Shown here piece by piece: positions 1 to 64,000 of a stretch of 64,000 bases of DNA. A model generated the notes under the pieces. That model had not been told where the DNA came from. It saw only the letters and a program-made list of their open reading frames with translations, and made no database searches. Where the stretch lies: NCBI GenBank assembly GCA_009746045.1, contig RPFO01001188.1, forward strand, positions 1 through 64,000. The letters run 5' to 3'. This stretch comes from Mesostigma viride (lineage: Eukaryota > Streptophyta > Mesostigmatophyceae > Mesostigmatales > Mesostigmataceae). The translations under genes and the position numbers were made by a program. Each line of letters begins with the position of its first letter. Positions within the stretch are counted from its first letter, which is position 1.

Positions 1-1193
1 TGCCAACTCCAGCAGCTTGCAGGTCGCCGCCTGATCCGACGATTCTGCCTGTTGTGGGGATAAGTGACACGAAGTCAGAACGGCACGGGGACATGTGGGC
101 TGCTCGCAGCCGAGTCCAGCACCCAGTTGAGTTTGTCGCCCGTATACTGCGTGAGAGCAGCAGCTCCAGCGGCGTCGACGGCGACTCCTCGGCGATGGTG
201 ACCATGAGAAGCCAGGCGGCAGTTCAGCACGCCTCCTGAGTTGCCGTTGGCAGCGGATCCAGCAGGTGCGTTGCGTCCCTTGCTCTGGTTCCCTCGGTTG
301 CCGCCCTTGCCCCCCCTGTGCTGGTTGGGGTTACCACCGTGGGCCTTCTCAGGATGCTCCTTCCAGCAGTCTTTGTCCTTGTGATTTGACAGGCCACAGT
401 GACTGCATTTCTTGGTCCCCCCGTTTCCCCTTGCTGTTGTGTGGTAGGCCTGGCCAGTGCCAGCACTTCTCCTTTTTCACCACAGCACGTCCCCCCTTGA
501 GCAGATCCTCCGCCTCCATGAGTGCCCCTTCACCACAGGGAGTGGGTCCTCCTCGTTGAACCGTACAGACACCAGCGCAGGGCGGTACTCGTCTGTCAGT
601 GACTCCCAGTAGAATGGCAGCAAAATCACGTCCTGGATGACTCCCCCTGCAGCCTGGTAGTCAGCACGTAGAAGCTCCGCCCTCCTCACAAGCTGTTTGC
701 ATGGTCTCGTTAGAAGCTTCTGTAGGCGGTGCAGCTTGCTCCTCAGCTCAACCTGTGACTTTGGTTAGCCTGGTTTGCTCATAGTTCCATGAGACACTGC
801 CATGCTTGGCTACCAGTTTTGTGGCCACAGTGGGCCATTAGGCGTGCAGCTTCACTGTTAGACAGGTGAGCAAAGCTGCCCACAGGGCCTTATCAGCCCT
901 GTCATTCTCCTCAGTACCAGCAGGACAGCATCCAAACTGAAAAGACTGACAACAGCCAAAAACAAATTCTTCCACTTCCTCCCACTTGCTGTAATCATCA
1001 CCAGCTGCACCAACAAATTTCTTGCAGCTCTTGGCAACTGTTGAAACAAGAGAGGTGTAGTCAGGCTGTCTGGGTAGCAGTTTGGGTGTCTTGATCCTCC
1101 ATGGTTTATCTGGGTCTGGGTGTTGTTCTCTGGGTAGTCAGATGAATGTCTCTGCTCCTCAAATGCAGGGTAGGCATCAAACCTCCGATACCA
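1..1193 (-). mobile_element. Ty1/copia-like retrotransposon, Gag and start of protease (partial)
   Basis: Read on the minus strand, this stretch encodes a Gag-like polyprotein that runs off the left window edge. Around 365-409 there is a CCHC zinc knuckle (KCSHCGLSNHKDKDC, C-x2-C-x4-H-x4-C). Around 477-689 lies a Gag-like segment containing YWESLTDEYRPALVSVRF. Near 90-137 is NWVLDSAAS, which fits the W-x-x-D-S start of a copia-type aspartic protease. The reading frame changes more than once, so the copy is probably inactive or carries sequencing errors. Just inside the LTR, 1183-1193 reads on the minus strand as TGGTATCGGAG, close to the initiator-Met tRNA primer-binding site of plant and algal copia elements. 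Integrase, RT and the 3' LTR would lie outside the window. Assignment to copia rests on the knuckle, protease motif and primer site. Confidence 0.7.
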
Positions 1194-2101
1194 TGTTGAA
1201 AGAACTAATGGGTTTGCCTTCTACAATGCTTGTGATTGGAACCCAAATGTGCCTGTCCTTGCAGGGTACAGGCTATGGAGGATGGAAGCAAAGAGACAGA
1301 GACTCAGTTTGAGGCAGAATGATAGTGAGGAGTACCTTTGGCAAGGCTCCTCAGTTGTTTTATTAACTCGAGGAAAAAACACAGGCAGCAAACTGGAATG
1401 ACCTGATTGGCTGGCTAGGAATGTGCCTAGGAATATTCTCATGTAATACTCAGGCCACCAATCAGGTTAGGTCAGTGTACAGGCTACCATCAGATCTAGA
1501 CAAGAATAAATCTTATCTTGTAACTGCATGTACCAGCCTTATCTTGTAACTGATGTACAGTCTTAACTTGTAACTGCTGCACAGTAATCTAAACTATTTA
1601 ATAAAAGATCTCTCTATGTGTGATCTGATGATGATGAAGTAAATCTGGCGTGAACATATCAGCGCCACATCTGACATGCACAGTGTACATGTCAATCAGT
1701 CCAGCTGTCCTGTCATAGATTCTCATCTGACATGTCATAGGTCAGCTGACATAGACAGATTGTCAGCTGCCGTATAAGGATCCACTTGGCATAGGTACTA
1801 ATCCCTGATTACTAAAACTGGCCACAACTTTCTCATTTGTAGGCCAAATCCAACGGGATAAAGAAACAGTGGCTCCTGTATCAAGAGCCTCTATCTATCT
1901 AGCCAGGTCAGGTGGGTACAAATACAAGACCATGTCCTTGACACCCCCCTTACAACACATGACCTTGCTCTAGTGCTATCCTGTCAAGTATTAACACTTA
2001 GAGGAAAAGCCTCTCAGCCAGTCAAGCCTTGACCAAACATAGGACTCTAGAATTAAATTCAGTACTCACTATCAAGGTGACATTTGGGTACAACCTTGAC
2101 A
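1194..2101 (-). repeat. Probable 5' LTR of the copia-like element
   Basis: Minus-strand LTR placed between the primer-binding-site-like sequence and the first base of viral DNA. It begins TGTCAAGG at 2101 and ends TTTCAACA at 1194, giving the usual TG...CA ends. At about 908 bp it is AT-richer than the flanking viral DNA. The partner LTR is outside the window, so the ends are inferred from the motifs and from the abrupt change to GC-rich viral coding sequence at 2102. Confidence 0.55.
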
Positions 2102-2343
2102 AGTGGGCCTTGTCGCGCGGGAAAGATCGACCTATGGTGTCGCAAACGCAAGCTGATGATCGAAGTCAAGGAGTGGAGCAGTTGGACGGCCGGGGATCGG
2201 TCAACTGCTCGCGTACGGCGAGGATTTCGCCGGATTCAAAAAAACGACTGCACCTATTCCGCCGCCCCGTGGTCCCACAGCGTGTCCCCGAAGAGATTGC
2301 AGTTTATCCGGTGACGTTTGCAAGAAGCGCGGTATACAATTGA
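2102..2343 (+). pseudogene. Truncated giant-virus GQxLxY-family (nuclease-like) gene
   Basis: The remnant reads KIDLWCRKRKLMIEVKEW, then in another frame IGQLLAYGEDFAGF, then KKRLHLFRRPVVP. This order (an E-x-K motif in a strand, then GQ-hydrophobic-Y, then K-x-hydrophobic-HLF) matches from memory a protein family common in mimivirus- and phycodnavirus-type genomes, possibly with a restriction-endonuclease-like core. The 5' end is missing because the retrotransposon LTR begins immediately upstream. At least two frame changes are present, one at a run of seven A near 2238. It is therefore a broken copy, and the exact family should be treated as tentative. Confidence 0.5.
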
Positions 2344-2477
2344 CGCTAGACGGTAGCATCGGGTTGCAAGACGCGACCGATCGGCCCTCGAGGACTCTGC
2401 GAGACAGGCTATCTAGACTACTCCATTGCAGATGTTTCGCGAATTCGGAACGTTTGTTTTATTCGCAATAAAAGGAA

Positions 2478-3615
2478 TCAATATCCGATGCCTAACTTGA
2501 TGTACCCGGGTACACCGGCCTCTTGGACTTCGCCAACAGGTTTTTGAAACGCGTTGATCGCGAAGTAGAACAAAAAGAGGGGGTTTCCTTCTGAAAGAGT
2601 TCCGTCACCGTCTGGACGCTTTCGGGGATGCCGACGACGAAATCCTTCATCTGGTTCAGATCCACGCGGCCCCACGTCTTCGGGTCCGTCTTATCCGTCT
2701 CCGGCATCGGGGGAACACGCCCGCGGGGACGTCCTTGCTTCCGTAGTACCCCGCGTAGTCGGACGTCTCGTACCGGAACGGGTCGAGGTCTCCCGCCCCT
2801 CCGTGGACGTACACGAAGTCCCCGTGAAACCCGTGCAGGTCTCGCACTCGGACGCCGGCAGCGAAACGCTGTGGACGAACCGGAACCTGGCGAGGATCGT
2901 CGGGATGCGCGGGACGACCCCTGTGTCCTTGGGTCCTCGGATGTACGTCCCCGGGATCTGGGACAAAAGCGACCCGTCCGCGTAATCGTACAACACCAAG
3001 TTCCCGTTGAATAGGAGCCCGCTGTTTCCCAAGAGGACGGGGAACGTGACGGCCGAGCCGGTCCGCGGACAATACGTCACGCTGTTCCCGAACAGGTGGA
3101 CGATCTCGTACTTCTCGATCAGCGACAGGGGCACGACGACCATGTTCTCCCCCATGACCACGCACACCACCATCGAGTCCGGAGTCAGGTACCCCGGCTC
3201 GTCCTTGACAAGATCGGTTCGGCCAGCGGCTTCGTGCGGTCGAGATCCACCGCGTGGGGCGGTTGTCCTCGCGCCCCGACGAGACGACGGCGGATGCTCC
3301 CCGTGTCGATCGCCATGTGACGCGCGGCGGCGTTTACCATTACCTTCGAAATGTTTCCTTCTCCGGCGCGCACCCGCTCGCCCGCTTCACGAATTCGAGG
3401 AACATCGGGAAGTCTGCGTGTCGTAGCAACGGGTAGCCGTACTCCTTGCACTGTTCCAAGAGGGTGATGTACAAGTTCATGATCTCGTCGCTGTACGTGC
3501 TCTCGAAGGACCCGGGACAGTACCGTTCCGCCATGGTATCGTGATCGTCTCGAGCGGCCGCGACCTCGCCGTTCGCCGTCGTGACGCGATACGCGCCGGT
3601 CGCCGGATGTCTCAT
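2478..3615 (-). pseudogene. DUF3179-domain protein, frameshifted
   Basis: From an ATG at 3615 the minus strand encodes an unrecognised N-terminal part (CPGSFESTYSDEIMNLYITL), then a region near 3230-2690 that matches DUF3179: SVTYCPRTGSAVTF, LLFNGNLVLYDY, and LSQIPGTYIRGP. DUF3179 proteins are mostly bacterial and archaeal and of unknown biochemical role; the YCP-x-TGSA and NLV-x-YD signatures are diagnostic. The coding sense moves between frames about four or five times, so as sequenced it cannot make a full product of about 380 residues. It is convergent with the remnant at 2102-2343 and lies in a run of minus-strand viral genes. An alternative is that the breaks are consensus errors, since the protein sense persists across all of them. 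Confidence 0.65.
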
Positions 3616-3647
3616 GTTATATGATTATCGGGCCATAATTTGCGCTC

Positions 3648-3858
3648 TCACCGGAACGCGCCGGAGGCCATGCCCGGGAGGTAGAGCGCGCGAGGACCGC
3701 GACGAGCCAGAAAGGCGCGATCGTCTGCCGCGCGCCGGTCCCGAACGCCAACGGCCGACCGTTCTCGTCGAACATGCACCTCGGACGGAAAAACAGCAGC
3801 ACGTACGCCGCGGACGAAAGAGGAGGACGTCGCGGATCGCTCTCTGCATCGGGCCCAC
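3648..3858 (-). pseudogene. Small conserved giant-virus membrane protein, frameshifted
   Basis: ATG at 3858. Pieces in shifted frames give a basic N-terminus (MGPMQRAIRDVLL), a hydrophobic stretch (AAYVLLFF), a charged loop (FDENGRPLAFGTG), a second hydrophobic segment (TIAPFWLVAVLA) and a short tail (ALYLPGMASGAF). The loop with FDxxGxLxxFGxG followed by PFWLV resembles a two-transmembrane protein of about 70-80 residues seen in many algal giant viruses; this is recall rather than a search. At least two frame changes disrupt the open frame. Function is unknown; an inner virion or host membrane location is likely from the hydrophobic segments. Confidence 0.45.
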
Positions 3859-3861
3859 ATA

Positions 3862-4607
3862 CTACTTGGCAACATTGTTTTCCTTGTGGACGTTGACGCT
3901 CATTTCGAACGTGTTCCTTCGCGACGGTCGGTCCGTGTGCTTGTTCAAGGTGTGAGAGGGGAGATTCGGACTCTCGGCTATCATGTGGTCGATGTTGATC
4001 CGGGTCAGCTGGACGAACTCGTACGCGTTCGCGCGCTTGGACCGCGGTTTGGACAGTTCCGCGTCGATCTCGCGGTACATAGCGGAGAACTTGTGGGCCG
4101 TTTGCTTGTGCTTCTCGCTCCTTTGCGCGAATCTCAAAAAGTTTTGCACTCCCATCAGCGCGGACACCACCACGCTGATGACCCCGAGCGCCAACGTGAC
4201 GGATTCGTCCTGATTGCACGGCCCGCTGCCCGCCTTGCTGAAGGCGGTCGCGCCCCCGCGGCCGAGAGGAGGATCGCCGGGATGCCGAGAAGCTGGGAGA
4301 ACAGCCCCGCCCGGTCGGCCGCGGCCATGTGCATGTTGCGAAGACCGACCGCCTTCTGTCCCAGCGATAGATCAGGTGCTCGATGTCGGGCGTCCACTCC
4401 GCCCCGATCTCCCCCTCCCCGCTGTCTTCCGGCGAGGAATCGTCTTCGCGGACCACGTACGTGTAGATGTTGATGTTGGACGGATGCTCAAAGGGCCTTC
4501 GGGCGTCGCCGTCGACGCTCGATGTCGACCCCCGCCATTTGTCCCGTCCCGATGAAGATGGGATGCACGGGAGGCATCGCGCGGGCTTCGGTCACTTCCG
4601 TGTGCAT
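3862..4607 (-). pseudogene. SLATT-domain membrane protein, frameshifted
   Basis: From an ATG at 4607 the minus strand encodes an N-terminal tail, then DIEHLIYRW, then in a second frame MHMAAADRAGLFSQLLGIPAILLSAAG, represented here by its start MHMAAADRAG and end LGIPAILLSAAG, and in a third frame VISVVVSALMGVQNFLRFA followed by AMYREIDAELSKPRSKR. Two transmembrane helices followed by the Y-x-x-hydrophobic-x-x-EI-x-x-EL helix is the layout of SLATT (SMODS/SLOG-associating two-TM) proteins. In bacteria these are predicted pore-forming effectors of nucleotide-sensing defence systems; homologues are widespread in giant viruses with unknown role. Two or three frame changes break the gene. It sits next to another small membrane-protein gene, and no SMODS or SLOG partner is visible. 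Confidence 0.55.
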
Positions 4608-4662
4608 GGCGATACGAGGGCGGGCGATCGTCCCGTTCCGTTACCATGAGCGTCAGAAATGT

Positions 4663-5231
4663 TTACGACTCGTCGACGACCGCGGCCTTTTTGTACGCGG
4701 TGTCGGGCGTGTCGACTTCGAGTCGCGCGGCCGCGAAGAGGAGGTCGGACAGCCGGTTCAGGAAAGACACCGCCACGACCTCCACGCCCCCTCTCTCGCG
4801 ATCGCCGCCACGCGTCGTTCGGCCCTTCGCGCGACGGTCCGACACACGTGGAAACGCGACGCGGACTCCCCGTTACCGCCCGGGAGCACGAAGTTGGTCA
4901 GCGGCGGCGTGCGAGCGTCCACGCCGTCGATCCACTCTTCCATCCGACGGATCACGTCATCGAACATGCGGAGACGACATCGCGCGTCGCGCCGGGCATC
5001 GCCACACGGAGTGGACAGGGCGGAACCGACGTCGAGCAGTCGGGCCTGGATATCCGGGATGACGTCATCCTTCAACGCGGCGTCCTTACAAGTCTGGCGC
5101 GCGAGGCCCAGAAACGAGTTGGCCTCGTCGACGGCTCCCAGCGCCTCGAAGATCTCCTCCGACTTGTGCAGGTCGCCCGGGCCGTTGATCCGACTCCGGC
5201 CCTCGTCCCCTCGGCGCGTGTACAGCTTCAT
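4663..5231 (-). CDS. PduO-type ATP:cob(I)alamin adenosyltransferase (one frameshift)
   Basis: The enzyme family transfers adenosyl from ATP to cob(I)alamin, making adenosylcobalamin. ATG at 5231 opens MKLYTRRGDEG, the family's ATP-binding N-terminus (TRxGD-x-G), followed by KSEEIFEALGAVDEANSFLG (matching the family's GxVDExNxxLG). Further on are FVLPGGNG and RTVARRAERRV, and the C-terminal FLNRLSDLLFAAAR is in a different frame. One base is apparently missing in a C5 run near 4785 (plus-strand sense). Reading through it, the length would be about 189 residues, normal for the family. It is divergent from the primase gene with about 120 bp between starts. The same element carries a B12-dependent reductase at 21814-24420, which suggests the product matures that enzyme's cofactor. 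Identification is strong; whether the copy is functional depends on the frameshift being real. Confidence 0.85.
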
Positions 5232-5233
5232 GG

Positions 5234-5252
5234 CGGTATAGATACAAGAGGC
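5234..5252. promoter_or_regulatory. Shared TATA-like element between divergent genes
   Basis: The 120 bp between the adenosyltransferase ATG (minus, 5231) and the primase ATG (plus, 5355) contains TATAGATACAAG at 5237-5248, AT-rich in an otherwise GC-rich block. It could serve the plus-strand primase about 110 nt upstream of its start. A similar TGTATCTA string lies upstream of the minus-strand gene starting at 18849. The role is inferred only. Confidence 0.3.
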
Positions 5253-5354
5253 CTCGCTTTTCTCTCCCCCGCGACCGCACCCGTCGCTCGCGAACGACCG
5301 TCGAATCCACCGAGAGGACGCGTCGGACGTCCTGAGAGGGACCGGACATCCGGG

Positions 5355-6901
5355 ATGTCCACCATGTCCGGATGGCAGCCCTATTCGGAAGCCACGCGGT
5401 GGCTCGTGGACCACGAATGTTTCGTGGGGAAGACCGACGAGTACAGCCACCTGCTGCTGGACGGGTTCCAAGGGGGTAAAGCGTACATCCACACGGAGGA
5501 CCTGCCGTACTTCTATCGGAGGGTCATAGCGGACGCCAAGAACGGGAACCCGAACTACATCGTCGAGCAGAAGTCGCGGCCCGTGTTCCCGTTCCACCTG
5601 GACGTCGACTGCGAGGACGAAGGGGACATGTTCGACGCCATCTCGACCCAGTGGATCCCGCTTATCCAGGAGGTCCTGAGAGACGCGCTGCCGGAAGACG
5701 CGGACCACGAGGCGGTCGTCTGCCGCGCGCCCAACAAGGCGAAGAAGGACAAGGTCAAGACGGGCGTCCACGTCCACTTCCCCAGTCTCCTGGTGGACAC
5801 GTCCACCGCGCTCGAGCTGCGGTCGTACATCGTAACGCGTCTTCAAAAGGAGTACGGTCCGAGACCGGAAGACAATCCCTGGCCCGCCGTCATCGACCGT
5901 TCCGTGCTGCTGGACAACGGGATCCGCATGCTCTGGTCGTGGAAATCCACGAGGTGCGCGGAATGTCTGCGAGCGTGCAGGGACGTCGAGAAGGAACTGG
6001 GTGCCTGCCAGGCTCCCACGGGCGCCTCGGGATGGAAGTGTGCGTGCGTATCGTGCGCCGCTAAGAAGGAGAGGAGGAGGGCGTGTCCCAACAAGTGCTC
6101 GTACGGAAAGCTGTCGGAGAAGCGGGAGTACGCACCCATCGCCGTATACGACATGGCCGGGAACCGGTACCGGGACTTCGACCGCGAGGAATGCTTGGGA
6201 CCGGACTTCGCACTCCCTCTCATGTGGATGACGTGCGTCCGATGGCCCGACGACCAGATCCGGAGCCCCGAGAGCGTGCGCGCCTCCCCTCCGGCGTGGT
6301 ACAACGCCGAAGAGGATCCGACTCGCGAGGAGGAGCGGAGGAGGAAGAAGGCCGTACCGGCGAAATCCAAGGACGGGGGGACGCGACGCCGCAAGCGCAC
6401 AGGAGGACGGACTGCGTGTCCGACACGCGACCCGACTACCTGGTCGTGGCCAGGGCCGTCCGAGAGGCGATGGGCGCGTCCATCACCCGGCTGTACTGCG
6501 AGGGAGACGGGCTCAAGCGAGTATATCAGGCGTGGAGCCACCACAAGATGTGCCGCAACGTCGACCGCGAACACGTGAGCAACAACGTGTGGTTCGAGAT
6601 CACGTGTCGCGGCGTTTCCCAGCGGTGCCACGACGACGATTGCAAGGGGTACGCGTCCCCGCCCGTCCCCTTGCCCCCCGCCTACTATCGCCGCCTGTTC
6701 GTGTCGCCTGCAGGAGCGGACACGTCCGCCCCCCTTCCTACGCCCGCGCTTGCGCCTGCTCCTGCGACCGCGGGAAAAACCGCTTCCTCCACGACAGCGT
6801 CGTCAAGGGTGCTGGCCGGTCTCCTTCTCGCGAAAGTGGGATATGACCCGTCCAAAATCGTGTACGGTCGCTCGTGGAAAGGGAAGAAGTCAGGAAAGTA
6901 G
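5355..6901 (+). CDS. PrimPol-like archaeo-eukaryotic primase (one frameshift)
   Basis: Primase-polymerase of the archaeo-eukaryotic superfamily, expected to prime or extend viral DNA. Near residue 80 is FPFHLDVDCED, the metal-binding hhDhD motif. Near residue 140 is GVHVHFPSL, the sxH-type nucleotide-binding motif, and DNGIRMLWSWKS follows near residue 190. The C-terminal part holds a PrimPol/UL52-type zinc site: MCRNVDREHVSNN, then QRCHDDDCKGY and PLP. The C-terminal part is in a different frame; the switch lies near 6370-6420, where a G6 run is a candidate indel. ATG at 5355 is preferred, with a second ATG nine bases later. The product would be about 515 residues. No D5-type helicase fusion is seen, so this is the stand-alone PrimPol-like form. 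The 3' end meets the convergent capping-like gene. Confidence 0.8.
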
Positions 6902-6904
6902 GCT

Positions 6905-7417
6905 GCGTCGAAAATTCGGCGCCCATCTGCACGGTCATCGTAGGTTGGTTCATCAGCGCCACGATGTTTTGGCCGTGTGCGTAGTCCGGCCTTGCCCTTG
7001 AATTGTCCGGAATAAAGAGAACGTTCGGCCCCTTGAGATGCTCGGCCACCGCGACCGAATTGCTCTCCACCACGACTTGGCATTGCAGGGTCATCTCGTT
7101 ATACAGGTTCGTGCAGGGTTTCGGAAAATGCATCCCCGCGATCTCGCGAGCCGCGCGTAGACGTTCCGCGTAGGGCCGACCGATCAGGCACCGCCGCACG
7201 GACGCGAGACAATCGAACGCGCGGAACGCGGTCCGGACCCCTTGGCGCACGCACACGCCTTCGAGCACCGTGCCTTTGAACACCTTTGTCTTGAACGGGG
7301 GCATGCGCACGATCTGGACGGTCCCGTCCCAATGCACGAGCGCGCACACGGTCCGCCCCCCGCGCACTCGCACCAACGCCAAGAGACAGTGCGTGCCCGG
7401 GCCGTAGTCGCACGCCT
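6905..7417 (-). pseudogene. mRNA-capping guanylyltransferase-like gene, 3' portion (split by insertion)
   Basis: Read on the minus strand from 7417: ACDYGPGTHCLLALV, then VFKGTVLEGVCV (like motif III, GxLxDGE), AFRAFDCLASV and YAERLRAAREI (like motif IIIa), and PNVLFIPD (in the place of motif IV, DGLIFTP). The order and spacing resemble the nucleotidyltransferase fold of capping enzymes. The catalytic motif I lysine (KxDG) is not seen where CDYG stands, and motif V also lacks its lysines. The 5' part lies at 16559-16784, beyond the 9.1 kb insertion; the two parts share a continuous frame when the insertion is ignored. The 3' end is uncertain because the frame stays open into the convergent primase. 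It may be an inactive paralogue, or the fold call may be wrong. Confidence 0.45.
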
Positions 7418-8109
7418 GGGTGGTTTTACCGGATTAGGATACATTTTTTTGTCTAGGATACATTTGATGCACTGTGCAGTTTTCAGATGTGTTTGTGGGG
7501 GTTGATTGCGCCTAGCATGCATTTTATTGAAGCAATGAGTTTCCCAAGATATACATTATATAAACTAAGACAATTGACCCATTAACGCAATGAGACAACA
7601 TCAATGAGACAACATATGCCAATTGAAGGCTGCCCGCAACTTTATTCCAAGTTCATTATTATATGATTCCAAGACCATAACTCTTCCAAGACCGTACATC
7701 TTCAAGATATAGCACTACAGACACCCACGCGGCTTCCGCGGTCATCACGCTCCTCCTCCAAGACAACTCAACCTTACAGGACGTTGGGCCATCATACGTC
7801 CGGAATAATTGTGTCACTTATTACATAACCAAACTTTTTGAGGGATCGCCATGGTTGCATGGTTTCAACACATGCGCCCTGCACTCATGTGCATCAAAGG
7901 TGTTGCGTAGTGCCAACTCAGTGTCAAAGAACTGATTCAATAATATTTCCCGTATGGCCATGAAGGCCCACATGAGTTAAACATGGCCGAGAGTGATTGC
8001 ATCATCCTTCTTGGCGACATCGGTCTTGACGACGTCGATGGGGAAGACGGCAGCACCTGCATGTGAACAAAAGAATCCATGAACTGTGGCATCCAAAGGC
8101 AACAACATA

Positions 8110-9165
8110 TTAGCATCCCATTGAACACGAAGCCACGCTGACCCGGCCATCCAGCCGCCCACGCAGCCACAGAGCCAGCCAGCCACGCAGTGACGCACCC
8201 ACCCAGCCACACATCCACGCATCCACGCACCCGGCACCCCCCCCCCCCCCAGCCAGCCACGCAGCCACGCAGCCACGCAGCCACGCAGCAGCGCAGCCAC
8301 GCAGCCACACAGCCACGCACCCTCCTTTCCAGCCACGCAGCCACGCAGCCACGCAGCCACGCAGCCACGCAGCCACGCAGCCACGCAGCAGCGCAGCTAC
8401 ACGCAGCCACACAGCCACGCACCCTCCTTTCCAGCCAAGCAGCCACGCAGCCACGCAGCCACGCAGCCACGCAGCAGCGCAGCCACGCAGCCACACAGCC
8501 ACGCACCCTCCTTTCCAGCCACGCAGCCACGCAGCCACGCAGCAGCGCAGCCACGCAGCCACACAGCCACGCACCCTCCTTTCCAGCCAAGCAGCCACGC
8601 AGCCACGCAGCCACGCAGCAGCGCAGCCACGCAGCCACACAGCCACGCAGCCACGCAGCCACGCAGCCACGCAGCAGCGCAGCCACGCAGCCACGCAGCC
8701 ACGCAGCAGCGCAGCCACGCAGCCACACAGCCACGCACCCTCCTTTCCAGCCACGCAGCCACGCAGCCACGCAGCCACGCAGCCACGCAGCCACGCAGCC
8801 ACGCAGCCACGCAGCCACGCAGCAGCGCAGCCACGCAGCCACACAGCCACGCACCCTCCTTTCCAGCCAAGCAGCCACGCAGCCACGCAGCAGCGCAGCC
8901 ACGCAGCCACACAGCCACGCACCCTCCTTTCCAGCCACGCAGCCACGCAGCAGCGCAGCCACGCAGCCACGCAGCAGCGCAGCCACGCAGCCACACAGCC
9001 ACGCAGCCACGCAGCCACGCAGCAGCGCAGCCACGCAGCCACGCAGCCACGCAGCCACGCAGCCACGCAGCAGCGCAGCCACGCAGCCACACAGCCACGC
9101 ACCCTCCTTTCCAGCCAAGCAGCCACGCAGTCACACAGTCAAACCCCCCTACACCCCCCCCCCAC
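8110..9165. repeat. Minisatellite of 9-18 bp units (CAGCCACG)
   Basis: About 1 kb of tandem GCAGCCACG units interspersed with GCAGCAGCG and with the spacer CACCCTCCTTTCCAGC, repeated in a higher-order pattern. Long ORFs appear on both strands only because the units are multiples of three; they are not treated as genes. Confidence 0.9.
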
Positions 9166-9205
9166 ACACCCCCCCACCCCACCCACTCAACACTACACGA
9201 ATGAC

Positions 9206-9341
9206 TCACAAAGAACTGCTGCACCACCGATGATCCCTGCGGGAACTGCTCTGCTGCCGACGGTCCCTGCGAAAACTGCTGCAGTGCCGACAATGCCTGT
9301 GGAAACTGCGACATTGCCGACGCTGCCTGCGGGAACTGAAG

Positions 9342-9401
<60 letters not shown>

Positions 9402-9438
9402 AGTTGTTGCTGCAGTTGCTGCTGCAGTTGCTGCTGCA

Positions 9439-9477
<39 letters not shown>

Positions 9478-9825
9478 GCTGGACCACTTGTTTCTGCACC
9501 TCTTGACGCAGCTGCAAACCAAGCTCTTCAACCTTCTTGCTTTGGTTCTCCATAGCTCGTTGCATCTCTCTCATCGTCTGTTCCACGCCCACCAGTACGG
9601 GGGTCGGCGGCGGCAGCGGCTGGGTACGCTCTGGCTGGGTGCGCTCTGGCTGCCGTGCAGGACCTTGCCACATCGGCCGGCGCATTGGTGGTTTGCACCG
9701 GCCAAAAAATCTACTTTCATGGCACCAGATTTCTTTCCTAGCACCCATTTTCTACAATCGTCCCCGGCATAACACAAATCAATCAATTCGTCCATGTCAT
9801 CGCTTCGGCTATCAGCATCGGGCAT
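9206..9825 (-). CDS. Hypothetical coiled-coil protein with polyglutamine tract
   Basis: On the minus strand a short N-terminal segment (MDELIDLCYAGDDCRKWVLG) is followed, after a probable frame change near 9720, by a proline-rich linker, then a helical segment (TMREMQRAMENQSKKVEELG) and a long glutamine run encoded by (CAG)n with CAA interruptions. After the polyQ the composition becomes Arg/Ser-rich and unconvincing. The Cys-Asp N-terminus and coiled coil resemble Gag-like or transposon accessory proteins, but I do not recognise the family. It lies inside the 9.1 kb insertion and is host-like rather than viral in codon use. Confidence 0.35.
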
Positions 9826-9969
9826 AGTTCCCGTGGCTAGTGCCCATCATTCTTTCCACCTTGAGCGGGGCGAAGTCACGAATTCAAGCGCGAAGTGCAT
9901 TTGAATCAAGCGGGAACTGGGTGACACTGCTTGAAGACGTGCAGCTCCAAGGCATGCAAATGATGCAAT

Positions 9970-11220
9970 GTATGAAAGATACGATACGCAAAGTTCAGGT
10001 GTTCAGGTGAAGCCGTGAAGACGTGGTGAAGACAGGTGAAGACGCGGTGAAGACGTGAAGACGTGAAGACGTGAAGACGTGAAGACACGATACGGCAAGT
10101 TCAGGTGAAGTTCAGGTGTTCAGGTGAAGCCGTGAAGACGTGAAGCCGTGAAGCCGTGAAGACGTGGTGAAGACAGGTGAAGACGCGGTGAAGACGTGAA
10201 GACGTGAAGACGTGAAGACGTGAAGACGTGAAGACACGATACGGCAAGTTCAGGTGAAGTTCAGGTGTTCAGGTGAAGCCGTGAAGACGTGAAGCCGTGA
10301 GGCCGTGAAGACGTGGTGAAGACAGGTGAAGACGCGGTGAAGACGTGAAGACGTGAAGACGTGAAGACGTGAAGACGTGAAGACACGATACGGCAAGTTC
10401 AGGTGAAGTTCAGGTGTTCAGGTGAAGCCGTGAAGACGTGAAGCCGTGAAGCCGTGAAGACGTGGTGAAGACAGGTGAAGACGCGGTGAAGACGTGAAGA
10501 CGTGAAGACGTGAAGACGTGAAGACGTGAAGACACGATACGGCAAGTTCAGGTGAAGTTCAGGTGTTCAGGTGAAGCCGTGAAGACGTGAAGCCGTGAAG
10601 CCGTGAAGACGTGGTGAAGACAGGTGAAGACGCGGTGAAGACGTGAAGACGTGAAGACGTGAAGACGTGAAGACACGATACGGCAAGTTCAGGTGAAGTT
10701 CAGGTGTTCAGGTGAAGCCGTGAAGACGTGAAGACGCGAAGACGTGAAGACGTGGTGAAGACAGGTGAAGACGCGGTGAAGACGTGAAGACGTGAAGACG
10801 TGAAGACGTGAAGACGTGAAGACACGATACGGCAAGTTCAGGTGAAGTTCAGGTGTTCAGGTGAAGCCGTGAAGACGTGAAGCCGTGAAGCCGTGAAGAC
10901 GTGGTGAAGACAGGTGAAGACGCGGTGAAGACGTGAAGACGTGAAGACGTGAAGACGTGAAGACACGATACGGCAAGTTCAGGTGAAGTTCAGGTGTTCA
11001 GGTGAAGCCGTGAAGACGTGAAGACGCGAAGACGTGAAGACGTGGTGAAGACAGGTGAAGACGCGGTGAAGACGTGAAGACGTGAAGACGTGCATGCAAG
11101 GTATCAAAGATACGATACGCCGCAAGTTCAGGTGAAGTCGTGAAGACGTGAAGACGTGAAGACGTGAAGACGTGAAGACGTGAAGACGTGAAGACGTGAA
11201 GACGTGAAGACGTGAAGACC
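9970..11220. repeat. Satellite array of GTGAAGAC sub-repeats
   Basis: About eight higher-order units of roughly 140-160 bp. Each starts with ACACGATACGGCAAGTTCAG and continues with GTGAAGACGTGAAGCC-type 9-mers. The units differ by small changes (GAAGCCGTGAGGCC against GAAGCC), as in a recently amplified satellite. No gene is supported in it. Confidence 0.9.
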
Positions 11221-11309
11221 AGGACTGACACGTGAAGACTGGGACGTGAAGGCAAGTTGCAGCACTCGGCCGCTGCAGTCGCACGCAGGTAGAAACGAGT
11301 ATTGCTGCT

Positions 11310-11630
11310 TGAATCTGTCAAGACCCCATCGAATGTAAAACAGGTTTTTCGTAAAGAAATCCGATTTGTGGGCGGGCTTTATATTATTATATATTGCTTC
11401 TGTCCAAGCACTACCGGATGTAAAACAGTATACTTCTTGAAGAAATAAGTTGGGGCTTTGTTGGGCGTCACATTTGACCGGTGGGCGGAGTTTCCTGCTT
11501 CTGTGAAGGCGCCATCGAATGTAGATCAGTAGATTTTCTAAAGAAATCTGAGTTGTGGGCGGGGCCTTTATTGCTTGTGTCCATCCACCACCGGATGTAG
11601 AACAGTAGACTTATTGAAGGTGAATCACGA
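11310..11630. repeat. Degenerate tandem repeats of about 90 bp
   Basis: Three or four diverged units with ATCGAATGTAAAACAG or ACCGGATGTAAAACAG, then AAAGAAATCYGA and TGTGGGCGGGGCTTTATT. The 11640-12700 stretch after it is mixed, non-repetitive sequence in which I see no supportable gene. Confidence 0.6.
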
Positions 11631-12714
11631 TACAACAGCTGTAGTTGACAACATCATGACCGGCACATCTTTCCCCCACCGCTGCTCAACCCGGTCCCCC
11701 CCAAACTCCTCCACACTTGCCCACCTTTCCACCCTCCTCCACGGCCCGTTGTGTTTGCAGGCGTCGGCACAAAGGGAGGAGGCCGTGCGAGCCGGGAAAC
11801 TCACGGTATGGTTTGATTTCTAGTTTTGTATTAGGACCCTAGGGTAGCTATGTTATATAGGCATGTCTGACAGCATAGCTCACCATTTCATTACCATGGG
11901 ATGCTGAGCATACCATTTCCAGAGAGGTAAGTCAGTCACTCTTCGCAGTTGACAAGTCAGAGAAAGCAATCAAGTGCAGCGTTCACAACTCTTGCCGCTC
12001 GTAACCTTTTGTCTGCCCTGTTTGGCAGCTCCCTGTCTTTGCTTTCTCTCGTATTTCTTTCTTTTGTCTCTTTTCTACATCTTTCTTTGCTAATTCTTGA
12101 ATATATGATGCTATTGTAGCATCCTTCTAGCGCGGATCGCTCTTAATATCCTTCTCGCGCACGTTTCCTCGCTTTTTCTCATGTAAGAGCGTCTTCCCTG
12201 CCCATGCAGCGTGTACCTGGTGTGTGTGGCTCTGCCTTGCCAATCACAACTGACCGACATGCTGGTCAGGCACTGCAGGTCGTTGCCCTTGCGTGTGTGA
12301 ACCTGCTGTTTTGGCTGTTCCCATGGCCGCTGCGTGTGTCCGTGAATGATACCATGGGAGGGAGACTTCTCCCATGGGTCCCCTTCGCTGACACTCGTGA
12401 TGTAGGTTCGCGTCGACTTGTTTCTCTCACTGTGCCCATATTGGCCTCGCACGGCTTTGTCTCTCATTCCTTGTTTGCATGCGGCGGCGTGTAGACCATC
12501 ATCTTCATCCGAGACCGCAACAGCAAGGGCCAGGAGGTGAGTAATTGCTGAGGGCATGGCTCCTATCCCTTGATGAGTCTAGCGCCATGTACCACCCTCT
12601 ATGCCTGCATATAGGTGACGCATTGAAAATGCAAGCATCTTACTAGAAGTAGCACGGGCCTCCGAGGTGAGATTCTGCGCAGGCCTCATGATCCCAATGG
12701 ACCTGCGAAGCGCA

Positions 12715-13700
12715 TGGCGCGCATGGGCGGCCGGCCGGCGCAGCTGGCATGCGGCGGGGCGGGGCTGTCGACGGGCGGCGGGGCAGGGCCGTCGGCGCGC
12801 GGGGGCCAGCGGCGCTGCCGGTGCGCGCGGGCGGCGGGCCGGCGCACCTGGCATGCGGCGGGGCAGGGCTGTCGACGGGCGGCGGGGCGGGGCAGTCGAC
12901 GGGCGGCGGGGCAGGGCCAGCGGCGCTGCCGGCGCGCGTGGGCAGCGGGCCGGCGCAGCTGGCATGCGGCGGGGCGGGGCTGTCGACGGGCGTCGGGGCA
13001 GGGCTGTTGACGGGCGGCGGGGCAGGGCCGTCGGCGCGCGGGGGGCCAGCGGCGCTGCCGGCGCGCGCGGGCGGCGGGCCGGCGCACCTGGCATGCGGTG
13101 GGTCGGGGCTGTCGACGGGCGGCGGGGCGGGGCAGTCGACGGGCGGCGGGGCAGGGCCGTCAGCGCGCGGGGGGCCAGCGGCGCTGCCGGCGCGCGTGGG
13201 CGGCGGGCCGGCGCAGCTGGCATGCGGCGGGGCGGGGCAGTCGACAGGCGGCGGGGCGGGGCAGCCGGTGCGCGGCGGGGCGGCGCCGTCGGCGGGCGGC
13301 GAGGTGGCGCAGCCAGCGCGCAGCGAGGTGGCAGCGGCGGCGCAGCCTGCATGCGGCGGGGCAGGGCTGTCGACGGGCGGCGGGGCGGGGCAGTCGACGG
13401 GCGGCGGGGCAGGGCCGTCGGCGCGCGGGGGGCCAGCGGCGCTGCCGGCGCGCATGGGCGGCGGGCCGGCGCAGCTGGCATGCGGCGGGGCGGGGCTGTC
13501 AACGGGCGGCGGGGCAGGGCCGTCGGCGCGCGGGGGGCCAACGGCGCTGCCGGCGCGCGTGGGCGGCGGGCCGGCGCAGCTGGCATGCGGCGGGGCGGGG
13601 CAGCCTGTCGACGGGCTACGGGGCGGGGCAGCCGGCGCGCGGCGGGCCGGCGGCGCAGCCGGCGGGCGGCGGAGCGGCGGAGCGGCGGAGCGGCACAGCC
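12715..13700. repeat. GC-rich tandem array
   Basis: Roughly eight imperfect units of about 120 bp built from GGCGCAGCTGGCATGCGGCG, GTCGACGGGCGGCGGGGC and GGGCCAGCGGCGCTGCCG. It is open in several frames on both strands, yielding Gly/Ala/Arg-rich or Pro-rich translations that are artefacts of composition. Confidence 0.85.
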
Positions 13701-13725
13701 GGTGCCTGAAAAACGCGGTCGCTCA

Positions 13726-15256
13726 ATGAAGGTGCACCACGCCGTCTTCTTCCAGGTACAGGGCAACACAGAGACCTGGTTGTCCTACCGGACCACGGAG
13801 TCCCAAAAGACGCCGTGGCAGCCCGCGGGGACTCGACAGGAAGGCGCGCCACGGTGCGGGAAGGCGATGACACAGCCATACAGGTTTGATGCGGAGGGGC
13901 GGCCGCTGTTTGGCGTCCGACTTGTGGATCCAGACCGCATTCCGATGTTGCAGGACACCCCAGCCTTCGCACCATTGAACATGGAGTTTCTGGGGAAGGA
14001 GCTGGAGTCGATCAAAACAAGGGTCGAGAAGTTGCCCCATGGCATCTGGCAGTGGTACTTTCCGCCCGACACCATCAAGCCAAACAAGGCCTTTTTTCGC
14101 AAGTCAAGTCCCACATGCCCCTGAGGAGGTGCCTGAGGAGTGGCGCCCTTTGCCGTGGCCATCTCGCGCGGACATCTCCGCCCTGCGTGAGCACGATGCA
14201 GCGCCTGAACCACCACCGACGCAAGAAGAGCACTTCATGGCGTTGGTCGACGCAGAGGCGGTGCGCGTCACCCCGCTGGTAGACCGAGTTCGTCATGATG
14301 GCCACACACAGCAGGAATGGGCGGCAGAAGACAGGGCCATGGCAGCCAAGGTCGCTTACTTGAAGCGCATGCAAGGCGTTGAGAAAGGCTCCGCTGTTCT
14401 ATACTGGCACCCTTCAGCTGGTATTCTCTGCAACTCGAAGCTCACGTGGACTCCAGTCCTCGTTGGCATCATCAAGGAGGTGGTTGCGAAGGAGGATGGC
14501 GGCCAACCTTCTATTGAGCTCTTTGTATACCGCGCTAAGCATTTGCATGACACGTGGCACCCGTGGAATACAGACATTGCGCAATGGCCCCATCCGCCAA
14601 CCACTGCGGCGCACACGGTGATCATCACCGCCTCAGACCTCGTCTTGACACAAGTGGTGGGCAAGCGAGGTCAGCCGCCCCATGGAGTCTCCTTGGGTGC
14701 GAACGAAAAGCTCACCAAGGAGTGCCTAAAGGCGCTGAAGGAGGTGCCCTATGACGCGGAACACCCGGTCGTGAAGTGGCAAGATGCTGAATGCTCGAAG
14801 GGCATCGTCGGCATGGCGAAGGCATGCTGGGAAGGCGTAACGCTGCAGGTCAAGAGTGGCAGCCGCAACCTCGTAGGGCAAGTCGTGTGTCATTGGGCGT
14901 CGGAGCGTGTGACATCCGCGGACGGTCGCACCGAAAGCCGGGACGGCAGGTACCATGGTCGTGTCGCTGTTGTCGACACGCAAAACGACATGGTAGCCAT
15001 GTACTGGGGTGCCCGTTGGGAGGAGGACGCGGTTTCTTGCGTGCCTCTCCACGAGCTGGAGGCACAGATCTGCGGGTGCCCCGGTGTGGTCGTCCCTGCG
15101 TTGCAAGCGCCGGATATCACCCTGGCCGAGGCTCGATTGCGCGAGATGGTTCCACCCAGCGACGTTGTGGCGGAGAACAACAACGCAGGCGCCTCCCGGC
15201 GTCGGAAGCGAGCGCTCATCCTTGCCGATGACGATGACGACGACGACGACTGCTGA
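13726..15256 (+). CDS. Hypothetical protein, about 500 residues, frameshifted at a T6 run
   Basis: ATG at 13726 follows the GC-rich array. The first part includes PYRFDAEGRPLFGVRLVDPD and HGIWQWYFPPDTIKPNK, then the frame shifts at TTTTTT near 14093. The second part contains YLKRMQGVEKGSAVLYWHPS, VLVGIIKEVV, HTVIITASDLVLTQVV and GQVVCHWASERV, and ends in a run of aspartates. Amino-acid usage looks like a real protein, with repeated beta-strand-like patterns and tryptophans, but I recognise no domain. AGGTACAG at 13752 could be a splice donor. It is probably the coding content of the 9.1 kb insertion or a host gene captured in it. Confidence 0.5.
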
Positions 15257-15285
15257 AGCGCAAGCAGCGTTGTTGTCATTGAGCT

Positions 15286-15700
15286 GCTCATGTGCTGCTG
15301 CTGCTGCTGTGCTGCCATGCTATTGCTGCTGCATTGCTGCCGTACTGCTGCTGTGCTATTGTGCTGATGTGTTGCTGCATTGCTGCCGTGCCGCTGATGT
15401 ATTGCTGTCGTGCTGCTGTGTTGATGCACTGCTGCATTGCTGCCGTGCTGCTGAGCTAGTACTGCCTATTAGTGAATTTCCTATCAATGGACTATAGTCC
15501 ACTGATAGGAAATTCAGGAATCGGCATACTAAGTTGCTGCTGCGCTGACTTGTGCTCCTGCTATGCGGCCGTGTTGATGTGCTACAGTTGTGCTGCTGCT
15601 GTGCTACGGTCATGCTGCTGCTGTGTTGCTGGGCTGATGTGTTGTTGCATTGATGTAGTGGCTATTGTTCCGCTACTACAATTTGCTACTGATGCCGCTG
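15286..15700. repeat. (GCT)n-like trinucleotide-rich region
   Basis: Imperfect GCTGCT/GTGCTG/TTGCTG repeats immediately downstream of the Asp-rich ORF. The apparent Cys/Leu-rich or Gln/Ser-rich reading frames are repeat artefacts. From 15700 to 16530 the sequence is AT-rich and I see no gene. Confidence 0.75.
15483..15514. repeat. Near-perfect palindrome
   Basis: TGAATTTCCTATCA around 15473-15486 pairs with TGATAGGAAATTCA around 15498-15511 in inverted orientation, with ACTATAGT at the centre. It can form a hairpin of about 20 bp. It interrupts the trinucleotide repeat and may be a small insertion or recombination product. Confidence 0.6.
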
Positions 15701-16558
15701 CTGGTGCTTTTTTGCATGTCAGTGCCCGCTATGTTCACACCACTGTTGCCGCGGTTGGTATCGCGTGATTTCCACCGGTTGTGCGTTGACATGTGTTACT
15801 CATGCATTTGCCCCTATATTTGGTAGCACGCGGTTTCGCGTTAGTTAGGTGCAGACAGCTGCATGTAGACAAACATCTTGTTTAAGTCGGTCAATTAACT
15901 GTTCTTGACGCATCATGGTCCAAGTCGACCGACCTGTAGGGACCAGTAGAGCAATTGTCTAGGAGAAAGAGCGTGATCGCTGCAGAAGCCGCGTGGCAGC
16001 CGTGGCTGTACCTGTAGTACGACCTGCATATATATGGATACTGTATTTGGATACTGGGTTGTTTATCAATTCTGGTTTTAATTTATTTAGTGTACCTGGT
16101 GTTGGCATGCCAACTCAGTGCTAAACTACTTTATGCACAATGATGCAACTTGATGCTATAGTGACGTGCCACGATGTAACTTTATTAACTTCACCATTAG
16201 TCATGGGGTCAATAGGATTGCTCATTATGCCATGTTAACATGAACCATGGGTTACGTAATAGTGAAAACAGTAATCATGATGCTCCACTTGAAGTCTCCA
16301 ACATGGTCATGTTTGGAATTTTATTGATCATATTCACAATATATGAAAAGAGACAACAAACGTGGAAGCATGGCACGCCGAGGCCGATAATATATGTGTG
16401 AAATATGAAAAGAGACAACATCTTTGGCAAGCATGATCATATTATGCTTGCCAAACATATTAATGATATCGACCATGTCCAGAAACCATGTTTGCCAATG
16501 GTGCATTTAGGATACATTTGAAGCCGTGCAAATGTATCCTAATCCGGTAAAACCACCC

Positions 16559-16784
16559 CCAGGTACGGCGCCGACCCGATCTCGTTCACGAGGCCGCGCA
16601 CGTTGTACGTCTTGACGATCATCTGGCGCGGCGTCGACCCCGTGCGACACAGACCGGAAACGGCGAGCGTCACGTCGCATCTCTCGCGCGGGGACGCGAT
16701 CCGCGTCATCCACGTCCAGACGGGGCGCGACGCCGGTCGGGATTCGTTCATTCCGACAGGGCGAGTTTCTCTCGTATCAAGCAT
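16559..16784 (-). pseudogene. mRNA-capping guanylyltransferase-like gene, 5' portion
   Basis: ATG at 16784 (alternative at 16751) opens an ORF containing RPVWTWMTRIASPRERCD, RQMIVKTYNVRGLVNEIG and SAPYL, ending exactly where the 9.1 kb insertion starts. In capping enzymes the position just before motif I commonly reads P-Y-hydrophobic, so the insertion falls at the expected catalytic motif. The continuation is at 6905-7417. The upstream neighbour on the plus strand starts 100 bp away, so the two share a short divergent promoter region. The fold assignment is tentative and depends on the 3' part. Confidence 0.45.
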
Positions 16785-16883
16785 ATTAGAATCTTTCGAT
16801 GCCGAACGCATAAAGGCGCGCCGACCCACCCTGAACCGTGACGAACGCGCCTTCGCACCCGTGAAAGGATCGAGACACTCTCC

Positions 16884-17477
16884 ATGTCCTCGTCGGACGC
16901 CCGGGACGCGACGATGTCCGGACGCCCGCCCCCAGCCATGCGTCTGCTCGAGCGGTCGCTCCAGCGGTTTTATAGGGACGATCGCAACTTCGACGTCCTG
17001 GAAAAGCTCACGCACCGCGACGGACAGCGTGACAGCGACGTCCCGTCCCTTCGCGTGATCGAGTGGCTGGTCACGAACTACGCGCGCAACAAGGCCGTCG
17101 AGTACGAGCTGTCCGAGGAGACCGCGCCCCTGAACCTGTACATGTCGTACCGGGAGCACCTCGACTTCTACTCGAAACGCATGTTCGACCCGTTCGCGCG
17201 TCGGAAGAAGACCGTGCTCGAGAACGGCGACAAGAAGATCGAGACAACACCCGGCCAGATGAACTTCTTCCGCTGGGCGATCACGAACGGCGTGGTCGAC
17301 TACGCCATCCGGAACCAGGACAGCATACGGAGAGACCTGCCCAAGTGCAAGTGCCGAAAGCAAGAGGGCGGCGGAGGCGGGAGGACCAAGAGGAGGTGCA
17401 AGTCCTCGGACCTGGCCGCCATCATCAAGCCTCGCGTGAAACGGTTCAAGAAGAAGTTCGTCGTGCGTTTCAAATGA
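16884..17477 (+). CDS. Conserved giant-virus protein of unknown function (LEWLVTNY family)
   Basis: Intact 197-residue ORF from ATG 16884; ATGs at 16914 and 16938 are also possible. It contains FDVLEKLT, SLRVIEWLVTNYARNKAVEY, YMSYREHLDFYSKRMFDPFA and TTPGQMNFFRWAITNGVVDY, and ends with a lysine/arginine-rich tail rich in CKCRK. From memory this order (SLR-x-hydrophobic-EW-hydrophobic-VTNY, then YS-K-x-x-FDPF-x-R, then GQ-hydrophobic-NFF-x-WA) is a protein present in very many Nucleocytoviricota genomes and without known function. It is one of the better indications that the block is of giant-virus origin. The basic C-terminus suggests nucleic-acid contact. Confidence 0.65.
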   Translation: MSSSDARDATMSGRPPPAMRLLERSLQRFYRDDRNFDVLEKLTHRDGQRDSDVPSLRVIEWLVTNYARNKAVEYELSEETAPLNLYMSYREHLDFYSKRMFDPFARRKKTVLENGDKKIETTPGQMNFFRWAITNGVVDYAIRNQDSIRRDLPKCKCRKQEGGGGGRTKRRCKSSDLAAIIKPRVKRFKKKFVVRFK

Positions 17478-17535
17478 TTCTGGGACGCGGTCGCTCGAAT
17501 TATTCTTCTGCTCCGTACTCTGAAGAAGGCCCGGG

Positions 17536-17886
17536 ATGGACGCGGTGGTAAGCGCGTTCGCCTGGTTGTACGTCGCGGTGGTCGTGACGCCCCTCCGAGA
17601 CCTTTTCATGAAAGGCCCGAAGTTCGGGGAGATGGGGTTCTGGATGGGGATGGAGGAGTCGGATATCTGCTCCGAGATGACGCGCACGTCATCCGACATA
17701 TGGAGGGAGAACCCGTCCCGGTGCTCGGACGTGATCGCGTCGAGATTCGAGAGTCTGCACACGATGGTGCGCGTGATGCTCGTGTGGTACCTCGGATACC
17801 TCGTATTGCGAGGGATCCTGCAACTGCTATGGAGACTGCCTAGTTTCCTGATGTACACTGCGTCCTCGTGGACGAAACGAAATTGA
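17536..17886 (+). CDS. Small conserved two-TM viral membrane protein
   Basis: 116 residues from ATG 17536. The N-terminal hydrophobic segment is AFAWLYVAVVV. A central soluble part contains FWMGMEESDICSEMT and a second cysteine (PSRCSDVIASRF). The second hydrophobic segment is MVRVMLVWYLGYLVLRGIL. The FW-x-G-x-x-x-x-DIC-x-x-hydrophobic-T motif followed by a cysteine recalls a small membrane protein shared by algal giant viruses. The paired cysteines could form a disulfide in the lumen or virion interior. It follows the LEWLVTNY-family gene on the same strand with a 58 bp gap. AATAAAAT-like sequence after the stop could be a polyadenylation signal. Confidence 0.5.
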   Translation: MDAVVSAFAWLYVAVVVTPLRDLFMKGPKFGEMGFWMGMEESDICSEMTRTSSDIWRENPSRCSDVIASRFESLHTMVRVMLVWYLGYLVLRGILQLLWRLPSFLMYTASSWTKRN

Positions 17887-18050
17887 GTAGGATGATGGAT
17901 TTTATTGCGTACATAATAAAATACGATTGCGAACATTCACTCGTGACCGTCACTTGCATCCCTCTGTGAATTACCGTCAACGAAGAAGTGTTTCCTTAAA
18001 CGCGTTCCTCCCGCCCCCGAGTTTATGTTCGTCTCCATTGACATCGCGGA

Positions 18051-18398
18051 ATGTCTGTCGAACTGGACCAGATACTGACGTGCTACCGGTGCGGCGACTC
18101 GGTGGATCTGGAGGAGGCGTGGAACTCCTGCGAGGGCGAGCTCGTGCACTTGTACGTGCATTACTTGCACAGAGAGGGGGTCGAGGCGTGGCCGCCGCAC
18201 ATCGCGTGCCGAGAATGCGGGGAGGATGCTATGGATGAAGGCGTGCGCTGGTACGAACGCATGAGTTTGGACGCCCTGCTCATACTCTGCAACCTCAAGG
18301 GGTCCCGACTGCCGGAGATATGGCGATGGGCTCGCCCTCCATTGTCCGGGGGGCGCGGGGGCGCGGACTCGCTTCCAGAGGCTTCTGAGGTATCCTGA
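18051..18398 (+). CDS. Small zinc-ribbon-like protein
   Basis: 115 residues from ATG 18051. It contains two CxxC pairs, LTCYRCGDSVDL near the N-terminus and IACRECGEDAMD near residue 60, separated by a helical, acidic segment with HYLHREG. This arrangement suggests one zinc ribbon. The tail is Gly/Ser-rich. Short zinc-ribbon proteins of this kind are frequent in large DNA viruses, some resembling an RNA polymerase subunit N/Rpb10, but the usual Rpb10 CxCG signature is not present. I do not assign a function. Confidence 0.5.
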   Translation: MSVELDQILTCYRCGDSVDLEEAWNSCEGELVHLYVHYLHREGVEAWPPHIACRECGEDAMDEGVRWYERMSLDALLILCNLKGSRLPEIWRWARPPLSGGRGGADSLPEASEVS

Positions 18399-18459
18399 GA
18401 AGAAGTTACACGGACAGATCGACGGTTAGATTACGTTGCGACGGTTATCCTATTCGGCG

Positions 18460-18849
18460 CTAGACCCCGTGACGAATCATGTCCCTGAACCGCGGCATCT
18501 CGCGCCCCTCCGGCCTCCGTTCGCGCGCATCGTTCGCCGGCTCCGGCACCCGATCGGTATCGCTGGAGAGCCCGGCGCGCGTCTCGCCGCGGCGGAGGAA
18601 CTTGAATCCCTTGAGCGCGATGAACCCGGACACCAAAACGCCGAGGATCGCGTCCAAATGGCGCGACAACGCCTCGATCTTGCGTCTCATCCGCTCGACG
18701 CACTCGTCCGAGGCACCGCGGAGGGTGAGGACGCACAGCAGTCTCGCCAGTCCCTCCGCGGCTCGACTCATGACATAGTACAGCGCCCACAAGGCCGCGG
18801 CGAAGGCGGTGGCCCACGTCGCCAAAGTCACCACCCATCGAGGCGCCAT
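18460..18849 (-). CDS. Membrane protein, unknown
   Basis: 129 residues from ATG 18849 on the minus strand. A first hydrophobic helix (VVTLATWATAFAAALWALYY) and a second (LDAILGVLVSGFIALKGF) are separated by a basic segment with MRRKIEALSRH. The C-terminal 40 residues are charged and probably disordered. There is no recognised family. It faces the next minus-strand membrane-protein gene (18902-19171), with 52 bp between that gene's stop and this start, suggesting a small cluster of virion membrane proteins. Confidence 0.5.
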   Translation of the reverse strand: MAPRWVVTLATWATAFAAALWALYYVMSRAAEGLARLLCVLTLRGASDECVERMRRKIEALSRHLDAILGVLVSGFIALKGFKFLRRGETRAGLSSDTDRVPEPANDARERRPEGREMPRFRDMIRHGV

Positions 18850-18901
18850 CGCGCAGGCCGGCTAGCTAGATACAGGAAGGGTGACATATTTCTACGCGGC
18901 T

Positions 18902-19171
18902 CTAGCCCCCGCCCACGAGCTGGAGAGCGGACGCGATGGGAGTGGGAGACCCGAGACCCGTCCTGGAGTCCTTCCACGCGAGGTACGCGAGGCCCGCGGC
19001 GGACACGAGACCGACCGAGAACATCCCGTACTGCGTCCACCAGCACCGCCAGTCGGTCGAACGGCAGCGGGTGACCTTCTTCAAGTAGGTGTGACTCGTG
19101 TAGGTGTGGAAGAGGATGATCGCGGCGAGGGCGCTCATGTAGTACGCGTCGAGCGTGATCTGGATGGCCAT
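18902..19171 (-). CDS. Small membrane protein, unknown
   Basis: From ATG 19171 the 89-residue product has hydrophobic segments YMSALAAIILFHTYT and YGMFSVGLVSAAGLAYLAW, with a basic loop containing two cysteines (TRCRSTDWRC) between them. A longer version would need a GTG start at 19255. It lies just downstream of the large fibre-like gene on the same strand. The 19172-19242 interval holds only AT-rich spacer sequence. Confidence 0.45.
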   Translation of the reverse strand: MAIQITLDAYYMSALAAIILFHTYTSHTYLKKVTRCRSTDWRCWWTQYGMFSVGLVSAAGLAYLAWKDSRTGLGSPTPIASALQLVGGG

Positions 19172-19242
19172 TCGGGTCGCGCGTCGTGTTATAGTTATCG
19201 CCCAGAAAAAAAATGCGTATCGGACGCCAGCCTTAGCTCGAC

Positions 19243-21753
19243 TCAATAATTCCACATCTCGGCCACCAGGTCCGCCGCCGCGTCCGTGATCGAACCGAGC
19301 TCGTTCGAGTGCACGGACCCGTGAGGCACAGGGTTACCGAGGATCGTGATCGTGCTGGCCGAGCCGCGCGTCTTCACTATCTGGAGACTCTCGTCGTCCG
19401 CGATCCGGAAATTGTAGCTCACGGGGATCGGCGCGTCGGCGTACTCGTCCGCGTACCGGTACAGTTGCATGTTGGAGATCTGCGCGTTCCGCTCGGCACT
19501 CCCCGCCACCCCTTGGAAACTCGCGTGGTTCGTGTCCACGAGTCGCAGGTTCTTGTACCACACGTCGATCGGCTTCTCCCCGCTCCCGTACGCGGGCGAC
19601 CCCAGACGGACCGCCACCGTTTCCGTGAGGCCCAGCGTGACGTCCCACGTCTGCGCGCCTGCCGACTCATCGCTCAGGAGTTTCGCGGCGGAAAGGGTCT
19701 GCGGGACGCCGTTGACGTACAGCACGACCGCGCCGTCGGTCCCGCTCACGCCGACCCCTACGCCCAGCTGGAACTCGCGCGACGCCACGACGGGGGAAGA
19801 GGTCTCCGCGTAGACCAGACCGTTGGACGCAAGCAGGGCGCCGCCCTTGAACACCCACACGCGGACGTGCTCGCCGGGGGTCGAGAGGGAACCGAACGCG
19901 AACAGTTCGAGAGTGCCCGACGGACTCGCGGCAATCGTCGCGACGGACGTGTTGCGCGCGAAAGGGTAGCCCGCGCCCGTGCACGCGCCGAGGGACGTCT
20001 TGGGTTTCACCGTGACCGTCGCAACCGCGTGGTTCCGTCCTCCGCGGTACTTCATGGACGCGTGGGACGCGGACACGTACGACGCGGTCGTGGCCGTGTC
20101 GAATTTGGACTTCCACTCGCGGTCCGTCTGGTCGAACTCCCCGGGCCCGTGGTTCGAAAGGAAGGTCGGCTGACCCACGCGGGCCGAGGAAGTGTTTAAG
20201 GGGTAGTGATGCGTCTCGGCCGCGCCGTCCGGGAGCGAACTCAGCAGGATGTCGGTCCCGGGCGCCTTGCGAGACGCCGAAGCGACCAGGCGCGAGAACA
20301 CGAGCTGACCGCCCTCGAAGTGCCAATACGCCCCCGTGTGGTCCCCGGCCTCTTGCACGTCGCCCTTCCTCCACGTGATGGCGCGAGGGGCCGCCACCGA
20401 GTCCACCTTCCCGTCCCCCTCGATCCGGATCCCCGCCCCGTCCGCGTAGGCGTTCGTCGGCGGTGTGGGGATTTGGATCTTGATGTTGTCCACTCGCACC
20501 TCGTGTCCGAGTCCGAGATCCTGGACGTCGCCGAGGACGAGCGAGGGGAGGGACGGGATCGCGGTGACCGCGAGCGACGTGCCCCCCGTCGCGGACGCCC
20601 GGATCACGTTGTTCACGTACACTTTCACGGTGGACAGGTGCGGGTCGACCGCGTCGTACTCGCGGACAATCCGGAACGCGTACGGCACGTTCGTCGCGAA
20701 CAAGAACGCGCCGATGACGGGGTCCGCCCCTCCTCCGGTCACTTGGAAACTCGCAGCGTTCACCAGGGACAGAGTGAAGGATTGGGCCTCGTCCGTCACA
20801 TGTCCGTACCGCGCGACGCCCCTCCCGGCGACGGGGAGACCGTCCACGAACGTGACGTTGAACCCCACGTCGAAGGACTCCGTGACGGACGGGAACGCCG
20901 CGTTGGCCACGGAGGCCGTGCCGACCCCGTCGACGGAGGTCTTGAACTGCCCGCCGAGGATCGCCCCTCCTTCCACGGTCATCGCGATCGCCGACCCCGC
21001 CACGTCGACGAGCGAGTCCCCGTCGAACGGCCAATGAGCGACCAAGGTGTGGGCGGGGTTCGCGAGGGAGAGGGTCGTGTCCTCCACCTCGTTCGTGACC
21101 GCGTTGATCGTGACGCTCGACACCAATCCGGCGATCTCCACGTTGCCGACGACCTTCACGGTGCCGCTCGCGGGCCGCAATTCTATATCTCCGACGGACG
21201 AGGAGATCACGCCTTTGCCCCCGCCGGTCGCGGTCACAACGAGGTCCGAGTCGACGGCGACGTCCGAGGTCCCGGACAGCCGCAGGGTCGATCCGAGCGA
21301 TTTGACGTCGGACGCGAGCAGGTCGTCGTGTACGGCCAGGTCCCCGTGCACGTTGACCCTGTGCGTGGCCTTGTTCACCTGGGATATCGATCCGACGTCG
21401 CTCCCGTTCTCCCTGTTCGGTACCATGTCGATGTCGGTATACCCCGCCAGTCGTACCGCGCCACGTGCCGGAGCGACTTCCAACCCCGTCGACGTGGTCG
21501 TGATCCGGCCGTTGTTCACCAAATCCCCGTGGACGGCCAGATCGCCGTGGACGTTGACACGATGCGTGGACTTGTTTATCTGCGAGACCGCCCCGATGGC
21601 GCTGTTGTTCTCCTTGTTCGGCAGCAGGTCGACGTTGGTGTGGCCCACGAGAAGGACATTCTTCGCGTCCGTGAGTCCGTCGCCGGACCACAGCTCGTTG
21701 GCGTAGAGTTTCCTGGCCTTGCACGTCCCGAGGTTCTTCAGGACATCGCCCAT
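19243..21753 (-). CDS. Large virion-fibre/adhesin-like protein with ConA/LamG-like domains
   Basis: Intact 836-residue ORF from ATG 21753. The N-terminal part has two direct repeats of about 75 residues, recognised by VDLLPNKENNSAIGAVSQIN and IDMVPNRENGSDVGSISQVN, each followed by THRVNVHGDLAVH. Such repeats resemble phage and giant-virus tail-fibre stems. A LamG/concanavalin-like domain starts near residue 240 (LVAHWPFDGDSLVD) and a second beta-sandwich region lies near 530-800 (VRVWVFKGGALLAS, VVLYVNGVPQTLS). There is no signal peptide. It probably decorates the virion or mediates host attachment. It is divergent from the ribonucleotide reductase gene with 60 bp between starts. The frame is intact over 2.5 kb, unlike the genes near 2-7 kb. 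Confidence 0.7.
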   Translation of the reverse strand: MGDVLKNLGTCKARKLYANELWSGDGLTDAKNVLLVGHTNVDLLPNKENNSAIGAVSQINKSTHRVNVHGDLAVHGDLVNNGRITTTSTGLEVAPARGAVRLAGYTDIDMVPNRENGSDVGSISQVNKATHRVNVHGDLAVHDDLLASDVKSLGSTLRLSGTSDVAVDSDLVVTATGGGKGVISSSVGDIELRPASGTVKVVGNVEIAGLVSSVTINAVTNEVEDTTLSLANPAHTLVAHWPFDGDSLVDVAGSAIAMTVEGGAILGGQFKTSVDGVGTASVANAAFPSVTESFDVGFNVTFVDGLPVAGRGVARYGHVTDEAQSFTLSLVNAASFQVTGGGADPVIGAFLFATNVPYAFRIVREYDAVDPHLSTVKVYVNNVIRASATGGTSLAVTAIPSLPSLVLGDVQDLGLGHEVRVDNIKIQIPTPPTNAYADGAGIRIEGDGKVDSVAAPRAITWRKGDVQEAGDHTGAYWHFEGGQLVFSRLVASASRKAPGTDILLSSLPDGAAETHHYPLNTSSARVGQPTFLSNHGPGEFDQTDREWKSKFDTATTASYVSASHASMKYRGGRNHAVATVTVKPKTSLGACTGAGYPFARNTSVATIAASPSGTLELFAFGSLSTPGEHVRVWVFKGGALLASNGLVYAETSSPVVASREFQLGVGVGVSGTDGAVVLYVNGVPQTLSAAKLLSDESAGAQTWDVTLGLTETVAVRLGSPAYGSGEKPIDVWYKNLRLVDTNHASFQGVAGSAERNAQISNMQLYRYADEYADAPIPVSYNFRIADDESLQIVKTRGSASTITILGNPVPHGSVHSNELGSITDAAADLVAEMWNY

Positions 21754-21813
21754 TTCCGCGCGTACTTACCTAACACGGCGGATATTTCTTGAGACGCGTT
21801 CGGACGCGCACAA

Positions 21814-24420
21814 ATGTCCCAACCTACCGATATACCCCTCCCGATGTCCGGCGGCACCGCGAAGTCCGCCGCCTCGTCCAAGATGGCGCTCGAGCCGACG
21901 AACCCGACGGATCGGGCGATGGCGATCTGTCTGCGAACGTACCACCGCCCCCTGGAGGACGACGTGCACCTGGAGCGGTGGGACCAGGTCGTGGACCGCG
22001 TCATCCGCCACCAGGAGTGGCTGTGGGTGCGCGCGAAGGGGTCGCCGCTGGAGGAGCGGGAGTTCCGGGAGCTGGAGGACCTGCGAGAGCACATCCTGCA
22101 TCGGTACATCGCCCCGGCCGGCCGCACGCTCTTCCTGGGCGGCACGGAGTTGAGCCGGAGGAGGGAAAGTTGCATGTACAACTGTTCGTTCACGATCGTG
22201 GAGACCGTGTACGACCTCGTGGACGTCCTGTGGCTGCTGCTGCAGGGTTGCGGGTGAGTTCATACGTCCATGAGCGGCGGAGTTTCCGGTCGTTGAATGG
22301 TCCGTTCGCTCGCCTCCAAGGATCTTCTCAGGTCTCTGACTTGCGCTCTAAGGACGTCGATCTCGCGTTGGATCTTGAGCGTCTCCGTTTCCGCCAGCTT
22401 GGCCTTCCAGTAGTCCACTTCTGCTTTCAGCGTGTCCATGCTTTCCGTCAACCCTATCACGTGGTCACGCAACGTCTTAATCTCGTTATAGCGGACTTGT
22501 TGTACGCTAAGCGACTCTGGGTACATCGCCTTCAAGCCCTCTATGTCCATTTTCGATTTCCACGACTGTGAGTAATCGCTTCTCATGCCTTGAATTTACC
22601 ATCCTCCTCCACACGATTTACGCGCATATGAACGCAGGGTCGGGTTCAAGCCGGTCACCGGGACGCTGAACGGGTTCGCGTGCGCCATCCCGACGATCGA
22701 GGTGATCCGGTCGACGCGCGCGACGGGCGGAGGGCGCGAGTCCAACAGGGAGACGTGGGACCCGGACACGCGGACGTGGACGATCTCCGTGGGCGACTCG
22801 GCCGTCGCGTGGGCGAAGGCGGTCGGCAAGCTGATGGCGGGAAAGTACCCGGCCGCCAAGCTCGTGCTCGACTTTAGCGAGATCCGCCCGCCCGGGACCC
22901 TCCTCAAAGGGTATAAATGGCGGTGTTCCGGGGACGCGCAGATCGCGAACGCGTTCAAGAAGATCTCCGATATCATGTCCACACGCGCCGACCAGCTGCT
23001 GACGAAGATGGACATCCTGGACATCGTCAACCTCCTGGGCACGATGCTGTCCAGCCGCCGTTCGGCGGAGATCGCGTTGTGCGATTACGGAGACTCCGAG
23101 TGGCGGGAGTTCGCGACGGCCAAGAAAGACTTCTGGGTGAACAACGCGCACCGCCAGCAGTCGAACAACAGCCTCGTTTTCCAGACCGCGCCGTCCGTCG
23201 AGCAGGTCGAGGAGCTGTTCGAGATCATCCAGGAGGGAGGGGGGTCCGAGCCCGGCCTGTTCAACCTGGAGGCCGCCAGGAAGCGGGCGCCCTGGACGCG
23301 GGGCTGCAACCCGTGCGGTATGTGAACAAACCGAGCCGTATCCCTTGTCGCGTACACCTCTCTGTCTCGTTCCCGATCGTCGCATTGCCACAAAACTAAT
23401 ACTGTCACGCGTCACATGTCGGACCTTGCCGCCCTTGATGCCGCAGGCGAGATCCTCTTGGCGAACAAGTCTTTCTGCAATCTGACCGAGGTCAACATCG
23501 CCGCGTTCAAGGAGGGCAACAAGGCCGGACTGGAGCGCGCGCTCGTCCTCGCCGGCCGCATGAACTACCGACAGACCAACGTCGACCTCAGGGACGAGAT
23601 CCTGCAAGAGGCATGGCACCTGTCGAATCAATTCCTCCGCCTTTGCGGCGTGGGGCTCACCGGGATCGTGGCGAGGCCCGACCTGCAGCCGTACGATTTC
23701 AGGAGGATGCGAAACATCGCCACCCACGCCGCGTACTCGATGGCGGAGGAACTCAAGCTTCCGTACCCGAAGAACGTCACGTGCATCAAGCCCTCCGGCA
23801 CGTTGTCCAAGATCATGTCCACGGCCCAATGGGGCGAGGTCCCCGAGGGCGTTCACAAACCCCTCGGCAAGTACATCTTCAACAACGTGACGTTCTCGCG
23901 CCACGACCCGATCGTCGAGCGGTTCCGCGTCGCCGGATACCGCGTCTTCGACAAGCCGTTCGAATCCGAGTCGGTCCTCGTGACGTTCCCGATCTCGTAC
24001 GCCAACGTGCCCTTCGCGAAGAAAACCGTCACGCGCGCCGACGGGACGACCGAGGAGATCGAGGTCAACGCCGAGACGGCCGTGGACCAACTGGAGAGGT
24101 ACAAGACCCTCATGAACAACTGGTGCGACCAGAACGTCAGCTGCACCGTGTCCTACGACCCCAAGGAGGTCCCCGCGATCGTGTCCTGGCTAGTCCGCAA
24201 CTGGGACGCGTACGTCGGCGTGTCGTTCCTCTACCGCGCCGATCCCACCAAGACCGCCAAGGACCTGGGGTACGTCTACCTGCCGCAGGAGGTCGTGAGC
24301 AAGGCCGCGTACGACGAGTACGTTGCGCGCATTTCGGCCGTCGAATACGACGGAGTTTTCCACAGTGACGAGATGATCGACGTGGTCGAGTGCGCGGGGG
24401 GCGCGTGCCCCGTCCGCTGA
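21814..24420 (+). CDS. Adenosylcobalamin-dependent (class II) ribonucleotide reductase, three exons
   Basis: Reduces ribonucleotides to deoxyribonucleotides using adenosylcobalamin. Exons 21814-22253, 22638-23317 and 23447-24420 join in frame at GT...AG introns to give 697 residues, close to the 739 of Lactobacillus RTPR. Expected cysteines are all present: C124 in MYNCSF, C373 in NPCGEIL, C384 in SFCNL (the same 11-residue spacing as C408/C419), and the C-terminal pair C689/C694 in ECAGGACP. Other family features are LLLQGCGVGFKP, LVLDFSEIRPPG and CIKPSGTLSKI. NPCG is split between exons 2 and 3. The gene is divergent from the fibre-like gene and followed by another structural-like gene. Viral reductases are usually class I, so this is unusual; the adenosyltransferase at 4663-5231 fits as cofactor supplier. 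Confidence 0.92.
22254..22637 (+). other. Spliceosomal-type intron 1 of the reductase gene
   Basis: Donor GTGAGTT at 22254 and acceptor CGCAG ending 22637. Removing these 384 bp restores the conserved LQGCGVGF without any frame change. Almost the entire intron is occupied by an antisense ORF (22260-22586). Confidence 0.88.
22260..22586 (-). CDS. Coiled-coil protein encoded antisense inside intron 1
   Basis: 108 residues from ATG 22586 to a stop six bases from the intron's donor site. The sequence is strongly helical with heptad-like spacing: QQVRYNEIKTLRDHVIGLTE, MDTLKAEVDYWKAKLAETET and IQREIDVLRAQVRDLRRSLE. It has a short Ser/Tyr/Trp-containing N-terminus (SDYSQSWKSKMD) and a Pro-rich end. 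Amino-acid use is that of a real coiled coil and the A+T content is higher than in the exons. Function is unknown. It could be an independent small viral gene that became an intron, or an intron that gained a gene. Expression would be antisense to the reductase pre-mRNA. Confidence 0.6.
   Translation of the reverse strand: MRSDYSQSWKSKMDIEGLKAMYPESLSVQQVRYNEIKTLRDHVIGLTESMDTLKAEVDYWKAKLAETETLKIQREIDVLRAQVRDLRRSLEASERTIQRPETPPLMDV
23318..23446 (+). other. Spliceosomal-type intron 2 of the reductase gene
   Basis: 129 bp with donor GTATGTG at 23318 and acceptor CCGCAG ending 23446. ACTAATAC near 23396-23403 is a good branch-point candidate, 45-50 bases before the acceptor. Splicing completes the NPCGEI active-site motif. 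Confidence 0.88.
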
Positions 24421-24535
24421 ATCGCGAGTAAGAGCGTTCGATAGACTCGGTTACCGCCTAGGACGACGTGTGGATGCGAGGATGCTTAAATTATTTGCTC
24501 GTTATTAATAATATCAACGTCTCTCCTCACCGCAA

Positions 24536-25395
24536 ATGACATTCGGAACCGTGCGCGTGACCTCGTTGATAGTCGAAAACGACGTGCAAGGAGGTGGCAA
24601 CATAGGAGATTTCGAATTGAACATGGAGAACGATCAATTGCACATGAGGTTCAACAACGAGTCCACGGGGGTGTCTAGGGATGCGTTGACGTACAAGGAG
24701 GACGCATCGGGTCCCAAGGCCCCGGCCGTCGCGCCGTACTGGCAGTTCAGCAACGACGTCAGGATCGCCGACGGACACGACCTCCTCGTGACCGGGAAGG
24801 TGATCCTGGGCGGCGCGCCGACCGAACCCAACGACGCGGTCACGAAGGCGTACGCGGACGCGATTGCCGTCGTCCCCGCCGCCCTGTCGGACGCGACCGA
24901 CGTCGAGTACACGGGCACGCCGTCTAGTAACGACGTCCTGGCGTGGAACGGGACGGTATGGACGAACACGCCGATCCGCGTACCTTACTGGACCGAAGTG
25001 TACCACTACAGCGGCGACATGAGCGGGTCGACCACCGTCACGATGGTCACGGGCGGAGGAAACGCCCTGAGCGCCCCGGCGCCGTTCCAGTTCGTGGTAG
25101 CAACCTCTCGATCAGCGCGAATAATCTCCCCGACGCGGCGAGTCACTCGTTCACCGTCCTCGTGAAGAAGCATCACCAAGACGATAGCGGACCCATCACA
25201 TTGGACACGTACACCCTGTCCACCGGTGCCATGGTGCAGAAAACCGTGATGGGCGTCCGAGCCGCGTGGGCGAACGTGCCCATCACTCCCATCACGATCG
25301 CTCTCAATGACGTCGTGTACGTCCAATTGTCCGATTACACGGGAACGAACATCGCCGTGGCCGTCCAATTGACCTCCTCCAATCTGGGGACGTAA
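24536..25395 (+). CDS. Fibre-like structural protein (one frameshift)
   Basis: ATG at 24536 follows an AT-rich, promoter-like stretch (TTATTAATAATATC at 24502-24515). The first 185 residues include NDVQGGGNIGDFELNMENDQ, YWQFSNDVRIADGHDLLVTG and APTEPNDAVTKAYADA, the last being typical of phage-type tail-fibre repeats. A frame change near 25095 moves the reading to DAASHSFTVLVKKHHQDDSG, VMGVRAAWANVPITPITIAL and VVYVQLSDYTGTNIAVAVQL, which looks like a beta-sandwich C-terminus of about 100 residues. The total would be about 286 residues. It is followed 36 bp later by the first Ig/ConA-type gene, and together they form a row of plus-strand putative virion-surface genes. Confidence 0.55.
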
Positions 25396-25431
25396 TAAAA
25401 TCGACGCCCATTTTGTGACTCGAGCGCGAAC

Positions 25432-27783
25432 ATGACATCTCGCACGAGGAAATCCGCGAAAATCGCGATGATGGAGATCGCGGACGCCGACCGGAACGAC
25501 GACACGTGGCGACTGGCGTGTCAAGACGGAGCGGTCACGGTGGGGAAGAGGGACGGATTTCCGGACATCGCGTCCCTTTCCTCTGATGACGGATCGTCGT
25601 TTCATTCGGACGTCTGCGTGACAGGGGTCGTGAAAGTCCCTTCGCGCGCAGTCCTCCCGTCCGATGGGACCGCGGACGGTGACGTGGACTACTCGAAGGT
25701 CTCGTCGCAGTGTCTCGTTCCAAAGAGCAGAGTAGACGCCACCCCTCGACGCCCCGCGTTCGTGCACGGAACGAGAAACGCGCTGATCGTCGACGCGGGG
25801 TCAACGGGAGTATCAACACGGGCAACATGCTTTCGTGGGTGAACGGCAAATGGGGGGCTTGGAACATCGCGACTGCCGCTCCCAACAATCAACTCGTGTT
25901 TTGCACCCCTTCTCGATCATGGACGCGTACTACGAACCCGAATTTCGCACGGCGCGTTTCGGATCGATCCCCTGGCAGATGAGCGGATACGCCGATTTCG
26001 GTCCCGCGGTCGTCCGCAACGCGTTCCCGACCCAAACGGCGATTTCTATAACCGAGGCGCGGGTGTCCGTCCACAACTTACAGCTGGCGTCGACGGCGGG
26101 AGGAACGTGCAAGATCCACGTCACCCTGCGGATCCTGGATTCCGCCGTGGACACGGGATTGTACGAAAACGAAGTGTATCGCGAGTTCGACCTCACGCAA
26201 CCGGACGAGTTCGTCAACGTCAAAGGACTCCACTCGGACGGGCGATGGAACTGGAAGAGCAGTCGCAATATGGGGAAGCCAGTAGACGTGTCGTCGTCCG
26301 CGGCCATCCGCGTGCAGATGAGAATCGCGCTGACCGAGTTCAACGGACAAACGAACCCGCTCACGTACGCGACCATCAGTCTCCAGACGGCGCCGTCCAC
26401 TCCTCCCTCGGACGCTTTTGGAGGCACCGTCGCCGCCCCGTGGTCGTCGGCCGGTCCGTGACCGTGACTCACGGGATCACGCAGACCGCGGGGAGAAACA
26501 TGGGAGTCGTGTGCAGGGTGTACTCATCCCGGAAGAACGCGGCCACCGCGAGCGAGCTGTACACAAAGTCCGGGGCGGCCGCTACCGACTTGGCGGCATA
26601 CGGCGCCTTCCCCATCACGGGCGGCGACGGGGTCGTAGGGACCGGCCCGCTCACGTTCTCGGGACTAGCGGACGGCACGCATTACGTCTACGTGATCGCC
26701 AAAGGGTCGTCGGGCGCCTTTTCGAGCATGTACGAACACGCGATTACCGTCGACGCCAAGCCCCACCTGGTGACCAGCAGTCTCGTTCCGAACGCGAGCC
26801 CCGTGACCGTCCAAGCGACCTTCAGCGGACCGGTCACCGGATTCGCGTTGGGCGACATCTCCGTGACGAACGGGACCGCGTCCAACTTGACCGGCAGCGG
26901 GGCATCCTACTCCTTCTCCGTGACGCCCGACGCGTCATACGCCCCTACCACCGTGAGCGTGGCGGCCGACGCGGTCGCGTTCTCCAACGGGGACGGGAAC
27001 ACCGCAGCGACCCCGCTGACGTTCACTCACACGCCGTACGACCCCGCCGCGGACGCGGACGTCTTGGCGTGGTACGACGCGTCCGACCAGACCACGCTAT
27101 TCACCGACGTGGCGGGGACCGCGATGGCGAACGACACCGACCGGGTCGCGCTGGTGAGGGATAAGAGTCCAAACGGCTTGCACGTGACCCAGACCGCTTC
27201 GAGCATCCGGCCGAGGAACGAGTCCAGCGGCATCCATTCCCGACGCGCGCTGAGATTCAACCACGCGGGAGAACACCTCGTCGCCGACAATATTTGGGTC
27301 CGCCCCGACTTGACCGCGGTGATCGTCGCCAAACAGAACACGGGATACGCGTACCCCGCGACCGCCACGTCCGGATTCGCTGGATACATGTTGGGAGCGG
27401 GAGTTCGTTGCGTGTACAGCAACACGTCGAACGTCGTGTTCTGGATCCCGAAAACCGGAGTTTACGAGACCACGTGCAACGGCGCCGAATTCTTCGACGA
27501 CCAACCGCACGTGTTCGCGATGTCCCTGAAGACGAGCGAGTCGCCGGCCACGATGATCACGAGATTCGACGGCCGCGCCGGGACGAACGTGTCGGGCACG
27601 ATCGGCCAGCCCGTCGTGGGCAGCCTGGACATCGGAGCGCGGCGATCGGACCCCACGCAATCGTTCGACGGGTGGATAGGAGAGATCTTGCTGTACAAGG
27701 CCGCCAAGACGAGCGCCCAACTAGAACTGATCCGAGGCTACCTCGTGGCCAAGTGGGGGGCGCCCGCGGTAACCCCTTCGTAA
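25432..27783 (+). CDS. Ig-like/ConA-like surface protein A (about three frameshifts)
   Basis: ATG at 25432. Reading across frame changes near 25800, 25910 and 26450 gives about 780 residues. A head region (SLSSDDGSSFHSDVCVTG; LPSDGTADGDVDYSK; RILDSAVDTGLYENEVYREF) is followed by a fibronectin/Ig-like part (VTHGITQTAGRNMGVVCRVY), one bacterial Ig-like repeat (VTGFALGDISVTNGTASNLT) and a C-terminal ConA/LamG-like domain (VLAWYDASDQTTLFTD; AVIVAKQNTGYAYPAT; FDGWIGEILLYKAAKTSAQL). It is a shorter paralogue of the gene at 27916-33380, collinear along its head. The frame breaks are isolated single-base events in an otherwise well-preserved sequence. The likely role is a virion fibre or host adhesion. 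Confidence 0.65.
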
Positions 27784-27915
27784 TTCGCGATCACGGAATA
27801 TCGGTAAATGCATTCGTATTATACAAAATAAACGCAGACAGGTTCGAATATGATTCGATCAATAAAATCCTCTTCCTTCTTGTAGTTACCGACCTTCCAA
27901 GGCGTAACGCGTACG

Positions 27916-30900
27916 ATGTCTGTTCGAACGAGCACGAGATCCGTCAAGATCTCGACATTAGAAATATCCGACAACGCCGACGACGCGTGGCGCGTCCAAC
28001 GAACGTCCGACGGCGCGATCACGGCGCGCAAGGTCGGCGGCGTCGACGAGCCGGTCTGGGTTTCGGCGGACTTGGCCGAGTTCCGATCGGACGTCCGCGT
28101 GGCGGGCGACGCCGCGATCCCGTCGCGACTCGTATTGCCGTCCGACGGGGCCGCCGAAGGCGAAATGGACTACGCGACCGCGCAGTCGTCCTGCCTCGTC
28201 CCAAAAAGCGTGGTAGACGACCTCACTCGACGCCCCGCGTTCGTGCTAGGGACAAACCACGCGTCCGTCACGGACACGAGGTACACGGTCTCCCCCGCCG
28301 CAGACAACAAGTTGTCATGGGTGGGTGGGAAGTGGGGGCCGTACAACGTGAATCTGTCCAACCCGACCGGTCAGATCGTATTCCGCGTCCCTTTGTCGGG
28401 GGGCGACGTGTACGCCGCGCCGGTTTTCCGGACCGCGTACTTCGGCGCGCCGGCGGGGACGACGGGCGCGGTCGTCGAAAACGCGTTCCCGTCGGCAACG
28501 ACGCTCGCCGTCACGGGCGCACACGTATCTCTCCACAACTTGCAGCTGTCGTCCGAGGGAGGCGGAACTTGCAAGATCCAAGTCAGTCTCAGAATCCTGG
28601 ACGTGGCGGTGGACACGGGGCGATACGAAAACGAAGTGTTTCGAGAGTTGGACCTCACGCAACCGGACGAGTTCGTCAACGCATTCGGACTTTACGCCGA
28701 CGGGCGATGGATATGGAAGAACAGTCGCACCTGACCAAACGGGTCGACGTCGGCATTTCCGCGGCCGTCCGCGTTCAAATAAAGGTCGCGTTGACCGAAT
28801 TCGGCGCGCAGACAGATCCGCTCACGTACGCGACCATCCGTCTGGACACGACCCCGGCGACGTTCGCGACGGACGCCTTCGCGGGGTCGGTCAGCGCGCC
28901 CACGGTCGTCGGACGGACCCTTTCCGTCACCCACGGGATCACGCAGACCGCGGGGAGCAACATGGGCGTCGCGTGTAGAGTGTACACGTCTCGGAAGAAC
29001 GCGGCCACCGCGGAGGAGCTGTACACGAAATCGGGGACGGCGGGGTCCGACCTGGTCACGTCCGGCGCGTTCCCCATCACGGGGACGGCCGGCGCCGTGG
29101 GAACGGGTCCCCTCTCCTTCTCGGAGCTGGCGGACGGCACGTATTACGTCTACGTGGTCGCCAAAGGGTCGTCCGGCACCTTTTCGTATTCGCACGAGAG
29201 AATCGTGCCACTCGACGCGACCCCGCCCACGGTCACCCTGTCGACCGCGAGCTCGGTGCCGAGCAGCTCCTCGGTCACCGTGACAGTCGCGTTCAACAAA
29301 GCCGTCACGGGATTCGCGATCGGGGACGTCGCCGTCACCAACGGGACGGCGTACAATCTCACGGGCAGCGGGGCGTCGTACTCGTTCCAGGTGAACAACA
29401 TGACGTCCTACTCCCCCACGACGGTGAGCGTCGACGCCGGAGTCGCGATCGATTCGTTCGGAAACGGCAACGCGGCCGCCGCCCCGCTGACGTTGACGTA
29501 CTCGCCCCCTCCCACCGTCACCCTCGCGACATCGGCGGGATCCTTTCCCAGCACCAACTCCGTCCGGGTCACGGCGACGTTCAACAGGACGGTGTCCGGG
29601 TTCGCGCTGAACGGTGTGTCGGTCGCCAACGGCATCGCCACGAATCTGACGGGCAGCGGGTCCCTGTACGAGTTCGACGTCCTCCCCACCGTCGCGTACT
29701 CCGTCACGACCGTCTCCGTGGCCGCGGACGCCGCGACAGACGCCGTGTCCGGACACGGCAACGCCGCTTCCAACGGCCTGTCGTTCACCTACACCCCGCC
29801 GCCCACCGTGACGCTGGCAACGTCATCCGGATCGTTCCCGACCGTCGAAACCGTCACCGTGACCGCCGCGTTCAGCAGAGCGGTCACGGGGTTCGCGATC
29901 GAGGACATCGCCGTGACGAACGGGACGGCGCTCAATTTCACGGGCAGCGGGACGTCGTACTCGTTCCAGGTGAACGGGATGACCGCCTACTCCGCCACGA
30001 CGGTGAGCGTGGGCGCCGGCGTGGTGACGGACGCGTCGTCGGGGTACGGCAACGCACCATCCAACTCGCTGACGTTCACGCTGTCCCCTCCTCCCACCCT
30101 GACGCTGTCCACGAGCGGGTGGACGCCGAGCTCTAGTCCGGTGACCGTGACGGCCGTGTTCAGCAGAGCGGTCACGGGGTTCGCGATCGGAGACCTTACG
30201 GTTACGAACGGGACAGCGCTCAATTTCACGGGCAGCGGGACGTCGTACTCGTTCCAGGTGAACGGGATGACCGCATTTTCCTCCACGACCGTGAGCGTGG
30301 GCGCGGACGCGGCGTTGGACGCGGTATCCGGCAACGGCAACGCGGCCGCCGCCCCGCTCACGTTCACCTACTCCCCCCCGCCCACGGTGACGCTCTCGAC
30401 ACCCAGCTCGACACTCGCCACGATTCCCGCGATCGTGACGGCCACGTTCAGTAGGTCGGTGACGGGATTCGCGTTGGACGACATCGCCGTGACCAACGGG
30501 ACCGCGTCCAACCTGTCCGGGAGCGGCACCACGTACACGTTCAACGTGGGAGGGACCGTCACCGCATACTCCTCCACGACGGTGAGCATCGACGCGGACA
30601 AGGTGACGGACGCGGTGTCCGGCAACGGCAACGCGGCTTCCAACACGCTGTCATTCACATATACGCCCCTGCCCACCGTGACCCTGTCCACGACGAGCCT
30701 GACGCCCCGGACGCCCGACCCCGTCGCCCGGCCCGTGACGGCCACCTTTACAAGGGCCGTTACGGGGTTCGTACTCGGCGATATCACCGTGACCAACGGG
30801 AGCGCGTCCGACTTCGTAGCAGTCGACACCACCACCTACACGTTCAACGTCACCCCCACCATGGCCGATATCCTCACGACCGTGAACGTTGGTGCCAACG

Positions 30901-33380
30901 CAGCGACGGACACCTTGACAGGGTTCGGAAACGCCGCGGCCACGCCGCTCAGCTTCACGTACTCGTACGACCCGTCTGCGGACACCGCTTTGTACGCGTG
31001 GTACGACCCGTCGGACGGCACCACCCTGTTCAGCGACACGGGGGGCACTACCGTCCAGAGCACCGCGGGAGGGAACGTGGCGCGGATGAATGACAAGAAG
31101 AACCTGGCATCGGGGTATCACGTGTCGCAGGGCACCTCGGGTAAGCGCCCCATCTTGGACACCACCGAGGTAAACGGGAAGACGTCCCTCCGCTTCATCA
31201 ACAACCGCTCGGGACTTCTGACCTCGTCCTCCTCCACATTCTGGGGATCCATCGGGACCAAGTCGTCTGTGGTGATAGTCGCCAAACAGTTGATAACTGC
31301 TACGTACCCCGACACCAACAACCCCGGGACCACGGACTATATCAGAGGATTCATGTTTGGAAGCACGACCTCTGTGAGAGCGAATCGGTTAAGTTACCAT
31401 ACCACAGGGCCAGGTAACGTCGTAGCCGTGACACAGGGTCCTGGGACAACCCAGGTATATGTCTCGATGGCCGTAAGACAGAATTTTTTCGACAACTCGC
31501 AGCACGTCCTCGCACTTTCGGTGGACACGGTATCGAACACTTGCACAACCAGATTCGACGGGCGTACCACAGACGCGGCTGGCGGGTCAGATCCAGAAAC
31601 GTTCACAGGCAATCTCGCCATCGGCGGCGATTCGAATAACGCGGTCCGCGCCTTCGACGGATGGATCGGCGAGATCCTCATCTACAACACCGCCAAGACC
31701 TCCGCCGAGTTGGAGCTGATCCGCGGATACCTCGTGAACAAGTGGGGCACTCCGCCAACGATTCGTCTCACCGTCGGCCTGACCACTTCCACCGCGACCC
31801 CGACGTCCAGCCCCGTCACCGTTACCGCCACCTTCTCCGAATCCGTCGCGGACTTCACGTCCGGGGACGTCGCGGTGACCAACGGGTCCGTCACGGCTTT
31901 CTCGGGCAGCGGCACCACGTACACGATCACGGTCACGCCCACGACCGCCTACTCGCTCACGACCGTGGACGTGGCGGCCGGCGCGGCCCAGACATCGTCC
32001 GGAAAACTCAACATCGTAGCGAACCAGCTGACGTTCACGCACTCGCCCGCTCCGACGGTGACGCTCTCGACATCCAGCTCAACGCCCACCACCAGTCCCG
32101 TCGACGTGACCGCCACGTTCAGCCGGTCGGTGACGGGATTCGACTTGAGCGACATCGCCGTTACCAACGGGACCGCCGCCAATCTGACCGGCAGCGGGGC
32201 GTCGTACTCGTTCCAGGTGACGCCCACGACCGCCTACTCCTCCTCGTCCGTCAGCGTGGGCGCCGGCACCGTCGTGGACGCCGTGTCCGGCAACGCCAAC
32301 GCGGCTTCCAACACCCTGTCGTTCACGTACGCCCCTCAGCCCACCGCCACGCTGTCAACGTCCGCGGGGTCCACTTCCTACTGGAGTTTCATATCCGCGA
32401 CGGCGACTTTCAGTCGAGCGGTGACCGGTTTCGCGTTGGGCGACATCACGGTGACAAACGGAACCGCTTCCAATTTGGTCGGCAGCGGGGCGTCGTACAC
32501 GTTCAACGTGACGGCGACGACGGCCAATTCCGCCACGTCCTTCAGCGTCGGCGCAGGGGCCGCGACAGACGCGGTGTTCGGGACCGGCAACTCGGCTTCG
32601 AACTCGCTTTCGTTCACCTATACGCCATACAACCCCGCCACGGACTCGGCCCTGTACGCGTGGTACGATCCCACAGACTCGTCGACGCTGTACAGCAACA
32701 CCAATTTTACCACGCTCGCCACGACTTCAGTAAGGGGCATGAAAGACAAAAAGGGGACCCAGCACTTACTGTGCTTCACCGCCAATGCGCCGACCATCGA
32801 CAATACCAGCTTAAACTCTAAGCGGTCTCTTCAATTCAGTTACAGTTTGCGTAACGGGCTCCAGAGCGACGGGTTTTTCTGGGGTCGTCCGCAAAACACC
32901 TTGATCGTCGTCGCAAAATCAAACACCCCGAGTGTTTACCCTCGACTATCAGGTAGTAGCACGAAAGGCCTCGTCGTCGGTGCTCAAAGTAATTACGGAC
33001 TGGGCATATGCAACAACTGCGACGATTACAAGTTTTATGCGATTTTGGGTACCGACGGAGCCGTTCAACCGATCTGCACGAATGCAGAGTTTTACGACGG
33101 CCGGGCGCACGTGCTGGCGCTGTCGTGCGACCTAGGAAGCACGCCAAAAACGTCCATTACCAGATTTGATGGTAGAGATGGTGGGGCGTACACCGGTACC
33201 CCGGTACAGAATCCCGGGAGGATCTGTGTGGGCGCAGATATAGATTGGAGCACCCGTAACTGGGACGGATGGACCGGCGAAATCCTGATCTACAGCACCG
33301 CCAAGACCGCGGCCGAGCTCGAGGCGATCCGCGCCTACCTCTCGGAAAAGTGGGGAACGCCGTCCGCCGTGCCCGCGTAA
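27916..33380 (+). CDS. Giant Ig-repeat/ConA-like surface protein B (one frameshift)
   Basis: ATG at 27916. One frame change near 28725 separates the first 272 residues from a further 1550, for about 1820 in all. The head is paralogous to the previous gene (ILDVAVDTGRYENEVFRELD). Then come about six bacterial Ig-like repeats of 93-96 residues, each with a VTGFAIGDVAVTNGTA-like core and a SGNGNAA-type end. A ConA/LamG-like domain follows (LYAWYDPSDGTTLFSD; FDGWIGEILIYNTAKTSAEL), then three more Ig repeats, and a second ConA-like domain (DGWTGEILIYSTAKTAAELE). The repeats match the bacterial Big_12/SwmB style of Ig fold. This is the layout of a long extracellular fibre with lectin-like tips. The Ig number is expanded relative to the paralogue, presumably by unequal exchange. 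Confidence 0.75.
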
Positions 33381-33428
33381 CGAAGCGTCCGAAACGAGCC
33401 GTGACGACGCGCACCCGCGCCCGAGGAT

Positions 33429-33911
33429 TTAAAAGATCCACGCGAGCAGGACGATCACCACCAGGAACAGCAGGACCACGCCCGGCCACCCCCCGCTCGC
33501 GATCCCACCGCCGCCGGAGCCTTCGCCAGGATGAGGCAACCCGTTGTGGATCTCCCTTGCGCCGCCCGTCTCGTCCGGATCCGCCATCGTCTTGCGTCCC
33601 CCGCCGAACACCTTGTCCAACCCCGCGAACGTGCCGAACATGATGCCCGCGTCCAACACCGTCCCGCCCACGGACTTCGCCGCCCCCACGGCCTTGTCCG
33701 CCAGCGACGCAGACCGAGCCGCCTGACCCATCTCGTCCGCGGCCGCGGCCGCGCTCCGGCCTCCCGCCGCAGCCGCGGACGCGGCAGTCTCCGCGGACCG
33801 CGCGGCCTCCGCCGTCCTTCCCGCGATTCGAGCCGCGCGGGCGGCGCCCATCGCGTCTTCCACCCCCACCATTCCCCGGAACAACCCCGCAACGGCCTCG
33901 ACGAACGCCAT
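33429..33911 (-). CDS. Alanine-rich tail-anchored protein
   Basis: 160 residues from ATG 33911. The first 110 residues are alanine-rich and helical (ARIAGRTAEAARSAETAASA; ADKAVGAAKSVGG) with a glycine-rich hydrophobic patch (VLDAGIMFGTFAGLDKVFGG). A glycine-rich linker leads to a C-terminal transmembrane helix, VVLLFLVVIVLLAWIF, at the very end. This is a tail-anchored or spike-like membrane protein; I do not recognise the family. It is divergent from the helicase gene with only a few bases to that ORF's upstream limit, so the promoters overlap. Confidence 0.5.
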   Translation of the reverse strand: MAFVEAVAGLFRGMVGVEDAMGAARAARIAGRTAEAARSAETAASAAAAGGRSAAAAADEMGQAARSASLADKAVGAAKSVGGTVLDAGIMFGTFAGLDKVFGGGRKTMADPDETGGAREIHNGLPHPGEGSGGGGIASGGWPGVVLLFLVVIVLLAWIF

Positions 33912-33928
33912 CGGGAACTCGCGACCGT

Positions 33929-36900
33929 GTGCTATACATAGACGCGGGAGACTTATTTTTCGCCGGCGGCGGAAATTTGTCCTCGCAGTATACTATCGAA
34001 ACGAGAGCGCCGAAGAAACATGCGAACGAAGAAGACGAGTCGAACGACGGCCGCGCCCCGTCGAACCGCCGTGAAGAAGAAGACGGCGAGCGCCGGACGT
34101 CCGTCCGACAAACGCGTCCGACACCCCGTCCGCGCAACGACGCGGTCCCAGAGCCGTTCGGGCGCAGCCGCCGGAATCGCGACGGACGTCGGACAGTCCC
34201 CGTGTCCGCCAGGCCGTCGCGGGCGGAAAACCGGACCAGACAGAAACCGTCGAGGCGAGCGGCGGAGGAGGAGACGACCGCGGACGCGCCCGATCCCGTC
34301 GCCGCCGAGACGCCGTCGACGCGCGCGGACGTCGCCAACGACGTCCCGACCGCCCCGACCACCCGTCCGTCGTTCGTGGACGGCCTAGTGGGTCGGATGA
34401 GACGCGCCCCCGCCGCGGTGTCCCGCGGTGTCGCCTCCGCGAGCCGGAAGGCGGCGGAAGCGATCGCCACCGTCGTATCCGCGGCGGCGACGGACAAACC
34501 GCGCGATTTCGCGGACCCGAAGACGCAACAGGAGGTGGCGGAAGCCGCGCTGGAGAGATTCGCGATCCGAGACGCCAAGAAGAAACCGAAAGCGTCCGAC
34601 GTCCGTCCTCCTCCCCCGCCCCCGCGCGCGGACGAAAGCGTCAAGGCCTACCCGTGGCTGCTGGACAACCTCGTGGACAGGATGCAGAGCGCGTGGACGC
34701 CGCACGAGCGCAGGACCCCCGTGACGTGGCCGCAACTGGGCGCCGCTCCCTCCGCCCCGGTCCCTCCTCCACCCACGACCGCCCCGCCGCCGCCTCCGCC
34801 CGTCCCCTCGCCTCCTCCCAACCCACCGCCCGACAATCTCGCGCGCGAGATGGAACGCGCCACGATCACGAGCACGACGTCCGGTAACGCGCCCGCGCCC
34901 CGTTCGAACATCCCGTGGACAGCGGGACCGAGCGTCGCGCACGTCGCCACGAACACCTTCGCGCCGACCGCGCCCCCGATCGCGCCGCCGTCCGTTCCCT
35001 CCGCGCCTTCCGCGCCTTTCCAAACCGCGCGTCCGGCACCCCCGGCGCCGGTGGACAACTCGCGGGCTCTGGTGCTGTACGAGCCGCGCGTGAACATCAA
35101 CGCGGAACGGGCCCCGCGCGCGAGTCGCCGCGTGCCCGCCGACTTCCCGGACCCGATGACGAGCGATTTCCAGACCCAATTGCGGAAGTACCTGGACGGC
35201 GAGTGGCCGGACGCGGAACCGCCCGAGACGCGCCAGAAACTGGCGGACCCGCGATCCAACAGTTGCGCGAGGGATCCGAACGCCAAGAAGATCCCGTCGC
35301 CGCAACAGACGTCGGTCCACGCGTTCCTGGAACGGATGGCGCGATTCCATCCGTCGCGCAGACCCGCGCGCGGGTTCCTGGCGTGGCACTCGACGGGGAG
35401 CGGCAAGACGGCCACGACGATGGCGGCCATCGACGCGTTCTGGGACGCCCAGGATCCGGAGACGGGCGGGTCGGTGAAGATCCTGTTGGCGACGTCCATC
35501 GAGAACAGCCGCAACAACACGATCGAGAAGATCGCCGAGTGGGCGCCGATGTTCCCGCGCCTGAAGCGCATGTCCAGGGACGAGGCCGTGAGGGCGGTCA
35601 AGGCCAGGGTGTGGGGCGGCGAGATCCTGACGTTCGCGAAATTGGCGCACGCGGTCGACGTCCACAACAGCCGCAAGAACGCGGACCCGAAACTCCTCCA
35701 CAACGCGGTGCTGATCATGGACGAGGTCCAGAACCTCTTCCACCCGCTGGAGATGCAGAAGAAGGACAACGCCGCGATCCTCTCGCTCCTGGCGACCCGT
35801 CGAGCGCCGGTCCACAACCCGGCCGTCGACGTGTCCGGACTGTACACCGTGATCCTGAGCGCCACGCCGGGGGACAATGTCGACGAGATCCTGACGCTGG
35901 TGAACATGATCCGACACCCGTCGTCCCACAAGATCGCGTTCGACTCGCACGCCGAGGATTTCCGCGGCCTCGTCTCGTTCGCGGACTTCACGGGCGACCT
36001 GAGCGCGTACCCCGAGCTCATGCCGGCGGAAGACCACCTCACGCCGATGAGCGCCGAACAAGAGAAGGCGTTCCGCGAGCAAGTCCACAAATCCCATCTG
36101 CGACACGACCCGGAAAGCCTCGACCAGTACTACACGACGCTGCAGGGCACGTCGAACAACATGTCGTTTCATCAGTACGAGGGCGAGTCCCTCCTCCGCA
36201 ACTTGTCGCGTCTGTCGCCCAAATTCTCGGCGATCGTCGGCAAGCTGACGCCGGGCGAGAAGCATTTCGTGTACTCGCGCTTTTCCCGGCAGCACGGGAT
36301 CGGCGACCTCGAGAAGGTGCTGAAGGCGATGGGGTACGCGCGATTGGAGGACGACAGGGCGGAGCGGAGCGAGCGACGGTACATCGTCCTGGGCACGAAC
36401 GAGGCGTCCGATCGCCAGGGACTGAAGGACGTCGCGGGCGTGTTCAACCACCCTTCGAATCGGACGGGCCAGCGCGTCCACCTGATCCTGGCGAGCGGGA
36501 GGTACAACGAGGGTCTGGACCTGAAGGGCGTCCGCCACGTGCACATCGTGGAGCCGCAGCCGACGAAGAACAAGGAGAAACAGCTGATCGCCCGCGCGGT
36601 GCGGTACTGCAGCCACGATCAGCTCGACAAGGACGCGCGGACGTGGACGGTGTCCGTCCACCGGTACATGTCGCGTCCGTCGGCGGAGACGATCCGATTG
36701 CACAAGGCGCTGGACGCCATCGAGAGGGACCACCCGGGGCGGCTCCGACGCGCCGAGGAGGAGGCGATGGCGCGGAGTCAGAACGCCGCGGAGGACCTGC
36801 GGGACAGACGGGTGACGGGCGATCTGCGGAAGGCGCTGACGCTGTACAAGAAGGTGGCGGACGCGGAGATCGAACTGCTGCGGGAGAGGTCGGAAATCTG

Positions 36901-37207
36901 GTGGGTGGACGGGCTCGTGTCCGACCGCGCGCGGGACAACGCGAGCGACCGGCGCATGGACACGCTGCTGACGACGTTGCGCGAGGTCGCGGTGGACTGC
37001 AAGTACATGCTCCCCGTGCACAACGACAGGAACCTGCGGACCGCGTCGGGCCGCCGGCCGCTGACGTGCCGGTACTCCGGCGCGCACGACAACGCGTCGT
37101 CGATGCTGGACGACCGTTACGAGATCCGCGAGATATCGCACGCGGGAGGCGCGAGACGGTACACGAAGAAGCGGACGGCGACCAAGTCGTCGGGCGCGCG
37201 CAAATGA
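33929..37207 (+). CDS. D6/D11-type SF2 helicase with long Pro-rich N-terminus
   Basis: Viral SNF2-like superfamily 2 ATPase. The open frame is 1092 codons from a GTG at 33929, and the true start is uncertain: an ATG at 34020 lies in another frame with a plausible basic N-terminus, so an N-terminal frame change is possible. Residues 1-440 are low-complexity, Arg/Pro/Ala-rich. The ATPase core follows: Walker A HSTGSGKTATTMAAI near 487, MDEVQN near 597, LSATPGDN near 642 (motif III), and a second RecA domain with LASGRYNEGLDLKGVRHVHI and QLIARAVRYCSH near 884 (motifs V/VI). The EG-x-D-L, hIxEP and GRAxRxxSH pattern is that of poxvirus D6/D11-like helicases, which act in viral early-gene transcription or termination. 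The C-terminal 200 residues are basic. It is the longest enzyme gene here and its core is intact. Confidence 0.8.
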   Translation: MLYIDAGDLFFAGGGNLSSQYTIETRAPKKHANEEDESNDGRAPSNRREEEDGERRTSVRQTRPTPRPRNDAVPEPFGRSRRNRDGRRTVPVSARPSRAENRTRQKPSRRAAEEETTADAPDPVAAETPSTRADVANDVPTAPTTRPSFVDGLVGRMRRAPAAVSRGVASASRKAAEAIATVVSAAATDKPRDFADPKTQQEVAEAALERFAIRDAKKKPKASDVRPPPPPPRADESVKAYPWLLDNLVDRMQSAWTPHERRTPVTWPQLGAAPSAPVPPPPTTAPPPPPPVPSPPPNPPPDNLAREMERATITSTTSGNAPAPRSNIPWTAGPSVAHVATNTFAPTAPPIAPPSVPSAPSAPFQTARPAPPAPVDNSRALVLYEPRVNINAERAPRASRRVPADFPDPMTSDFQTQLRKYLDGEWPDAEPPETRQKLADPRSNSCARDPNAKKIPSPQQTSVHAFLERMARFHPSRRPARGFLAWHSTGSGKTATTMAAIDAFWDAQDPETGGSVKILLATSIENSRNNTIEKIAEWAPMFPRLKRMSRDEAVRAVKARVWGGEILTFAKLAHAVDVHNSRKNADPKLLHNAVLIMDEVQNLFHPLEMQKKDNAAILSLLATRRAPVHNPAVDVSGLYTVILSATPGDNVDEILTLVNMIRHPSSHKIAFDSHAEDFRGLVSFADFTGDLSAYPELMPAEDHLTPMSAEQEKAFREQVHKSHLRHDPESLDQYYTTLQGTSNNMSFHQYEGESLLRNLSRLSPKFSAIVGKLTPGEKHFVYSRFSRQHGIGDLEKVLKAMGYARLEDDRAERSERRYIVLGTNEASDRQGLKDVAGVFNHPSNRTGQRVHLILASGRYNEGLDLKGVRHVHIVEPQPTKNKEKQLIARAVRYCSHDQLDKDARTWTVSVHRYMSRPSAETIRLHKALDAIERDHPGRLRRAEEEAMARSQNAAEDLRDRRVTGDLRKALTLYKKVADAEIELLRERSEIWWVDGLVSDRARDNASDRRMDTLLTTLREVAVDCKYMLPVHNDRNLRTASGRRPLTCRYSGAHDNASSMLDDRYEIREISHAGGARRYTKKRTATKSSGARK

Positions 37208-37398
37208 GAGAGAGAGATAGGGAGAGAGAGAGAGTCGCGACACTATCGTATCGTACCCTACGGGTACTGGCACTATGGGGACATGTTGCAAAACGGGTTT
37301 GTCGGTAAACGTTCCTTTTATTATCCTTCATAATACATCAATTCACGCGTCATCGCGCGTCTGTCATCGGTTCAAACCACGATGTCAAAATACTTCAG

Positions 37399-37725
37399 TC
37401 AGAACACGGCGCTTCGGAAGGTCTGTTCGGGGACGGACGGCGCGGCGTGGCGGAACCGCTTGGACGAGTGGTCGTCCTCGTACATGTCTCTCAGGGCGCC
37501 GTCCAGGTAGGCGGTGGCGGTCCCTTGCCCCGTGGGCCTCGGCTCGGGATTCGCGGACGGACGCGAGGACGCGGCTACGTCGTCGTCGGCCCGCCGGGAT
37601 GCGCTCTTCCATGGCGCGTAGATCTTGTCCAATTGGTCGGAGATGTCCGCGGCCCGCGACTCGACGACGACGACGTCGGAGACTCCGGACGCGTGGATTC
37701 GCGTGGAACTCGGGAATTGCCCCAT
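37399..37725 (-). CDS. Hypothetical protein with possible N-myristoylation signal
   Basis: 108 residues from ATG 37725. It begins MGQFPSS, matching the MGxxxS N-myristoylation pattern. A short helical part (ADISDQLDKIYAPWKSASR) is followed by a polar, low-complexity tail. No domain is recognised. It is convergent with the helicase gene; 37208-37398 between them has a (GA)n run and AT-rich sequence suited to polyadenylation. Confidence 0.4.
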   Translation of the reverse strand: MGQFPSSTRIHASGVSDVVVVESRAADISDQLDKIYAPWKSASRRADDDVAASSRPSANPEPRPTGQGTATAYLDGALRDMYEDDHSSKRFRHAAPSVPEQTFRSAVF

Positions 37726-37856
37726 GATGATTGCGTTCTTCGAGCGCGGTGCTGCCTAGTATGGCCTGCGATCATTTTCCGGGGCGACGCGCGGACTCGG
37801 ACGGGAGAGCGGCCGGGACTCCGGTATCCCAAGACTACCGTGAGGCGCTCTAAATA

Positions 37857-38492
37857 TTACCTACTACCCCTTGTCTGCTGCTTACTTTTGGCCTTTTTTT
37901 TCTTACCGGAATTCGGTTTACTTGGTTGACCGCCTTGACCACTGGTCCCATCGGCAACGGCTGACGTGTCGCCACCGGCCGCGGGTCCCGGATCACCTGC
38001 GGCCGGATCGCCCCCACCACTCGTGGCCGGACCGCTCGCAGGTCCGGTGCCACCACTCGTGCCCGAACCGGCAGGCGCATACGGACCTCCCAGCAGCTCG
38101 GCCTCTATCTGCGCAAGAACCTCGTCAACGTTACTACCCGCACTGTGAAACTTCTCAAGGGCCTTTTTCTTATCGTCCTCGTTCAACCGTTTCACGAGTC
38201 CGTGTAACTTCCTAATTTTTTCCGTGTCGTCGCCTCCTCCTCCTCCTCCTCCTTCTCCGCGCCCCGCGGGGTCTGGACTAGGAGCACGCTCCCTTCTCGG
38301 ACCCGTTCCGCCCAAACCCTCTCTACGCTCTCCTGGGTCTGGACTAGGAGCACGCTTCCTTCTCGGATCCCGCGGCCGACCGCCTCCGGCAGCGGCTTCG
38401 TCCTCGATTTGTTTCTTCAAATATTCCGCCCGTTCATCGGCAGTCAATCCTCGCCAGAATTCCGTGAACGTAATCGGACCGTGTAAGAACAT
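37857..38492 (-). CDS. Hypothetical protein with disordered linker and basic C-terminus
   Basis: ATG at 38492. The N-terminus MFLHGPITFTEFWRGLTADE and DERAEYLKKQIEDEAAAG are helical. Two copies of RAPSPDPGER/RAPSPDPAGR form a repeat. A helical core contains IRKLHGLVKRLNEDDKKKAL and FHSAGSNVDEVLAQIEAELL, and a long Gly/Pro/Ser linker ends in a lysine-rich tail (SGKKKKAKSKQQ). The frame remains open upstream of 38492 but the translation there is low-complexity and overlaps another small ORF, so this ATG is preferred. Function is unknown. Confidence 0.4.
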   Translation of the reverse strand: MFLHGPITFTEFWRGLTADERAEYLKKQIEDEAAAGGGRPRDPRRKRAPSPDPGERREGLGGTGPRRERAPSPDPAGRGEGGGGGGGDDTEKIRKLHGLVKRLNEDDKKKALEKFHSAGSNVDEVLAQIEAELLGGPYAPAGSGTSGGTGPASGPATSGGGDPAAGDPGPAAGGDTSAVADGTSGQGGQPSKPNSGKKKKAKSKQQTRGSR

Positions 38493-38589
38493 CCCCCCGG
38501 GACGCGGGCGGGCGGCGCGGCGGGCGCCGGAGCGCTGTACCCGCGCACCAGGATCGCCGAGCCCACCGCGTGGCGGCACGCGTCCGACC

Positions 38590-38817
38590 TCACACGGTGC
38601 GAGGACGGGCCCGCCGAGCGGACCCCGCCGCGTCCGACACGCCCCCCGCCGACGTCCCGTCCGACTCCTCCCCCCTTCCTCCTCGTTGGACGCCTCCGGG
38701 ACCGTCCGCAGTCGTCCGCGCGCGCGACCGAGAGGAGTGGACGGAGCAGAACCGGCGCGCCGCCGGATTTTGGCATCGGAACCCCGCGACCGTCGTGGCC
38801 GCGCATCGATGTACCAT
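38590..38817 (-). CDS. Small Cys/His protein
   Basis: 75 residues from ATG 38817. The N-terminal 30 residues contain HRCAATTVAGFRCQNPAARR and then FCSVHSS, giving C-x8-C-x7-C-x2-H, a probable single zinc site like those of short viral 'CxxxxxxxxGxxC...FCxxH' proteins. The remainder is Ser/Gly/Arg-rich. It is in a different frame from the longer open frame across the same bases; the zinc pattern argues that this one is coding. Confidence 0.4.
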   Translation of the reverse strand: MVHRCAATTVAGFRCQNPAARRFCSVHSSRSRARTTADGPGGVQRGGRGEESDGTSAGGVSDAAGSARRARPRTV

Positions 38818-38829
38818 ATCGAACCGCGC

Positions 38830-39323
38830 AGCTCCCTATAATAATGTAGGTCCCGGAATAATCCCGGACCGAGGACCGCCCCCTCGCCCCTCTCGTTCGC
38901 CTCCACCGCCCACTTCAACACCCCCGTCGTCACGGGCGGCGGAAGACGCAGCTTGCCCACGACGCGCGACTCCCTCCTCTCCCTGCGGACGTCCTCCGCC
39001 CACCGCATCACCTGCGGGGTCACGGGCGGCGGGGCGTCCCGCGCGTTCAGGTTCACGCACGCGTACCTCTCCTCCTCCCGGCCGAAGTCGGCGACTGGCA
39101 CCTCGGCGGCGACCGCGCGGCGACCGCCTTTCCACGGACACCGGGAACCGGAACGTCCGCGTCCGTCCTCGCCCCCGTCCTCGTCGCCCTCCGTCCCGAA
39201 GCCGTCCCCGCCGACCGTCCCGCTGCCGTCCTTGCTTCTCCACCAGGACCCGGACGATCGGTCGCGCGTCGATCGGAACCCGGCTCCGAAGAACGAGCGA
39301 GCCGAATGGAATCCGGGCGCCAT
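38830..39323 (-). CDS. Hypothetical protein with PPPVTxxV repeats (3' end unresolved)
   Basis: ATG at 39323. After a Gly/Ser/Asp-rich first half the protein contains two related segments, APPPVTPQVMRWAEDVRRER and LPPPVTTGVLKWAVEANERG, each followed by a short strand, then DLHYYRELRGSIWYID. The duplicated 'PPPVT..V..WA.E..RE' unit is the main feature. No stop is found in frame until 37857, but the continuation past about 38830 is low-complexity and overlaps the Cys/His ORF, so a lost stop or a frame change is suspected. Function is unknown. Confidence 0.4.
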
Positions 39324-39359
39324 GAGCGGATCGATCGAGTCGAGTCGCGCGAAAACCGC

Positions 39360-39375
39360 GGTATAAAGGGAGGGG
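39360..39375 (+). promoter_or_regulatory. TATA box upstream of the 39454 gene
   Basis: GGTATAAAGGGAGG at 39360-39373 lies 85-90 bp upstream of the ATG at 39454, in the short divergent interval. It is a good match to a eukaryotic or viral TATA box. No operator or other site is evident. Confidence 0.45.
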
Positions 39376-39453
39376 ACATTTTCTCCTCCCGTTCGTGCAC
39401 GAGACGCGCGCGTCTCTCCCCCCCCTCCCTTCCCCGACAAAAGACACGCGGAC

Positions 39454-39792
39454 ATGGGCAACGTCCTTGACACTCTCCGCGGACTCGTGGACGGTCTCGT
39501 CGTCCGCGCGTACCCGTACCTCCACGGACACCGGGACGATCCGGACGAACTCTACCGCGGGTACACGAACCGAGAGGCGTACGAGCAGTTCCTGGCGGAC
39601 GTGGACCGAGAAATCCGCCTGCGCGAGGAGAAGGGCCATAGCGGGTGGTTCGACCTGGCGACGAGGGAGGATCTGGAATCGGCGCGCCAACGCGCGACGC
39701 CCGAAAACTGGCACGAGGTGTTCGACGGGTTGTACGCGAACGACCCCGAAAGGACCGCGGTCGCCGGACTGGCACACCCGTCCGTAACTTGA
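39454..39792 (+). CDS. Hypothetical soluble protein, 112 residues
   Basis: Intact ORF from ATG 39454. It starts MGNVLDTLRGLVDGLVVRAY and continues YRGYTNREAYEQFLADVDRE and LESARQRATPENWHEVFDG. It is predicted mostly helical and acidic with no membrane segment. It begins MGN but lacks the Ser/Thr at position 6 usual for myristoylation. I do not recognise the family. The TATA box upstream and good codon use support a real gene. Confidence 0.5.
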   Translation: MGNVLDTLRGLVDGLVVRAYPYLHGHRDDPDELYRGYTNREAYEQFLADVDREIRLREEKGHSGWFDLATREDLESARQRATPENWHEVFDGLYANDPERTAVAGLAHPSVT

Positions 39793-39985
39793 CAAAAAAA
39801 GGGACGAACGCGCGAGTTCGCGAGTCCGCGAGTCCGCGAAAGAGTCCTAGGAGTGAGACTCTAGCGTTACCAAACAAACAAAGACGCCACGCGGCATTTA
39901 TAAATCGATTGTATTGAATAAAAAATCGTAATAAACGAAATTATCGTCTCATAAACACAATGCAAACACGAAGCAAGGACTTAGT

Positions 39986-40304
39986 CTAATTCCCAACAGC
40001 GTCCCGATCTAATTCCCGGCAGCGCACTCGACGTCGCTCTCGCGGACCACGACGCCTCGGGTCCCTGACGACCGCGGCGTCGAACCAGGCGCACATGGCG
40101 CGGCACAGCGTCCTGGGGTCCATCGGCGCGCGGACACTCGGGACATTCCGCGCGTCCTCGACCGCCCCACAGGACACGGGGGGGCGCGAGTGGATCGACC
40201 TCCATGGGGGTGACAGACGGGGAGGGGTCCGGCACCGCGGCGGGACCGTCGGACTCGCCCGGCGTCCCGGCGAGACTATCGGACACGTCCCGTGTCTCGT
40301 TCAT
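39986..40304 (-). CDS. Short hypothetical protein (one frameshift)
   Basis: ATG at 40304. The first half (MNETRDVSDSLAGTPGESDG, PSVTPMEVDPLAPP) is polar and disordered. After a frame change near 40175 the second half contains VPSVRAPMDPRTLCRAMCAW, FDAAVVRDP and a basic tail. The total would be about 105 residues. The change lies in a run of cytosines. No family is recognised and the evidence for coding is moderate. Confidence 0.3.
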
Positions 40305-40634
40305 TCTACCGCGCGCGCTTCTATCGTTGAGAGGGAGAGAGGAAGGGATGAGGGGAGACGAGGGTCTCGGCGGCTTATGTAGGCGCACTCCTCCCGATCC
40401 TCCAATCCGACGCGATCCGATCCTCCGATCCTCCGAACCGACACGGGAGTCCCGCGGATCCGGCGCGCCGTACGTGGACCTCCCCGTGGACCTTCCCGTG
40501 GATCTCCTCGTGCCAGGACCCTACCCGTCCCCGAATTTCCCGCCAAAACCGAGCGATCCGATTGGTCGCTACTCGAAGCGCCGCGCCATCCGTCACATCG
40601 GCGAAACGGAGCGATCCGATTGGCCGATACTCGG

Positions 40635-40905
40635 AGCGCCGCGCCGATTCGGCCCGAAACGGGTGCATTCCTCTGTTCCACCCTCCCTTTTTGCCCTCTT
40701 CACCCCCTTTTTTGACCCCCGAAAACCCCCTTCCCGACCCCCGAAAAAGGCCTGTTCCGGTGTTCCGGCCCACCCCCCCTGGGCCGGTATCATTTGAAAA
40801 AAAAAATTTTTTGGGACCGAAATCCTCCGTTTCGGACTTAGCCGATTTCGGCCTCCTCTCTCTCTCTTCCCTCTCTCTTCCCTCTCCCCTCTCCCTCCGA
40901 TTCGA
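40635..40905. repeat. Half copy of the GCGCCGCGCC fold-back element
   Basis: Begins AGCGCCGCGCCGATTCGGCC and continues with CCCCCGAAAACCCCCTTCCC, GGCCGGTATCAT, an A/T run and a CT-rich tract, the same series as the left arm of the complete copies at 41135 and 51818. The central and right parts are missing. 40906-41134 is filled by GACCCGA/GAGTCCCCGA repeats and by CCGATTGG modules; no gene is seen there. Confidence 0.7.
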
Positions 40906-41134
40906 CCCGATTCGGCCCGATTCGACCCGAGTCGGCCCGAGAGTCCCCGATCCGACCCGAGAGTCCCCGATCGACCCGAAACTCCCCGAGTCAGCCCGAG
41001 ATCTCCACGGAGAGCGCCGCGCCGATTTCCCCCAAATTCCCGCCAAAACCGAGCGACCCGATTGGTCGATACTTGGAGCGCCGCGCCACCCGTCACATCG
41101 GCGAAACCGAGCGATCCGATTGGTCGCTACTTGG

Positions 41135-42000
41135 AGCGCCGCGCCGATTCGGCCCGAAACGGGATGTGCATCCCTCCGTTCCACCCTCCTTTCCGCCCTC
41201 TGAACCCCCTTTTTTGACCCCCGAAAACCCCCTTCCCGACCCCCGAAAAAGGCCTGTTCCGGTGTTCCGGCCCACCCCCCCTGGGCCGGTATCATCTGAA
41301 AAAAAAAATTTTCTGGGGCCAAAATCCTTCGTTTTGGACTTAGCCGATTTCGGCCTCCTCTCTCTCTCTTCCCTCTCTCTTCCCTCTCCCCTCTCTCTCC
41401 TCTCCCTTCCCGTCTTTACATATCCAGGGTATAGGGTTCTATTTATTTATTTTTCCTAGAAATCAGTTTATAAAATGATACCAGCACGCCCCCTCCGGGA
41501 ATAGGAACGGTATATATAGGCGGCTATTCGTCCTATTTAACCGTGGGGCGTGAATAGGACGCCGTCTCATATATCCTATTTCCGGGATGGCGTGCCGGTA
41601 TCTTTCTATAAACTGATTTCTAGGAAAAATAAATAAATAGAACCCGTATACCCATGGATATATAGGGACGGGAAGAGAGGGGAGAAGAGAGAGGGAGAGG
41701 AGAGAGAAAGGAGAGGGAGAGAGAAAGGAGAGGGAGAGAGAAAGGAGAGGGAGAGAGAGGAAGGAAGGGAGGGAGAGAAAGGGGAAGAGGAGAGGCCGAA
41801 ATCGGCTAAGTCCGAAACGGAGGATTTTGGTCCCAGAAAAATTTTTTTTCCAAATGATACCGGCCCAGGGGGGTGGGCCGGAACACCGGAACAGGGCTTT
41901 CTCGGGGGTCGGGAAGGGGGTTTTCGGGGGTCAAAAAAGGGGGTGAAGAGGGCAAAAAGGAGGGTGGAACAGAGGGTGCACCCGTCTCTGGCGCGGCGCT
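41135..42000. mobile_element. Fold-back element, complete copy 1
   Basis: 866 bp with inverted arms: AGCGCCGCGCC at the left end, GGCGCGGCGCT at the right. Each arm holds, in order from the outside, CCCCCGAAAACCCCCTTCCC, GGCCGGTATCAT, AAAATTTT, GGCCGAAATCGGC, a CT-rich (or GA-rich) tract and TATCCAGGGTATAGGG. The centre is itself a smaller inverted repeat (ATCAGTTTATA ... TATAAACTGAT near 41462-41630). There is no coding capacity. It resembles a non-autonomous fold-back transposon or a large hairpin. Confidence 0.7.
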
Positions 42001-42239
42001 TATAGTTCCGTCAAATCCGCCGACGCCACGTGGCACTCTCTATGTCAACGACGCCAATTCTCGCGTCCAATCGGATTCGCCGAATTTCGGTTACGCCTCC
42101 GCCTCCCCCGCCTTCCCCGCCCTCCCCGTGGCCCCCCGCCTTCCCCGTGGCCTCCCCGCGTCCCTTCGACTCCTCTACGGCCACGCTCCACACCGGCCGC
42201 GCCAAATCTCCCGTCCAATAGAACCTCGCCACGTGGCAC

Positions 42240-42610
42240 TCCACACCGGCCGCGCCGAATCTCCCTTCGTCCAGAGGAATCGCCCGGCGACGTCTTCCTC
42301 TGCAGGACCTCGTCTCCAGAGGAATCTGTGACGACTTCCTCTGCAGATGAAGCAACCTCGTGTCCAGAGGAATCAGCCCGGCGACGTCTTCCTCTGCAGG
42401 ACCTCGTCTCCAGAGGAATCACCCCTGTTACGTCTTCCTCTGCAGATGAAGCAACCTCGTGTCCAGAGGAATCAGGCATCACACACCTCGTGTCCAGAGG
42501 AATCAGCCCGAATCGTCTCACATCAGAGAGGATTCACACTGTGATCTCTTCCTTCCAGAGGAATCAGGCATCACACACCTCTCCCCAGAGGAATCGGCCA
42601 GAGTAAGCTC
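42240..42610. repeat. Tandem repeats around CCAGAGGAATC
   Basis: About ten occurrences of CCAGAGGAATCRNNC at 25-45 bp intervals, with TCTTCCTCTGCAGATGAAGC between some of them. No gene is supported. The preceding 42001-42240 interval has CACGTGGCACTC motifs and pyrimidine-rich sequence only. Confidence 0.7.
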
Positions 42611-42665
42611 GGTTTCAAGCCGAGTCCGCCCTCCGCCCCCTGCCTCCGCCGGCGCCCGCGCGCGC

Positions 42666-43142
42666 TCACGTCCGCGGCTTGCTGCCCAGCATCTCGAGCC
42701 GCAGCACGAGCGTCCAGTCGCCCACGACGGGCCGCGCGCCAGCGGTCAGCGGGCTGGCCGCGTCCAGGTGGCACACGCGCACGCGGAACGAGCCCCCGTC
42801 CCTGAGCAGCCGCGGGTTCGCGACGGGCAAGTAATTCTGCTGGTTGACCACGGTGACGTCGGACGCGAGGTTCGAGAGCGCCGTCTCGGCCGCCAACAGC
42901 GTCATCCCCCCGTCCGCCGCCCCGAGGAACCCGTCCGAGTAGATCCCCACGACCCGGCTGGTGCCCGCGGGCACGAAGCCCTTCACACACGCGTAGAGCA
43001 GATGCATCTTCCACCGCGGGCCGAGCAAAGGCGCGGACTCGTCGGCCGACACGGTCACGACCCACTCGTTGGCCGCACTCGTGGTCGCGTCGGTCACGTT
43101 GGCCGCGTCGGAGTGGATCGTCAGCACGCGCACGTCGGACAT
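42666..43142 (-). CDS. Beta-rich hypothetical protein, possible small virion protein
   Basis: 158 residues from ATG 43142. Strand-like alternation throughout: MSDVRVLTIHSDAANVTDAT, NEWVVTVSADES, WKMHLLYACVKGFVPAG, RVVGIYSDGF, GSFRVRVCHLDAASPL and DWTLVLRLEML. No transmembrane segment or catalytic motif is seen. Size and strand content would suit a jelly-roll-type minor capsid or vertex protein of the kind carried by polinton-like viruses, but that is speculation. It is followed on the same strand, upstream, by another small gene (43209-43760), so the two may be co-transcribed. Confidence 0.45.
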   Translation of the reverse strand: MSDVRVLTIHSDAANVTDATTSAANEWVVTVSADESAPLLGPRWKMHLLYACVKGFVPAGTSRVVGIYSDGFLGAADGGMTLLAAETALSNLASDVTVVNQQNYLPVANPRLLRDGGSFRVRVCHLDAASPLTAGARPVVGDWTLVLRLEMLGSKPRT

Positions 43143-43208
43143 GGTTCGGGTCCGGATCCGGATACGATTCGCGCAGAAGATTTCGCCGGCCGCCGCCGGG
43201 CCCGTCGG

Positions 43209-43760
43209 CTAAAAATAGACGATCTCGTCGTCCACGGACAGCTCCTCCTCGACCGCGCCCGCCGCCGCGAGCGCCGCCAGCTCCTCGTCCTCGTCCCCCT
43301 CGATCCCGACGATCGCGTCGTGCGTGCGGTCGTACCCGTCGGCCGCGGTCCCGGCCGCGAGCTCCATGACGTCGAACTCCTCGAGTCCCTTGGGTATGAC
43401 GTAGGCTACCGCCATGACAATCCGTACGACGCGGATGCCGATCCGCACCGCCCTGGCCACGCGCGCCCCCTTGGTGCCCAGGTAGCTCTGCAGCCCGCCC
43501 ATGTTAAAAGCTTTAAGGGGCGAATTGAACTTCAGGAGGGCCTGCAGCCCCCCCTCCCGCTTGATGGCCTCCTTAATGATCCGCGAGCCCACTTTCCGGA
43601 ACAGCAGCTTGAGCACGCCATTGAACGCGGTCTGGAGGAACCCGGATGGCTGCTGCACGGCCGGCGGGATCCCCTGCGCGGCGGCGAGCTGCAGCATTCG
43701 CTTTCGGCGGGCGTCGGGCGCGGCACCCTCCCGCCTGTGGTACGGCGACGCGACGGTCAT
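43209..43760 (-). CDS. Hypothetical protein with hydrophobic core
   Basis: 183 residues from ATG 43760. A basic N-terminus (PYHRREGAAPDARRKRMLQL) is followed by FLQTAFNGVLKLLFRKVGSR, then LLKFNSPLKAFNMGGLQSYL, then a hydrophobic helix VRIGIRVVRIVMAVAYVIP, and an acidic tail (GDEDEELAALAAAGAVEEEL) ending VDDEIVYF. The amphipathic/hydrophobic middle suggests membrane association. No family is recognised. Its 3' end is 66 bp from the start of the beta-rich gene downstream. Confidence 0.45.
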   Translation of the reverse strand: MTVASPYHRREGAAPDARRKRMLQLAAAQGIPPAVQQPSGFLQTAFNGVLKLLFRKVGSRIIKEAIKREGGLQALLKFNSPLKAFNMGGLQSYLGTKGARVARAVRIGIRVVRIVMAVAYVIPKGLEEFDVMELAAGTAADGYDRTHDAIVGIEGDEDEELAALAAAGAVEEELSVDDEIVYF

Positions 43761-43949
43761 GTGGGAGTTCGGAGATACTTCCCCCGTACACATTTTTCCC
43801 CGTACTCCCCCGCATTCCCCCAACCTCCGCGTACTTCCCTCCAATCCATACACGCCACGTGGCAGGCACAGGACGCGCCAAGTGACATCGTCCGAATTGC
43901 GGTTACGACCCCCCCCAACACCTCCCTGGATATCCGCCTGCCCGCCCGC

Positions 43950-44300
43950 GGACGTCTTGAATGTCCCTCGGTCCTGCGGACGTCTGGAATGTCCCTCGGT
44001 CCCGCGGACGTCTGGAATGTCCCTCGGTCCTGCGGACATCTGGAATGTCCCTCGGTCCTGCGGACATCTGGAATGTCCCTCGGTCCCGCGGACATCTGGA
44101 ATGTCCCTCGGTCCCGCGGACGTCTGGAATGTCCTCCGGTCCCTGGACATCCGCGCTGTCCCTGGGTCCCCGGACATCTGGTATGTCCCTCAATCCTGCG
44201 GACATCTGCTATGTCCTCCGGTCCAGCGGACATCCGGACTGTCCCTGGGTCCCCGGACACCTGGTATGTCCTCTGGCCCCTGGACATCTGGAATGTCCTG
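43950..44300. repeat. 28-bp tandem array (GGAATGTCCCTCGGTCC)
   Basis: About eight close copies of GCGGACATCTGGAATGTCCC followed by TCGGTCCT, then more diverged copies to about 44300. Because 28 is not a multiple of three the apparent proteins change with frame. 44300-44571 is GC-rich and non-coding as far as I can see. Confidence 0.85.
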
Positions 44301-44754
44301 GACCCTGTTGCGTACCCTTGGGCCCCTGGAGAGTCCCTGTCTTCCTTGGCCTCCCTGGGAATCCCTAGATATCCTGGGATTTCCTGGGAAATCCATAGAC
44401 CCTGGGAACTATCCGCAACCCCCTGGGAACTAACCAGCAACTAGTAGGAACTACCGCGAACTACCGGGAAGCGTACGGGAAGCGTACGCGAAAGTCCCTT
44501 GGGGGTCACGTCGCGAAGCGGTTGAGAGTGCCCGGGAGGGGACATCCTCGACGGCGAGTCCTTCTGCGCGGTCAAAATTTTTGCAGAGTGACCCCGTTTT
44601 CCTGGGGAATGGCCAGGCAGACATTAATAATAATATGAATTACCCTAATTCCTAATGGACCTATGGAGAACTCATTGTCATGGAGAACATCATGCCTTTA
44701 TTAATTCAATTGCCATGGTAGGTCATTATCATGGCTATCAATTAGCCACTTATG

Positions 44755-45297
44755 TCACCAGCCAGCAAACATGGCATTGAAATCCAGGGGGGTGCTGGGG
44801 TTAAACAACATTCCCTGCATCGTCCCGTGGCCAATTATGGGAGGAGGGCAGACGGCCTCCATCACCCCGTGCAAACGAAGGTGCATTGACCACAGCTCCA
44901 GCATTTCCTCTCGCGTCACGGGAACGTGCCCTCCCGCTGGTAGGTTGCGGGTAGACGAAAACGTGGCAGCCATCGCCTTGACCGCATCGTCGCAGCCCGT
45001 GTTCAGACTGGTCACCTCGACGAGCTCCTGTTCGCCGCTGTCCCACGTGATGTGAAACAGCAGGACGCGTCCGCCATCCTCTGTCACGGGGCCGAGGCAC
45101 GCGTCGTGGATCGCGCGAACGGGGGATTCGTTGTCGACGTCGCTCAGACGCTGTTCGAATTCGCCATGCTCGCGACAGACGCGCCTCAGCGACGTCCTGG
45201 CATCGCGCAGTCGATTCGCGAGCTGGCTGCACGCGACGTGCAAGCTTTCAACCATCGCCATCGCCTCGGCCCCTGCGTTGGTGGGCCTGGGATTCAT
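44755..45297 (-). CDS. Hypothetical 180-residue protein (left copy)
   Basis: Mirror copy of the gene at 56047-56589. From ATG 45297: MNPRPTNAGAEAMAMVESLH and CSQLANRLRDARTSLRRVCR suggest an N-terminal coiled-coil helix. This is followed by a strand-rich part (GRVLLFHITWDSGEQELVEV) and EEMLELWSMHLRLHGVMEAV. No known domain. Both copies appear identical and intact, which implies recent duplication or gene conversion. Confidence 0.5.
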   Translation of the reverse strand: MNPRPTNAGAEAMAMVESLHVACSQLANRLRDARTSLRRVCREHGEFEQRLSDVDNESPVRAIHDACLGPVTEDGGRVLLFHITWDSGEQELVEVTSLNTGCDDAVKAMAATFSSTRNLPAGGHVPVTREEMLELWSMHLRLHGVMEAVCPPPIIGHGTMQGMLFNPSTPLDFNAMFAGW

Positions 45298-46157
45298 GGC
45301 GTCGTCGTCGGATATTGCGTGAGTTTCGTCGACGAAAATGGAAAGGGGAGACGATGGCAATGCGTGGGAAGACGTCGACGCAATATAAACGCGTTCCAGA
45401 CGCTGGCGTTACGTCCTAACCGTCTCCTGTCCGCTGGCATTTCCCTAAATGACCTGGAAATGCATCGGTTGACAGACAACAATGCCGAACGCTGCTCGCT
45501 TTTTAGACCTCAAAATTTAGTATCTACGCGTTTAGGGCGATGCCCCGGATCGCATGCATCTATAGATCGTTAAATATCGTTAAATATCCGATTCGTGTGC
45601 CCCTTCTTCGTGCCAGGCGACCATCGCTTTCGTTAGATATCCATTTGCTGCACTGGCGAGCTTCGCGCATCTCGTCTATTGTGCCGTCGCCACATGGCAC
45701 GAAATGTACTATACATGCGTCCTGGTACAGTGATATCGCCTGTCGTCGCGCACCTTTTTGTCTCTAGGCCTTTTCGAGTCGAAATCGCCCAAGTCCTTGG
45801 CCTCGGCGGGCAGTCCGAGGGCCTAGGGCGCGTGCGACGCGTCGTGGGGCGTCGATACTACATGCGTGGTACGGCGGGCACGGGAACTAAGCGTACCACG
45901 TCGTACCGTCCACCAACGTGACCAGCCTGCGCGGGGCGCGGGGAATTAACGGGGCGTACATGGAATTTTACTTCAGACGCTACGGATCTACTTCAAAGTA
46001 CTCCAAACTAGCCGACGTACGTTTGAAGTACGGAAACCCACGTTGTACTAGTTTGTACTACCCAACTGGCCAGTGACGTAAGTTTGAAGTACGGAAACCC
46101 ATGTTGTACTAGTTTGTACTACGCCATACGTGTCCCAGCCATCGCGCGAGTCATCTG

Positions 46158-46462
46158 CCACGTGTCAGTCATCGACGGTGTCACGTGTCAGTCATCGACG
46201 GTGCCACGTGTCGGTCATCGACGGTGCCACGTGTCAGTCATCGACGTGCCACGTGTCAGTCATCGACGGTGCCACGTGTCAGTCATCACCGGTGCCACGT
46301 GTCAGTCATCGACGGTGCCACGTGTCGGTCATCGACGGTGCCACGTGTCGGTCATCGACGGTGCCACGTGTCGGTCATCGACGGTGCCACGTGTCGGTCA
46401 TCGACGGTGCCACGTGTCGGTCATCGACGGTGCCACGTGTCGGTCATCGACGGTGCCACGTG
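46158..46462. repeat. 24-bp CACGTG array (left copy)
   Basis: About 13 copies of GCCACGTGTCGGTCATCGAC plus GGT, the earlier ones with CAGTC for CGGTC. Each has one CACGTG palindrome (G-box/E-box core). Two 70-bp direct repeats with ACTAGTTTGTACTAC lie just before it at 46015-46130. No coding sequence is supported in 45298-46586. Confidence 0.85.
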
Positions 46463-46586
46463 CGATGATCCTACTGTGTCATGTGTAAATCTTTAATGGG
46501 GTTCTATCTAATCATTTATCTAGGAGAGTCGGTTAGGTGTAACGATATCATGTTTCTATTATGAACCGTTGTTATAAAGCAGTCTA

Positions 46587-47648
46587 TTACGCGTCCGCGA
46601 CCAACGGGACGATGGTGCGCCACTCGGGGGACGTTTCCGTCCATCCGTCATAGTACAGGTACACGGCCCGGACGAACGCCCCGTGGCTGCCGGGGCAGGA
46701 CTCGGGCCTCGCGCACCATCGGAGGTACGACTTCAGCGTCTCCATGCGCTTTAGGAGCGACACCGACCGGTTCCGCGCGCGCCCCCCGTCGTCGACGCGG
46801 AAGCCGTCGGGGTTGTATCGAATGAACAGCGTCGGCATGCCCATCGCCTGGCCCACGTTCACCATCCTGGTCTGCTCGCACTCGCAAGCATAATGCATGT
46901 GCTGGTGCTCGTCCACCTCGAGCACCAGCACGTGGGTCCCCGCGTCCCACACGAAATCCGGACGGACGCGGACGCACGCGCCGCCGTCGATCATGCGGTC
47001 GTGCGTCTCGTAGGGGGGCAAGGACCCCGCCGCGATCTCCGCGTCCAGGAACGCCTTGACCTGCATCTCGTGTCGTCTGGCAATTTTGGCGGCGCGGTCC
47101 GGGTCGCACGTGGGACAGCGGCCCGACGCGTCGAGGATGTCGTCCAGGCCGCATACGCTGCACGGATGGAGCGCGACATTACGACTGTCCGCGGGGGCGT
47201 GACACTCGCAATAACGGACGCCCTCCAGGTCGTGGGTCCCGAGCTCATTACACTCGGAGCACCGCATGCGGGGGTATCTGACATCCCCCCTGCGCTTATG
47301 GGACGCGCATCGACTCGCGGAGTGACCGGGCAAGCCGTACCACGCGAAGACGCCGCACCCCGGCTCAGTGCATCGTCTGGACACGACGTTGACCGTGTCG
47401 GGCGTTCTGTGTACGGCGCACCGAGATGGACGTTGGTCGCCAGCGTAGCCGTACGACGGGTGCCGGCCGCATCCCGGCTCCTCGCACCGTTTGTTCATTA
47501 TGTCGAACATGCCCGGCGTTTTGTGTACGGCGCACCGAGATGGACGTTGGTCGCCAGCGTGGCCGTAGACTGGTTGTCGATCGCACCCCGGCTCAGTGCA
47601 TTTTTGTTCTTTATGTCGAACATGCCCGGCGTTTTGTGTACGGCGCAC
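46587..47648 (-). pseudogene. Truncated, frameshifted EsV-1-7/nuclease gene (left copy)
   Basis: The nuclease half (RPDFVWDAG, LEVDEHQH, CEQTRM) is the same as in the right copy. Only about three EsV-1-7 repeats remain upstream, and a single-base loss in an A run near 47607 (AACAAAAATGC against AACAAACGATGC) disrupts the frame. Beyond about 47672 the similarity to the right arm stops, so the N-terminal repeats and start codon are absent. It is a 5'-truncated duplicate of 53147-54754. Confidence 0.8.
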
Positions 47649-47714
47649 CTAATCGGACGCCTGCGCCCACGCGGCCGGACGGGGTGAGAGATCCGCACCC
47701 CCCAAGAACTCCTC

Positions 47715-48065
47715 ACATCGGACGGGATGGCGCGATGGGCGAACACGCCAGCCAATCAATTTGTGTGGCGCATCCGAATCGGATCTCTTGTGGGACCCGA
47801 TCGCGGCCGTCACTCGGGCGAGATTGGCCCGTCCGATTGGCGGATCCGCGATTGGCGTGCCGTGGATACGCCCGTCCAGGTCCGTCCAGAAGAGGGCCAA
47901 TCACCGGACGGGATTGGCTCGTCCGATTGGCGGCCGGGGGAGGCAGCCGTCCGATCGGGACTGGCTCGCCCGATTGGCGTGCCCGTGATTGGCGTGCCGT
48001 GGATACGTCCGTCCAGGCCCGTCCGCGCCGGCCAATCACCCACCGTCGATCTCGCCAATCGCTCC
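47715..48065. promoter_or_regulatory. Cluster of CCAAT/ATTGG motifs
   Basis: At least ten ATTGG or CCAAT cores within 350 bp, mostly as CGATTGGCG or GCCAATCACC, interspersed with GTGCCGTGGATACG repeats, immediately upstream of the SET-domain gene at 48199. CCAAT boxes bind NF-Y in eukaryotes; the density suggests a promoter or enhancer for this gene. Confidence 0.5.
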
Positions 48066-48198
48066 CGTGCGTCGATCCCGTAACCGCCGGACACCCGAGG
48101 ACTACATAGTGGGCACAGGACCCGGGTCTTGTCATTCCTTCGACCATCACTCCAGCAAACCAGCTCCCAGCTAGCCTCCCACACTTCTCTATTTTGCC

Positions 48199-49708
48199 AT
48201 GGCATCGGCTGCTACCGTTTCTTCCCCCAACCCCTGCACCGCCGCCAAGGTCCGCGCGGTAAGCGATTCTTCCCCTTCGAACCGCGGCTTCCTTCGCCCC
48301 GCCTCCCTGGTTATCACACACGATCTGACCCACCGTTTCTTCCCTCACCTGTTTGCCCGTGCGCCTGATCGCCCGTTTCTTCCCCGACGCAGGCCAAGCG
48401 CCCCCGACACGAAGAAGAATTCGAGAAGAACGAGCGCGCCGCGCAAAGCTGTTCCGGCGGATGTTCCTGTCCCGTGAGCTGCACCTGGCCCCATGACCGG
48501 GTGCAACGGCCAGCTAAAAATGTACGTGTCGGCCCCCGTGACCCCGGGGTGCCCGACGCTCGAAGTGGGCGCCCAGCTCGGGATGCTCGAATCTTCCCTC
48601 AACGACCGGATCCGCGTCAGGGCGCTCCCGGCTAACGACCCGCACGGCCCGTTCGGCGCGTTCGCCGGCCGGGACTTCAAGGCGGGAGACGAGATCGGGG
48701 TGTACGGCGGCGCCCTGGTGCGGTACTACAGGCTGCCAGACGGAGATCTGGACACGTCGTCCGCCCAGGTGAAGACGGACGGATGCTACCGTCTGACGCT
48801 CTTCGACGGACGGACGTACGCGGTGTGCCTGGAGGCGGACACGTACTGCAACGAAACGGCCTTCATCAACCACGAGGGCCGGGCATTCAGAACTGCGAGT
48901 TCAAGACTCCCAACGACGCGTTGCTGTCCTCCCGCGTGTACGCCTTGAGGGACATCCGCGAGGGGGAGGAACTCCTCATCAACTACGGCGACAGCTACTT
49001 CAACCAGGCGCCGGATACGGTCGACGCGCCCGCGCAGCCCCCCGTGCCCAAGAGGCCTCGCACGGCGCGGCGCCAGGAGTCCAGCGCGTCGAGCGCGCCG
49101 ACGTCCGTCCAGACCGCCCGAGTATCCGTCCCGTCCTCCTCCGTCCCGTACGCCCTGCCCGTCCAGTCCGTTCCGTCCGCCCTGCCCGCACCGTCCGCCC
49201 TGCCGGACTTCTCGGCCCGCATAGGCGACTGGCGCGCGTTCGGGCCGCAGACCCAGCGCGTCGTGGCGGCGCTCGTGAAGGACACCGCGTGCGTCCTCGT
49301 CGGTAAGCGTTACGAGGACTCGGAAGGCCGTGCATCGAGAAGATCCCGGAGCTCAAGCCCCGCCTGGGCCGGCCAGAGGAGTGGCTGGCCCAGCCCGACG
49401 GGCCGACTTCGGCGCCCGTCTTCACCCGCTGCGTCGCCATCGGCCGTACGATCGGATTGGTGCCCCTGCGGGACTTTCCGTCCACCCCGCTGGCCTATAT
49501 GCCGTCCGTCGACGACCTCAACGAGTGCGGACTCGGCCGGGCGAGGCACGGCTCCGTCATCCTGGAGACCGAAACGGCCGCGGACGGTTCGCAGTGGGTT
49601 CGCGCCGTGGCCCTCGTGAAGACAACCATTGCCCGGCCCACTGTCGCGTCGTACCACGCGCGCGGGCTGACGCCCGCCCAGCTCTTGCTCGCCGCCCGCT
49701 CCTGCTGA
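48199..49708 (+). CDS. SET-domain protein with shared C-terminal domain (intron, frameshifts)
   Basis: Likely protein lysine methyltransferase using S-adenosylmethionine. Proposed exon 1 is 48199-48258, with an intron 48259-48392 (GTAAGCG...GACGCAG). Exon 2 begins with charged sequence and CSGGCSCPVSCTW, a pre-SET-like cysteine cluster. The SET core follows: GPFGAFAGRDFKAGDEIGVY, NETAFINHEGR, then in another frame NCEFKTPND, ALRDIREGEELLINYGDSY. A Pro-rich linker leads to a C-terminal domain (DFSARIGDWRAFGP; RTIGLVPLRDFPSTPLAYMP; SYHARGLTPAQLLLAAR) also present in the next gene. Frame changes are needed near 48490, 48885 and 49325; an ATG at 48493 is an alternative start. The SET call is strong from three motifs, while substrate and activity are unknown. 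Confidence 0.7.
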
Positions 49709-50304
49709 GCGGCGACGATCCTATCGAATAGCCCCGGGGGCTATCATGTGTACATGTAGATAGCGACTTGTGATTAACACCATTTTATTGATTAATAAAG
49801 CCTTGCCTGCATGTTCCCGTCTCAAGTCTCAACATCATGCACACGTAGGACGCTAAGTCCCAAGTAGGCAGTCCCGACCGCGGCCGCGCGCGATGACGTT
49901 AGAGTAGCAGGACGCCGGGACAGTCCCAATGTCGCAAAGTCCCGAAAATGGCTAAGTCCCGAAATCGCTAAGTCCAGGCCGCGGTATGGCTCGCCGGCGT
50001 CCCATTGGTGGATACTAACATACATTGGTGGATACTAGCGCATCTCCACGGTAACGATGGCGCGGCGCGGGAGATGCCCGGCCCATCCGACGGTCGGCCG
50101 TGATTGGCACACGATCGGCGTTATCCACGGAGGGTGATTGGCAACCCTCCGATCGCGGCGAATCCGGAGCGTCCGTTCGCCCACGAAAAACGCATAAAGA
50201 GGAGGACAACCGGACTGTCCGGGCATCCTGCTCTCCAGCTCTCTCGAGTACAGCTCTCCAGCTCTCTCCGACTCTCCAACTCTCTCCCCACCAATTCTTC
50301 CTCC

Positions 50305-51454
50305 ATGGATTCCGCACAGACGCCCGACCTGCGCTGCCTCTCCGAACTGTCCTTCGACATCCTGCGTATGTTCCCCGAAAAGGTGAGACCCACATTCTTC
50401 CCCCATCTAGCCATCCTCGCGCATGTCTGGCCCCTCGAATTCTTCCCTCTAACACACTCGCGCATCTTATGCTCGCATCCGCACCATGCAGGACGTGGAC
50501 ATCATGGAGGGCCTGGGATGGGGAAGCTTCCCGACGCTCGACGAGATCGACCCGGACTGCGCCGGGGCGGCGTCCGGCGGCGAATCGACCCCGGACAGCC
50601 CCGCGGACACCGCGCTCGTCGCCGCGCCTCCCCCGCCCCCCGAAGGCGCGCGAGTGGGGCCGTGGACGTACCTCCTGCTGGCGGACATCACCGACTCCTC
50701 CAGCCAGATTGTCGGGCCGGTCAGCTCGTTCGCGGACGCCTACGGCTTCCCCGCCTCGCCGTCCCACGAAACGGGCACGTGGGCGCAGGGCTCCGACACC
50801 GTCCTCCCGCCCACGCCGGCGCCCGCGCCCGCGCCTCGTCCCGCGCCCGCCCCTCGTCCCGCGACCAAGAAGCGGCCCGCCGCCGAGATGACGGCGGACG
50901 GCAGCGAGTTTCCGGACTTCTCCGACCGCGTCAAGGACTGGCCCGCATTCGGCCCCCTGACCAAGCGACACCTGGCCTCGTCCGTGTTCGCGCACGTGGC
51001 GCGCGACCCGACCGTGCGAAGGCAAGACGACGCCAAGGGCCGCACGCGCTGGGTCGACTCCGCGGGGAAGTTCGTGGAAGTGATTCCGTCGTACGAAGTC
51101 GGCGTCGGGGCCGACTACTGGCTGAGCGAGCCGGCGACCGCGTCGGACGGCACTGTGTACAGCGTCTTCCGCCACGCCGGCCGGCCGGGGCGCACGATCG
51201 GACTTGTCCCACTGAGGGACTTCGCTCGCAGCCCGCTCGCTGCGATCCTGTCCTCGCACGAGGCGCGTCGGGCCGGCCTTGCCAAGAGACCACATGCCAA
51301 CATCATTATGGAGTACGAGCGGATGACGGACGGGTCCACCTGGGTGCGCGCCGTGTGCATCAGCTCCATCCCGCCCAGCCGCGGCGTACCCGCCGTGTAC
51401 CACGAGGACGGCGTGTCCCCGGCCCGCGTCCTCGCCGACGCGCGCGCCGCGTGA
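50305..51454 (+). CDS. Paralogue of the SET protein's C-terminal domain, two exons
   Basis: Exon 1 is 50305-50382 (26 codons, MDSAQTPDLRCLSELSFDIL...). The intron is 50383-50491 (GTGAGACC...CATGCAG). Exon 2 is 50492-51454. The product is about 347 residues. An acidic N-terminal half with a Pro/Ala linker (APAPAPRPAPAPRP) lacks any SET motif. The C-terminal half (FPDFSDRVKDWPAFGPLTKR; GRTIGLVPLRDFARSPLAAI; GSTWVRAVCISS; PARVLADARAA) aligns with the same part of the upstream SET gene, including RTIGLVPLRDF. The frame is intact. The domain is not one I know. The tandem arrangement, common intron position near the N-terminus and shared domain suggest duplication with loss or gain of SET. Confidence 0.6.
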
Positions 51455-51817
51455 GGTAGATAGCCAGGGTAGATAGGAGATACGTGCTTTAACCCCGCCT
51501 ATTTATGAATAAAAGAGTGTATGAACCCTATTCAATGAGTCCATCATGTTCCCACGGTAGCTAGATGCGCATAGCTAGGACCGCGGACCCGCGAATTCGG
51601 CCAAGTCCCAAGCCCGCTATCCGGGCGCGTCCGTGCGCGTTAACGCCATGTACCTTATGCTTACATCCGTCACCGTCTAGGTCCGTCCCGGTCACTCGGT
51701 AGTACGCGCGCCTTTCATTGGTGGATACTAGGAGTACGGCGCCATAAGAGAGGTGCGGTTCACATCCGCCCCGTGGATCTCCCGCCGAACGGAGCGATCC
51801 GATTGGAGGATACTCGG

Positions 51818-52635
51818 AGCGCCGCGCCGATTCGGCCCGAAAGGGAGGCGCAGCCCGTTCCACCCCTCTTTTCGCCTTCTTCACCCCCTTTTTTGACCCC
51901 CGACAACCCCCTTCCCGACCCCTGAAAAAGGCCTGTTCCGGTGTTCCGGCCCACCCCCCCTGGGCCGGTATCATTCTGAAAAAAAAATTTTCCTGGGACC
52001 GAAATCCTTCGTTTTGGACTTAGCCGTTTTCGGCCTCTCCTCTTCCCCTTTCTCTCCCTCCCTCTCCTTTCTCTCTCCCTCTCCTTTCTCTCTCCTCTCC
52101 CTCTTTCTTCTCCCCTCTCTTCCCGTCCCCATATATCCAGGGCATAGGGTTCTATCTATTTTTTCCTAATAAATCACTTTTCTAGATGATACCGGCACGC
52201 CATCCCGGAAATAGGATATATGAGACGGTGTCCTATTCACGCCCCACGGTTAAATAGGACGAATAGCCGCTTATATATACCGTTCCTATTCCCGGAGGGG
52301 GCGTGCTGGTATCATATAAAAAAGTGATTTATTAGGAAAAAAATAGATAGACCCCTATACCCTGGATATATAAGGACGGGAAGGGAGAGGAGAGAGAGGG
52401 AGAGGGAAGAGGGAAGAGAGAGGAGGAGGCCGAAATCGGCTAAGTCCAAAACGAAGGATTTTGGTCCCAGAAAATTTTTTTTTTCAGATGATACCGGCCC
52501 AGGGGGGGGGAGCCGGAACACCGGAACAGGGCCTTTTTGGGGGTCGGGAAGGGGGTTTTCGGGGGTCAAAAAAGGGGTTAAGAGGGCGGAAAGGGGAGGT
52601 GGAACGGAGGGTACACCCGTCTCTGGCGCGGCGCT
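51818..52635. mobile_element. Fold-back element, complete copy 2
   Basis: 818 bp, AGCGCCGCGCC to GGCGCGGCGCT, with the same order of internal blocks as copy 1 and the same central inverted repeat (AAATCACTTTTCTAGATGAT ... AAAAAAGTGATTTATTAGG). Both ends are followed outward by a GGATACTYGG / CCRAGTATCC motif and a CCAAT core. The preceding 51455-51817 region contains AATAAAAG, a likely polyadenylation signal for the 50305 gene, and one ATTGGTGGATACT motif. Confidence 0.7.
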
Positions 52636-53035
52636 TGGAGTATCCACCAATAGGATACGAGCGAGCGTCCGATCGGATCGGTTGGCGCGGCGCGCGGCGT
52701 ATTGGGTCGGGTCTACTAACGCTTCCTCATGATCTTGGAATCAAACAATCTGTCGACATCTCTCCTGTACTTGTCCGATAGTTTTGTGAGCGCTCTCGTG
52801 TAGGCCACGTTGTTGGTGTACCGTTTCACGGCCTCCGTCTCCCTGTATATGCCCCGGATCAGGCGGTTGAATGATGCTGCAAGGTTGCGTATCTCGCGCT
52901 CGCGGCCTGCGGAGGTGGATTTGGTGGGCATTGTGTTTCTGATAAGATCGCGGGAGATTATTTTCTCGACGCGGCGCTCGGAGTATCCACCAATAGGATA
53001 CGAGCGAGCGTCCGATCGGATCGGTCGGCGCGGCG
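52635..53035. repeat. 55-bp direct repeats flanking the 71-residue gene
   Basis: GGAGTATCCACCAATAGGAT, then ACGAGCGAGCGTCCGATCGG, then ATCGGT occurs at about 52636-52683 and again at about 52979-53026, each bordered by GGCGCGGCGC. The second copy lies 120 bp upstream of the EsV-1-7 gene start. Each contains one CCAAT box. Confidence 0.75.
52716..52931 (-). CDS. Small basic helical protein, 71 residues
   Basis: From ATG 52931: MPTKSTSAGREREIRNLAAS, FNRLIRGIYRETEAVKRY, then TRALTKLSDKYRRDVDRLFD and a basic end (SKIMRKR). It is predicted all-helical with alternating charges, and could bind DNA or form a coiled coil. No family is recognised. Lower GC than the surroundings and a clean start/stop between the two direct repeats argue that it is a gene with its own promoter. 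Confidence 0.5.
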   Translation of the reverse strand: MPTKSTSAGREREIRNLAASFNRLIRGIYRETEAVKRYTNNVAYTRALTKLSDKYRRDVDRLFDSKIMRKR

Positions 53036-53146
53036 CCGGACGACACGTTCGCTCCGCCGGGCCGATAAATTTTCGCGGAGAGGGTCGACGGAGACGAGGA
53101 GACCTCGGACCGCGCGGGACGCGATCGCGCGCGGCGGACGTCCGGG

Positions 53147-54754
53147 ATGTCGGCGAAGAAACGGGGGATGTGCGAGGAAGGGGACTGCACGACGTGGGCT
53201 ACCTACGGCCTCGCGGGGGATCGACGAGCGACCCGATGCGCTAAACACAAGTCGCCCGGCATGATCGACATCGTGAACCGCCGATGCGTCGAAGAGGGAT
53301 GCGAACGACAGCCGTCGTACGGCCACGTGGGTGATCGACGTCCGTCCCGATGCGCTAAACACAAGGCTCCCGGAATGATCAACGTCGTGTCCAAGCGATG
53401 TACGGAATTGGGGTGCCTGAGAATTCCGGTGTACGGACTCGCCGGGGATAGACGAGCGTCTCGGTGCGCCGTACACAAAACGCCCGACATGCTTAACGTC
53501 GTGTCCAGACGATGCGAGGAGCCGGGATGCAATACAATACCCGCGTACGGCCGCGTGGGCGATAGGCGTCCGATTAGGTGCGCCGTACACAAAACGCCGG
53601 GCATGTTCGACATAAAGAACAAACGATGTGAGGAGCCGGGATGCGATACACTACCCACGTACGGCCGCGTGGGCGATAGGCGTCCGATTAGGTGCGCCGT
53701 ACACAAAACGCCGGGCATGTTCGACATAAAGAACAAACGATGCACTGAGCCGGGGTGCGATCGACAACCAGTCTACGGCCACGCTGGCGACCAACGTCCA
53801 TCTCGGTGCGCCGTACACAAAACGCCGGGCATGTTCGACATAATGAACAAACGGTGCGAGGAGCCGGGATGCGGCCGGCACCCGTCGTACGGCTACGCTG
53901 GCGACCAACGTCCATCTCGGTGCGCCGTACACAGAACGCCCGACACGGTCAACGTCGTGTCCAGACGATGCACTGAGCCGGGGTGCGGCGTCTTCGCGTG
54001 GTACGGCTTGCCCGGTCACTCCGCGAGTCGATGCGCGTCCCATAAGCGCAGGGGGGATGTCAGATACCCCCGCATGCGGTGCTCCGAGTGTAATGAGCTC
54101 GGGACCCACGACCTGGAGGGCGTCCGTTATTGCGAGTGTCACGCCCCCGCGGACAGTCGTAATGTCGCGCTCCATCCGTGCAGCGTATGCGGCCTGGACG
54201 ACATCCTCGACGCGTCGGGCCGCTGTCCCACGTGCGACCCGGACCGCGCCGCCAAAATTGCCAGACGACACGAGATGCAGGTCAAGGCGTTCCTGGACGC
54301 GGAGATCGCGGCGGGGTCCTTGCCCCCCTACGAGACGCACGACCGCATGATCGACGGCGGCGCGTGCGTCCGCGTCCGTCCGGATTTCGTGTGGGACGCG
54401 GGGACCCACGTGCTGGTGCTCGAGGTGGACGAGCACCAGCACATGCATTATGCTTGCGAGTGCGAGCAGACCAGGATGGTGAACGTGGGCCAGGCGATGG
54501 GCATGCCGACGCTGTTCATTCGATACAACCCCGACGGCTTCCGCGTCGACGACGGGGGGCGCGCGCGGAACCGGTCGGTGTCGCTCCTAAAGCGCATGGA
54601 GACGCTGAAGTCGTACCTCCGATGGTGCGCGAGGCCCGAGTCCTGCCCCGGCAGCCACGGGGCGTTCGTCCGGGCCGTGTACCTGTACTATGACGGATGG
54701 ACGGAAACGTCCCCCGAGTGGCGCACCATCGTCCCGTTGGTCGCGGACGCGTAA
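53147..54754 (+). CDS. EsV-1-7 repeat protein with C-terminal PD-(D/E)XK-like nuclease
   Basis: Intact 535 residues from ATG 53147. The N-terminal 270 residues hold eight EsV-1-7 repeats with spacing C-x4-C-x16-C-x2-H, for example CTELGCLRIPVYGLAGDRRA followed by SRCAVH; the eighth is shortened by one. Each is joined by a KTPGMFDIKNKR-type linker. Four further CxxC pairs follow (MRCSECN, HPCSVC, CPTC). The C-terminal 160 residues contain RPDFVWDAGTHVLVLEVDEH near 411 and CECEQTRM, an arrangement like the restriction-type nuclease fold found attached to such repeats in giant viruses. The EsV-1-7 motif is known from Ectocarpus virus EsV-1 and the brown-algal IMM gene. It is presumably a nuclear DNA-binding or DNA-cutting protein. 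The left-arm copy is broken, so this is probably the functional one. Confidence 0.8.
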   Translation: MSAKKRGMCEEGDCTTWATYGLAGDRRATRCAKHKSPGMIDIVNRRCVEEGCERQPSYGHVGDRRPSRCAKHKAPGMINVVSKRCTELGCLRIPVYGLAGDRRASRCAVHKTPDMLNVVSRRCEEPGCNTIPAYGRVGDRRPIRCAVHKTPGMFDIKNKRCEEPGCDTLPTYGRVGDRRPIRCAVHKTPGMFDIKNKRCTEPGCDRQPVYGHAGDQRPSRCAVHKTPGMFDIMNKRCEEPGCGRHPSYGYAGDQRPSRCAVHRTPDTVNVVSRRCTEPGCGVFAWYGLPGHSASRCASHKRRGDVRYPRMRCSECNELGTHDLEGVRYCECHAPADSRNVALHPCSVCGLDDILDASGRCPTCDPDRAAKIARRHEMQVKAFLDAEIAAGSLPPYETHDRMIDGGACVRVRPDFVWDAGTHVLVLEVDEHQHMHYACECEQTRMVNVGQAMGMPTLFIRYNPDGFRVDDGGRARNRSVSLLKRMETLKSYLRWCARPESCPGSHGAFVRAVYLYYDGWTETSPEWRTIVPLVADA

Positions 54755-54881
54755 TAGACTGCTTTATAACAACGGTTCATAATAGAAACATGATATCGTT
54801 ACACCTAACCGACTCTCCTAGATAAATGATTAGTAGATAGAACCCCATTAAAGATTTACACATGACACAGTAGGATCATCG

Positions 54882-55186
54882 CACGTGGCACCGTCGATGA
54901 CCGACACGTGGCACCGTCGATGACCGACACGTGGCACCGTCGATGACCGACACGTGGCACCGTCGATGACCGACACGTGGCACCGTCGATGACCGACACG
55001 TGGCACCGTCGATGACCGACACGTGGCACCGTCGATGACTGACACGTGGCACCGGTGATGACTGACACGTGGCACCGTCGATGACTGACACGTGGCACGT
55101 CGATGACTGACACGTGGCACCGTCGATGACCGACACGTGGCACCGTCGATGACTGACACGTGACACCGTCGATGACTGACACGTGG
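54882..55186. repeat. 24-bp CACGTG array (right copy)
   Basis: Mirror of the left copy, with about 13 units of GTCGATGACCGACACGTGGC plus ACC. It is placed 860 bp upstream of the 56047 gene and 130 bp downstream of the nuclease gene's stop. Each unit carries a CACGTG palindrome. Confidence 0.85.
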
Positions 55187-56046
55187 CAGATGACTCGCGC
55201 GATGGCTGGGACACGTATGGCGTAGTACAAACTAGTACAACATGGGTTTCCGTACTTCAAACTTACGTCACTGGCCAGTTGGGTAGTACAAACTAGTACA
55301 ACGTGGGTTTCCGTACTTCAAACGTACGTCGGCTAGTTTGGAGTACTTTGAAGTAGATCCGTAGCGTCTGAAGTAAAATTCCATGTACGCCCCGTTAATT
55401 CCCCGCGCCCCGCGCAGGCTGGTCACGTTGGTGGACGGTACGACGTGGTACGCTTAGTTCCCGTGCCCGCCGTACCACGCATGTAGTATCGACGCCCCAC
55501 GACGCGTCGCACGCGCCCTAGGCCCTCGGACTGCCCGCCGAGGCCAAGGACTTGGGCGATTTCGACTCGAAAAGGCCTAGAGACAAAAAGGTGCGCGACG
55601 ACAGGCGATATCACTGTACCAGGACGCATGTATAGTACATTTCGTGCCATGTGGCGACGGCACAATAGACGAGATGCGCGAAGCTCGCCAGTGCAGCAAA
55701 TGGATATCTAACGAAAGCGATGGTCGCCTGGCACGAAGAAGGGGCACACGAATCGGATATTTAACGATATTTATCGATCTATAGATGCATGCGATCCGGG
55801 GCATCGCCCTAAACGCGTAGATACTAAATTTTGAGGTCTAAAAAGCGAGCAGCGTTCGGCATTGTTGTCTGTCAACCGATGCATTTCCAGGTCATTTAGG
55901 GAAATGCCAGCGGACAGGAGACGGTTAGGACGTAACGCCAGCGTCTGGAACGCGTTTATATTGCGTCGACGTCTTCCCACGCATTGCCATCGTCTCCCCT
56001 TTCCATTTTCGTCGACGAAACTCACGCAATATCCGACGACGACGCC

Positions 56047-56589
56047 ATGAATCCCAGGCCCACCAACGCAGGGGCCGAGGCGATGGCGATGGTTGAAAGC
56101 TTGCACGTCGCGTGCAGCCAGCTCGCGAATCGACTGCGCGATGCCAGGACGTCGCTGAGGCGCGTCTGTCGCGAGCATGGCGAATTCGAACAGCGTCTGA
56201 GCGACGTCGACAACGAATCCCCCGTTCGCGCGATCCACGACGCGTGCCTCGGCCCCGTGACAGAGGATGGCGGACGCGTCCTGCTGTTTCACATCACGTG
56301 GGACAGCGGCGAACAGGAGCTCGTCGAGGTGACCAGTCTGAACACGGGCTGCGACGATGCGGTCAAGGCGATGGCTGCCACGTTTTCGTCTACCCGCAAC
56401 CTACCAGCGGGAGGGCACGTTCCCGTGACGCGAGAGGAAATGCTGGAGCTGTGGTCAATGCACCTTCGTTTGCACGGGGTGATGGAGGCCGTCTGCCCTC
56501 CTCCCATAATTGGCCACGGGACGATGCAGGGAATGTTGTTTAACCCCAGCACCCCCCTGGATTTCAATGCCATGTTTGCTGGCTGGTGA
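56047..56589 (+). CDS. Hypothetical 180-residue protein (right copy)
   Basis: From ATG 56047 (the frame is open a further 21 codons upstream but only from a TTG). Residues 1-60 are helical with regular leucine/arginine spacing (LANRLRDARTSLRRVCREHG). Residues 75-110 look like beta strands (ACLGPVTEDGGRVLLFHITW), and the C-terminus ends STPLDFNAMFAGW. The sequence is identical, as far as I can compare, to the copy at 44755-45297. I do not recognise the family. Upstream lies a TATA-like TTTATATTGC at 55955-55964. Confidence 0.5.
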   Translation: MNPRPTNAGAEAMAMVESLHVACSQLANRLRDARTSLRRVCREHGEFEQRLSDVDNESPVRAIHDACLGPVTEDGGRVLLFHITWDSGEQELVEVTSLNTGCDDAVKAMAATFSSTRNLPAGGHVPVTREEMLELWSMHLRLHGVMEAVCPPPIIGHGTMQGMLFNPSTPLDFNAMFAGW

Positions 56590-56772
56590 CATAAGTGGCT
56601 AATTGATAGCCATGATAATGACCTACCATGGCAATTGAATTAATAAAGGCATGATGTTCTCCATGACAATGAGTTCTCCATAGGTCCATTAGGAATTAGG
56701 GTAATTCATATTATTATTAATGTCTGCCTGGCCATTCCCCAGGAAAACGGGGTCACTCTGCAAAAATTTTGA

Positions 56773-57246
56773 GAGGACTTGATCACCTTTTTGGAATACT
56801 GGCCTGGGATGTGTTTTATCTTTTTCTGCCAGTTTTGCTGAGGTTTGTGCACGTGCAGTGTTGTACAGTGCTATCACCTCTGGGCCGGGGATATACACCT
56901 GCCTGCAGTCCTGCTGGGATTACCTCACCCCGCTTGGCATGCAGGACAGGTCTCATGTTTAGGGTTGTGCACATTTCATAACACCAGAGTGCCCTGTCAC
57001 AATAGACCCCTGAAGTAGCATCCTTGGAGGGATTTTTGGCTAGTAGGGTTTTGACAGATCTGATGGTTCTTTCAATGACCCCCTGACCCTCATGATCTTC
57101 CAGCCCAGCAATCTCTATTGCTTCACACCCTTCCAGGTCAGTCAGACAAGAAAATTGTTGATCAAGCAAAATTCTGTCAACTGGGTAGAATCTGGGTAAA
57201 GCAATCATGAGTGCAACACGTAGCTGCCCTGCAGACATGCCAGGTA
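56773..57246 (-). pseudogene. Retrotransposon integrase, C-terminal part
   Basis: Minus-strand reading from 57246: PGMSAGQLRVALMIALPRFY, then DRILLDQQFS (second catalytic Asp), then DHEGQGVIERTIRSVKTLL (the glutamate motif, G-x-x-ER), as in retroviral-type integrase cores. A frame change near 56850 leads to ALYNTARAQTSAKLAEKDK and QVLSKFLQSD, an integrase C-terminal strand-rich part. There the sequence runs into the right arm of the inverted repeat. The N-terminal half is at 60938-61350, on the far side of a transposon. No reverse transcriptase remains. Confidence 0.7.
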
Positions 57247-60200
57247 CACTAGGAAGTCAGGATTGAGAAAACTGAGAAACCCTGAGAAAAATTGAGAAAA
57301 ACCTGAGAAGAGCCGAGAAAAACTGAGAAGTAACTGAGAAGAGCTGAGAAGTAACTGAGAAGAGCTGAGAAAAACTGAGAATCACCTGAGAAAAGGGGGT
57401 GAGAAAAATTGAGAAGAGCTGAGAAGAAATTGAGAATTTGAAAATCTGAGAAAAGTGAGACTTCACTCGGACTGAGAAAAGTGAGAAATCACGAGAACTG
57501 AGAAAAATGAAAAACCACAAGAGAGTGAAAAACAGATTATGAGAGCAGCAAGCACTGCCAACATAATTTCAGCAAGGCAATCAAGGAAACAGTTTTTTTT
57601 TAATTAAAAAATAATTTATGTACGTATGAAAGCCGTCCTTTTGTGCATTGATTTCTTGACATGGCCCTGCCATAAACTCGTCTAATTCTCTAGCTTGCTG
57701 CAATTTTTTCAAAGAAGATGACTACAACTATGTTGCCATGGCTGTCTTTCACAAGGCCGCTTGCATAGCTTGATGCCCCGAATTGAAGATGTCGGTGCCG
57801 TTTGTATGCGCCACAAACTGAAAAGAATGCAAAACAAAAGCAGAACACAGGAATGGAAAATCAGCACGTGTAGAACACGATTCATGACCCAATACTCACT
57901 TTTATGGCAAAGCAGCCATACACATGAATCACACCATGCACCAGATGTCACACGAGCAAGCCACGACATTGTCGTCGGATCAGAAAGCAATAAACGTGAA
58001 AACGATAGCGGCCCAAATCTGAGATTCCGCCGAACACAGAAAATAAGAAGGCTCAGAAGCTACCAGCAAGGGATCGAACATAGGACCTTAGGCATGATTT
58101 CATGCAGCAAATGTGTAGAACACGATTTATGACCCAACAGTCACTCTTATGGCAAAGCAGCCCATACACATGAATCACACCATGCACCAGATGTCACACG
58201 AGCAAGCCACGACATTGTCGTCGGATCAGAAAGCAATAAACGTGAAAACGATAGCGGCCCAAATCTGAGATTCCGCGGAACACAGAAAATAAGAAAGCTC
58301 AGAAGCTACCAGCAAGGGATAGAACATAGGACCTTAGGCATGATTGCATGCAGCGAATGTGTAGAACACGATTTATGACCCAACACTCACTCTTATGGCA
58401 GAGCAACCCATACCCATGAATCACACCATGCCCCAGATGTCACACGAGCAAGCCACGACATGGTCGTCGGATAAGAAAGCAATAAACGTGAAAACGATAG
58501 CGGCCCAAATCTGAGATTCCGCGGAACACAGAAAATAAGAAAGCTCAGAAGCTACCAGCAAGGGATCGAACATAGGACCTTTGGCATGATTGCATGCAGC
58601 GAATGTGTAGAACACGATTTATGACCCAACACTCACTCTTATGGCAGAGCAACCCATACCCATGAATCACACCATGCCCCAGATGTCACACGAGCAAGCC
58701 ACGACATGGTCGTCGGATAAGAAAGCAATAAACGTGAAAACGATAGCGGCCCAAATCTGAGATTCCGCGGAACACAGAAAATAAGAAAGCTCAGAAGCTA
58801 CCAGCAAGGGATCGAACATAGGACCTTTGGCATGATTTCGCGGCTGTGTGAGTCTCCAGATCCGAAGGCATCTCACTTAATTAACGTTTCGAAACAGCCA
58901 AACTGCGAAAAACCTCTTACCGGAGGGAGTCGCCAATATCAAGGAGACAACCAGCGCAGGCCAGAAATCGGGAGAATCCGGACCATGGTAGCTCGAGCCT
59001 GCCGTTATCTTGTCCGCGTTTTCGAGTCGTGCAGGATTATGAATATGAATGGAGATGGAAATGTGTAGCCTTGTGCATTGAAATTATGGCTGGCTGACGT
59101 GTAGAGCGACGAGATGACCTAGACGGTGGGGCCGGAAACAGCTTGCTTGATTGTGTTTCTCGTGGGGAACGAGTCCAACGACTACTTTCTCTGGGCGGCA
59201 AACTGCGGCAAATTGAACGCAAGCCTCATCTTGAATTTTTGACCGTCGAAATGTAACGATCCGACGACTTCTGCAGTATGCCGCGTAATTTTCTGTTGCG
59301 GAAGAGCCGTTGGGCCGGTTCCCGACGCGGGCGACCAGTGGTTTGCATTAAGTTAACTTACCTGAAGTTCTCCAACAGAAATGACCCAAGCCGCATGATG
59401 GCACTCATCGACGGCCTCAGTCTATTGACGCGTCGGCCCGATTTTGGCGGCACCCAATTTGACCCCAACGGCACCTACCGACAAATACATACGTTTCATG
59501 CGCACCACGACCCCTTTGAGCTCTGCTATGGCGGTGGTGCTGTGGGGCCCGCATCAGACTGGGGGCCCTTATCTGCTATGGCGGTGCTGCCGTTGGGCCC
59601 GCATCAGACTGCAGGCCCTTTATGCTGGCGGGCCCTTAATGCATGTCACTTATTTATTCTTGTGCATACAAATATGAAGCAATGAAGTCCTATGTTCGAT
59701 TCCTTGCTGGTAGCTTCTAGGCTTTCTTACTTTCTGTGCTCCGCGGAATCTCAGATTTGGGCAGCTAGCGTTTTCACGTTTGTTGCTTTCTGACGACAAT
59801 GAAGCAATGAAGTCGTGTCCTCCGGATTTTTGCATTTGCACCGTGTGCGTTCTTGGACGTTTGGAAACATGCATGGCATATGGCTAATGTAATGACTGAC
59901 TAGCTAGACCGTTTCAGTGGTTTTTCATTTGCGGGTATTTCCTCGTAAATGGTGGGAAAGCGATCGCAGCAATGGTTCTCACCACTAGACACTCCCGGCC
60001 AGTGAAGCTCGAAAAACACGCCCTGATCAAGCAAGCTGTTTCCGGCCCCACTGTACAGGTCATCTTACAGTCGCTCTTTGCGTAAGCCAGCCATAATTTC
60101 AAGGAACAAGGCTACACATTTGCATACGCTTTTCTTGGTTATCGGTGTGCCTTTGTTTGAATGCAGGGGGGTCGCTGTGCCGACACAACGCGTTCAACGT

Positions 60201-60937
60201 GCTGGGCATCAAATGAGGGATCTGGGCGACCACCAGTGCGCGACTAGTGTCGCCACTTCTTTCCGGACCTGAGGGCGAGGCTGCAGCCGGAGCTGCAGAC
60301 GTACTGTCAGGGCTTAGCGCAGCCGCCAGGCTGCGTTGCGTCGAGGAGCGTTTGCTCGTCATATATTGCGCAATAGCTTCGGAAAAGTATATCAGCGTGT
60401 GCGTCTTAGAAAGACGAAGTGATTGTGATATTCACAGCCGAATTGGGTGCCCGAACGTGAAAGTTATGAGCTCCGCTGTCAGCCATGGCTACCTCGTGGC
60501 TCGTGGCTTGGATGGTACATTGGCTATATTGTATGATAACCCTATATTTTTCACATTCCATCTCTACCATGCTCACCGCTTGCAATGTGATGCGTTTGTA
60601 TCAAGTGTGTGAATCTCCTCGTTCTCAGTCCTTGTGGTTTTTTCTGCTTTCTCAGTTCTTGTGGTTTTCTCAGTTGCGGCGTTGGACTTGTTTGAGAAAA
60701 TTGAGAATGATTCTCAATTCTTCTCAGCACTTCTCAGGCCATTTCTCAGGTTTCGTGAAAATTTTCTCAAAAACTGAGACCAATCTGAGAATTTTCTCAG
60801 TTCTTCTCAATCGTCCTGAGAAAAACTGAGATTTTTCTCAGTTCTTCTCAATTTGCTGAGAAAATTCTCAGAAAAACGCCCAAATTGAGAAAAACTGAGA
60901 AAAAAGTGAGAAATTTCTCAACCCCCTCTTCCTAGTG
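57247..60937. mobile_element. 3.7 kb DNA transposon inserted at TA
   Basis: Ends are inverted: CACTAGGAAG at 57247 and CTTCCTAGTG ending at 60937, flanked on both sides by TA. Deleting the element and one TA restores the integrase reading frame exactly. Both ends continue into 250-300 bp of degenerate TGAGAAAAACTGAGAA (or TTCTCAGTT) repeats, forming long inverted sub-terminal arrays. Inside, sequence near 59120-59165 is an inverted copy of that near 60020-60070. No transposase ORF is visible, so it is non-autonomous. Confidence 0.8.
57868..58835. repeat. Four tandem units of about 245 bp with tRNA-like box B
   Basis: Units start near 57868, 58110, 58358 and 58601 with TAGAACACGATTTATGACCC. 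On the minus strand each contains ATGTTCGATCCCTTGCTGG, whose GTTCGATCC core fits the RNA polymerase III box B consensus. A further inverted copy lies at about 59688-59800. They may be remnants of a tRNA-derived SINE amplified inside the transposon. Confidence 0.75.
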
Positions 60938-63999
<3,062 letters not shown>

Positions 64000-64000
64000 C

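Follow-up and report, generated by a model that had tools for sequence, protein, structure and literature searches.

A putative cobalamin-dependent nucleotide module in endogenous giant-virus elements of the alga Mesostigma viride

The genome of Mesostigma viride carries viral elements in which the gene of a PduO-type cobalamin adenosyltransferase recurs in divergent orientation near the gene of a monomeric class II ribonucleotide reductase (RTPR), an enzyme of the adenosylcobalamin (AdoCbl)-dependent type. The best overall explanation, to which we give a probability of about 0.78, is an endogenised algal nucleocytovirus with a B12-dependent RTPR and, often, its own coenzyme-making PduO. An earlier note on this DNA had proposed a viral cobalamin-dependent module; that reading is supported by the recurrent linkage of the two genes and by the prim-pol gene that neighbours PduO, the activities of the two enzymes being predicted from sequence.

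Gene content of the window

The window is the whole stretch of DNA analysed, 64,000 nucleotides long (contig C1454, positions 1-64000), and the genome searched is the 440 Mb assembly of 2243 contigs. The following features were identified.

2781..3209, minus strand: piece of a DUF3179 gene, within the viral block (PF11376, E 1.8e-13)
4663..5231, minus strand: PduO-type cobalamin adenosyltransferase, last fifth frame-broken (PF01923, TIGR00636, C-terminus in another frame)
5358..6575, plus strand: viral prim-pol (AEP, C962R type), arranged head to head with PduO (PF23162, E 8e-17; PF18188, E 1.6e-11)
about 7417..16558, unstranded: transposon-like insert with inverted terminal repeats of about 30 bases (empty site in sister copies)
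16866..17465, plus strand: DUF7197 gene (PF23827, E 1.2e-23)
19246..21753, minus strand: long repeat protein, fibre-like, encoded between PduO and RTPR (836-aa open frame)
21814..22253, plus strand: RTPR exon 1, with Cys119 (TIGR02505 2-127, E 2.8e-32; 1l1l alignment)
22254..22637, plus strand: RTPR intron 1, GT-AG (splice-site sequence)
22638..23317, plus strand: RTPR exon 2, with the radical-site Cys408 at its end (TIGR02505 128-378, E 9.5e-52)
23318..23446, plus strand: RTPR intron 2, GT-AG, separating the Cys408 codon from that of Glu410 (1l1l alignment, splice-site sequence)
23447..24420, plus strand: RTPR exon 3, with Cys419, Cys731 and Cys736 (TIGR02505 375-724, E 9.6e-90)
26440..33377, plus strand: Ig-like (Big_12) surface or fibre proteins, downstream (PF19078)
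34022..37198, plus strand: helicase, downstream (PF04851, E 7.3e-5)

Profile searches with the part of PduO that precedes the frame break (4782-5231, minus strand) gave 130.7 bits for PF01923 (cut-off 24) and 114.3 bits for TIGR00636 (cut-off 108.45). The C-terminal part, down to position 4663, sits in another frame, and the window copy consequently has no complete PduO with the C-terminal NRLSD-type motif, which is out of frame. This break is common to six of the seven close PduO copies, the window included; the seventh, on C596, lacks it, yet it does not read through either. A gene model of Mesostigma viride (P0124) is 99% identical to the window PduO. The enzyme is complete, with its NRLSD-type motif, in P0125, a protein from outside this genome, and in the copies at L002, L003, L007 and L008. 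At two loci where the RTPR exon 3 is identical to that of the window, PduO matches extend over profile positions 1-170 with no stop. The window copy, with its broken PduO frame, is hence a decaying endogenous remnant of a family in which full-length members occur.

The RTPR gene (21814-24420, plus strand) consists of three exons and two GT-AG introns; the exon borders were set from the splice-site sequence, and the stop codon of exon 3 ends at 24420. Searched exon by exon, the window RTPR covers TIGR02505 from end to end (2-724 of 724). The whole-protein cut-off of this profile is 340.05 bits, and exon 3 alone reaches 301.7 when the exons are scored separately. All five catalytic cysteines of the Lactobacillus enzyme (1l1l) were located in the window RTPR by alignment and at the exon ends: Cys408, the thiyl radical site, and the pairs Cys119/419 and Cys731/736. 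GT-AG ends and a kept reading frame were seen by eye, on the DNA, in 9/9 gaps (two each in the window, C2076, C1466 and C667, one in C2086), and by these properties the gaps are probable spliceosomal introns. Intron 1 occurs in the window, in C446 and in the sister copy C2076, where it is about 130 bases long, and is absent from C2086, C1466 and C667; an additional intron lies within exon 2 in C1466, C667 and C446. Every RTPR lineage read has a gap at the radical site, the position of which shifts by a few bases. A dozen or more of the RTPR matches fall within open reading frames of 663-744 aa, a length that suffices for an intronless gene.

Both members of the pair in this viral block, an adenosyltransferase and an AdoCbl-type class II reductase, are therefore confirmed by profiles. 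The spacing first claimed for them (about 17 kb, or about 7.5 kb once insertions are removed) also holds: we measured 16.6 kb from start to start, and about 7.4 kb minus the insert. This 9.1 kb insert, absent at the same site in all four sister copies examined (C2076, C1324, C596, C871), is outside the module and makes up most of the distance between PduO and RTPR. The region as a whole is dense in repeats and inserts. The protein encoded at 19246..21753 gave no match in Pfam or NCBIfam profile searches, and a fibre-like function is suggested by its repeats.

Linkage of PduO and RTPR across the genome

The search with PF01923, in which 99 of 99 candidates were scored, produced 82 matches that merge to 69 PduO loci, while at least 120 matches were obtained with RTPR exon 3 (120 of 179 candidates scored). 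A listed RTPR was found within 40 kb of 48 of the 69 PduO loci, at actual distances of 7.5-30 kb and involving 46 distinct RTPRs, and the orientation is divergent in 48/48 pairs. Random placement predicts such a neighbour for 2.2% per PduO locus. The pairing is not due to chance; the 48 pairs are nevertheless not 48 independent events, because the copies share descent. No PduO occurs within 40 kb of 74 of the 120 listed RTPRs, many of them on long contigs, which indicates that the pair is frequent, not obligatory, and that RTPR needs no linked PduO. For the other 21 of 69 PduO loci no RTPR is listed within 40 kb; one of these is the host gene and several are close to the end of a contig, and the PduO on C1324 has no listed RTPR at this distance despite a contig of 4.4 Mb. 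The locus on C1413, of which 14 kb had been read, was considered as RTPR-less and then rejected, an RTPR having been found 22.9 kb from its PduO.

Gene order was read directly in five other copies (C2076, C2086, C1466, C446 and C667), and PduO, the prim-pol, DUF7197 and RTPR are present in all of them. Together with the 48 linked loci, these copies provide the co-occurrence in related elements that the earlier note had expected of a true viral pair. The prim-pol was aligned across six copies. The fibre gene is found in C2076, C2086, C1466 and C667 and was not found in C446; DUF3179 also adjoins PduO in C2086 and C1466, and the helicase also lies downstream of RTPR in C1466 and C446. C2076 belongs to the window family, with about 7 kb between PduO and RTPR, start to start. 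C2086, C1466 and C667 are close to one another and form, with C446, four copies more distant from the window. Both genes were also encountered outside this genome, PduO as P0125 (70% identical) and RTPR exon 3 as P0004 (90%). For each, the source is a single Logan contig 15,035 bases long; the two thus probably share one contig and represent a probable case of the pair outside this genome.

The divergence between copies was used to estimate selection by the Nei-Gojobori method, over 10 pairs per gene. Compared with C1466, C2086 or C667, the window PduO is 47-48% identical and its RTPR exon 3 is 72-78% identical. The dN/dS ratio of RTPR exon 3 is 0.09-0.28 in 10/10 pairs. For PduO it is 0.17-0.50 in 9/10 pairs, the tenth being saturated; the highest values (0.43-0.50, near saturation) come from pairs with the window copy, and the values among the three closest viral lineages are 0.17-0.31.

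Viral setting and ancestry of the two genes

The contig C1466 encodes a YqaJ recombinase, an A22-type resolvase, DUF5832 and a DUF5906 (D5-type) helicase, and relatives of these viral genes adjoin sister copies of the window family. The NCLDV capsid profile PF04451 has at least 150 matches in the genome (150 of 507 candidates scored). Capsid linkage was evaluated for 43 of the 120 listed RTPRs, those beyond contig position 140 kb: 16 have a listed capsid at 150 kb or less, where 2.2% is expected for each, and 27 have none listed within that distance. Five of the 16 capsid-linked RTPRs are also near PduO (C1413, C1446, C1912, C1579 and C667). The capsid of C1446, the sole one read, matches capsid chains of algal viruses, including 1m4x ('PBCV-1 virus capsid'). 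The elements thus possess a double jelly-roll major capsid, encoded outside this window, and the capsid, helicase, resolvase and YqaJ hallmarks indicate a virus of the nucleocytovirus (NCLDV) type. Queries with the D5-type helicase, DUF7197 or the capsid found no relatives of the virus in IMG/VR. As to class I reductase, the search for its R2 subunit (PF00268) found two loci genome-wide, on contigs where no RTPR, PduO or capsid match is listed; as far as this subunit tells, their position away from the listed viral matches agrees with dependence of the virus lineage on class II.

The RTPR tree comprised 136 rows and was built by a quick method with SH-aLRT support only. The window, P0004, P0005, C1466 and C2086 were grouped (94), and this group sits with Chlamydiae rows in a set of 38 rows (89). 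The nearest identified neighbours of the RTPR thus appear, with modest support, to be Chlamydiae. The PduO tree comprised 83 rows, for which 72 of the database matches P0128-P0243 were taken in. The viral PduO and the host MMAB-like gene L001 form one clade of 13 rows (support 100/98), separate from the bacterial rows included, and the placement points firmly to a eukaryotic, MMAB-type ancestry of PduO. A common donor, raised in the earlier note as something that phylogeny could reveal, is seen in neither tree, MMAB-type ancestry for one gene standing against Chlamydiae for the other; differing donors fit a pair assembled within the virus lineage. The same note had named a host PduO brought in by rearrangement as one way in which its proposal would fail. 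The host-like side of this objection holds in so far as the ancestry is eukaryotic. Local rearrangement does not hold, since a viral prim-pol adjoins PduO both in the window and in 5/5 further copies.

Proposed working and known systems

The host MMAB-like gene is separate from the viral elements, on C1591, and a host methylmalonyl-CoA mutase was detected as nine exon matches in one gene region of 23 kb. Possession of the mutase implies that the host uses AdoCbl and, together with its own MMAB-like gene, that it handles cobalamin. A search for MMACHC (PF16690) gave no match, and the control was likewise without a match. In other eukaryotes the host-type MMAB enzyme is mitochondrial. The viral PduO proteins start right at the conserved catalytic N-terminal motif, which makes the cytosol a plausible place of action.

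We propose that the viral PduO, as an ATP:cob(I)alamin adenosyltransferase, would convert host-derived cobalamin and ATP into AdoCbl, and that it would act in the cytosol or the virus factory, beyond the reach of the mitochondrial AdoCbl supply of the host. With this coenzyme, RTPR would reduce NTPs and so furnish viral dNTPs, in place of a viral class I RNR. As a history, we lean slightly towards an algal giant-virus lineage in which class I RNR gave way to a class II enzyme with its nearest known relatives in Chlamydiae, joined by a captured eukaryotic MMAB that lacks the N-terminal extension and makes AdoCbl outside mitochondria, with B12-dependent replication as the outcome. The data suggest that giant viruses of this kind tied their replication to vitamin B12.

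RTPR might instead draw its AdoCbl from the host, with PduO as a passenger or in another role such as trapping cobalamin or feeding the host mutase. The host owns an MMAB-like gene and a mutase, and its AdoCbl could suffice; phages with RTPR generally depend on their host for B12 according to the main text of PMC10547690; and the 74 of 120 RTPRs without PduO within 40 kb agree with such a supply. A passenger PduO is opposed, however, by its constant place and orientation by RTPR at 48/69 loci and by its dN/dS of 0.17-0.31 among the three closest viral lineages, and we consider this explanation rather unlikely.

The broken PduO frame of the window family, the transposon-like insert and the near-identical copies on many contigs could also mean that all copies are dead and that the linkage merely reflects a single ancient integration that was multiplied within the genome. 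Full-length PduO frames in other copies, low dN/dS between lineages, their divergence to identities of 45-48% in PduO and 72-78% in RTPR exon 3, and a probable relative that comes from a different sample (Logan) make this very improbable; even if right, it would leave the module in ancestral viruses uncontradicted. Hardly credible, and already contradicted, is the notion that both are ordinary host genes trapped by rearrangement near viral debris: prim-pol, DUF7197 and RTPR accompany PduO in divergent copies, RTPRs are linked to capsids and the host MMAB-like gene lies elsewhere, on C1591, against which only the eukaryotic ancestry of PduO and the wealth of repeats and inserts in the region can be set. 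We thus retain an endogenised nucleocytovirus with a B12-dependent reductase.

RTPR is known from marine virioplankton, and the hosts of RTPR phages must make B12, or import and modify a precursor, as described in the main text of PMC10547690, where the word 'adenosyltransferase' has 0 occurrences. Matches to RTPR exon 3 were found in 1158 of 50,697 phage records. The phage enzymes (virioplankton, Roseobacter phage SIO1) belong to the same monomeric AdoCbl-dependent class, with 51.8-61.0% identity to the RTPR described here for the 15 listed of the 1158; these viruses infect bacteria, whereas the elements described here reside in an algal genome. The RTPR of phages is well known, but the abundance of PduO in viruses is not. 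Alignment-based searching with PduO retrieved five IMG/VR records (P0125 alone found none), and RTPR is present in 0/5 of these records, which may be fragments. GenBank phage records with PduO number 15; the one examined, from Acinetobacter phage MD-2021a, has trp and btuB genes as neighbours and seems to be bacterial DNA. No description of a viral PduO and RTPR pair was found in the literature searched, which by itself does not establish absence from print.

If our reading is true, the replication of an algal virus hinges on a vitamin that algae often get from bacteria, and giant-virus production is linked to B12 supply. The elements would then be a eukaryotic counterpart to B12-dependent phages, with a coenzyme step in addition, and would exemplify a switch of RNR class in a giant virus, with introns gained at and near the radical site. 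Since the copies are of varied divergence, the order in which RTPR, introns and PduO were gained or lost is testable within one genome.

Class I RNR is usual in Nucleocytoviricota. The present elements share with such viruses the capsid, the DUF5906/D5-type helicase, the A22-type resolvase, YqaJ and the possession of a viral RNR, and differ from them in that the reductase is of the cobalamin-dependent class II. The likeness on the side of the adenosyltransferase is to eukaryotic MMAB (PDB 2idx), which P0125 matches over 2-176 (E 1.5e-31). The eukaryotic protein P0126 has a long N-terminal extension, whereas the viral PduO begins at the catalytic motif; and in contrast to eukaryotic MMAB and other PduO-type enzymes, the enzyme here is virus-encoded and adjoins a reductase.

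Insertion and duplication in the window

Two features of this kind were noted:

7417-16558: a 9.1 kb insert that resembles a transposon and has inverted terminal repeats of about 30 bases
46590-47405 and 53936-54751, on opposite strands: a gene for an EsV-1-7 cysteine-motif protein, present twice

The insert, which lies between the genes for the PduO-type cobalamin adenosyltransferase (PduO) and the monomeric class II ribonucleotide reductase (RTPR), contains long minisatellite arrays and breaks up a minus-strand open frame. Its site was empty in all four sister copies examined. Both EsV-1-7 gene copies belong to a large inverted duplication.

The first intron of the RTPR gene is shorter by about 250 bases in the sister copy on contig C2076 than in the window. 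An antisense open frame of 108 amino acids was also observed inside the window intron (22260-22586), for which no relatives were found among the loci compared.

A phage-labelled record with a PduO match

The GenBank record of Acinetobacter phage MD-2021a is filed as phage. Nevertheless, it is probably bacterial DNA, because trp and btuB, along with further bacterial genes, lie in the stretch examined.

Capsid, RTPR and PduO matches across the genome

Contigs C547 and C2059 of the algal assembly each carry two RTPR matches spaced by about 10 kb, possibly resulting from tandem duplication. The PduO match at C77:155-649 contains five internal stops (four TGA and one TAG) and may represent an old pseudogene or foreign DNA. 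Genome-wide, we counted at least 150 matches to the NCLDV capsid (507 candidates) and at least 120 to RTPR. The load of endogenous giant-virus DNA in this genome is therefore unusually large.
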